Shown here in pieces: positions 1-34,376 of a DNA stretch of 34,376 nucleotides (the stretch's first letter is position 1; every line of letters starts with the position of its first letter). The notes beneath the pieces are model-generated. The model did no database searches. It saw only the letters and a program-made list of their open reading frames with translations, and was not told the origin of the DNA. The position numbers and the translations under genes were made by a program. Source of the stretch: a virus; IMG/VR virus record IMGVR_UViG_3300043570_004326, positions 1-34,376 of that record; one strand, 5' to 3'.

Positions 1-85
1 CGCGCTAGCACGGCTGACGGTGAACTAAATGCCGTCGCACTCGTGAAAGAGGCCGTTGCGGATTCAGGACGCGACAATGTAACGC

Positions 86-128
86 GGCGAAAGTCGTGGT
101 ACGGTGTGTGGAGAAAACTTTGGTAAGG
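86..128 (+). other. Left-end transposase-binding sites (two copies)
   Basis: Two 19-bp copies of GGMGAAA-N4-TGGTAMGG lie at 86-104 and 110-128, 24 bp apart and in the same orientation. The same motif recurs inverted at the right edge (34227-34347). Inverted arrays of a transposase motif at both ends are the known arrangement of Mu A sites L1-L3 and R1-R3, so I infer these are the left attachment/transposition sites. A weaker third copy may lie at about 42-61. The exact terminal base is uncertain; TG at 57 is one candidate. Confidence 0.7.
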
Positions 129-162
129 GTCGCGCCCAAATCCACTGTAACGTCCGAAAGGG

Positions 163-1752
163 TCACTCCAATTCCCAGCGGGATCTACGCGGGAACATCG
201 CGAGCAGCTCGCCGAGCAATGGCGACGTCGCCGCCGAGTCATTCCAGTTGAGGATGACCGCCCCGTCTCGGGACTCATTGGGTCGCGCTTTGCGTTGACC
301 AATCGGCTGGGGTGATCGATCAGCGATCGTGAAATACACTTGCTCGAATGCCAGCTTGTAGCAGATGCCCGACATCTCCAGAGCATTCTTCGCCACATCG
401 CGATCGTAGAGGTAGGGCGTGTGAGTGCTAAAATTCAGAGTCTCCCCACCTTTGGCATGGGTCGCGATCAATGCCGCGCGCGCCCGCTTCGATGACCAGG
501 AGGATTTACTCATCAGGTGAGCCCCCACATCGAGAGGCCCCATGAGCCATGGTCGCACAAAGTCCGCAGTATCAGATGATCTCAAGAAAAGGATGTCGTC
601 ATTCATCCACAGCACTTGGCGAGCGCAGGATAATCCCCGCAGCAATGCCGTCTCATACTCAGGCGCATGGATGAACACAGAAGGGTCAAGCCACGCGGGG
701 CACTCGTCACCGACAATCCGCACCGGCCATGCCGGGGTCCAATGCTCGTCGATCGACCGCAGGACCACACGCAGGCTCTCGCCTAGCCAAGGGTCCGCAC
801 TTAGCTTCAGCGGGATCACGATCGCCGCGTCGAGGTCACCCTCAATCCAGTGACTCCAGTCCGGCTCAGGAAATCGATGGGGCAAAAATCCACGATCGCG
901 CAGAGCTTGGATCGCTGCCGACTTTCGCCCACCGGCTACGTGGTAAAGCCACGCCCCGTCCATGATCGGCTGGCCTTTCACGTTCGCAAAGCCATTCCAC
1001 TCCGCGCCGAGATCGTGCACCGGCCCCGCGAAGTCATGCACCCACAGGTTCCAATGGTGTTGTTCCATTTGTCCCGCGACGTAGGGCGCTTGGCAGATCT
1101 GGAGGAAATCCCGCGCCGTTTTGCGATCCACGGCCCACACTCCTGCATTCCGATACCGATACTCCTTGCGAGGCGTCCGCTGAAAATGGGTCGCCACCCA
1201 GCCCGGCCAGCGCTCACAGACATTCACGCCATGCACGTCCTCCCGTAGGTAAAGTCCCGCGCCCTGGTCAACCAGAGCGAAAGGGTGAGGAGCACGCTCA
1301 TGAGCGATCACATCGGCGTCTACATACATCATCCAGTCGGAATCGCTCGCGAGAAAATGCCGCAACATATCCACCTCGACGAACTTGGGCGAAGGGTAGT
1401 CCGCAGGAATGTCACTCCATTCGATGAACTCCAGCTCGTGCCGTGCACACCAAGCTCGCAGAGTCGGCATCGTCTCAGGAAGCCACTCAGGCGAGCCATA
1501 CGAAAGGGTGTAGATCACCATCTTTCCGAGATCCGGCACACTCGCGGGATCAGGCGGGAAAAACGATCGCGCCACAGGCAGATCCGGCACACTTGGCTTG
1601 GCTGGTTGCCCACAGCCGACACACGGCACGGCCAATGCTTGGCCTTGGTAGATCGGGCCTTGCGTGCTACCTTTTTTCCGCCAACGCATCATCGCCGACT
1701 CACTAGGCCGAGGCAATGGCGCTCCATGTAATGCAAAAGGGTCAGGGTTCAT
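163..1752 (-). CDS. Two-domain glycosyltransferase-like protein at the left end
   Basis: This 529-residue protein is the last gene of the leftward operon and overlaps its upstream neighbour by ATGA. Residues about 78-300 look like a GT-A glycosyltransferase: a first strand near VIYTLSYG, then a DxD motif D145-A-D147 in YVDADV, the usual metal/nucleotide-sugar site. Residues about 310-510 look like a second transferase-type unit with NDD at 384-386 and a THTP segment at 443-446. That part weakly recalls Stealth-type sugar-phosphate transferases. A short N-terminal stretch contains C44-x2-C47. No signal peptide or membrane segment is seen. It could modify host surface glycans (serotype conversion) or decorate the virion; the substrate is unknown. 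Its position beside the phage end is typical of accessory cargo genes. The enzyme class is likely; the role is inference. Confidence 0.6.
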   Translation of the reverse strand: MNPDPFALHGAPLPRPSESAMMRWRKKGSTQGPIYQGQALAVPCVGCGQPAKPSVPDLPVARSFFPPDPASVPDLGKMVIYTLSYGSPEWLPETMPTLRAWCARHELEFIEWSDIPADYPSPKFVEVDMLRHFLASDSDWMMYVDADVIAHERAPHPFALVDQGAGLYLREDVHGVNVCERWPGWVATHFQRTPRKEYRYRNAGVWAVDRKTARDFLQICQAPYVAGQMEQHHWNLWVHDFAGPVHDLGAEWNGFANVKGQPIMDGAWLYHVAGGRKSAAIQALRDRGFLPHRFPEPDWSHWIEGDLDAAIVIPLKLSADPWLGESLRVVLRSIDEHWTPAWPVRIVGDECPAWLDPSVFIHAPEYETALLRGLSCARQVLWMNDDILFLRSSDTADFVRPWLMGPLDVGAHLMSKSSWSSKRARAALIATHAKGGETLNFSTHTPYLYDRDVAKNALEMSGICYKLAFEQVYFTIADRSPQPIGQRKARPNESRDGAVILNWNDSAATSPLLGELLAMFPRRSRWELE

Positions 1753-3314
1753 ACACTTGTCGAGTCAGATGGTGTCGAGTCCGGTGGTGGCAATGGCTCC
1801 ATGCTATCGGCGATGCCGTCTTGATCCACGTCATCAGGGTCATAAATCGCATTGGCATCAGCCACAGGCTGAGCCACCGTGCCGAATGGGTTGTCATAGC
1901 AACGCACTCGCACATTCCGCACCTCAGTGATGCCGGGCGCAGGCACATAGACGGTGTTACTCCATGGGCTGGTCCGTGAGGTCATCGCCTCTCGGCGGAT
2001 CAGATCATTCGCCACAGGATCAGAGCTATCGCTATAGTTCGAGTCGAAGTCCTCACACTCACCCAGCGCCTCGCCCGTCCACGTCCACGATTTAGGCGTG
2101 ATGGTCGGCAAGACTGGTGGCGGATTCATATTGGGGTCAAAGGGTTCGATCCCCGTGGGCAGCCGCTCACTTTCGCTCGTGCTCTCAGGGTTCGGGTCAT
2201 AGGCCTCCGCCGCTTCGAGCCAATCAAGATAGGCTTGCGGGAAAAATACCTCATCCCAGTCGATGCGGTAGTAGGAGCCTGGGTGGCAAAGTGGCACCGT
2301 CCACCGATACCGGAAACGCTGTGCCCGCCCGACCTCGCAGGGCCGACACTCAAACATCGCGCCGCACGAGCTCTGCACCGTGGCATCCAGCTCCGTGCCC
2401 TCCAGTGACTCCGTGTCACTCGGATCATCCGTGGGCCAAAGGGTCTCAGCGAGCGCCGCGAGGCCATCCGTCATCGATGAGCAATTCAGTTTCCCACCGT
2501 ATTCATTGTAGATCGTGAACCAGCTCGGCTCACTGTCAGTGCTATCATCAGCCACGCCGAATCCACAGCCCGATGCCGAGCTGTAGTAGTCCTCAGTGGC
2601 TACGATGTGACTCCCCGTCAAGATGCCGTCACTGTCATACGTGCCATCATAGCTTTGAGTTTGCCAATGCCACATCGGAAAGCAAGGCCCTGGGAGAATC
2701 GGCGCATCATCGCTCGTCTCACTACTGCCCGGCTCCCAACGCGGATCGACCATGCCTGCCATGTTCGTGATCGTGCCGATGGAATGGTAGCTGATGAATG
2801 GCCCGATGATCGGGTAGTTATCGTCGGAGGGATTTGGGTCACTGGTGGAGGGATCGAGTTGATAGATGCCATTGCGCGTCACCTCGAATGTCCCGCCGAT
2901 GTTGCACTCCCAGTCCTCTTGGCATGTCGTCGCCGCGATCACACCCGGTCCCGTAGCCGGTGACCAGATGTTGCGGAATTTCCGCAAAGTCCAGTTCCGA
3001 TAGTTTGCCGTGATCAGCTCATACACCGAGTCATTCACCCCACGAATCGTTTTGCTACCTTGCACCTTACAGCCCACCTTGTGCGTTTGCCAGTAGGTGA
3101 GGCACGTCTCGCTCCTACTGTCTGAGTCACTTTCCACCGATGGCGCTCCGTCATCAGGATAGATGTCGGGCGGGCCAAAGTAGGCACAAAGGGTCAACCA
3201 CTGCGATTGACACTGCATCATCGGCTCTAGGCACGTCGGCATCGCGCAGCAACCACATTGAGCCAGCGCGTCATTCCAGTCGTTGAGAGTCTCGATTTTA
3301 GGATGAAAGCTCAT
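1749..3314 (-). CDS. Large acidic Cys-rich protein, probable virion surface protein
   Basis: This 521-residue protein belongs to no family I recognise. I chose ATG 3314, which overlaps the TGA of the upstream gene (ATGA), over an upstream in-frame ATG at 3368. It has many cysteines, including a CGCC cluster near the N-terminus and CxxC-type pairs further in, and long Ser/Asp/Glu-rich linkers. Near the C-terminus is a DPDDVDQDGIAD-type stretch, resembling calcium-binding loops of thrombospondin type 3 or EF-hand-like repeats, followed by a Pro/Ser-rich tail. Its length, composition and place after the terminase suggest a tail-tip or adhesion protein, but nothing in it proves this. Confidence 0.6.
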   Translation of the reverse strand: MSFHPKIETLNDWNDALAQCGCCAMPTCLEPMMQCQSQWLTLCAYFGPPDIYPDDGAPSVESDSDSRSETCLTYWQTHKVGCKVQGSKTIRGVNDSVYELITANYRNWTLRKFRNIWSPATGPGVIAATTCQEDWECNIGGTFEVTRNGIYQLDPSTSDPNPSDDNYPIIGPFISYHSIGTITNMAGMVDPRWEPGSSETSDDAPILPGPCFPMWHWQTQSYDGTYDSDGILTGSHIVATEDYYSSASGCGFGVADDSTDSEPSWFTIYNEYGGKLNCSSMTDGLAALAETLWPTDDPSDTESLEGTELDATVQSSCGAMFECRPCEVGRAQRFRYRWTVPLCHPGSYYRIDWDEVFFPQAYLDWLEAAEAYDPNPESTSESERLPTGIEPFDPNMNPPPVLPTITPKSWTWTGEALGECEDFDSNYSDSSDPVANDLIRREAMTSRTSPWSNTVYVPAPGITEVRNVRVRCYDNPFGTVAQPVADANAIYDPDDVDQDGIADSMEPLPPPDSTPSDSTSV

Positions 3315-3892
3315 GCGCGTCCGTAGTTCGGGAATCCTGGGCAATGCGAGATCGTAAAGTTCCCACACCCGCTTGGGTAAAATTCCCCATCGTAGTAATA
3401 CCCCAGATCGATATACATCGTGCCCGTGGGATCATCCATTGTCGGCAGTGAGTTATTAGGGATGGATGACCCAGCGCCGTGATCGACATCGGTTAAATTT
3501 TCCACACCCGGCAGCAACACATCGTCCGCCTTATTGGGCGTGTATTCGACCTTCAGCCACACATGCACATAGTCTGCCGAGTCCATGTCTAAGGTGATCG
3601 GATCGACGGTGGTATTCGTCTCGCCACCCGTCACTGATCCGCCTTGGAGCTTAGTCGCACTGCCATCCACATACACATAGCCGAATGGACATGGGCTACC
3701 ATCCGCCACACCCAGCTCGCCATCGAGCATGATCACCTTGCCCTTGGCCGTTTGGAATTCACGCAGGCCTTTTCCCGCCGTCACTGGCAATGCGGCATCC
3801 AGTAGGCGATTGAGCGTGGAGCCTTTGACGAGAAAGGATTTGCCGGGGTCGAACTTTTGCCCCGGCTGAGGCTTGACTTCTTGTTGTGCCAT
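3311..3892 (-). CDS. Unknown protein, possible minor virion protein
   Basis: This is a 193-residue protein of unknown family. The N-terminus (about 1-25) is polar and rich in K, P and Q. The body is Gly/Asp/Thr-rich with probable beta strands around residues 50-130, and the C-terminus is aromatic and contains CGN and HCPG cysteines. It starts 26 bp downstream of the preceding gene, and its stop overlaps the next ATG, so it is co-translated with the Cys-rich protein. The composition would suit a fibre or tail-tip component. It has no transmembrane segment. Function is not assigned. Confidence 0.55.
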   Translation of the reverse strand: MAQQEVKPQPGQKFDPGKSFLVKGSTLNRLLDAALPVTAGKGLREFQTAKGKVIMLDGELGVADGSPCPFGYVYVDGSATKLQGGSVTGGETNTTVDPITLDMDSADYVHVWLKVEYTPNKADDVLLPGVENLTDVDHGAGSSIPNNSLPTMDDPTGTMYIDLGYYYDGEFYPSGCGNFTISHCPGFPNYGRA

Positions 3893-3918
3893 GGGTCAGA
3901 GAGAGAGAGGGGTAAAGG

Positions 3919-4611
3919 TTACGGTGAGATCTCGTGGATGTACTGGTAGCGGTCAGTGATCAGGCAAATTTCGGCGTGGTCTACACCCGGCAGGCCCTCG
4001 CCATCGGATGCCATCAACACCCAGCCGTGCGGATAGTGGTAGGTAGGATCAGCCAGCCATGACCACCAGCTCGTCGGCGGGGTCGGTGCCGATGGCGGTG
4101 TCGCATTGCGTCCCGTGAGGTGAGTGCGTGGCCCCATGCCCAGAGAGATGTAGCTCACATCGCAGGTCACTTGGTTTTCTGCCACCTCCAGCTTAGGCCG
4201 CACCACTCCCGGACCAGGCACACCTGGCTCGCTGTCAGAGCCGGGAGCGTTAATGTTTTCGCCCGATTGCGTAGCCACTGCCGCCGAGGTCGAGATCTTA
4301 TAGCCTCGCGAGGTGAAGATGCCGCGGTAGGTCACTTGGGCCACATGCACGCCTTGCGAGTAGCGCCGTCCGGTCACATCGGTGATCCACATGCTGTAGT
4401 CGTCATCTTTCGTGCCACGCGGGAAATAGTGAGCAAGCGCCGTGCTTAGCAAGGGTCGCCCGCCATCCTTGATCAAGTAGGTCCGCTTCAGTGTGTCCCA
4501 GCCATCACCTGGCATATCAGGCACCTCATCAAGCAGCTCGGGCGTGCCACTGGCGAGGCCTTGGCCGAAGACGACCAGATTGGAGTTCGGGTAAAGATTA
4601 TCGAGTGGCAT
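3919..4611 (-). CDS. Unknown protein after the large terminase, possible virion protein
   Basis: This 230-residue protein has no family that I recognise. Its ATG shares one base with the terminase stop (TAATG), indicating translational coupling. The first 120 residues look like a compact mixed fold. A Gly/Pro/Ser-rich linker at about 120-140 and another PTPP-rich linker near 180 separate it from an aromatic C-terminal part containing WWSWL. Such domain-linker-domain proteins are common in tail tips and baseplates. In siphovirus-type transposable phages tail-tip genes normally follow the tape measure; here none do, so this trio (1749-4611) is a candidate for that role. Confidence 0.55.
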   Translation of the reverse strand: MPLDNLYPNSNLVVFGQGLASGTPELLDEVPDMPGDGWDTLKRTYLIKDGGRPLLSTALAHYFPRGTKDDDYSMWITDVTGRRYSQGVHVAQVTYRGIFTSRGYKISTSAAVATQSGENINAPGSDSEPGVPGPGVVRPKLEVAENQVTCDVSYISLGMGPRTHLTGRNATPPSAPTPPTSWWSWLADPTYHYPHGWVLMASDGEGLPGVDHAEICLITDRYQYIHEISP

Positions 4612-6242
4612 TATCCAGAGAGTTTCGTTGTTGGGTTACCATCGCCGAGGCCCATGCGGCGCATCATGCCCGCCAGCTTTCCGGCTACCTTTTGTTTCGT
4701 CGTGGTACCGCCGACTTGCACCGCAGAGATGCCCGCGCCAGATCCGCCACGCTTGCCGACCAGACGCCAATGAGCGAGCTTGCCCGCATCAAAGGTGTCA
4801 CCGTGCTCGCCATCTTTGCCGAGGTCTGCATAAAAACGACCGCCTTTCTTTTTCACCAGGCGTCGATCTTCCGAGATCCATTTTCCAGAAGGCATCGGCA
4901 CTGTGCCATCATTGACGGCATTCGCATAGAGATTGCCCAGAAGGGTCTTCGAGTCCATTTCCTCCGCGCCGAATTTGAGTTTTTGGCCGCCCTTGATCAG
5001 CACGATCTGGGCGAGGTGGGCGAGCTGAGCTTTCAGGTTGCGAGCATGATATACTTCGTTCGAGGCATCCACTGCCATCAGCACACCCGTATGACCCGCG
5101 CGGCGGATGTCTTCCAGCACCATACGGATCAGATCTGTGGCCAGTGCCGGATCTTCCGTTTTCCACGCGAGCACCAGACGCTCCGGTTTCATCGCGCCGA
5201 GATCCTGCGAGACCACCAGCGATGCCGGGTTCGCACTGCCACCTTCCGAGGTCGCTACGTCATGACCTACCGCGATTTTCCGCTGAGGCACGAGCTTGTC
5301 CACCCAGTCCGCAGGCACCAGATCGCGGATGTTGGCAAGGGTGAGAGTCTCCGTGATCTTCACGCCCACGCCATCCGCCATCGCTTGCGCGTGGGCGATG
5401 GCCGTGCCAGTGATCGCAGTCGTCGAGACACCCGTGAGGAATGCCACGTCGAAGTTTCGGTCCCACGCCGTCTTGTCGATCGCCCGCGCTCGGCTCTCCG
5501 CAGGCGTGATCTTTTGCCGAGTCTCCAGATCGCGGAGTGGCACACCAGCCGCGTGACCATCAGCCGCACCTACGCGGTGCACCATGATCCCCGCCTCGCT
5601 CTTATACCAGTTGCCTTTCGGATTGATCGGAAATTCCTCACCAGCCGGTGGGGCGAGGAGTTCATAGCTATAGTGCGTATCATCAGGCGGTGGCGTCGTC
5701 GCCATGCGGACCACAAATTTATCTTGCGAGGAAACGATTGGCTCCATCGCCTCATACACGTCTTGGAAATCAGGAATGCGCCCGACCTCATCAAGGAAAA
5801 CATGCCCCGTCCAGCCTACGGCCGTATCAGGGTTAGGAGCGACAACAATGGATCGCGAGAACGATGTCCGCGAGTGCCACAGCTTCACCTCCAGTCGGGT
5901 ATGGTCCAGTAGATCCGCGAGCGCATCCACATCCAGAGTCTTGCCCTGGTCATCATCGGCAGAGGTAGTCAGCTTAAACTTTCCGGCCACTGCCGCCTTG
6001 CGCATCATCCCGATCATATCGCGCCAGATCTCCGCTTCCTTCAGGATGTTCTCTTGACCAAGTCGCAGAGCCGCCGAGGCAAAGATCACATTGCATGGCT
6101 CCGACATCATCAAGTCGAGTCCCTCCGCGCCGAGCACGTAAGACTTACCAGATTGACGACGCCACACCCGGCAGAAAATCCCCAGCTTGGACCGGAAGCT
6201 TTCCGCCTGATAGGCTCGGAGTTGGATCAATGGTTGGCTCAT
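4611..6242 (-). CDS. Large terminase subunit, Mu gp28-like
   Basis: This 543-residue terminase ATPase-nuclease should pump phage DNA into proheads and cut it. The Walker A-like loop is R28-R-Q-S-G-K-S34 and Walker B is VFLDE with D151-E152. A C-terminal RNase H-like nuclease is suggested by D328 (GHDVATSE), D392 (AVDAS) and D482/D485 (HGDTFD). Length and motif order fit the Mu gp28 group of TerL proteins. It follows the gp27-like gene after two small ORFs, and its ATG overlaps the stop of the 6239-6520 gene. Its position is odd: it is on the minus strand about 26 kb from its portal partner, whereas in Mu gp28 and gp29 are adjacent. The plus-strand open frame across this gene is an antisense shadow. 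Confidence 0.9.
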   Translation of the reverse strand: MSQPLIQLRAYQAESFRSKLGIFCRVWRRQSGKSYVLGAEGLDLMMSEPCNVIFASAALRLGQENILKEAEIWRDMIGMMRKAAVAGKFKLTTSADDDQGKTLDVDALADLLDHTRLEVKLWHSRTSFSRSIVVAPNPDTAVGWTGHVFLDEVGRIPDFQDVYEAMEPIVSSQDKFVVRMATTPPPDDTHYSYELLAPPAGEEFPINPKGNWYKSEAGIMVHRVGAADGHAAGVPLRDLETRQKITPAESRARAIDKTAWDRNFDVAFLTGVSTTAITGTAIAHAQAMADGVGVKITETLTLANIRDLVPADWVDKLVPQRKIAVGHDVATSEGGSANPASLVVSQDLGAMKPERLVLAWKTEDPALATDLIRMVLEDIRRAGHTGVLMAVDASNEVYHARNLKAQLAHLAQIVLIKGGQKLKFGAEEMDSKTLLGNLYANAVNDGTVPMPSGKWISEDRRLVKKKGGRFYADLGKDGEHGDTFDAGKLAHWRLVGKRGGSGAGISAVQVGGTTTKQKVAGKLAGMMRRMGLGDGNPTTKLSG

Positions 6243-6520
6243 TTTGCTTTTCCTTTTTCGTCACTGAGTAGCCAATCGAGAAAGCGAGCCACGAGGCCAC
6301 GCTTCGGAGGATCAGGATTGACCTTGGCTGTCATGCATTGGTGAAACATCGTCGCCGCACGGCGGACATCCTCGTCGAGATCTTTGTTGTATTCGTGGAG
6401 AGTCAGCTCGACGACAAGCATCATCCCTGGGCGATCTTTCGCGATCCGCTTGAATGATTCATGAGACCAGCGATACACTTGCCAATCCCATTTTTGTTGG
6501 AGCCATTGGCGGATCATCAC
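6239..6520 (-). CDS. Small protein of unknown function upstream of terminase
   Basis: This 93-residue, probably mostly helical protein is rich in W, K and D, with a basic C-terminus. No family is recognised. Its stop overlaps the terminase start by ATGA, and it begins one base after the DUF3310-like gene ends, so all three are read as one unit. It sits where some transposable phages carry small packaging or head-completion proteins, but that is only positional inference. Confidence 0.6.
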   Translation of the reverse strand: MMIRQWLQQKWDWQVYRWSHESFKRIAKDRPGMMLVVELTLHEYNKDLDEDVRRAATMFHQCMTAKVNPDPPKRGLVARFLDWLLSDEKGKAK

Positions 6521-6521
6521 T

Positions 6522-6821
6522 TCACAGTCCCTCCTGTTCTGCCACTTCCAGTGCCGCTTGCAGGCAATGAATGGCTTTTTTCAGATCACCTTGGAGATCT
6601 CCTTTCAGTCGGAATGCATACTCAATCGCATCCGTGCGGCGGGCATCCACAAAGGCATTGCCCGTGCTTTCCATGTAGCGCTCTAACTCCCACGGAGAGA
6701 CTGGCTTGTCATAGTGATCAGGGCGATCCTTGGCGTTCAAATGCGATGGTGGCATCGGCTTCGCAATAATCAATCGCTTGCGCTTCACAGGTGTTTTGGC
6801 ATGTCGTGTCGTTTTGCTCAT
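6522..6821 (-). CDS. DUF3310-like small protein
   Basis: This 99-residue protein has a basic N-terminal tail (residues 1-25), then the DUF3310-type pattern: PDHY at about 33-36, a middle helix ending in IEYAFRLKG, and DLKKAIHCL near residue 80. Members of this family occur in many phages and have been linked to nucleotide metabolism, but no activity can be read here. The ATG is preceded by two tandem copies of a TCGTGTATGTTAAA unit (plus-strand reading) that fill the gap to the upstream gene, and no Shine-Dalgarno is seen. Confidence 0.6.
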   Translation of the reverse strand: MSKTTRHAKTPVKRKRLIIAKPMPPSHLNAKDRPDHYDKPVSPWELERYMESTGNAFVDARRTDAIEYAFRLKGDLQGDLKKAIHCLQAALEVAEQEGL

Positions 6822-6823
6822 GG

Positions 6824-6854
6824 TCGTGTATGTTAAAAAATCGTGTATGTTAAA
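6824..6854. repeat. Two tandem copies of a 14-17-bp unit before the DUF3310-like gene
   Basis: The unit TCGTGTATGTTAAA occurs at 6824-6837 and again at 6841-6854, filling the whole gap between two minus-strand genes. This is the leftward-operon counterpart of the leader repeats seen in the right arm. Confidence 0.75.
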
Positions 6855-7535
6855 TCAGTTTGCAGCGCCAAACATCAGCTCCCGCATCAGATCCATTTGC
6901 ACCGCCGCAGGCTTGCCACTATCAAGGATCGCCGTGGCCTCAGGCGACTTTGCCCATTGGATAAACTTTTGCACCGTCTGGTGTTCAAACTTCTCACGTG
7001 AAAGAGCTAGCTCCTTTTCCTTGTGATTTGCTTGGCGCTGAGCGAGTAGCATTTTTTGCTCGTCGATCGATGCCTTTTTCAGCCGCGTAGCAGCTTGGGT
7101 CAATCGCGCAAAATTGAGGGCCAGATCCGCCTCGCTGCCACCTTCACCATTTTCATCCGCCGAGGTGCCGCCCGCATAGAGCAAGGTCTCCCAGCTTTCC
7201 ATGATGTGGCCCGCGAGGATCGCCGTAGATCCACTCTCCACGCCTTGCCCCGCTTGCGCCAGTTGCGCCGCATGAGACGAAAGGGTTTTCAAGTCCTCTA
7301 CCTTTTGACGTTGCATCTGCCAATCACGGTACCCACCCAGACGCCACTCCGAGAGATTTTGCGCCGTAGCCGGTGCACCCTCGAAATGCTGATCCCAGAT
7401 CCGCACCGCATCAACGTGAGCGTTTAACCAGGACAGGATCGTCCCACCCGTCTCACCATCACTCAGACGACGGTTGATCTCCTCACGCAGAACGTGAGGC
7501 AAGCGAGCGATTTTTCCTTGTCGGGTGCGGGCCAT
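6855..7535 (-). CDS. DUF3486 / Mu gp27-like protein, candidate small terminase
   Basis: This 226-residue protein begins MARTRQGKIARLPHVLREEI, the usual opening of DUF3486 (Mu gp27-like) proteins: a basic N-terminus followed by a helix-turn-helix-like region in which a LPHVLREEINRRL helix leads on to a GGTILSWLN helix. The rest is helical, with a likely coiled coil about residues 140-190. In Mu-type phages the gene lies just before the large terminase and is thought to be the small terminase that recognises phage DNA. Here two small ORFs intervene. It begins six bases after the endolysin gene ends. Confidence 0.75.
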   Translation of the reverse strand: MARTRQGKIARLPHVLREEINRRLSDGETGGTILSWLNAHVDAVRIWDQHFEGAPATAQNLSEWRLGGYRDWQMQRQKVEDLKTLSSHAAQLAQAGQGVESGSTAILAGHIMESWETLLYAGGTSADENGEGGSEADLALNFARLTQAATRLKKASIDEQKMLLAQRQANHKEKELALSREKFEHQTVQKFIQWAKSPEATAILDSGKPAAVQMDLMRELMFGAAN

Positions 7536-7541
7536 GAGAGA

Positions 7542-8018
7542 TTAAGCAATTTTGTTCACATCGTAATTCACCGCCGCAAACTCACGTTTGAGTTGCGCGA
7601 TGTTTCGACCATTCGTCCATTGAAAGTGAGGGGACTCAGGGAAAGACTTCCAGTTACCAGCCCACTCCAGTCCCATCTTCCCAGCGAGTGCACCAAGTTC
7701 ACGATAGACTTTTTCCGCGCGTGCCGGTGACGCCGAGTCCAGGTATTTGCCATTTGCAAAAAGACCAAGATCCGCCGCGAGTCCATAATTGTGATAGCTC
7801 GATCCCGCAGGGGCCTTGGTCACAATCTTGCCCGGCTTCGTGCGGCCTTGGGCATAGAGTGCCTTTTGTTGTGCCCACGAGCGCAGGCCTGAGATCACCT
7901 CAGCCGTTACGCCATGCTTAGCAAGGATTGGTTGCGCGGCATCCAAGAACGCCACGAATTTTTTCCGAAACGTAGGATTCAGACCAGCGAGAGATTCCAG
8001 AGTGCGCTTGCTATACAT
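7542..8018 (-). CDS. Endolysin, M15 family peptidase (CwlK-like)
   Basis: This peptidoglycan L-alanyl-D-glutamate or D,D-peptidase should lyse the host. In the 158-residue form starting MYSKRTLE, the M15 zinc ligands are visible: H76 and D83 in SYHNYGLAADLG and H131 in SPHFQW. The upstream SGLRSWAQQKALYAQGRTK segment is also typical of the family. I prefer ATG 8018 because family members begin near this point. The longer ATG at 8090 overlaps a TGA (TGATG) and would add 24 uncharged, partly hydrophobic residues that do not make a convincing signal peptide. It lies downstream of a holin-like gene. Export must therefore depend on a holin unless the longer start is used. Confidence 0.88.
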   Translation of the reverse strand: MYSKRTLESLAGLNPTFRKKFVAFLDAAQPILAKHGVTAEVISGLRSWAQQKALYAQGRTKPGKIVTKAPAGSSYHNYGLAADLGLFANGKYLDSASPARAEKVYRELGALAGKMGLEWAGNWKSFPESPHFQWTNGRNIAQLKREFAAVNYDVNKIA

Positions 8019-8115
8019 AAGATTTGAGGGGGATAGTGAGAAAAGAAAAGGCACCGACAGAGGACACAACCACTCTGCCGATGCCAGCATCAGCCCAGCA
8101 GCGGGCAGAAAGGTT

Positions 8116-8241
8116 TTACAAGGTTCGCGGAGTCTCGGCGGAGGCCCCGCTGGTGGCGATCAAAGAGGATTTCACCAACGGCTCGAAAAACACCGAGCGC
8201 GCAAAGGCGAGAAACGACAGAAAAGAAAAAGTAGATTTCAT
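8116..8241 (-). CDS. Tiny overlapping ORF between holin-like gene and endolysin
   Basis: This 41-codon ORF has an ATG that overlaps the holin-like stop by ATGA, the same coupling used by real genes in this operon. The peptide starts MKSTFSFLSFLAFARS, with one basic residue and a hydrophobic run, so it could be a small membrane or exported lysis accessory (spanin-like). No cysteine lipobox is seen. A second frame through the same gap (8090-8320) ends at the TGATG beside the alternative endolysin start, so which frame is used is unclear. Confidence 0.35.
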   Translation of the reverse strand: MKSTFSFLSFLAFARSVFFEPLVKSSLIATSGASAETPRTL

Positions 8242-8504
8242 GGGAATTTAGGAGGGTCGAGAGGGGATGCGATCTTATCCAACCAAGGCACGATCTTGTT
8301 TTTGCAAATCGCCACGCCATACTTCACGGCGAACCAATACACACCGAGCACCACGGCATCAGCCACATAGCTCACAGCCTCGGGCAGTTGTTCCATCGGT
8401 AGATGATCACCCGTGAGCTTCATCAGCCCAAACGTCACAGCATGGCGCAGATAGCTCAGCAAAGGATTCCCTTTCGGTTTTAGTAGATCACTCATTGCGT
8501 TCAT
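8238..8504 (-). CDS. Holin-like small membrane protein
   Basis: This 88-residue protein has a main hydrophobic segment at about residues 46-66 (around VVLGVYWFAVKYG) and a weaker one near 22-32, with a basic N-terminus and a Pro/Lys-rich C-terminus. Size, a probable membrane segment and the position directly before the endolysin suggest a holin, but no family is recognised. Its start overlaps the end of the winged-helix gene; ATG 8504 and ATG 8495 are both possible. Its stop overlaps the next small ORF. Confidence 0.5.
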   Translation of the reverse strand: MNAMSDLLKPKGNPLLSYLRHAVTFGLMKLTGDHLPMEQLPEAVSYVADAVVLGVYWFAVKYGVAICKNKIVPWLDKIASPLDPPKFP

Positions 8505-8748
8505 GGGCTAGGGTTCCTGCCGCCGTGATCTGGTAGTATTTACTAGATCCGAGTTTCGACACCGTGAGTTTCACTTGCTCAAGAGATACCAGGAACTCCA
8601 GAGCCGCTTGCACCTCCGCATACGTAAAGTCATATTCCATCGCGAGCCGCTGCCGGATCGTCGAGACCATCTGTGCGATCGATGGCCGCTCAGCGAGATA
8701 TTGTCGCACCGCATAGCGGACCTCTTCATTTCGTTCGGGTGTGCTCAT
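8488..8748 (-). CDS. Small winged-helix-like protein
   Basis: This 86-residue protein consists of helices followed by a likely beta-wing: IRQRLAMEYDFTYAEVQAALEFLVSLEQV, then KLTVSKLGSSKYYQIT. This is the usual helix-turn-helix plus wing order. It could regulate lysis or packaging genes, though no operator is identified. The leader on the sense strand has two ACATAAG repeats. The stop overlaps the holin-like start. Confidence 0.55.
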   Translation of the reverse strand: MSTPERNEEVRYAVRQYLAERPSIAQMVSTIRQRLAMEYDFTYAEVQAALEFLVSLEQVKLTVSKLGSSKYYQITAAGTLAHERNE

Positions 8749-8771
8749 CTTGTTGTGTCGTGGTGAAAAAT

Positions 8772-8785
8772 CTTATGTCTTATGT
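8772..8785. repeat. Two 7-bp tandem leader repeats
   Basis: CTTATGT occurs twice in tandem (ACATAAG on the sense strand) about 25 bp upstream of the winged-helix gene start. A related AGACATA/AGACACA series occurs at 22625-22655, in front of another gene. Confidence 0.6.
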
Positions 8786-8801
8786 CTGAGAGTCTTACCT
8801 C

Positions 8802-9182
8802 TCAATCTTTGCCCTGTTCCGTATCGACTCCTTTGGATCCAGAGATCAGGCCATCCAGTCGGCCAATCGATCGGTGAATGGATCGTAGCTCACTTGTCAG
8901 CGTTTGGATCAAATTGCGGATGTCCTTATCGAACCCCGTAAATTTATCGTCCACATCCTTAAACCGCGCTTCGGTCAACTTAACAAAACCCTCGAACTCC
9001 GCCCGCGTGATGCAATCTGTTTTGCGTGCCCCGTTCGGCTTCCAGAAAGCCTCATAAATTTTCGCGATACTCGCCACCGCCGCTAAGAGAGAAATGATGC
9101 CGAGAGTGATATAGAGCAAAAGATCACCGCGATCATCAGCGGATAAGGAGGCGAGTATTGGTGCAATCTTGTAAAGGGTCAT
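8802..9182 (-). CDS. Membrane-anchored coiled-coil protein, possible lysis protein
   Basis: Starting at ATG 9182 gives 126 residues. A single hydrophobic segment lies at about 18-41 (LLLYITLGIISLLAAVASI), followed by a long heptad-like region (about 60-110). This shape fits an inner-membrane spanin-like or holin-accessory protein; no family is recognised. The in-frame ATG at 9293 is rejected as the start because the extra 37 codons cross two hairpins, one of them a probable terminator. The gene lies upstream of the holin-like gene. Confidence 0.55.
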   Translation of the reverse strand: MTLYKIAPILASLSADDRGDLLLYITLGIISLLAAVASIAKIYEAFWKPNGARKTDCITRAEFEGFVKLTEARFKDVDDKFTGFDKDIRNLIQTLTSELRSIHRSIGRLDGLISGSKGVDTEQGKD

Positions 9183-9270
9183 AAAGGAGGAATGCGTGGG
9201 GGAGGGCACCAGTAAAAACACAAAAACCCCACCAAGGAACCACCATCGGGGGTGGTCGGTGAGGTAGGGG

Positions 9271-9304
9271 AAAACAAAGAGCCCCGCAGTCACCCGCGAG
9301 GCTC
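9271..9304 (-). terminator. Probable intrinsic terminator after the repressor transcript
   Basis: On the minus strand a nine-position stem (8 of 9 paired) spans 9304-9279, with arms GAGCCTCGC and GCGGGGCTC and an 8-base loop. It is followed by TTTGTTTT. It would end the repressor/DUF4177 transcript before the lysis-packaging genes, implying a separate late promoter or antitermination for those. A weaker ACCACC/GGTGGT hairpin lies at 9239-9256. Confidence 0.65.
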
Positions 9305-9363
9305 ATTCATCATCAAATGATCATAAAAAGATCACCCAGTTTGTCTCTAACAAATCATCGGCA

Positions 9364-9597
9364 TCATTCATCCATCTCCCTTGCTTTCGACACCGTCGCC
9401 TCCCTCTCGAAGATCAGGAAATGAACCTCACGAGAGAAGAACAGCAACACCCGCCGCCGCTCGTGAATGGTCCTCACCAGGCGGCATCCCTGCTTCCCGA
9501 AGTGGTTGAGAGTGTCCTGTAATTTCTTCGGGCTCAGCGTCCCCGAGAACAGGCCCGTCGTGAATGCTTCCACATGATAATCTTTGATCGTTTTCAT
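9364..9597 (-). CDS. DUF4177-like small protein
   Basis: This 77-residue protein has the DUF4177-type order: a first strand KDYHVEAF, a helix with LSPKKLQDTLNHFGKQGCRLV, then strands ending in LLFFSREVHFLIFER. The role of the family is unknown. The gene overlaps the repressor stop by ATGA, so the two are co-translated and probably co-regulated during lysogeny. The terminator at 9271-9304 lies just downstream. Confidence 0.6.
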   Translation of the reverse strand: MKTIKDYHVEAFTTGLFSGTLSPKKLQDTLNHFGKQGCRLVRTIHERRRVLLFFSREVHFLIFEREATVSKAREMDE

Positions 9598-10073
9598 AAT
9601 TCACTAACTTTTTCTTCGTCTTTTCGTTTCGCCTCCATGACCATGTCTAACAGGTCATCGAAAATCTTCAACCTCATCGCCGCTGGTAACCGCACCATGC
9701 CATCCATGGTGTGCGCCGCGATCTCCCACAGATCATCGGATTCCGCGTGCACCATCGCCTCCTGCACACTCTGCGTGATCGCCCTCGTCACCTTGTATTC
9801 CGGCACATATTCACTCACCACACCATCATCCATTTCAGGCATTTTCATCTCTCCCGTGCCAAAAATTAACCAACTATACCGCACGGATAATTCCGCCGCT
9901 AGCTTGCCAGCATACTGATGATCAGGCACCCGTCCACCCAGCCAACGGCTTATAGTTACAGGGCTAACGCCTATTCGTAGCGCAAGGTTTCCCTTGCTAT
10001 GGGGGTAGCATTCCAAAGCCTTTTTTAACCTTGCGGAAAAAAGTTTGCTTTGTTGGTTAAATTTCTCTTGCAT
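9594..10073 (-). CDS. Phage repressor, XRE-type helix-turn-helix
   Basis: This 159-residue protein has an XRE/Cro-type HTH at about residues 12-65 (NLALRIGVSPVTISRWLGGRVPD) and a helical C-terminal part that may mediate oligomerisation. No S24 peptidase Ser-Lys motif is visible, so LexA-like self-cleavage is not expected. The position fits a Mu c-type lysogeny repressor: first gene on the left, divergent from a Ner/Cro-like gene. Three TTGGTTAA-type motifs lie in and just upstream of the gene (9863, 10052, 10083) and may be its operators. A TATAAT sits only one base from the ATG, too close for a normal -10 box. Confidence 0.8.
   Translation of the reverse strand: MQEKFNQQSKLFSARLKKALECYPHSKGNLALRIGVSPVTISRWLGGRVPDHQYAGKLAAELSVRYSWLIFGTGEMKMPEMDDGVVSEYVPEYKVTRAITQSVQEAMVHAESDDLWEIAAHTMDGMVRLPAAMRLKIFDDLLDMVMEAKRKDEEKVSEL
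9863..9874 (-). promoter_or_regulatory. Candidate operator copy inside the repressor gene
   Basis: On the minus strand this reads GTTGGTTAATTT, matching GTTGGTTAAATTT (10052-10064) and GTTTGGTTAATTTG (10083-10096). An internal operator could allow looping or roadblock autoregulation. This is inference from three similar motifs. Confidence 0.4.
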
Positions 10074-10120
10074 AATTATACCGTTTGGTTAATTTGTGTT
10101 CGTTCGTTCGCACACGAACG
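10050..10120. promoter_or_regulatory. Divergent early control region with operator-like repeats
   Basis: The region between the repressor and the Ner-like gene holds two direct motifs, GTTGGTTAAATTT (10052-10064, inside the first repressor codons) and GTTTGGTTAATTTG (10083-10096). It also holds an inverted repeat CGTTCG-CACA-CGAACG at 10105-10120, with an extra CGTTCG half-site overlapping to its left. This is where repressor and Ner-like proteins would compete, as in Mu. I could not define -35/-10 boxes with confidence. Confidence 0.55.
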
Positions 10121-10145
10121 GCAGAACGACACAACAGAAACTAAC

Positions 10146-10343
10146 ATGCAAGCAAAAACTCTTGACCCTGATCTCCGCCGCGCCAAGGCCCACTTGGCAG
10201 AAATGGGATGGTCCTATCGCAATGCGGCCAAGCATCTTGGCGTTTGCTACCAACACATTTCCGATGTCCTCAACGGCCACATCCCCTCCGCTCGTCTCGT
10301 CGCCAAAATCCTCGCCATGCCCAAAAAGGAGGTAGCAGCATGA
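10146..10343 (+). CDS. Ner/Cro-like small DNA-binding protein
   Basis: This 65-residue, mostly helical protein has an HTH: WSYRNAAKHLGVCYQHISDVLNG. It is the first rightward gene, divergent from the repressor, which is the place of Mu ner, a protein that shuts down repressor and early transcription. I start at ATG 10146; the open frame reaches back to 10050 but would run into the repressor leader. The next gene overlaps its TGA, and a clear AAGGAGG near the end of this gene serves that next gene. Confidence 0.7.
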   Translation: MQAKTLDPDLRRAKAHLAEMGWSYRNAAKHLGVCYQHISDVLNGHIPSARLVAKILAMPKKEVAA

Positions 10344-10567
10344 TCACCACACGCCATCCGCTCACCAGCTATCGCGTCGAGATCTACGCCCGCGCCAATG
10401 CCCTCCACGATGTCGCCATGGCCATGCCCAAGCTCCCACTCGAACGCTGGAAGCCCCTCGCCCGCCGCGCCCGCCACATCGCCCGCTTTGCCTTCACTGG
10501 CAAATTCTCCGACCGCTACCTCACCAAGCGCCTCGCCACTCTCACCAAACAAATCGCCAATCCATAA
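10340..10567 (+). CDS. Small basic protein of unknown function
   Basis: This 75-residue protein is strongly basic and rich in Arg and Ala, with probable helices (LPLERWKPLARRARHIARFAF). No family is recognised. It overlaps the preceding stop by ATGA and has the best Shine-Dalgarno of the window (AAGGAGG, 10326-10332, about 7 bases before ATG). The high charge suggests nucleic-acid binding. Early-operon position only. Confidence 0.6.
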   Translation: MITTRHPLTSYRVEIYARANALHDVAMAMPKLPLERWKPLARRARHIARFAFTGKFSDRYLTKRLATLTKQIANP

Positions 10568-10574
10568 ACCCCGC

Positions 10575-10599
10575 CAAATTACCGACAGTCGGTAATTTG
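10575..10599. promoter_or_regulatory. Perfect palindrome upstream of the DUF3102-like gene
   Basis: The arms are CAAATTACCGAC and its exact reverse complement, separated by a single A, ending about 25 bp before ATG 10625. The same 11-bp core recurs as a second perfect palindrome inside the gene (10914-10937). It is likely a protein-binding site (autoregulatory operator or partition-type site). No T-run follows it, so a terminator is less likely. Confidence 0.7.
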
Positions 10600-10624
10600 A
10601 CCAAAACCTTTCCACTTTCTCACC

Positions 10625-11383
10625 ATGTCCCAGACACTCACCACCATCGATCAATCCGTCGCCGCCCGCCAAGCAGCACTCGCCGCCATGACCCCACTCG
10701 AACGACTCGCCTACGACATTGGCCGGGACTACGAGCGAGCCATGGAAGGCATGCGCTCCTATGTCGCCATGGGCATCCGCCTCCACACCGTCAAGGCCCA
10801 GCTCCCACACGGCGAGTTCATGGTCTGGTGTGCCAAAAACATCACCGTCAAGAAAACCCACATCGGTGACTCCATGCGCATCGCAAAAGGCATCGCCGAA
10901 ATGTGCGGCATCCAAATTACCGACGCGTCGGTAATTTCCCACACCGAAGAATCTCCACTCCTCGCCATGGTCGAGGGCCAGACACACCGCCAACTCGTCT
11001 TGGCCGTCAAAGAATTCCGCCAAGATCCCACCGAAGAAGCCTCCCGCCTCTGGTGCGAGGAACGCTGGGCCAAGAACCCCGGTGATCGCGATGACTGGGA
11101 GCCACGCGTCCTCAGCGGAGAAATCACCTACATTTTTGCCAAAATCGGCATGCTCGGCATCGAGACCAGCAAGGGTCAAACCCGCCCCGATCCCGCCTAC
11201 GAAAAACTCCTCGCCCGCAATGCCGGATCATACACACAGATCTGGGAAAAATGGGAAACTCTCCCCGAACCCGTGCGACACGAAGGCATCGCAAAGCTGC
11301 AAGACGCCTTCACCGGCGCGCCCGATGAGGTCAAACGAAGCCTCCTACGCGCCCTCCAGACGCCTGCCGCCATCCCCGCCTAA
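10625..11383 (+). CDS. DUF3102-like protein, possible DNA-binding early regulator
   Basis: This 252-residue protein has an N-terminal helical region (residues about 1-100, with YDIGRDYERAMEGMRSYVAMG and HGEFMVWCAKN) that matches the DUF3102 style found in plasmid and phage proteins. The rest is helical and charged. Function is unknown. A perfect palindrome lies just upstream and a near-identical one lies within codons about 97-104, so the product may bind these sites. It directly precedes the transposase, the place where a transposition accessory or regulator would be expected. Confidence 0.6.
   Translation: MSQTLTTIDQSVAARQAALAAMTPLERLAYDIGRDYERAMEGMRSYVAMGIRLHTVKAQLPHGEFMVWCAKNITVKKTHIGDSMRIAKGIAEMCGIQITDASVISHTEESPLLAMVEGQTHRQLVLAVKEFRQDPTEEASRLWCEERWAKNPGDRDDWEPRVLSGEITYIFAKIGMLGIETSKGQTRPDPAYEKLLARNAGSYTQIWEKWETLPEPVRHEGIAKLQDAFTGAPDEVKRSLLRALQTPAAIPA
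10914..10937. promoter_or_regulatory. Second perfect palindrome, inside the DUF3102-like gene
   Basis: The arms AAATTACCGACG and CGTCGGTAATTT abut without spacer. The core is shared with the palindrome at 10575-10599, 339 bp away. Being inside coding sequence, it is not a simple by-product of intergenic DNA. Confidence 0.7.
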
Positions 11384-11422
11384 CAGACTGCCACACCCAG
11401 CACTCCCCCCAAGGAAAAAACC

Positions 11423-13270
11423 ATGTTCGCTCACCACCTTCACCAAGACTCAGAAGTGACCCCGTCCCAAAAATTCCAAGCAGTCAACGCCGTGGCCTCC
11501 CTCATCCTTGAGGGCAAGACCCCGAACCAAGCTTGCGCCATCACCGGACTCAGCCGCTCCAACTACGAGCGCTGGTCCAAGGCCTTGGCACTGGCAGAGG
11601 GGAATGCATGGGAGGCCTTCGCCGAGCGCCGCCCCACAGGCCGCCCCACCATCGCCGAGTTCACGCCAGAAGAAACCGCCATCGCCCGCTGGCATCGCCT
11701 CACCAAAGATTCACTCCCCGTCGCCGTCTACTTCTTCCTCCAAGACGAGCGCATCCGTCCCGATCTCAAAGAATCCATCCGCAACCTAGAAACCCGCGCC
11801 CTCGAAAACGGCACCCGCGCCCACTACCCACCCTCCATCCGCCGCGCCTTCCACGTCACAGACGAAGATCGCGCCGCCTTCCGTGGTGGAAAAGCCCCAC
11901 AAAACACCGAACTTGTCACCCGCCGCAGTCTCGATTGGATCGATGCCGCAGGAAATGTTCACACCTTCCTTCCTGGTCAACTCTGGGAAATGGACGACTA
12001 CTCTGCCAACCAGCCGTTTGCCTACCCCGACCTCGAAACAGGCGAGATTCGGACGGGACGCCAAGTCCTCGCCGCCCTCGATGTCGCAACGGCTGGTTGG
12101 CTCTCCTTTGATGCCATCGGCCGACCCAAAGACGCCTACCGTGGCGAGGACATCCTCCGCTTCATTGAGCGCTCCTTCCGCGCCCACGGCATGCCCCTTT
12201 TCCTCCGCCTTGAGCGCGGATCTTGGGATTCATCCTACATCCACGGCATCGACGTACCCGATCTCATCACCGGCTGGGGCGCACTCGATGCCCTCGTCAA
12301 CATCCAACACGTCTGGAAATCCAAAGGCAAAGGCACCATTGAAGGCTCCTTTGATCCCCTCCAGACATGGCTCTCCCATGCCTCCCTAGACATTGGCCGT
12401 CATCGTGGCGAGTTCGCCGCCCAGACCAAAGCCATGCGCCAAGCTGCCAACTCCGCCACCCTCGACGACGTCCGCCGCTTGGGTCTCTGGGAACAGGCAG
12501 AAGCCATCGCCGCCCACGAAGAAGCCGCCCGCATCATGAACTCCCGACCCCGCCGCCGCGACATCATCGCACCAGGGAAATACATCAGTGCCGATGACCT
12601 CCGCGCCCAACAAGGCTGGCACACCGCCGAGCTTCCCGAGTCAGAGGCATGGCGCTTTTATAGCTGCAAACGCAAAGCCACCATCGCCGGTGGCATCATC
12701 ACCATCAACCCCGGCAACGGCTACCCAGAAACATCATTCGTCTGCAACGGCGTCGATGGTCGCCACTTCGACAACGGCTACCAAGTCCTCGTCGCCTTCG
12801 ATCCCGCCCAGCCCGAGCTTGGTGCCTACATCGCCAATGCAGATCGCTCCCACCGCAACGTCAACGCCATCCCCATCGGCGAAAAACTCATCACCGCCCC
12901 CATGCACAATCGCGCCCCCCAGATCAACCTCAGCGGAAAACAACACCAATCCATCTCCCTCCGCAAAGCCGCATCCGCTGCCGCCACCACCGAATTCCGC
13001 GCCATCAAGAGTGGCAGTGGCAACAGCAACCTCCGCGTCACCGCCGCTGGCGATGGCCAAGGCCGCCGCATCGAGATCACCAACCAACCACGCAACCTCA
13101 GCGAGACCCCCGCAACCACCTCGGCGAACCTCCGCGAGACTACTCCCGCCCCATCCCCACGCGTCACCACACCAACGTCAACAACGTCCCCACGGTCAAC
13201 ACCGTCACTCCCCATCGATCGCCTAGCAGCGCTCCGCGCCGCCGAGGCCAACGCCCTCAACTCTCTCTAA
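11423..13270 (+). CDS. Transposase, Mu A-like DDE recombinase
   Basis: This 615-residue protein should cut the phage ends and join them to target DNA for integration and replicative transposition. An N-terminal HTH (ACAITGLSRSNYERW, about 37-51) resembles the end-binding domains. The RNase H-like core has D191-D192 in LWEMDDYS, a second candidate in LRLERGSW (E264) and E307 in GKGTIEGSF. The second position is Glu where Mu A has Asp (D336), though D269 just after it is an alternative. A beta-barrel-like region follows (about 405-480). The C-terminal 100 residues are Thr/Ser/Pro-rich and would hold the ATPase-interacting tail. An AAGGA precedes the ATG. Length is close to Mu A (663). Confidence 0.9.
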   Translation: MFAHHLHQDSEVTPSQKFQAVNAVASLILEGKTPNQACAITGLSRSNYERWSKALALAEGNAWEAFAERRPTGRPTIAEFTPEETAIARWHRLTKDSLPVAVYFFLQDERIRPDLKESIRNLETRALENGTRAHYPPSIRRAFHVTDEDRAAFRGGKAPQNTELVTRRSLDWIDAAGNVHTFLPGQLWEMDDYSANQPFAYPDLETGEIRTGRQVLAALDVATAGWLSFDAIGRPKDAYRGEDILRFIERSFRAHGMPLFLRLERGSWDSSYIHGIDVPDLITGWGALDALVNIQHVWKSKGKGTIEGSFDPLQTWLSHASLDIGRHRGEFAAQTKAMRQAANSATLDDVRRLGLWEQAEAIAAHEEAARIMNSRPRRRDIIAPGKYISADDLRAQQGWHTAELPESEAWRFYSCKRKATIAGGIITINPGNGYPETSFVCNGVDGRHFDNGYQVLVAFDPAQPELGAYIANADRSHRNVNAIPIGEKLITAPMHNRAPQINLSGKQHQSISLRKAASAAATTEFRAIKSGSGNSNLRVTAAGDGQGRRIEITNQPRNLSETPATTSANLRETTPAPSPRVTTPTSTTSPRSTPSLPIDRLAALRAAEANALNSL

Positions 13271-13277
13271 TCACATC

Positions 13278-13601
13278 ATGCAAGACACAACTGCACAACA
13301 CCAAAAAGCCCGCGCCGTGGCAGCAAACCGCGCATTTTCCCACCACCCCACCAGCATCAGCCTAGCAGACAACGGCATCCCCGTCGTCGTCAAATGCGTC
13401 GTCAAAGACAGCCAGATCGCCATCCCCATCAACGGAAAGCTCTGGCTCTACACCTTCTGCCATCAATTTCCCATGGCCGAGACCGTCGTCGCCCTGGTCA
13501 CCCACGCCAACGAGTCCAGCGCCATCATCTACCGCCCCCTACCAGACGGCACCAGCCTATTCCTCGGCATCGCCAACCGCTACGCCACCGACTCCCTCTA
13601 A
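13278..13601 (+). CDS. Unknown small early protein
   Basis: This 107-residue protein sits between transposase and ATPase genes. It has an Ala/His-rich N-terminus, then several predicted strands (GIPVVVKCVVKDSQIAIPI). No family is recognised. Seven bases separate it from the transposase gene. Mu-type phages often carry small unnamed genes at this point. Confidence 0.55.
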   Translation: MQDTTAQHQKARAVAANRAFSHHPTSISLADNGIPVVVKCVVKDSQIAIPINGKLWLYTFCHQFPMAETVVALVTHANESSAIIYRPLPDGTSLFLGIANRYATDSL

Positions 13602-13619
13602 CTCAAACACAGACACAAC

Positions 13620-13853
13620 ATGCAAGTCCACATTTCAGTCCGCCGCACCACCTACTACTCATCAATCGTTGAGATGGATGAACAGGAATTCAAACGTCTC
13701 GAAGCCCTAACAGGCCGCTCTGGCCCCGAGTCAGCAAGAGCCGATGAAGAAATTAACGAGCTTATCAACCCTGATGATTGGGTCGATGACTCACTCGATG
13801 AAGTTGAAGAATTTGAGGAATACATCCCAGAAGAAGAAGAAGAAACCCACTGA
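13620..13853 (+). CDS. Small protein with strongly acidic tail
   Basis: This 77-residue protein has an N-terminal beta-like part (VHISVRRTTYYSSIVEM) and a C-terminal half made largely of D and E, ending in EEEEETH. Acidic tails of this kind can mimic DNA, and some phage anti-restriction proteins do so, but there is no family match here. The gene is preceded by AGACACAAC directly before the ATG, a leader common in this phage. Confidence 0.55.
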   Translation: MQVHISVRRTTYYSSIVEMDEQEFKRLEALTGRSGPESARADEEINELINPDDWVDDSLDEVEEFEEYIPEEEEETH

Positions 13854-13867
13854 TCACTGATCACTCC
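13848..13867. repeat. ACTGATC tandem leader repeat (period 7)
   Basis: CACTGATCACTGATCACT begins in the last sense codon of the preceding gene and contains its stop codon. It precedes the Mu B-like gene. The same unit occurs at 24000-24016, 24462-24474, 28809-28825 (degenerate), 29358-29375 and 32626-32643, each in a gap before a gene. Confidence 0.8.
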
Positions 13868-13897
13868 ACACTCACAACTCAAACCAGACACAACCAT

Positions 13898-14908
13898 ATG
13901 ATCGACCTATCCCATCCCGACACCGCCGCAGAGACCGCAGACCTCTCCGCCACCCTCATCGCCCTTGCCCGCCAAATCCGCGATTGGCAAGACGCCCAGA
14001 AACCCCGCCTCTCCGACGAGGCCATGATCCGCCAATTCCCTGGGCTCGGATCTAGCAAGACCTACAAAACCCTCCGCGATGGCTCCACCACCGGACTCGT
14101 CATCGCCAACCACATCGCCAAATACCGTGGCGTCATCGCATCGATCGAAGCCCTCGCCGCACAAGCCGCCCACGAAGAAATCTACGAGGATCTGGCACCC
14201 GCCATGGATGTCAGCTTCGCCGTCACCCGCCTCATTCCATCCCTCGGAAAAGAGCGCCTCGTCCTCATCGAAGGCCCTACCGGCTCAGGCAAAACCGAAT
14301 CCCTCCGCCTCGTCGCCCGCAAATATCGCGGCAACATCGCCGAGATCGAAGCCCACGAGGGCTGGGCATCCCTCACATGCGCCCTCGCCGACATCCTCCG
14401 CTCCCTTGGCATCAAGAAAACCGAGATCCCCGTCACCAAGGCTGGTTGCATCGATAAAATCATCACCACCCTCAGCGAGCGCCGCACCATCATCGCCATC
14501 GATGAGGGCCACCACATGACAGCCCAGTGCCTCAACATCGTCAAAACCATCATCAACCGCACCAACTCCGTCATCATCATCGCCGCCATCGGCACACTCT
14601 GGACCAAATTGACCGCACGGAACTGGGAAGAAGCCCGCCAACTCATCCACAACCGCCTCCTAGAACGCGTCATCCTCCGCGCTCCATCACAAGACGACGT
14701 CGAGACATTCCTCACCCGCCGCTGCCCCCAGATCAACACCAGCATCCGCTCCGCATGCTCTAAGCTCTCCGGCATGGCCGAGCACAATGGCCGCTTCGCC
14801 TTCCTCCGCCGCGTCGCCGAGAGATTGAACCAGTACAACGAAGGCATCGACACCGCCACCATCCTCGCCTCCGCCGAGTCCATCCGCACCGAAATCCTCG
14901 CCCGCTAA
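13898..14908 (+). CDS. Mu B-like AAA+ ATPase, target-DNA activator
   Basis: This 336-residue ATPase should bind target DNA and deliver it to the transposase, giving target immunity and activation as in Mu. An N-terminal HTH-like part (about 40-75) is followed by Walker A G126-P-T-G-S-G-K-T133 and Walker B IIAID202-E203, then a helical C-terminal lid. Length is close to Mu B (312). It follows the transposase and two small genes, the expected order. The leader is the ACTGATC repeat and then AGACACAACC, with no Shine-Dalgarno. Confidence 0.88.
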   Translation: MIDLSHPDTAAETADLSATLIALARQIRDWQDAQKPRLSDEAMIRQFPGLGSSKTYKTLRDGSTTGLVIANHIAKYRGVIASIEALAAQAAHEEIYEDLAPAMDVSFAVTRLIPSLGKERLVLIEGPTGSGKTESLRLVARKYRGNIAEIEAHEGWASLTCALADILRSLGIKKTEIPVTKAGCIDKIITTLSERRTIIAIDEGHHMTAQCLNIVKTIINRTNSVIIIAAIGTLWTKLTARNWEEARQLIHNRLLERVILRAPSQDDVETFLTRRCPQINTSIRSACSKLSGMAEHNGRFAFLRRVAERLNQYNEGIDTATILASAESIRTEILAR

Positions 14909-14911
14909 GCC

Positions 14912-15124
14912 ATGACCACTCTCCTAGAACTCCTCGGCATCACTCAAAAGCAAGCCCTCGACCTCATCGCCGAGATGGAAAAAATCAGTGAGACGCTGAA
15001 CACAGCCATCACCGATGACACCAAGTCCTTGCCGACTCCCGCCGAGAAAGCCAACGCCATCACTGGGTGCCAAACCACAGCCGCCCAGCTCCGCCACATC
15101 GCCGCCAACATCGCCAAACACTAA
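14912..15124 (+). CDS. Small helical protein of unknown function
   Basis: This 70-residue protein is predicted to be almost all helix, with Ala/Leu/Glu-rich amphipathic stretches. It begins three bases after the ATPase gene stop, so it is co-transcribed and probably coupled. No family is recognised. Confidence 0.5.
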   Translation: MTTLLELLGITQKQALDLIAEMEKISETLNTAITDDTKSLPTPAEKANAITGCQTTAAQLRHIAANIAKH

Positions 15125-15129
15125 ATGCC

Positions 15130-15450
15130 ATGGACGCCGACACAACAGCCCTCGCCGACAAAGTCACCCCCTACATCAAAGCCGCCTGCGCTCTGTCAGG
15201 CCTCACATTCGATGACCTCCGCAATGCCAAACAACGCCGCCGCGACAGTCACATCGTCCTCGTCCGCTTTGCGCTCTACCGCGCGCTCAGCGCCATCGGC
15301 ATCACCAACAAAGAAATCAGCCAGATCTTCGAGGTTAAATTCAGCTACTTCTACACCATCATGCCGCAAATCGAGCGCCTCTACGCCTCCAGCCCCATGT
15401 TCCAAAACCTCTGCGATCGCATCAACTCAACTCAACCCACTGCTCACTAA
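15130..15450 (+). CDS. DnaA domain-IV-like DNA-binding protein
   Basis: In this 106-residue protein, residues about 36-85 follow the DnaA C-terminal domain pattern: a basic RRRDSHIVLVRFALYRAL helix, then IGITNKEISQIFEV and a recognition-type helix KFSYFYTIMPQIERL. The DHT-type signature that reads DnaA boxes is replaced by KFSYFYT, so sequence specificity should differ. Isolated DnaA-C-like domains occur in phage proteins of unclear role. It may bind the phage ends, or recruit or block host replication after transposition. I start at ATG 15130; another ATG in a different frame overlaps it. Confidence 0.6.
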   Translation: MDADTTALADKVTPYIKAACALSGLTFDDLRNAKQRRRDSHIVLVRFALYRALSAIGITNKEISQIFEVKFSYFYTIMPQIERLYASSPMFQNLCDRINSTQPTAH

Positions 15451-15469
15451 CAACTAAACACTTCCCACC

Positions 15470-16027
15470 ATGTCCGCTAAATCAAAACTACTCAAAATCG
15501 CCGCCTCCTCCGCCATCACCACCCGCGAGGAACTCACCGCCATCGTCATCACCACGGCAGACACCATCCTCACCCGTGACAAACTCACCCTCGAACGCGA
15601 TGCCGCCATCAAAGAAATCGAAGAACGCTTCAACCTAGAGCTGGAGATCCTCGACGAGTCCATCGACAAAAACCAAAAGCGCATCCACACCTGGGCAGTA
15701 TCGAACCGCAAAGAATACTTTGGCACCAGCCGCACCTTTGCCGTCGCAGGCCACACCCTCGAATTCCGCCAATCCCCTGGCAAAGTCGAGACCACCAAAG
15801 GCACCACCCAAAACGACGTCATCAACGCCCTGCTAGGAGAAGACGACGAGATCCAAGAGAAATACCTCTCCGTCAAGGCCGCACTCGACAAACACGCCAT
15901 CCTCAAAGCCTTCGATCCCGACAAAGGCAACCCCGAGGACCGCACCAAGCTCGAAAACCTCGGACTCACCATCAGTGCCCCCGACCTCTTCACCTTCAAG
16001 CCCAACCAGTCCACCGTCCAAAGCTGA
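15470..16027 (+). CDS. Gam-like DNA end-protection protein
   Basis: This 185-residue protein has the Mu Gam layout: a long coiled coil (about 35-85) followed by a beta-rich part with VSNRKEYFGTSRTF, FRQSPGKVE and a C-terminal helix region. Gam is a Ku-like dimer that coats DNA ends and blocks exonucleases. Its length is near Mu Gam (174). It is placed in the semi-essential early region, as in Mu. An AAC-rich leader with CACTGCTCACTAACAACT lies before the ATG. Confidence 0.8.
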   Translation: MSAKSKLLKIAASSAITTREELTAIVITTADTILTRDKLTLERDAAIKEIEERFNLELEILDESIDKNQKRIHTWAVSNRKEYFGTSRTFAVAGHTLEFRQSPGKVETTKGTTQNDVINALLGEDDEIQEKYLSVKAALDKHAILKAFDPDKGNPEDRTKLENLGLTISAPDLFTFKPNQSTVQS

Positions 16028-16054
16028 TCACTAAATACTCACAGACACAACACC

Positions 16055-16246
16055 ATGAGCACTCCCATCATCATCATCATCGCCTGCATCGTCTCCGCCA
16101 TCGTCGGCTGGTTGCATTGCTACTTCTACCACATCAGCGACTACACCCCCCCCGATGAGATCGGAGTGCTCCCCCCACCAGACGAGCCCATCGACTTCTA
16201 CATCCCATTCTACAACCCCGAGAACACACCCGAGAGCCATCACTGA
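16055..16246 (+). CDS. Small single-pass membrane protein
   Basis: This 63-residue protein has an N-terminal hydrophobic segment (residues 5-25, IIIIIACIVSAIVGW) and a Pro/Asp-rich tail. No family is recognised. It could be an inner-membrane superinfection-exclusion protein, but that is guesswork from size and topology. AGACACAACACC directly precedes the ATG. Confidence 0.5.
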   Translation: MSTPIIIIIACIVSAIVGWLHCYFYHISDYTPPDEIGVLPPPDEPIDFYIPFYNPENTPESHH

Positions 16247-16253
16247 TCATCCC

Positions 16254-16285
16254 GACTTTCGACCTTCAGACCTTCCACCTTCAGA
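16254..16285. repeat. GACCTTC-family leader repeat
   Basis: Degenerate copies of GACCTTC/CACCTTCA fill the gap between 16246 and ATG 16293. This is the same family as at 18897-18930, 21121-21177, 22083-22120, 22900-22930 and 25513-25547. Confidence 0.65.
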
Positions 16286-16292
16286 CACAATC

Positions 16293-16847
16293 ATGATCCC
16301 ACTCTCCAACAAACAAAAAGCCCTCCTCAGCATCGCCATCAAGGCCGCCTACGAGGTAGCCCAGCGCCACCACGCCACCAACGACCTCACATTGGAAGAG
16401 TGGCGTCACGAGCAAGTCGAAAAAGTCACCGGCTGTGCTGGACTCTCCAAGGCCCAGCAAAAACACTACCGCGCCCTCAAGCACCACTTTGAGACCATGG
16501 CGGGCAAGCCCGTCAACTTCAACCAAGTCGTCCTCGCAGGCAAGCCCACCAAGTCCAGTCCCGAGGCCGACACCTACGAGGCCCGCCAGATCCAGATCAA
16601 GCTCATCTGGGACCAGCTCCTCGACCACGGCCTCCGCATGACCAAGCTAGGCCGCGTCGACGAATGCATCACAGCCGCCTACGTCCAGAAACTTGCCCAG
16701 GCGAAATACAAAATCGATCATACCCAATACCATCGCCTCACCCTCCAGCAGCTCAAGCAACTCCTCTTCACCGTCCGCAACCGCATCGCATCAAAAGAGA
16801 AAGGCAAATCCGCCAGCCGCAACAAAAAGCAGACCCTCACCAAATAA
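16293..16847 (+). CDS. GemA-like (Mu gp16, DUF1018) protein
   Basis: This 184-residue helical protein has an N-terminal region with the WRHEQVEKVTGCAGLSKAQ pattern seen in GemA/gp16 proteins of transposable phages. A basic C-terminus follows, with LTLQQLKQLLFTVRNR. In Mu, GemA affects host gene expression and DNA gyrase activity. The position after Gam agrees. It might instead be a more distant DNA-binding protein. Confidence 0.6.
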   Translation: MIPLSNKQKALLSIAIKAAYEVAQRHHATNDLTLEEWRHEQVEKVTGCAGLSKAQQKHYRALKHHFETMAGKPVNFNQVVLAGKPTKSSPEADTYEARQIQIKLIWDQLLDHGLRMTKLGRVDECITAAYVQKLAQAKYKIDHTQYHRLTLQQLKQLLFTVRNRIASKEKGKSASRNKKQTLTK

Positions 16848-16850
16848 CCC

Positions 16851-16886
16851 GTCAACCAGGTCAACCCCGTCAACAAAGTCAAATCC
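16851..16886. repeat. GTCAACNNN tandem leader repeat (period 9, four units)
   Basis: Four consecutive 9-mers start GTCAACCAG, GTCAACCCC, GTCAACAAA and GTCAAATCC, between the GemA-like stop and ATG 16914. The family recurs at 17380-17415 and 29933-29968. Confidence 0.85.
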
Positions 16887-16913
16887 TCACAACCACTTAA
16901 ACCGACACACACC

Positions 16914-17336
16914 ATGCAAGCTACCCACCCCATCACCGAAGTGCCCCTCCACGGCCTCAAAATCGTCCCCACCAAACCCGGACCCGGCGACATCGTCAAC
17001 ATCACCGGCCAGCCCGATGACGTCGCCCGCTACGGCGTCGTCCGCATGCTCCGCCGTCAAGATGGCTCCTACATGCCCGTCATCAAAACCTACTCACGTT
17101 GGATCAAGCTCACCGCCACCACCTTGATTGATCTTGGCCTTGCCAACTGCCTCAGCCGCCAAACCATCGATCGCCTCATCCAATGCGGAGTTATCGACTC
17201 CAGCCAACCATCGCCCCAAGTCGTCCTCATCGATGTGGATAGCTTGCTCACCCACCTCGAACGCACCCGCGAGCCCGGCTGGTGGACCGACGAGCGCCGC
17301 AAAGCCTTCCGCCTCGGCCTCCCCATCAAAGTCTAA
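16914..17336 (+). CDS. Protein with HTH-like segment, unknown function
   Basis: This 140-residue protein has an N-terminal part with a GPGDIVNITGQPDD turn, then a helix-turn-helix-like stretch LSRQTIDRLIQCGVID (about 84-99) and an S/T-Q-P-S-P loop leading into a final helical part. It may be a small regulator of middle or late genes, since no Mor/C activator is recognisable elsewhere. That role is speculation. Confidence 0.5.
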   Translation: MQATHPITEVPLHGLKIVPTKPGPGDIVNITGQPDDVARYGVVRMLRRQDGSYMPVIKTYSRWIKLTATTLIDLGLANCLSRQTIDRLIQCGVIDSSQPSPQVVLIDVDSLLTHLERTREPGWWTDERRKAFRLGLPIKV

Positions 17337-17348
17337 ACGCAGCACACC

Positions 17349-17378
17349 AGGTGTGCCGAGCAAACGCTCGGCACACCT
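17349..17378. other. Perfect 13-bp stem hairpin between early genes
   Basis: The arms AGGTGTGCCGAGC and GCTCGGCACACCT surround an AAAC loop. No T-run follows; instead the GTCAAC 9-mer repeat starts at once (17380). It could be a rho-dependent terminator element, an RNA-processing site or an operator. Confidence 0.65.
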
Positions 17379-17379
17379 C

Positions 17380-17415
17380 GTCAACAAGGTCAACCCCGTC
17401 AACCAAGTCAACTCA
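17380..17415. repeat. GTCAACNNN tandem leader repeat (period 9, four units)
   Basis: The 9-mers GTCAACAAG, GTCAACCCC, GTCAACCAA and GTCAACTCA run from the hairpin to 12 bases before the HNH gene ATG. The last spacer is CCAGACACAGCC. Confidence 0.85.
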
Positions 17416-17427
17416 CCAGACACAGCC

Positions 17428-17850
17428 ATGCCAGTCGACTACAGAAACTACCCCATCAACTGGAAAACCCACATCCGCCCCGCCATCCTCAAACGCGCGG
17501 GCGGCAAATGTGAAAAATGCGGCATGAAAAACTACGCCATCGTCCTCGCAGGAACCCGCTGCCTTTTAGTTGAATACTCCACCTACAAAGACGCCAAGCA
17601 AAACCTCGGATGGTACCACGACCCCATCGACGGCAAAGCCATCATCATCGTCCTCACCATTGCCCACAAAGACCACAACCCCATGAACAGCAATCCCGAG
17701 AATCTCCTCGCACTTTGCCAAGCCTGCCACAACCGCATGGACGTCCGCCACCGCATCGCCACCCGCCAGCGGAACCGCCGCCGCAAGCTCGCCAAGATCG
17801 CCCCCGAACTCCCCCTCATCACCGACCTCGTCACCAACATCACTGCCTAA
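17428..17850 (+). CDS. HNH endonuclease
   Basis: This 140-residue HNH-type nuclease has zinc-knuckle pairs C28-x2-C31 and C97-x2-C100. The beta-beta-alpha core has H80 and H83 in TIAHKDHNP, N in NPENLLALC and H101 in CQACHNRM. I chose ATG 17428 because the domain starts shortly after and the leader repeat ends there; the longer frame from 17128 overlaps the previous gene. Phage HNH proteins can act in packaging, recombination or as homing enzymes. This one lies in the early/middle region away from the terminase, so packaging is not obvious. Confidence 0.8.
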   Translation: MPVDYRNYPINWKTHIRPAILKRAGGKCEKCGMKNYAIVLAGTRCLLVEYSTYKDAKQNLGWYHDPIDGKAIIIVLTIAHKDHNPMNSNPENLLALCQACHNRMDVRHRIATRQRNRRRKLAKIAPELPLITDLVTNITA

Positions 17851-17880
17851 TTTCAGCATTTCAGTTTTTCAGCTTTTTCC
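17851..17880. repeat. TTTCAGNN tandem leader repeat (period 8)
   Basis: TTTCAGCA, TTTCAGTT and TTTCAGCT follow the HNH stop codon without a gap and lead to ATG 17888. The same family fills 18641-18680. Confidence 0.85.
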
Positions 17881-17887
17881 CATTTAT

Positions 17888-18265
17888 ATGAAAGTCCCCA
17901 TCCAGCTAGACCCTTCCCACCACGAATACACCCGCACCGCCGTCATCACCATCGAGATCCTCAGTGATGGCCTCTGCGACATCCACCCCAACATCACCCG
18001 CGAGGAGCCCACCGCCGCCGACCTCACCCAAATCATCTCCACACTCCCCCAAGCACTCTCGCCGAGCCTCGCCGAGGTCGCCAAGCCACTTTTCCCACCT
18101 CATCGCCACAATATCGGTTACCCACACCCGACCACCACCAGCGTCGAAAACCAAATCATCCGCGATCTCGGCTTTGACCCTCACGCCGCCAACCCGTTCC
18201 TTACCGCCCAAATCCTCCGCGCCATCCGCCACAAAACAATCAATCAAATGGGTCACCAGTCATAA
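17888..18265 (+). CDS. Unknown protein
   Basis: This 125-residue protein has a beta-rich N-terminus (VPIQLDPSHHEYTRTAVITIEILSDG) and a more helical C-terminal half. No family is recognised. It is flanked on both sides by tandem leader repeats of different families, which supports it as a true cistron. Confidence 0.5.
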   Translation: MKVPIQLDPSHHEYTRTAVITIEILSDGLCDIHPNITREEPTAADLTQIISTLPQALSPSLAEVAKPLFPPHRHNIGYPHPTTTSVENQIIRDLGFDPHAANPFLTAQILRAIRHKTINQMGHQS

Positions 18266-18301
18266 CTCCCCTAATTCCCATCCGTCCCATAACTCCACCT
18301 T
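18266..18301. repeat. NTCCCATNN tandem leader repeat (period 9, four units)
   Basis: CTCCCCTAA, TTCCCATCC, GTCCCATAA and CTCCACCTT begin exactly after the upstream stop and end four bases before ATG 18306. Related arrays lie at 21782-21807 and 30816-30851. Confidence 0.85.
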
Positions 18302-18305
18302 CGTC

Positions 18306-18638
18306 ATGACCGCCACTCTCGCCAACGACCTCACCCTCGCCGCAGGCATCCTCCAAGCAGGTTGCACATGCACCGGCATCAGCATCAGCCGCATGCGCAC
18401 CTTAGTAGGATTAGACGAGACCGCTGAGACCTGGCACCTCTATACTATCGTCCACGCAATGCGATCTGGCTTCATCACTTGGCAAGCCATGGCCGAGGTA
18501 TTCGAGTGTGATCTGCCGCAAGTCACCCGCCTAATCAAGATCATCAGTGATCGTGATTACTACAACCGCCAAGTCATGTTCCGCGTCGCCTCCCAGATCT
18601 ACGCCGAGAACGCCACCGCCCCCATCAGCCGCGCATAA
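18306..18638 (+). CDS. Small helical protein of unknown function
   Basis: This is a 110-residue helical protein. One stretch, WQAMAEVFECDLPQVTRLIKIISD, has HTH character. I used ATG 18306, directly after a leader repeat, instead of the longer frame from 17964 that overlaps the previous gene. It may be a DNA-binding regulator; no family is recognised. Confidence 0.5.
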   Translation: MTATLANDLTLAAGILQAGCTCTGISISRMRTLVGLDETAETWHLYTIVHAMRSGFITWQAMAEVFECDLPQVTRLIKIISDRDYYNRQVMFRVASQIYAENATAPISRA

Positions 18639-18640
18639 AG

Positions 18641-18680
18641 TTTCAGCATTTCAGTTTTTCAACTTTTCAGCATTTACCCA
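18641..18680. repeat. TTTCAGNN tandem leader repeat (period 8, five units)
   Basis: TTTCAGCA, TTTCAGTT, TTTCAACT, TTTCAGCA and TTTACCCA run from two bases after the stop up to ATG 18680. Confidence 0.85.
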
Positions 18681-18892
18681 TGCACCCCATCCTCAAAGAT
18701 CTCCAGAAAGGCCAATCATCCGTCGATGCCATCCGCCTGCGCCTCGGTGTCCATGGCGACATCATCGCCGCCGAGCTTCTCCGCTACAAAGCAGACGGCC
18801 TCGTCGAGGATCGATTCATCAATCACCTCATCACCGTCTACCGCCTCACCCCCAAAGGCCACCAACTCCTAGCCGATCTCGCCACCGCATAA
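18680..18892 (+). CDS. Small winged-helix-like protein
   Basis: In this 70-residue protein, LQKGQSSVDAIRLRLGVHGDIIAAELLRYKADGLV followed by HLITVYRLTPKGHQLL is the order of a winged-helix DNA-binding fold. It is short for a free-standing regulator but resembles small phage wHTH proteins. It lies between tandem leader repeats, directly before the MuF gene, so it may control the late genes. Confidence 0.55.
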   Translation: MHPILKDLQKGQSSVDAIRLRLGVHGDIIAAELLRYKADGLVEDRFINHLITVYRLTPKGHQLLADLATA

Positions 18893-18930
18893 GACACCTT
18901 CAGACCTTCGACCTTCAGACCTTCGACCCA

Positions 18931-20622
18931 ATGTTAGCCATTCCCCACGACCAAGCCACCGCCCTCATCGCCGGAAAACCAGAAGTCACCCGCGCCGTCT
19001 GGGACCAACTCCATCCCGATCTACAGGCCCGCGCTTACACGATAACCGGCATTGAGTGCCTCGACACCATCGCCAACGTCCGCCGCCTCACCGCCAGCCT
19101 GCCCAGTGGTGGCGACTTCGATGACCTCAAAGACGAAATCTTCGACCAAATCAGCCCCTTTCTCATCGACCCGAATGCTAGCGAGGAGGACCAACTCAAA
19201 CAAACCCGCGCCGCCAACCGCCGCGCCGAAATGCTCCTCCGCCTCCACGGCTGGACCGCCTACGCCCAGACCCAGCACGCCCTCGCCGAGGCCCACAGCG
19301 ATGTCTTCCCCTTTCGCCAATACCTCTCCAGCGAGGACTCCCGCGTCCGCCCCGCCCATGCAGCACTCAACAAAAAGATCCTCCCTGCCGATCATCCCTT
19401 TTGGCTCAACCACACCCCACCATGGGAATTCAACTGCCGCTGTGACATGGTCGTCATGACCAAGGACGACGTCGATGCCATCTCCGCCAGCGAGACCAAG
19501 CTCCCCGACGAAGACAAAAAAGTCCTCCCCCAAAGTCAGCTCAACCAGATCGCCACCCAGCAACGCATCGTCAAGCCCGGTGGCCAAGGATTCCTCGACA
19601 TCCGCACCCCACGCGAAAAGGGCGGGGGAAAAGGCTACGAATTCCGCCCCGCCGACAACAACCTCCCCCTCGAACAAATCCTCGAACGCTTCGCCCCCTC
19701 CGAGAAAAGCCTCTTCCAGTCATGGGCCGCCACCATCCGGCTGAGCGATGGCCGCACCCTCGCCGACTACTGGTCATTGAATAAAAAAACCAAACCTCCA
19801 GTCCGCAAAAAGGCAAAACCTACCGCGCGCAATGCTGCCACGATTCGCACCCGCCTCGAAACCGAAATCAAAGCTGATCACGAGAAAGCCCTCGCTAAAA
19901 TCGTTGAGAAAAAAGCCCTCGCCGCTAAGGCCCGCACCGACTACTGGAAAGCCCAAAATGATACCATTGATCTCCAAAAACAAATCTACGAGGCCGCTAT
20001 CACCGATATTGTTAAAGCTGAGGTAGAGCTAGAACACATCATCGAACGCGCCCGTACCATCATCGAGATCCCAGAATCTGAGCGCGGATCAGTTCGCTTT
20101 ATCCCCACAAAAGGACTCGTAAAGAAACCCAACATACTCGAAGGCAAGCGCCTCACTGAGCGATACACGCATAAAGATCTTCTACCCGAGATCGACATCG
20201 TCTCTCACAAAGGCCGCGCTCACTACATGCCCAGCACCAAGGCCATTCACGTAAGCAGCTCCACCGACTATGATGTCGTCATGCACGAGATCACCCACGG
20301 CACCGAGATCCAGACGCCCGAAGTCCTCGCCGCATCCCGCGCCTACCTCCTCAAACGTGCCGATGGCAAAAAAACCGTGAAACTCAGCGTAGTCACCGGG
20401 TATAACTACAAAGCCAACGAAGTCACCTACGAGGACGAATGGGCCACAAAAGGAGGCTCTCCATACATTGGCAAAGACTACGGCAACGCCGCCACCGAAA
20501 TACTCACCATGGGCATCCAGCGCTTACACCGAGACCCCTATCTCTTTGCTTCCCAAGATCCAGACTACTTCGACTTTGTCACCACCACCCTTCAAAAACT
20601 TCCCACAGACACAACACCATGA
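18931..20622 (+). CDS. MuF-type head morphogenesis protein with C-terminal HExxH domain
   Basis: This is a 563-residue protein. Residues about 90-180 carry the MuF (Mu gp30-like) head-morphogenesis domain, with FRQYLSSEDSRVRPAH, a PWEFNCRC element (C169, C171) and following strands. Usual MuF proteins end near 300-400 residues. This one continues through a Lys/Ala/Glu coiled coil (about 290-400) into an extra domain with H452-E-I-T-H456, a zincin HExxH motif, then a Tyr/Glu-rich segment and AATEILTMGIQ that could supply the third ligand. The C-terminal half is less GC- and C3-biased than the N-terminal half. MuF proteins in temperate phages are known to carry polymorphic toxin domains injected or displayed with the head. 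The stop overlaps the next gene by ATGA. The domain calls are good; the toxin role is inferred. Confidence 0.82.
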   Translation: MLAIPHDQATALIAGKPEVTRAVWDQLHPDLQARAYTITGIECLDTIANVRRLTASLPSGGDFDDLKDEIFDQISPFLIDPNASEEDQLKQTRAANRRAEMLLRLHGWTAYAQTQHALAEAHSDVFPFRQYLSSEDSRVRPAHAALNKKILPADHPFWLNHTPPWEFNCRCDMVVMTKDDVDAISASETKLPDEDKKVLPQSQLNQIATQQRIVKPGGQGFLDIRTPREKGGGKGYEFRPADNNLPLEQILERFAPSEKSLFQSWAATIRLSDGRTLADYWSLNKKTKPPVRKKAKPTARNAATIRTRLETEIKADHEKALAKIVEKKALAAKARTDYWKAQNDTIDLQKQIYEAAITDIVKAEVELEHIIERARTIIEIPESERGSVRFIPTKGLVKKPNILEGKRLTERYTHKDLLPEIDIVSHKGRAHYMPSTKAIHVSSSTDYDVVMHEITHGTEIQTPEVLAASRAYLLKRADGKKTVKLSVVTGYNYKANEVTYEDEWATKGGSPYIGKDYGNAATEILTMGIQRLHRDPYLFASQDPDYFDFVTTTLQKLPTDTTP

Positions 20623-20909
20623 ACTCACCAGCACACCAACACATTGAACTCAAAACCTTTGGCGTCACCTACCTTTATGAAGGTGGAAAAACCCTAAAGA
20701 TTATCAATAAGGAACCAATCAGCATCGACATCAAAGACACCATTGAGCGAGAGCTAAAAACAACACAAACCCATCACATCCCATCGCTCAAAGTCATCAC
20801 CGATATTGTGATCGGCATTATCGAAGGCATGGACACCAAAGTAGAATACACCATCACAGATGTAACTACGCCCAACGATTTCCCCACTCCAGACAACGCA
20901 ATCGAATAG
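20619..20909 (+). CDS. Unknown small protein, candidate immunity partner of MuF C-terminal domain
   Basis: This 96-residue protein of beta-alpha-beta appearance (VTYLYEGGKTLKIINKEPISIDI, then helix, then TKVEYTITDV) has no recognised family. Its ATG overlaps the MuF stop. It shares the lower GC and different codon use of the MuF C-terminal module, so the two probably arrived together. The position and size suit an immunity or inhibitor protein for the HExxH domain. Confidence 0.55.
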   Translation: MNSPAHQHIELKTFGVTYLYEGGKTLKIINKEPISIDIKDTIERELKTTQTHHIPSLKVITDIVIGIIEGMDTKVEYTITDVTTPNDFPTPDNAIE

Positions 20910-20912
20910 GCC

Positions 20913-21107
20913 ATGAGATCCAAATCCAACGCCTGCTCGGGCAAAGTCCGCCACCGCAATCGGCACGCCGCCATCAAGGCCCTCAAAGCCATCAACAATC
21001 GCGGCCTCAGCGGCTACCCATGCCCCTATTGTAAGGGATGGCACCTAGGAAACAACCCCAAGAAATTCCAAGACCGCCTCGACCAACTTTTGGATCCAAA
21101 ATCATAG
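20913..21107 (+). CDS. Small zinc-ribbon-like basic protein
   Basis: This 64-residue protein is basic, with C9 and a C37-x2-C40 pair in YPCPYCKGWHLG followed by H43. It looks like a short treble-clef or zinc-knuckle unit (phage proteins with a CPYC-x-WH motif are common, of unknown function). It begins three bases after the previous stop. Confidence 0.55.
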   Translation: MRSKSNACSGKVRHRNRHAAIKALKAINNRGLSGYPCPYCKGWHLGNNPKKFQDRLDQLLDPKS

Positions 21108-21120
21108 CATCCCGACTTTA

Positions 21121-21177
21121 GACCTTCGACCTTCAGACCTTCGACCTTCAGACCTTCGACCTTCAGACCTTCGACCC
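21121..21177. repeat. Longest leader array: GACCTTCGACCTTCA, 3.7 copies
   Basis: A 15-bp unit made of GACCTTC plus GACCTTCA repeats almost perfectly, preceded by CCCGACTTTA and ending three bases before ATG 21181. It covers nearly the entire gap. There are no spacers, so it is not a CRISPR array. Confidence 0.9.
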
Positions 21178-21180
21178 CAA

Positions 21181-21462
21181 ATGACCTACCACATCACAGT
21201 AACATTCACCCCCACCAATGGTGGCATCTTCCGTGCCGTCGCCCGCCACGATGACTCCATCCATGGCCGCGCCACATGCACCAGCTCCGCCCGCGTCGCC
21301 GCCAATGCCGTCATCGCCAAGACATGCGATCTGCAAGCCGCCGCCAACATCCGCGAGATCAGTGAAGCCGAGGCCCACACCATCCCCTGGTTAAAAGCCC
21401 GCCTCTCCAGACTCAAAACCAAACACAAAGTCCACCACTACGTTTGCGTCTATCTCCATTAA
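21181..21462 (+). CDS. Unknown small protein
   Basis: This 93-residue protein has strands TYHITVTFTP and GIFRAVARHDD, then an Ala-rich helix and a basic C-terminus ending in VHHYVCVYLH. No family is recognised. It is preceded by the longest leader repeat of the window. Confidence 0.5.
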   Translation: MTYHITVTFTPTNGGIFRAVARHDDSIHGRATCTSSARVAANAVIAKTCDLQAAANIREISEAEAHTIPWLKARLSRLKTKHKVHHYVCVYLH

Positions 21463-21481
21463 CACCCCATTCTCAACCACC

Positions 21482-21781
21482 ATGTCAGACCTATACTTAA
21501 TACCAGAAGAACAAGGCGCAATCACACTCCCAGACTGGATTGGAGGCGCATCACTTACCTTAGCCGAGATCGGCGCGATCGCGTGCTTTGCATGCCTACG
21601 AAATGAAAGTGAAGTCCCAGAAGTTTCCGAGCGCATCGGCACACCGGAAATGATGGAAGCCCTTCAATCACTCAAAGACAAAGGAGTCATCAAAATAAGC
21701 ACCACCGGCAATCGAGTCTCAGTGCAAATCGATCTCACCCCAGTCATGCCCGCATGCCTCAAAGATGAAGACGAAGAATAA
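21482..21781 (+). CDS. Small winged-helix-like protein of unknown function
   Basis: This 99-residue acidic protein has helices and a possible wing (MMEALQSLKDKGVIKISTTGNRVSVQIDL) that resemble replication-initiation-type winged helices of phages. Two cysteines lie in ACFACL. Codon use is less C-rich than its neighbours. No firm family. Confidence 0.5.
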   Translation: MSDLYLIPEEQGAITLPDWIGGASLTLAEIGAIACFACLRNESEVPEVSERIGTPEMMEALQSLKDKGVIKISTTGNRVSVQIDLTPVMPACLKDEDEE

Positions 21782-21807
21782 TTCCCATAACTCCCATCCC
21801 TCCCATC
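21782..21807. repeat. NTCCCATNN tandem leader repeat (period 9)
   Basis: TTCCCATAA, CTCCCATCC and CTCCCATC fill every base between stop 21781 and ATG 21808. Confidence 0.88.
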
Positions 21808-22077
21808 ATGAGCGATACCCAAAACCACACCTTCGTCATCACCATTCGCAACAAAAGCACCGTTCGCACCGTGCGCGGCAAATGGGAAACCCACGGCAAC
21901 GACAGCAAACTCACCACCGTAGAATACGCCGCCATCGTATTCAAATCCATCGCCTGCGATCCCAACGTCCACCTCGGCAGCGGTGACAAAATCACCTTCA
22001 CCTTCACCCAAAAGAAAACGCCAAAGCCCAAAAAACCAAAATCCGCCCGATCATCCAAATCCGGCAAATCAGACTGA
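21808..22077 (+). CDS. Unknown small protein with basic tail
   Basis: This 89-residue protein has a beta-rich first 65 residues (FVITIRNKSTVRTVRGKWE), then a Lys/Pro/Ser-rich tail. It may bind nucleic acid through the tail. No family is recognised. It is bounded by leader repeats of two families. Confidence 0.5.
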   Translation: MSDTQNHTFVITIRNKSTVRTVRGKWETHGNDSKLTTVEYAAIVFKSIACDPNVHLGSGDKITFTFTQKKTPKPKKPKSARSSKSGKSD

Positions 22078-22129
22078 TCTTTCTCCCGACTTTCGACCTT
22101 AGACCTTCCCACCTTCGACCCCCAGCAAA

Positions 22130-22624
22130 ATGATCACCGTCCGCACCCGCGATTTCATCACCCCCGATCTCATCGCCAAATACAAAGCCGCAGGCGACAA
22201 AGTCGGCATCCACCAAGCCATCGGCCTTGGCCTCTCATCCCTCACCAAGCGTGCCTGGACAGACTCCAGCCTCCGCCCCTTATCCTGGGCAAACAAAGCC
22301 GACGGCTCCGCCGCCACCCTCCGCAAATCGGGCACGCTCGCCAAGTCCATCCGCACCATCGCCACCGCGCGGGCCGCCACCATTGCCAGCGATCGACACT
22401 ACGCCGCCATCCACCAGCTTGGAGGACGAACCCAGCCCCACGTCATCCTCCCCAAAAACAAAAAAGCCCTCAAAACCCCCTACGGCATCTTCAAGAAAGT
22501 CAATCACCCCGGAAGCAACATTCCCGCCCGTCCCTTCATGCCATTTGATCCCACTGGCAAACCCACCGCCCACGCCTTCAAAATGATCAACCAAGTCCTC
22601 AAACGCAAACTCGGCATCCCCTGA
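22130..22624 (+). CDS. Virion morphogenesis protein, Mu gpG-like
   Basis: This 164-residue protein shows the pattern of the phage virion morphogenesis (tail completion) family that includes Mu gpG: LRKSGTLAKSIRTIA, then YAAIHQLGG and near the end IPARPFMPF. In Mu, gpG acts in head-tail maturation. Its place between MuF and the I protease matches Mu, although six small genes lie between it and MuF. Confidence 0.8.
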   Translation: MITVRTRDFITPDLIAKYKAAGDKVGIHQAIGLGLSSLTKRAWTDSSLRPLSWANKADGSAATLRKSGTLAKSIRTIATARAATIASDRHYAAIHQLGGRTQPHVILPKNKKALKTPYGIFKKVNHPGSNIPARPFMPFDPTGKPTAHAFKMINQVLKRKLGIP

Positions 22625-22655
22625 GAGACACAAGACCACCAGACACAAGACATAA
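22625..22655. repeat. AGACACA/AGACATA leader repeat (period about 7)
   Basis: AGACACA, AGACCACC, AGACACA and AGACATA stand in series right after the gpG-like stop and before ATG 22669. A two-unit relative is at 8772-8785. Confidence 0.65.
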
Positions 22656-22668
22656 GCCAAAACCACTC

Positions 22669-22857
22669 ATGACCGACTCCACCAAAAGCCTCATCGAAGA
22701 AATCATCGCCGTCCTCTGGTCAATTCTGTGGGCCATCTTTTACGTAAACCAAGCCCACTCGATACTTTTGTGGATCTGTGGATTCAAAGCCATCAGCGAT
22801 CACATCACCGCCATCTACTACGCCTATCGCGCCCACTTCAAACCTCAAAATCCGTAA
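22669..22857 (+). CDS. Small membrane protein
   Basis: This 62-residue protein has a hydrophobic segment at about residues 12-37 (IAVLWSILWAIFYV and on) and an aromatic, basic tail. No family is recognised. The stop codon lies in the first unit of an ATCCGTAA repeat. It is the last gene before a strong terminator. Confidence 0.5.
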   Translation: MTDSTKSLIEEIIAVLWSILWAIFYVNQAHSILLWICGFKAISDHITAIYYAYRAHFKPQNP

Positions 22858-22875
22858 ATCCGTAAAATCCGTCGT
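22849..22875. repeat. ATCCGTNNN tandem repeat (period 9)
   Basis: AATCCGTAA, ATCCGTAAA and ATCCGTCGT overlap the stop of the small membrane gene. The same family is at 26000-26026, before the gene at 26038. A GACCTTC-type stretch follows at 22900-22930. Confidence 0.7.
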
Positions 22876-22964
22876 TCCCCCCCCAACCCCAGCTCCCGAC
22901 TTTCCACCTTCGACTTTAAGACCTTCCGACCCAAACACAGACCCTTTCCACCTCCCCAACCACC

Positions 22965-23001
22965 CCCGCCGCAGGTTCACACCTCGGCGGGTTTTCTTTT
23001 T
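22965..23001 (+). terminator. Strong intrinsic terminator before the head genes
   Basis: CCCGCCG pairs with CGGCGGG, with an inner AGGT/ACCT extension past a single bulged base, and is followed by TTTTCTTTTT. It lies nine bases before the I-protease ATG. It should end the upstream transcript or act as an attenuator, so head genes need readthrough, antitermination or a promoter I could not find. Confidence 0.8.
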
Positions 23002-23010
23002 ACTACACCC

Positions 23011-23985
23011 ATGCATCGACGCGCCCTACCCGGTCAATCCACTCAGCTCCGCATCACAGCGCTGAGCGGTAGCGCCGTCGCTGCCGCTCTTCCCGCCACC
23101 GGCCCCATTCCTCTACCGGAAAAACTCCTCATCGTCCCCTGGGGAACTACTGCCGATCTCAGTGGCAACCCCGTCATCTGTGATGACCACACCCTCACCG
23201 TTCTCGCCGCCAACCAAACGCAACACGGCTTTGAGGAAATCGCTCTCGACTTCGCCCACTCCACCGTCGGTGAGCCCGACAAGAAAAATGGCGAGCCCCA
23301 GTTCGTCGCCGGTTACGGCAAACTCTCCGCCGTAGCAGGCGAGGGGATCTACTACATCCCATCCATCTGGACCCCTCAAGGTGAGAGTGCCTACACTGGC
23401 CGACACTACCGCGATCTCAGCCCCACCATCGCCCGCGATGACAAAGGCCGCGTCACCTTCATTCATAGCGTCGCCCTCTGCCGCCAAGGCCAGATCCCCA
23501 ATCTCCACGCCTACTCTGCACCAGATCAACCAACCATCCCCACAAAGCAAAACATGAACTACAAAGCACTCATCTGCAAAATGCTAGGTCTCCCCGAAGA
23601 CGCCACCGACGAACAAATCACCGCCGCCGCCACCGCTGCCGCCGAGAAAAAACCAGAGCCCGCTGAGGCTCCGCCTGCCGTCGACCCGATGTCCGCCAAC
23701 AACGCCATCATCGCCCGCCTCGATACCATCGAGCGCAACAACATCGTCGATCGCGCCGTCACCGCTGGCAAAGTCATCCCACTCAGCGCCGAGCAAATCG
23801 CCGCCACTCCCATCGATACCCTCCGCTCCATGGTCGAGAAACTACCCTCCAACGTAGTCCCACTCTCCGCCACCGTTCCCACACCTGGCACCGGCACACC
23901 TCCCGTCAAAGCCCTCAGCGCCGAAGAGAAAATCATCTGCGCACAACTCAACATCAGCGAGGAACAATACCTCAAAACCGTCTAA
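23011..23985 (+). CDS. Head maturation protease/scaffold, Mu I-like
   Basis: This 324-residue protein belongs to the Mu gpI family of prohead proteases. Residues about 35-170 have the conserved features (LLIVPWGTTADLSGNP, then EEIALDFAHSTVG, later YRDLSPTIARD and IHSVALCRQGQIP with a conserved N-L end). The C-terminal third is scaffold-like: Ala/Glu-rich helices. An in-frame ATG at 23554 could give the scaffold alone, as Z does in Mu. The capsid decoration and major capsid genes follow. A terminator lies just upstream. Confidence 0.85.
   Translation: MHRRALPGQSTQLRITALSGSAVAAALPATGPIPLPEKLLIVPWGTTADLSGNPVICDDHTLTVLAANQTQHGFEEIALDFAHSTVGEPDKKNGEPQFVAGYGKLSAVAGEGIYYIPSIWTPQGESAYTGRHYRDLSPTIARDDKGRVTFIHSVALCRQGQIPNLHAYSAPDQPTIPTKQNMNYKALICKMLGLPEDATDEQITAAATAAAEKKPEPAEAPPAVDPMSANNAIIARLDTIERNNIVDRAVTAGKVIPLSAEQIAATPIDTLRSMVEKLPSNVVPLSATVPTPGTGTPPVKALSAEEKIICAQLNISEEQYLKTV
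23554..23985 (+). CDS. Nested scaffold protein (Mu Z-like), internal start of I gene
   Basis: ATG 23554 is in frame with the protease gene and begins MNYKALICKMLGLPEDATDE. That is a clean domain start, since scaffold-like proteins often open this way, followed by Ala/Glu-rich helices to the shared stop (143 residues). In Mu, Z is made from the 3' part of I. No Shine-Dalgarno is seen; CACAAAGCAAAAC precedes the ATG, similar to other leaders here. Separate expression is inference. Confidence 0.5.
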   Translation: MNYKALICKMLGLPEDATDEQITAAATAAAEKKPEPAEAPPAVDPMSANNAIIARLDTIERNNIVDRAVTAGKVIPLSAEQIAATPIDTLRSMVEKLPSNVVPLSATVPTPGTGTPPVKALSAEEKIICAQLNISEEQYLKTV

Positions 23986-24028
23986 CCCAACCCACTGCTC
24001 ACTGATCACTTCCAACTAATCACATCTC

Positions 24029-24448
24029 ATGTCCGCCCTCACCACTGAAATCAATACCCCCGAGTTGCCATCTGGCATCTACCGCGCCCCGCTCGCAGCA
24101 TCCACCAAGATCTTCGCCGGTGCCATCGTCGCCCTGAACAATTCAGGCTATGCCGTTCCCGCCGCTGATTCCGCGAACTTCCGCGTCATCGGTCGCGCCG
24201 AGGAAACCGTCGACAACTCTGGCGGATCTGCCGCAGACCTCTACATCAGCGTCAAGCGCGGAGTCTTCGCCTGGGCAAACGATGCAACCAACGCCTGCAC
24301 CATCGCCCACGTCGGCAAAAAGGTCTACGTCAAAGATGACAACTCCATCCAGTCCGTCACCGGCACCAACTCCGTAGTCGCAGGCCTCATGATCGGCTTC
24401 GAGAACGGTGAGGTAGTCGTCGACACCACCCTCGCCCCTGGTCTGTAA
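24029..24448 (+). CDS. Capsid decoration-like protein (DUF2190-type)
   Basis: This 139-residue beta-rich protein has the DUF2190-like pattern: an early IFAGAIVALNNSGYAVPA turn, FRVIGRAEETVDNSGG, and VKRGVFAWANDATN. It then ends with a strand-rich VAGLMIGFENGEVVVDT. Such proteins stabilise the capsid surface. It lies between the scaffold and major capsid genes, the expected place. The leader carries an ACTGATC repeat. Confidence 0.65.
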   Translation: MSALTTEINTPELPSGIYRAPLAASTKIFAGAIVALNNSGYAVPAADSANFRVIGRAEETVDNSGGSAADLYISVKRGVFAWANDATNACTIAHVGKKVYVKDDNSIQSVTGTNSVVAGLMIGFENGEVVVDTTLAPGL

Positions 24449-24495
24449 CCCCTAACCACCGCTCACTGATCACTCATCACTAGCCACTACCTCCT

Positions 24496-25404
24496 ATGCA
24501 AATCAACCAAACCAACCTCGCCTCCCTTTTCAAAGGCTACAAAGCCCTCTTCCTCGGCGCGATGAACTCCGCCGTCACCCAATGGCAAAACGTCGCCATG
24601 TCCACCACCAGCAACGCCCTCCAAGAGGTCTACGGCTGGCTCGGTGCCTTCCCCAAGATGCGCGAATTCCTCGGTGAAGTCGTCATCCAGAACTTGGCCG
24701 CCAATGCCTACACCATTTCCAACAAGGAATTTGAGGCAACCGTCGCCGTCAAAGAACTCCACGTCGAGACCGACCAATTCGGCCTCTACAATCCACTCTT
24801 TGAAAGCGCAGGATTCTCAGCCAACGCTCACAAAGACGAGCTAGTCGCCGCCCTCCTCACTGGCGGATTCACCAACAAAGACTACACTGGAAAAAACTTC
24901 TTCGACACCGCCAAGAAACACAACCCCGGTGATGAGAAGTCCACCACCTTCGCCAACAAAGGCACCAAGAAACTCTCGGGAGCCAACTTTGAGACCGCGC
25001 TCGCCGCACTCAAGAGCATGAAAGATGGCGCAGGCAATCCACTCGGCCTTGGCCGCAAAGTCATCCTCGTCGTCCACCCCAACAACGAGTCCCTCGCCAA
25101 GCGCATCCTCAAGTCTGAGCTGGTAAGCGGTGGTGACACCAACGTCAACAAAGACTCCGCTGAGTTGCTCGTCTGGTCCAGCCTCACCAATGCCGATGCC
25201 TGGTTCCTCTTGGAAGTCGGCTTCCCGATCAAGCCCCTCATCCTGCAACGCGTCAAAGACACCACCCTCACAGGTTGCACCAACCCAGAGGACCACCACG
25301 TCATGACCAAGCACGAGTTCCTCTACCAAGCCTACGGCATCTATGGCGCTGGCTACGGCCTGCCACAGCTCGCCTGGGGTAGCACCGGCGCAGACGCCGC
25401 ATAA
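24496..25404 (+). CDS. Major capsid protein, Mu gpT-like
   Basis: This 302-residue protein matches the Mu-like major head subunit gpT family in length (Mu T is 305) and in features: the opening helix LASLFKGYKALFLGAM, the ALQEVYGWLGAFPKMREFLGE segment, ISNKEFEATVAV and a C-terminal YGIYGAGYGLPQLAWGS. It forms the icosahedral head. A terminator follows 40 bases downstream, which ends the head transcript or limits readthrough to tail genes. Confidence 0.9.
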   Translation: MQINQTNLASLFKGYKALFLGAMNSAVTQWQNVAMSTTSNALQEVYGWLGAFPKMREFLGEVVIQNLAANAYTISNKEFEATVAVKELHVETDQFGLYNPLFESAGFSANAHKDELVAALLTGGFTNKDYTGKNFFDTAKKHNPGDEKSTTFANKGTKKLSGANFETALAALKSMKDGAGNPLGLGRKVILVVHPNNESLAKRILKSELVSGGDTNVNKDSAELLVWSSLTNADAWFLLEVGFPIKPLILQRVKDTTLTGCTNPEDHHVMTKHEFLYQAYGIYGAGYGLPQLAWGSTGADAA

Positions 25405-25444
25405 TCCCGCATTCCCCCAGCCCCCCACCGCTGCATGACCCAAG

Positions 25445-25480
25445 AGAGGGGGAGTCCTAAAAAACTCCCCCTCTTTTATT
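25445..25480 (+). terminator. Intrinsic terminator after the major capsid gene
   Basis: A perfect 11-bp stem, AGAGGGGGAGT with ACTCCCCCTCT, has an 8-base loop and is followed by TTTATTT. It fits termination or partial attenuation after the highly expressed capsid gene. Confidence 0.85.
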
Positions 25481-25547
25481 TCCTCCCCGCCTCAAAAGCG
25501 GAACCACCGCTCCCGACTTTCGACCTTAGACCTTCCCACCTTCGACC

Positions 25548-25979
25548 ATGTATTCCACCCGCATCGCCATCGAGACCCTCATCCCGCCCCAGTTCGTCAC
25601 CCAAGCTCTCGACGACAACGGTGACGGCACAGAGGACACAGGCCTCTTCGATGCCATCGCCGCCGCTGCCGATGCCCAGGTCGATGCCTACCTCAGCGGA
25701 CGCTTCGCCACCCCCTTTCCCGATCCCGCGCCAGCCCTCGTCGCAGAGGCCGCCAAAGTCTTCATTGCCGAGACCCTCTACGCCCGCCGTGGCTTCGCAG
25801 GCGAGGCCAATCCCTACACCGCGCGCGCCAACAAACTCCGCTCCCAGCTCGAAGCCATCGGCAACGGTGATGGCTCCCTCGGCGGAGTCAGCGAGGCTCC
25901 CGCCGCAGGCAACCGCGCCCCCATCTCCACCGTCACCGAGCCCTCCCGCACCACACCCCGCCACAAACTCAACGGCTAA
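25548..25979 (+). CDS. Mu gp36-like (DUF1320) head-tail connector protein
   Basis: This 143-residue protein has the family pattern: an opening helix with IETLIPP, then DTGLFDAIAAAADAQVDAYLSGRFATPFP and the VAEAAKVFIAETLYARRG helix. Gp36/DUF1320 proteins are thought to be adaptors at the head-tail junction. The place after the major capsid agrees with Mu. A GACCTTC leader repeat reaches the ATG. Confidence 0.82.
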   Translation: MYSTRIAIETLIPPQFVTQALDDNGDGTEDTGLFDAIAAAADAQVDAYLSGRFATPFPDPAPALVAEAAKVFIAETLYARRGFAGEANPYTARANKLRSQLEAIGNGDGSLGGVSEAPAAGNRAPISTVTEPSRTTPRHKLNG

Positions 25980-26037
25980 AATTCTCCTCTCTTTTTCCCA
26001 TCCGTAAATCCGTTCAATCCGTCGTTAAAAAAACTTT

Positions 26038-26907
26038 ATGAAATTCGCCAACATCACCGCCAACCACTCCCTCCTAGGCAAAGCATCTCCCACGCTGGAA
26101 GGCAGCAAAGGCAATCGCCGCTTTGGATCAGAAGACGCCATCCAGCTAAAGACATCGGACCACATGGTAGCTCGCCAGATCCTCGCGCTCTCCAGCGGTA
26201 AAATCGTCACCCTCGATCTCGCTACAGGACTATTCACCCTGCCAGAAGAAGAGAACATCAACGCCGTCGCCCAAGTTGAGACCATCAGCGCCGCTGGCAC
26301 CATCACCACCGCAGGATCAGTGGCACTCCTCGTCACCTCCAATGCCGGGGCCTACGGAGAATTTCCCCGCACCTTCGCCGTCCGCGTCAAAGTCGGCGAT
26401 ACCGCATCCACCTGGGCAAACAAAGTCCGCCTCCAACTCTCCCGCGATACCATCATCCAAAAATACTACACCGTCGGTGGATCAGGCGAGGACATCAGCC
26501 TCACCCGCCGCATCAATCTTTTTGGCGAGCAAAATGATTCAGGTCTTACCATGGAACTCGGAAATGGCACATGCAGCGGCGTCAGCAGTGCCGAATCCAC
26601 GGCCACCACCGCTGGGGTCGAATTCGTCGGCGCTCTTGTCGATCTTAACACAAACACCGATGCCGAGGGCCTCACCAACCCATCACCCGAGGATTACAAT
26701 GCACTCCTCATCATTGCCGAGAGCGGAGCCCTCACCGTCTCGGATAACCTCCTAGCCCCCGAGACCCTATACGCCACAATTTACGGTCAAATCCACAGCA
26801 AAGCCGCCCTGCAAATCAGCGGTGGTGGCATCCCCGGCACGCTCGAATTCCAGAACAACGGCACCACCCTCAGCGCCCGCATCATCTGGGCCTACGAGGC
26901 AAACTAA
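26038..26907 (+). CDS. Probable virion structural protein
   Basis: This 289-residue protein has no family I can name. The N-terminal 75 residues look compact. Residues about 85-175 show a pattern seen in many phage virion proteins: ITTAGSVALLVTSNAGAYG, VKVGDTASTWANKVRLQL, YYTVGGSGEDISLTRR and a later TTAGVEF. It may be a small all-beta decoration or tail domain. It lies between the connector and tail genes, so it is probably a virion part. Confidence 0.55.
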   Translation: MKFANITANHSLLGKASPTLEGSKGNRRFGSEDAIQLKTSDHMVARQILALSSGKIVTLDLATGLFTLPEEENINAVAQVETISAAGTITTAGSVALLVTSNAGAYGEFPRTFAVRVKVGDTASTWANKVRLQLSRDTIIQKYYTVGGSGEDISLTRRINLFGEQNDSGLTMELGNGTCSGVSSAESTATTAGVEFVGALVDLNTNTDAEGLTNPSPEDYNALLIIAESGALTVSDNLLAPETLYATIYGQIHSKAALQISGGGIPGTLEFQNNGTTLSARIIWAYEAN

Positions 26908-26948
26908 CCACCCCAGTCAATCCACTGCTCAACACTGAAAAAAAAGTC

Positions 26949-27338
26949 ATGCCCGCTTACCCCAACCCCCGCTCACTCGCCCAGATCCAAGCCGATCTCG
27001 CCGCCAACAAGAATATCGATGAGCCCCAGATCTTCATCGACATCCTCACCGCCTTGGCATTTTCCGCCCTCGGCCAACCCGCCGTCGCCCGCCAGCTCGC
27101 CGCTGGCGCTACCTCCGCCAGCACCGCGCTCACCAGCACATGCCGCCGCATCTCCATTCGCGCCACAGGGGCCTCCATCCGCTACCGCATCGGCACTGGC
27201 ACCCAAATCGCGGGCGGCACCTCCCACCTCATCGCCCAAGACGAGCGCCTTGACCTAGCAGTCCCCGCCGATGCCCAAATCGGCATCATCCGCGCCGCCT
27301 CCACCGATGGCGTCCTAGAACTCACCGAGCTTGCCTAA
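26949..27338 (+). CDS. Small virion-type protein of unknown function
   Basis: This 129-residue protein has an N-terminal helical part, then a beta-rich end (RISIRATGASIRYRIGTGTQIAGGTSHLIAQDERLDLAVP and GVLELTEL). That end resembles small phage surface or tail-adjacent proteins usually annotated as hypothetical. The neighbours suggest it is structural. Confidence 0.55.
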   Translation: MPAYPNPRSLAQIQADLAANKNIDEPQIFIDILTALAFSALGQPAVARQLAAGATSASTALTSTCRRISIRATGASIRYRIGTGTQIAGGTSHLIAQDERLDLAVPADAQIGIIRAASTDGVLELTELA

Positions 27339-27368
27339 CACGGATCACTTCACACTCAACCAGACACA

Positions 27369-28811
27369 ATGCGCCTCTCCGCCACACGACTCTCCGCCAC
27401 CGGCCACCCATCCGGCGCATTTTCTTTTTCAGACCCAGACGCCCGCGCCCACTACGCCACTCTCGTCGCCGCTGCAGTACCCGTCACCACCAGTTATGCT
27501 CGTCGACTTGATCTCGCATTCACCACGCTTGCCAATGCTGGCATCAAAGACGAGCTGATCCTTGGTTGCTACTTTGGCAGCGATGGGCAAGCAGCAACGG
27601 GCAACCCGATCCCGTTCGCGGGAACGTCACGCGCATTGCAAGGCACCTTCAGCCGTGGAGCAAATGGCTGGACAGCAGATCAAACGGCGACGCAGGGTCT
27701 CGCCTTTACGATCCCCGACACTCGAACCGGAACGGTATTCATCGACACAGTGCCGGGCGGAGTCGTGAATAGCGCATCGGGCGGGGGCATTTGTGTTGTC
27801 TCGAATGCGTCTGGCACGTTCTGGAACAACTCGCACATCTGGGGTTACGACGGGACAAACAAAACTCGTCTTTCCAGAATCGCAGTAGGTAACACAACGC
27901 ACCAAACATCTCTCGTTAGTCAAAGCACCGTTGAGCGTGCTTTACCTCGCAACTCTCGCCAATTCCGCGTGCATGGATTTACCTATGGCACAAACACGGT
28001 AAAATCATGGGTGGATGGCGCGGAGTCCAACCCCGCGACTGCCGCATCTCCCGTGCAAAGCGTTTCTCTCACAAACGTCTCGCTTTTTGCCCGCAGCTTC
28101 AACTCTGGCACATTCTCCAGCGTAGACCGCTACGTCGGCACAATCCGCAGTATTTTAATTTTCAACCGCGAGCTAACATCAACAGAAGCACGAGCCGCGA
28201 GCGTCGCTGAAATGATCCTCGACCCCGCGCCAACGCTGATGATCATCGAGGGCGACTCCACCGCCGAAGAAGTCGATTTCTTGACACGCACGGTGGATCA
28301 CTGGGGGAAAAAGCTCGAAGCAAAATCCAACTGGTCAAACGTGCGACAAGTCAACATCGCCACATCTGGGATGGCCTGTGAAGGATATGATGCAACATAT
28401 CAAAACTGGAACACCCAAGCGGCATGGCTTACCCCTGCGGCACTTGGCAAAAATGTGTGGTTTTCGATTCTCGGAAGCATCAACGATATTGGTCAAGGCA
28501 CGCGCACAGCAGCTCAGATTTATGGGTATCAGCGTGACTACGCAGCCAAGGCGCGCGCGGTGGGTATGAAGACGATGATTCACGTCTGCCCCACTCCGAT
28601 TGCCCCAACATGGGACGCCGCCAAAGTGACGCGCAGCAATGATGTGCGAGCGCAGATTTTGGCAAATGCCGTGGCGGATGGATTCAACGCGGTAATTGAT
28701 GCATCTGTGGTGGTAGATCTTTCGAATGCTGCAAATCGTGTGGATGACGTTCACGCCAACGGCACAGGAAACGACCTATGGGCAACCGCTATCAATGCCG
28801 TCACCCCCTGA
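27369..28811 (+). CDS. SGNH-hydrolase virion protein with LamG-like N-terminal part
   Basis: This is a 480-residue protein. Residues about 110-285 look like a concanavalin/LamG-type sandwich (GTVFIDTVPGG, a W/Y-rich centre, VDRYVGTIRSILIFNRELTSTEA). Residues about 290-480 form an SGNH hydrolase: block I G295-D-S297, block III G369-S-I-N372-D and block V D459-x2-H462. The Ser-Asp-His set predicts an esterase that trims acyl groups from host glycans during adsorption. Codon use and GC differ from neighbours (far fewer NNC codons after about codon 60), and the N-terminal 40 residues look native. This points to an acquired receptor-binding or depolymerase module. The enzyme class is well supported; the target is unknown. 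Confidence 0.82.
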   Translation: MRLSATRLSATGHPSGAFSFSDPDARAHYATLVAAAVPVTTSYARRLDLAFTTLANAGIKDELILGCYFGSDGQAATGNPIPFAGTSRALQGTFSRGANGWTADQTATQGLAFTIPDTRTGTVFIDTVPGGVVNSASGGGICVVSNASGTFWNNSHIWGYDGTNKTRLSRIAVGNTTHQTSLVSQSTVERALPRNSRQFRVHGFTYGTNTVKSWVDGAESNPATAASPVQSVSLTNVSLFARSFNSGTFSSVDRYVGTIRSILIFNRELTSTEARAASVAEMILDPAPTLMIIEGDSTAEEVDFLTRTVDHWGKKLEAKSNWSNVRQVNIATSGMACEGYDATYQNWNTQAAWLTPAALGKNVWFSILGSINDIGQGTRTAAQIYGYQRDYAAKARAVGMKTMIHVCPTPIAPTWDAAKVTRSNDVRAQILANAVADGFNAVIDASVVVDLSNAANRVDDVHANGTGNDLWATAINAVTP

Positions 28812-28837
28812 TCACTGCTCACTAACCACTTCATAAA

Positions 28838-29341
28838 ATGAACCTCTCTCCCCAAGCCATCCTCAAAGCCGTCGTCACCACCATGACCGCGCGCACGACC
28901 GAGCTCAAAGGCACGATCTCCATCGCCAAGGACCCTGAGGACATGATCCGCCAACTCACCGTTTCACCCTCCACCTTCCGCGCCATCTTCATGTGGCCCG
29001 GCTACGCGCCGAACGCCAATGCCGCCCACGGCGTCACCACCGATCGCCTCGAAGTCGTCATCCAAGTCGCCGCAGGCCTCCACGTCGACGAGTCCCAATA
29101 CCTCACCACCTCTCGCCCTGGTGCCACGCCAAGCCTCATGGAACTCATCAGCGACTACGAGCAACGCATCCGCGCCCTCCGCTTCCCGACCGACGCTGGC
29201 ATCGATCCCACAGGCTACACCCTCCAGAACTCCGAGTATCTCCTCATCGAAGGCATCGTCACCACCCAACACCAACTCTCATTCACCCTCGAACGCGCGC
29301 TAAAATCCCACCCCACCGTCATCCCCGTCACCATCCCATAA
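28838..29341 (+). CDS. Probable tail terminator or neck protein
   Basis: This 167-residue alpha/beta protein has a helix (SPQAILKAVVTTMTAR), strands including DRLEVVIQVAAGLHVDESQYL and a later LIEGIVTTQHQLSFTLERAL. Size and position, directly before the tube-like gene, fit a tail terminator of a long-tailed phage. No family is firmly recognised. Confidence 0.5.
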   Translation: MNLSPQAILKAVVTTMTARTTELKGTISIAKDPEDMIRQLTVSPSTFRAIFMWPGYAPNANAAHGVTTDRLEVVIQVAAGLHVDESQYLTTSRPGATPSLMELISDYEQRIRALRFPTDAGIDPTGYTLQNSEYLLIEGIVTTQHQLSFTLERALKSHPTVIPVTIP

Positions 29342-29357
29342 TCAACCCCAGTCAAAC

Positions 29358-29375
29358 CACTGATCACTGATCACT
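29358..29375. repeat. ACTGATC tandem leader repeat (period 7)
   Basis: The same 18-base string as at 13848 and 32626 stands between the terminator-like and tube-like genes. It contains two TGATCA (GATC) sites. Confidence 0.8.
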
Positions 29376-29397
29376 CCACACTCACCACTAAATTACC

Positions 29398-29877
29398 ATG
29401 TCACTTAACACCATCATCCCCGGCTACCTCGCCATCGGCGAACTCCCAGAAAACGTCATCTTCGGCACCGCTCAAATCGGTGACGACTTCGGCACCGTCA
29501 AATCCGCCACCCTCGATCGCACTGGCGACACTGAGGAAATCCTCAACGGCAACGGCGGACTCCGCACGCTCTTGATCAACAACCCGCGTAGTGAATTCTC
29601 ACTCGATACCTTGTTCACCAGTGATGTCGAAGCCCCCGGCCTCGGCGAGCTGATCGCCTTCCCACTCCTCGCCGATACCCTCGGCAACCCCGTTTGCGGA
29701 TCGATCTTAAAAGTCACCGTCAAGTGGGAAGAAAAAGGCGCACGCATGCTCACCATCACCGCCACCAACTGGGACAGCCTCGGTGCCCGCCCAACGGCCA
29801 AATCCTACGAACCCGCCACTGGCACCTGGTCCGCCGTAGAGCAAACCGTCGATCTCCCCGACATCATCGAAGACTAA
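29398..29877 (+). CDS. Probable major tail tube protein
   Basis: This 159-residue beta-rich protein opens with GYLAIGELPENVIFGTAQIGDDFG, then SATLDRTGDTEEILNGNGGLRTLL, FSLDTLFTSD and VTVKWEEKGARMLTITATNW. This is the tube-type pattern of an N-terminal hook with strand pairs. It precedes the chaperone frameshift pair and tape measure, the standard place. No sheath gene is found beside it, implying a non-contractile tail. Confidence 0.65.
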   Translation: MSLNTIIPGYLAIGELPENVIFGTAQIGDDFGTVKSATLDRTGDTEEILNGNGGLRTLLINNPRSEFSLDTLFTSDVEAPGLGELIAFPLLADTLGNPVCGSILKVTVKWEEKGARMLTITATNWDSLGARPTAKSYEPATGTWSAVEQTVDLPDIIED

Positions 29878-29886
29878 CCAACCCTC

Positions 29887-29922
29887 ATGGTGGGTCGGAA
29901 CCTCCCCCCTCCGACCCGCCAT
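29887..29922. terminator. Hairpin after the tube gene, terminator-like
   Basis: The arms ATGGTGGGTCGGA and TCCGACCCGCCAT make 13 pairs including one G-T, around a 10-base C-rich loop. No T-run follows, so termination would have to be factor-dependent. It may stabilise the upstream transcript. A GTCAAC 9-mer leader follows at 29933-29968. Confidence 0.5.
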
Positions 29923-30027
29923 CCTCACCACCGTCAACAAAGTCCCCACCGTCAACAAAGTCCCATCCCACACAACCCCTACTAGTGACCAGTGACTAGT
30001 GACCAACCTACCAAAAGACACAACACC

Positions 30028-30714
30028 ATGCAAGCTCCCAAACTCCCACAACCCGGCGAAATCCTCACCCACGAGCAAGCCGCATTCTTCTCCCACCTCG
30101 CAGGCATGCACGCCAAAAGCCTCGCCGAGTCCACCGGCTCCAACCCCGCCGCCGCCCGCCACATCGCCAGCGCCGCCCGCCAACACCTTCCCACTTTTGG
30201 ACCTTCCGACCTTCGACCCTTAACAGTCGGCATGCTCTGGGCCATCGAATCCATCGCCGCCCTTTTCCGCGATGCCGCCCTCGACGACACCGATGACCTC
30301 GCCCTTTCTCTCCTCGTCTTCACCGATCCCGAGCGGGCCGATGCCCTCATCGAACGCGGCAACCAAGCCGATCTCCTCCACGCCGCACGCCAACTGATCC
30401 GCCCGCTCACCATTCCCCAGCTTCGCGAGGCCAGTGCCCACATCGCCATGGAAATGAGCGCCCTCACCGCCCAGGGAAAGCCCAGCCCGGCGGGGGCCAA
30501 TCCGCCGCAGGCCAACACCGAGGCGAATCCGCCATTTGCCACTCCGCCAACCAATCAGGCCCTCCCGATGGCTGGACCATCGCCCTCGTCGATCTCCTCC
30601 ATTCAGAATACCACGTCACCCTTCACGACGCCGTCTGGAGATACCCCCTCAAAGCCGCATTTGCCCTCTTGCCCAGCCGATCCTACCGACTCGGCCACGA
30701 GCCCACAGGCATGA
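30028..30714 (+). CDS. Tail assembly chaperone, short form (lambda gpG-like)
   Basis: This 228-residue zero-frame product has an N-terminal helical domain (about 1-150) that looks folded, while the part after residue 151 is low-complexity Pro/Ser/Thr, as expected if it is only the by-product of not shifting. I start at ATG 30028 after AGACACAACACC; the ATG at 29992 lies in the repeat-rich gap. A copy of the GACCTTC repeat is embedded in codons at about 30194-30221. It lies before the tape measure, where the G/GT chaperones that coat it are always found. Confidence 0.65.
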   Translation: MQAPKLPQPGEILTHEQAAFFSHLAGMHAKSLAESTGSNPAAARHIASAARQHLPTFGPSDLRPLTVGMLWAIESIAALFRDAALDDTDDLALSLLVFTDPERADALIERGNQADLLHAARQLIRPLTIPQLREASAHIAMEMSALTAQGKPSPAGANPPQANTEANPPFATPPTNQALPMAGPSPSSISSIQNTTSPFTTPSGDTPSKPHLPSCPADPTDSATSPQA

Positions 30715-30815
30715 CCACCTCCGACGAGGCCTACGTCACCGCTAAGCTCGCCGAGATGGCACGCCTCCGCGCCCTCTACCACGTCCTCCCCAGCCGCCGC
30801 GCCAAAAAAGCATAA
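30028..30815 (+). CDS. Tail assembly chaperone, frameshifted long form (lambda gpGT-like)
   Basis: The lambda-type slippery heptamer GGGAAAG lies at 30474-30480 in the correct phase (G GGA AAG). A -1 shift there moves translation from residue 151 into a frame that stays open to 30815, giving 262 residues. The shifted part looks like real protein: GWTIALVDLLHSEYHVTLHD, YPLKAAFALLPSRSY, and MARLRALYHVLPSRRAKKA at the end. The downstream frame also has an ATG overlapping the zero-frame TGA (30711), which could give a 34-residue peptide, but the protein-like sequence begins well before it. GT forms bridge the tube and tape measure during assembly. Confidence 0.72.
30474..30480 (+). promoter_or_regulatory. 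Programmed -1 frameshift site GGGAAAG
   Basis: This heptamer is identical to the one used by lambda G-GT. It is in X-XXY-YYZ phase with the chaperone reading frame, and the -1 frame is open for 111 codons after it. GC-rich sequence follows, but I did not define a stimulatory structure. Confidence 0.72.
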
Positions 30816-30851
30816 TTCCCATCACTCCCCTAAGTCCCATCCCCTCAACCC
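30816..30851. repeat. NTCCCATNN tandem leader repeat (period 9, four units)
   Basis: TTCCCATCA, CTCCCCTAA, GTCCCATCC and CCTCAACCC occupy exactly the 36 bases between the chaperone stop and the tape-measure ATG. Confidence 0.85.
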
Positions 30852-32615
30852 ATGTCCAGCATCTCCTACAGCGTCGGTCTCGATACCTCGAAATTCCAAG
30901 GAGCCATCGGCATCATGCGGAAAGGCATCGGCGGTATCGGCTCCCTCATGGGTGGTCTCAGCAAAGCCCTACCTGTAGGCGCTCTCATCGGTGGCATCGG
31001 TGGTGTCACTGGCGCTCTCGCCCTACTCAAAAAATCCTCCAACCTCGCCGCCGATTTTGAAAGCACCAGCCTCGCCATGGGAACCCTCATTGGCAATGCC
31101 GAGAAAACAAAAACCGTACTCGAGCAAATCGACGCCCTCGCATCGTCCACCCCTTTCGAGTTTCCCGAACTCGCCGAGTCAGGCAAAATGCTCATCGCCT
31201 TCAACGAGTCCGCCGATACCGTCGCCGATACCCTGCGACGCGTCGGCGATGTCTCCTCTGGCATCCAGGCACCCATCCGCGAGATCGCTGAGCTTTACGG
31301 CAAGGCCCGCGTCCAAGGCACCCTTTTCGCCGAGGACATCAACCAAATGACAGGCCGCGGCATCCCCATCATCCAAGAACTTGCCAAAGTCCTCAACGTC
31401 ACCGACTCCGAGATCAAGAAACTCGCCTCTGATGGCAAGATCACTTTCCCCATGTTGCAACAAGCCTTCATCAACCTCACCAGTGAGGGCGGGAAGTTTT
31501 ACAACATGATGGCCACCCAAAGCGCCTCCACCAACGGCCTCCTTTCCACCCTTACCGATGGATGGAATAAACTTCTCCGCACCGTAGGTACCCCGCTCAA
31601 CGATTGGCTTCGCCCCCAGATCTCCGGCTGGATCGAGCGCCTCGACTCCGCTGGCGTTCGCCTCTCCGCATTCATTTCACTTCTCCGCCAAGCTCAATCT
31701 TCCGGGAACCTTGGCGATTTTCTAGGAGCTGGTCTCACCGTCGCATTCACTGAGGGCATCAACGTCTTTTCTTCTGGCATTCGTGGTGGCGTCGCATTCC
31801 TCGCCGAGACCATCCCCGGCATCTTCCGCTCGGGCATGTCATTCTTGAGCGATTCAGGATTCCTCATCGTCCTTCGTGAGGCCTTCCGTGGCATCGGTGA
31901 GCAATTCTCCGCCCAGATCCTCCAGACCCTCTCGAATGTCCCTGGTCTCGGCAACCTCGCCGACAACGCCAACGCCTCGCAAAACAACGCCAACACCGCC
32001 TTTGGCAATCTACCCTTTCTCACCAACGCCTTGCGCTTTGACAAAGGCATTGAGGCCAGCGCCAAGATCCTCCGCGAGACCATGGAAAAAGGAGCCGCCG
32101 CATGGAAAGGCGCAAACCAAGAGCGCCTCATCGACAACACCGCCGCCAAGGCCCGCCTCAAAGAACTCGGCGAAAGTCTCAACCCAGAAGCCTACGCCGA
32201 ACTCGTCACTGGCGAGTCCAAGCGCCAAGCCGCCATCGCCGAGACCGTGAAAAAAGCCGAGGGCCTCGACGAGGCACTCAAAAAAGCAGGGGACTCCGCA
32301 GAAAAAACAGGCAAGAAAATTTCCCGTGACATGTTCCCTGGTGCCATCCAGTCAGACTCCCCTGATCGACCCTTGCGGAAAATCTTCATGAAGAAACTCC
32401 GCGATGGCGATCCCAATGCCGAGCAATTCGTCCCCGGTCCCGATGGCCTATTCGTAAAAGCCCAAGCCGTCCAAAACGCAGGCCGCAATAGCTTCGGAAA
32501 AAACCGCCCGCCACGCGAGGCCAAAGACAAAGCGCCAACTATCGACCCTCTCACACGGATCTGGACCGAGATCAAAGAAACCAACCGCCGCCTCGGCGAA
32601 CTCGGCCTAGCATAA
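30852..32615 (+). CDS. Tail tape measure protein
   Basis: This is a 587-residue protein. The N-terminal region has Gly/Ile-rich hydrophobic helices, then the tape-measure domain pattern: LAADFESTSLAMGTLIGNAEKTKTV, LASSTPFEFPELAESGKMLIAF, VQGTLFAEDINQMTGRGIPII and MMATQSASTNGLLSTLTDGWNKL. Hydrophobic stretches at about 300-345 could form the membrane-active part; the rest is helical. Tape measures set tail length. With the usual 0.15 nm per residue the tail would be around 90 nm, short for a siphovirus. It follows the chaperone pair. Confidence 0.85.
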   Translation: MSSISYSVGLDTSKFQGAIGIMRKGIGGIGSLMGGLSKALPVGALIGGIGGVTGALALLKKSSNLAADFESTSLAMGTLIGNAEKTKTVLEQIDALASSTPFEFPELAESGKMLIAFNESADTVADTLRRVGDVSSGIQAPIREIAELYGKARVQGTLFAEDINQMTGRGIPIIQELAKVLNVTDSEIKKLASDGKITFPMLQQAFINLTSEGGKFYNMMATQSASTNGLLSTLTDGWNKLLRTVGTPLNDWLRPQISGWIERLDSAGVRLSAFISLLRQAQSSGNLGDFLGAGLTVAFTEGINVFSSGIRGGVAFLAETIPGIFRSGMSFLSDSGFLIVLREAFRGIGEQFSAQILQTLSNVPGLGNLADNANASQNNANTAFGNLPFLTNALRFDKGIEASAKILRETMEKGAAAWKGANQERLIDNTAAKARLKELGESLNPEAYAELVTGESKRQAAIAETVKKAEGLDEALKKAGDSAEKTGKKISRDMFPGAIQSDSPDRPLRKIFMKKLRDGDPNAEQFVPGPDGLFVKAQAVQNAGRNSFGKNRPPREAKDKAPTIDPLTRIWTEIKETNRRLGELGLA

Positions 32616-32625
32616 CCCTTTCTTC

Positions 32626-32643
32626 CACTGATCACTGATCACT
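32626..32643. repeat. ACTGATC tandem leader repeat (period 7)
   Basis: The identical CAC plus two TGATCAC units plus T lies before the portal gene. It is followed by CACTAGACACTACAAAA and ATG 32664. Confidence 0.8.
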
Positions 32644-32663
32644 TCACACTAGACACTACAAAA

Positions 32664-34205
32664 ATGAACATCCTCAAAACACTCCTCGCCCGCTACGCCA
32701 AAACCCCCAGCCGCACCATCATCGGCCAGCCCGCCGCGCTTGCGCCGAGCATTGATGCCTCCACCCTTTCGGGTGTTCTCCGCTCTGCCGAGTCAGGCAG
32801 CATGCATGACTTCTTCGCCCTCAGTCGAGATGTCGTCTCAGGCCACGGCCATACCCAGACCGAATTCGGAAAGCGCAAATTGGCAGTCGTCGGCAAACCC
32901 CTCAAGGTCACCCCCGTCGACGAAAAAGACCCGAGCCAAGAGACCCTTTGCCTCGACGTTTTGGAGCATCTCAAAAACCTCCCCTCATTCCTCGACGCCC
33001 TGATCCATCTCCTCGACTCGACCCTTTACCCCGTTTCCGTTGTCCAAAAAATCTACAAGCCCTCCGATCGCGAGGGCTGGCGCTATGAACTCGACGAACT
33101 CCGCCCCGTCGAATACCATCTCCTCGACTTCTCCCTTGGTCGCCTCCGCATCCAACAAACCGACCCTTCCGGCCAACCGCTCGGCATCTACCAAGAGGCT
33201 GATCCCATGGTCTACATCATCCATCGCGGCCACCTCCTAAAATCCGTTCCCGATACCTGGGGTGGACCCATGCGTGCCGTTTTGTTCTGGTGGCTCTTTG
33301 CCACCCAGGATCGCGATTGGTGGATTCGTTTCCTTGAGCGCTTCGGTGCACCCTTCATGGTCGGGAAATACGACGAGACCAGCCCCGAGTCCCGCTTTCT
33401 TCTCGAACGTGCCTTCAGCGCCGCCACCCGACTCTTTGGCCTCGCCATCCCCAACGATGCCGACGTCCAGATCCACCAGGCAAACGCCACCCAAGGTGGT
33501 GACGCCTTCGAGCGCTTCCATAAAGTGGCAAACAACGAGATCTCCAAAATCATCCTCGGCCAAACCAGCTCCTCCGATGTCCAAAGCGGTGGCGGTCTCA
33601 ATTCAGGTGGCCAAGCCTCAGTCCAAGCCGAGGTCCGCGACGACATCCGCCAATATGACAGCCTCGCCCTCGGCCAATGCATCCGCACCCAACTCATCAT
33701 CCCACTCTGGCAGATCAACGGCTGGTCTGGACCCATTCCAGACATCTCGTGGGGAGCCGAGGACAACCAAACTATCGAAGCCCTCAGCACCGCCGTCGAA
33801 CGATCCTACAAATCAGGTCTCGAACTCGACGACGCAGGCCTCGACAACTACAACCAAGCCGTCGGCCTCACATTCCGTCGCCTCGTCGGTGGCAATGTCG
33901 TCACACCCTTCACGCCACCCCTCCGCGCCCTCTCCGCTGGATCTCCGCCACCCACCAGCCAAGGCCTCGCCCAAAGCGATCGCGTCGCCGCCTACGGTGC
34001 CACACCCTTGGCCACCGCAATGCAGTCGACCCTTTCCCCGATCCAAGCGATCATCGACTCGGCAACTAGCCTCAGCGATCTGAGCGCCAAACTACAGTCA
34101 GCCTTCCCAACCCTCGACCACAACGCCGCCGCCCAAGTCGCCATGTTGAGCCTGACAGCCAATTCACTGAATGCCGTCGAAAATTTCCCGACCCTTCCCA
34201 ACTAA
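32664..34205 (+). CDS. Portal protein, Mu gp29-like (DUF935)
   Basis: This 513-residue protein matches the DUF935 portal family in length (Mu gp29 is 512) and pattern: an early SGVLRSAESGSMHDFFALSRDV, DALIHLLDSTLYPVSVVQKIY, and RPVEYHLLDFSLGRLRI. It continues with TWGGPMRAVLFWWLFATQDRDWWIRFLERFGAPFMVGKYD and the LGQTSSSDVQSGGG segment. The portal is the dodecameric gate for packaging. It is the last gene, after the tape measure, not beside the terminase and MuF as in Mu. The stop is 22 bases before the right-end transposase sites. Confidence 0.92.
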   Translation: MNILKTLLARYAKTPSRTIIGQPAALAPSIDASTLSGVLRSAESGSMHDFFALSRDVVSGHGHTQTEFGKRKLAVVGKPLKVTPVDEKDPSQETLCLDVLEHLKNLPSFLDALIHLLDSTLYPVSVVQKIYKPSDREGWRYELDELRPVEYHLLDFSLGRLRIQQTDPSGQPLGIYQEADPMVYIIHRGHLLKSVPDTWGGPMRAVLFWWLFATQDRDWWIRFLERFGAPFMVGKYDETSPESRFLLERAFSAATRLFGLAIPNDADVQIHQANATQGGDAFERFHKVANNEISKIILGQTSSSDVQSGGGLNSGGQASVQAEVRDDIRQYDSLALGQCIRTQLIIPLWQINGWSGPIPDISWGAEDNQTIEALSTAVERSYKSGLELDDAGLDNYNQAVGLTFRRLVGGNVVTPFTPPLRALSAGSPPPTSQGLAQSDRVAAYGATPLATAMQSTLSPIQAIIDSATSLSDLSAKLQSAFPTLDHNAAAQVAMLSLTANSLNAVENFPTLPN

Positions 34206-34210
34206 AAAGC

Positions 34211-34224
34211 CTGCCAAAAGGCAG
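34211..34224. terminator. Small hairpin after the portal gene
   Basis: CTGCC-AAAA-GGCAG lies just after the portal stop and is followed by ACCCTT. The stem is only five pairs with no T-run, so it is a weak candidate for the end of the rightward operon. Confidence 0.3.
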
Positions 34225-34226
34225 AC

Positions 34227-34347
34227 CCTTCCCACGACTTTCTACACAGCCGTACCAGTATTTCTCCACACCAGTCCGTTCAGATCGTCGCTATCCCCGT
34301 GTTTCCAAGCCATTCCAGTCCTTTCGCCCCGTACCGCACCTTTCTCC
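34227..34347 (-). other. Right-end transposase-binding sites (four copies)
   Basis: On the minus strand the motif GGMGAAA-N4-TGGTAMGG is matched at 34329-34347 (GGAGAAAGGTGCGGTACGG), 34310-34328, 34250-34267 (one base shorter spacer) and 34227-34245 (shares GAAAGTCGTGG with the left copy at 86-104). They are inverted relative to the left-end copies. The region outside the outermost copy also resembles the left end (CAATG about 11 bases before the site, TGCGG further out), so the terminus probably lies between 34358 and the window edge. Confidence 0.7.
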
Positions 34348-34376
34348 GCCTGTCATTGCCTTGTGCCGCAAGACTG

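Follow-up and report, generated by a model that had tools for sequence, protein, structure and literature searches.

What are the short tandem repeats that fill many of the gaps between right-arm genes of a phage genome, and what might they do there? The window, i.e., the whole stretch of DNA analysed here (34,376 nucleotides), carries genes matched in PHROG and Pfam to MuB, a gpF-like minor head protein, a head maturation protease, the major head protein, the portal and the terminase, and by this gene content it is a Mu-like transposable phage. The MuB-like gene (start 13898) matches PHROG 296. The MuA-like ORF at 11423–13270 matches no family and has no match among the INPHARED phages; its homologues are present in Verrucomicrobiae genomes, several of them adjoining MuB and head genes. 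The host of the window phage probably belongs to the Verrucomicrobiae.

The initial annotation described many right-arm gaps as tandem arrays of short units, and autocorrelation bears this out. The best lag score (lags 5 to 12) summed over 30 right-arm gaps is 232.5, whereas 200 dinucleotide-preserving shuffles of the gaps give 154.4 (sd 7.2, maximum 174.5) and length-matched coding stretches give 137.8 (sd 8.0, maximum 165.5). About 13 of the 30 gaps individually exceed 95% of their shuffles, compared with 1.5 expected. The ungapped lag score undercounts arrays of mixed 7/8 period, such as that at 18896–18928. At least eight unit families, with periods of 7, 8 and 9, coexist in the window. 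Several ACTGATC sites contain only one or two perfect units, and ACT is kept in a 7-nt register across about five units (e.g., 29358–29391). The families named at the outset lie on the plus strand at or near the positions first given, with an AGACATA pair on the minus strand. The TCCCAT arrays at 18266 and 30816 and the ATCCGT array at 26000 do not each exceed their shuffles alone. Likewise, of two arrays thought to use every base of their gap, 21782–21807 does so, but 30816–30851 contains no significant array. The arrays are as follows, where L032 is a close relative of the window phage and fractions are the shuffles that reached the observed value.

8771–8787, minus strand: AGACATA array upstream of the minus-strand ORF 8488–8748 (TRF, sequence)
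13848–13888, plus strand: ACTGATC leader preceding the MuB-like gene and beginning within the last bases of ORF 13620–13853 (TRF)
16254–16286, plus strand: GACCTTC/GACCTTCA leader before ORF 16293 (TRF, lag score)
16851–16882, plus strand: GTCAACNNN leader before ORF 16914 (TRF; 5/200)
17380–17412, plus strand: GTCAACNNN leader before ORF 17428, with a hairpin at about 17349–17378 upstream of the array (TRF; 2/200)
17851–17879, plus strand: TTTCAGNN leader before ORF 17888 (TRF; 3/200)
18266–18292, plus strand: weak TCCCAT leader before ORF 18306 (36/200, not significant alone)
18641–18675, plus strand: TTTCAGNN leader before ORF 18680 (TRF; 2/200)
18896–18928, plus strand: GACCTTCA+GACCTTC leader of period 15 before the gpF-like minor head gene, start 18931 (TRF score 66)
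21113–21176, plus strand: GACCTTCA+GACCTTC ×4, the longest array, before ORF 21181 (TRF score 115); L032 has a TTTCAG array at the same gene
21782–21807, plus strand: TCCCAT array, the whole gap before ORF 21808 (0/200)
22083–22121, plus strand: GACCTTC leader before virion-morphogenesis gene 22130; same family in L032, 91% identical
22625–22656, plus strand: AGACACA array before ORF 22669 (5/200)
22847–22876, plus strand: ATCCGT array at the 3' end of ORF 22669–22857, where L032 homology begins after non-homologous genes (TRF)
22897–22930, plus strand: degenerate GACCTTC array in the gap ahead of protease gene 23011, where L032 has a hairpin and a TTTCAG array beside the conserved 3' part of the gap
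23995–24025, plus strand: ACTGATC leader before ORF 24029 (1/200); GACCTTC in L032
24458–24490, plus strand: ACTGATC leader before major head gene 24496 (1/200); same family in L032
25511–25547, plus strand: GACCTTC leader before ORF 25548
26000–26022, plus strand: ATCCGT leader, weak alone, before ORF 26038 (TRF); ACTGATC in L032
28805–28832, plus strand: ACTGATC/ACTGCTC leader before ORF 28838; GACCTTC in L032
29358–29391, plus strand: ACTGATC leader before ORF 29398 (0/200); same family in L032
29928–29964, plus strand: GTCAAC array, first of two families ahead of ORF 30028 (TRF score 74, 100% matches)
29984–30005, plus strand: AGTGACC array, second family of the gap before ORF 30028 (TRF); none in L032
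30816–30840, plus strand: weak TCCCAT leader before tape-measure gene 30852; TTTCAG array in L032
32626–32657, plus strand: ACTGATC leader before portal gene 32664 (0/200); TCCCAT/AGACACA in L032

Arrays also occur inside coding sequence, GACCTTC-like at 30185–30218 and GTCAAC-like at 13173–13207.

Shine-Dalgarno sequences are mostly absent and G is scarce on the sense strand, as initially described. An SD-like 4-mer is found at −20 to −4 of 2 of the 37 starts, compared with 0.8 expected from shuffled leaders and 5.1 at random coding positions, and the G content of the gaps is 10.0% versus 20.8% in coding sequence. The leaders were also thought to be unstructured, and their mean MFE is indeed weak (−1.25 kcal/mol per 40 nt) relative to coding sequence (−6.0) and to their own reverse complements (−4.8). 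Folding is weakest near the start codon, where offsets −10 to +10 give −0.66 to −0.92 per 40 nt, and strengthens to −6.3 at +50. However, shuffled leaders fold equally weakly (−1.08 kcal/mol per 40 nt), and so the openness is credited to the G-poor composition rather than to the periodicity of the arrays. For the same reason, a translation model leaves the periodicity itself unexplained. An RNA hairpin is ruled out as the function because the leaders fold weakly, on a par with shuffles; in head-to-head arrays of other genomes, the arms often differ, by eye, by A opposite C, which would break the pairing. Pairing of the leader with the 16S tail (TGATC against GATCA), considered on paper, would suit one of eight families.

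In close relatives, one leader family can take the place of another ahead of a given gene, as a comparison of the window with L032 shows. In this one pair, the family differs in 9 of 14 comparable gaps. The switched gaps have identities of 0.47–0.69, equal to or slightly above shuffles, and identity over the first 150 nt of the genes is 63–92%. Unswitched gaps are 80–91% identical, and identity over the final 45 nt of the gap before 23011 is 98%. Because both flanking genes are conserved at, e.g., 24029 and 28838, the leader changed there without gene exchange. The leader at 25511–25547 is 97% identical to that of another gap in L032 (1604–1640), and homology to L032 resumes, past non-homologous genes, at the ATCCGT array of 22847.

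Such leaders are shared with host chromosomes. In Verrucomicrobiae chromosomes, the same composite leader, CACTGATCACT-N3-CACT-…-ATG, has 15 occurrences spread over 12 of 25 genomes, with none for the backward control, and four of the genes that it immediately precedes are purA, pyrG, sucD and glnS. Fourteen of the 15 ATGs that follow it open at least 80 codons, as against 27% of random ATGs. CACTGATCACTGATCAC occurs 92 times across 20 of 286 genomes, and its backward control is absent. AGACACAACACCATG is found as a host motif in only 2 of 286 genomes, so that it does not stand out as a common leader of the class. In 93%-identical purA orthologues, the leader is an ACTGATC array in genome G285 and a TTCGCGTCCA-type array in G202; the sucD leaders of relatives (n = 30) are variable, with 7% G. 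A prophage relative, G445, has gaps filled with other heptamers (AATCCGC, CCCATGA, TTTCAAC), at an array density of 8.9 per 10 kb versus 0.6 in its own chromosome. Unit sharing within a set of six genomes exceeds chance (3 versus 0.46, p = 0.0075), and unit sharing between host chunks and the viral set does not (3 versus 2.5). The units sought in hosts and related phages are thus present there, and the suggestion that the leaders were copied from host gene leaders is compatible with the data.

Orientation is less uniform in other genomes. Co-directional gaps of viral contigs contain 153 sense and 159 antisense arrays, arrays also occur in convergent gaps of other phages and hosts, and an array sometimes lies upstream of a normal Shine-Dalgarno sequence (L028, L036 and L075). 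Therefore, the arrays are not simply a Shine-Dalgarno substitute, and the phages with both rule out replacement of that motif everywhere. The more distant relatives L140, L141, L285 and G348 have no arrays above threshold; arrays are therefore not required, and the homologous phages among these (L140, L141 and L285) rule out a trait of the phage lineage.

Lambdoid phages have boundary (linker) sequences at module borders, short homologies that possibly guide modular exchange. Unlike there, the linker itself is replaced in the window phage while both neighbouring genes are kept. Several families of STRR heptamers are found in cyanobacteria. Prokaryotic long simple sequence repeats with units of 5–11 nt (Mrazek 2007, as cited in PMC4679880) are, as cited there, intergenic, like the window arrays, with heptamers as the commonest unit class. 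The window arrays differ from both: they are short, imperfect and strand-polarised, and they adjoin start codons. The view that no named system is of this kind does not hold, since the nearest precedent is the TAACTGA direct repeats of Beggiatoaceae, which are mostly forward and end a few nucleotides from the start codon, with canonical ribosome binding sites rare and RNA structure not predicted (MacGregor 2015, PMC4679880). They also occur in Cyanobacteria and Bacteroidetes, and S1, Csp or Csr has been proposed as the binder (PMC4679880). The ACTGATC arrays of the window are likewise sense and directly before ATG, with few ribosome binding sites behind the window arrays. However, the unit ACTGATC is one base off the permuted TAACTGA (ACTGATA), of which TRF lists no array in the window. 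Moreover, Beggiatoaceae have one dominant unit, with related heptamers rarely repeated, whereas the many families of the window sit in a phage and replace one another at orthologous genes. Non-SD leaders, with S1 binding to unstructured 5'-UTRs proposed, are described in Bacteroidetes (PMC3155529), and Verrucomicrobia are reported to be SD-scarce (PMC10783764). The window leaders resemble the former in lacking SD sequences and in being less structured than coding sequence; tandem repeats and module exchange are features of the window that the available portions of these two reports do not describe. No literature on heptamer arrays in Verrucomicrobia, or on comparable phage leaders, was found among open-access papers.

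On balance, we favour, with moderate confidence, the view that the arrays are exchangeable leader modules, poor in G and without Shine-Dalgarno motifs, which keep start sites accessible and whose repeats serve as recombination seams. A small repertoire of swappable modules of 25–60 nt would sit in the space from one stop codon to the following ATG, and would be part of a broader group of intergenic repeats, of period 7 but also 8 and 9, in Verrucomicrobiae chromosomes and phages. Selection would act on composition and openness, so that any G-poor, A/C/T-rich word may suffice, and the 30S subunit, possibly aided by ribosomal protein S1, would load without Shine-Dalgarno pairing. The words would be made and swapped by tandem duplication and by recombination between dispersed copies, and the repeats may double as seams for gene gain, loss and exchange.

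The arrays could instead be neutral filler, produced by replication slippage tolerated in intergenic DNA, with weak general selection against structure at starts causing the strand bias and G-poverty. This is rather unlikely. In its favour, real leaders are no less structured than shuffled ones, other genomes have both polarities and arrays in convergent gaps, several homologous phages and prophages lack arrays, and certain bacteria are rich in long repeats of 7-nt units (Mrazek 2007, as cited in PMC4679880). However, slippage alone is disfavoured by the recurrence of one family at five or six unlinked gaps of a 34-kb genome, by the 97% identical leaders of different gaps, by the appearance of another recognisable family at orthologous gaps and by the leader common to the four host genes. 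It is quite improbable that the arrays serve mainly as short homologies scattered over gene boundaries, through which phages exchange single genes, with the leader role secondary. Many switched leaders sit between two conserved genes and the same leaders precede single host housekeeping genes, although genes found in only one of the window and L032 are flanked by leaders, L032 homology resumes at an array and GACCTTC leaders are near-identical across different gaps.

Array order in other phages and hosts bears on a further possibility. Among mixed pairs of neighbouring arrays within 150 nt, a G-rich array precedes a C-rich one in 77 of 81 and follows it in 4 (p about 1e-18), a count made on loci picked because they bear arrays and with naive gene calls; across genes in viral contigs the order is reversed (56 to 21). 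This would fit half-sites of a head-to-head inverted element at the DNA level, with polarity set by the gap rather than by transcription, arising from a repeat-adding or insertion process. Yet the window and L032 have solely C-rich sense arrays in co-directional gaps, and no enzyme or boundary sequence was found, making this the most doubtful of the alternatives. A tentative and rather unlikely extension of the leader-module view is that a lexicon of repeat words is common to Verrucomicrobiae and their phages, and that an active process would add words at gene boundaries with a fixed head-to-head polarity and swap them between genes, so that a leader would turn over faster than its gene while the start stays functional.

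Such leaders bear on start-codon choice in bacteria that lack Shine-Dalgarno sites. Natural module swaps at one phage or host gene provide ready pairs for comparing composition, periodicity and unit sequence, and the head-to-head array order in other genomes hints at an undescribed repeat-making process in intergenic DNA.

The initial annotation read many right-arm gaps as short tandem repeats of period 7, 8 or 9, and the repeat units it named are present at or near their assigned positions. The periodicity is real. Over 30 right-arm gaps, bounded by longest-ORF gene calls, the best-lag scores sum to 232.5, compared with 154.4±7.2 for dinucleotide shuffles of these gaps and 137.8±8.0 for coding stretches. 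About 13 of the 30 gaps are individually significant; of the originally listed sites, 18266, 26000 and 30816 do not reach significance alone. The reported scarcity of G (10.0% in gaps versus 20.8% in coding) and of Shine-Dalgarno (SD) sequences (an SD-like motif at only 2 of 37 window starts) is also borne out. Arrays above threshold number five in the window and five in the 14-kb L032, a close phage relative, versus none in 36.7 kb of phage Mu, the control. We favor the view that the arrays are exchangeable, G-poor, non-SD leader modules.

L032 (IMGVR_UViG_3300042458_002673, 14.3 kb) has 15 genes in common with the window; their amino-acid identities are 35-96%. In this one phage pair, the leader adjoining the start differs at 9 of 14 comparable gaps, where gap alignment is at or near shuffle level.

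Leaders that differ between the window and L032 (gaps named by the window start of the following ORF)
Gap before 21181: GACCTTC in the window, TTTCAG in L032
Gap before 24029: ACTGATC in the window, GACCTTC in L032
Gap before 26038: ATCCGT in the window, ACTGATC in L032
Gap before 26949: ACTGCTC-like in the window, GACCTTC in L032
Gap before 27369: AGACACA in the window, TCCCAT in L032
Gap before 28838: ACTGATC in the window, GACCTTC in L032
Gap before 30028: additional AGTGACC module adjoining the ATG in the window relative to L032
Gap before 30852: TCCCAT in the window, TTTCAG in L032
Gap before 32664: ACTGATC in the window, TCCCAT/AGACACA in L032

Gaps of the same family are 80-91% identical between the two phages. 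Before 23011, the 5' ATCCGT array, at which homology restarts past non-homologous genes, and the 3' part are conserved, and the middle is GACCTTC in the window and a hairpin plus TTTCAG in L032. Same-family leaders from different gaps reach 97% identity over 37 nt, and therefore whole modules have been copied. Nine window ATGs (13620, 13898, 16055, 16293, 17428, 20619, 22669, 27369 and 30028) have AGACACA, often as AGACACAACACC, no more than 30 nt away; the word has 12 occurrences on the plus strand and 0 on the minus strand. Arrays also occur inside coding sequence, GACCTTC-like at 30185-30218 (ORF 30028-30714, also in L032) and GTCAAC-like at 13173-13207, at the 3' end of the MuA-like ORF.

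The window, a virus record of 34376 bases, encodes a Mu-like phage with a MuB-like transposition protein, a gpF-like minor head protein, a head maturation protease, and major head, tape measure, portal and terminase genes. Verrucomicrobiae are likely the class of its host. Homologues of its MuA-like ORF (11423-13270) and major head protein are found in Verrucomicrobiae genomes, in which MuB, head and tail genes cluster as prophages. Terminase is encoded on the minus strand of the left arm, and portal follows tape measure (163-10073 versus 32664-34205), an atypical order among Mu-like phages. Among the tail genes, 27369-28811 has a weak GDSL-like lipase/acylhydrolase match, below the Pfam cut-off. 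A related prophage in genome G445, its head 42% identical, has gaps filled by different heptamers, AATCCGC, CCCATGA, TTTCAAC and AAATCCT among them, at 8.9 arrays per 10 kb versus 0.6 in the chromosome. The G488 prophage has a few arrays, and none exceed threshold in G348 or in the viral relatives L140, L141 and L285. Because relatives vary from many to none, the arrays are a style that phages of this lineage acquire rather than one that is fixed in it.

The same words occur in bacteria. GACCTTCAGACCTTCGACCTTC is found in 25 stretches of named genomes, both in Verrucomicrobiota (Geminisphaera colitermitum TAV2, an Akkermansiaceae MAG and others) and outside (Kiritimatiellota, Bacteroidota, a Thermomicrobiales MAG and a Calditrichaeota MAG). 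CACTGATCACTGATCAC has 92 copies in 20 of 286 Verrucomicrobiae genomes (backward control, 0); the 15-mer AGACACAACACCATG is rare, with 2 hits among the 286. TTTCAG, GACCTTC and TCCCAT arrays each occur in subsets of 20 Verrucomicrobiae genomes, the TTTCAG backward control being non-zero in three. The composite leader CACTGATCACT-N3-CACT-…-ATG has 15 copies, spread over 12 of 25 genomes. Reading frames of 80 codons or more begin at 14 of these 15 ATGs, versus 27% of random ATGs; ACTGATC-based host statistics rest partly on loci picked by that same pattern. The genes behind this composite leader include purA, pyrG, sucD and glnS. Host housekeeping leaders turn over as well: the purA leader is an ACTGATC array in G285 and a TTCGCGTCCA-type array in the 93%-identical orthologue of G202, and the 30 sucD leaders taken from relatives are very diverse, yet have 7% G. 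Upstream of purA in several genomes (loci L332, L334, L335 and L341), a tandem leader with the 10-nt unit TTCGCGTCCA ends in GGTTAAA/GGTTCAA.

In 40-base segments, structure is weakest at the start codon, with -0.66 to -0.92 kcal/mol up to 10 nt from it, compared with -6.3 kcal/mol at fifty bases inside the gene. Shuffling the leaders leaves folding equally weak (-1.08 versus -1.25 for real ones), so base composition suffices for openness and periodicity is unnecessary. The window and the host sucD leaders (L301-L330) share a preference for A-C-C at the three bases preceding ATG. Selection may keep starts open and SD-free loading possible. Both the scarcity of SD sequences in Verrucomicrobia (PMC10783764) and the S1 model for Bacteroidetes (PMC3155529) fit such selection. 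Replacement of one word by another is observed; the process would be duplication, with recombination between scattered copies. On this view, periodicity would be a trace of leader production, not of leader function. In phage contigs L028 (11839), L036 and L075, an ordinary SD sequence directly follows an ACTGATC array and precedes the ATG, so the two can occur together.

The sense polarization of arrays is absent in other viral contigs and hosts; co-directional gaps of viral contigs hold 153 sense versus 159 antisense arrays. When two opposite-type arrays share a gap, the G-rich one precedes the C-rich one in 77 of the 81 mixed pairs, independent of gene direction, among loci preselected for holding an array and with simple gene calls (L005-L100, L115-L139, L192-L231 and L243-L282). 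Because this rule is strand-symmetric, it does not come from transcription alone. In viral contigs, arrays on either side of a gene tend to have the opposite order.

The closest known kind is the TAACTGA direct repeats of Beggiatoaceae, which adjoin start codons that lack SD; additional copies were described in Cyanobacteria and Bacteroidetes, and S1, Csp or Csr were proposed as binding proteins (MacGregor 2015, PMC4679880). ACTGATC of the window differs from this unit by one base and has the same orientation. New relative to these repeats are the coexistence of several families, the phage carrier, the presence of the same leaders before housekeeping genes of hosts and the switching of families at orthologues.
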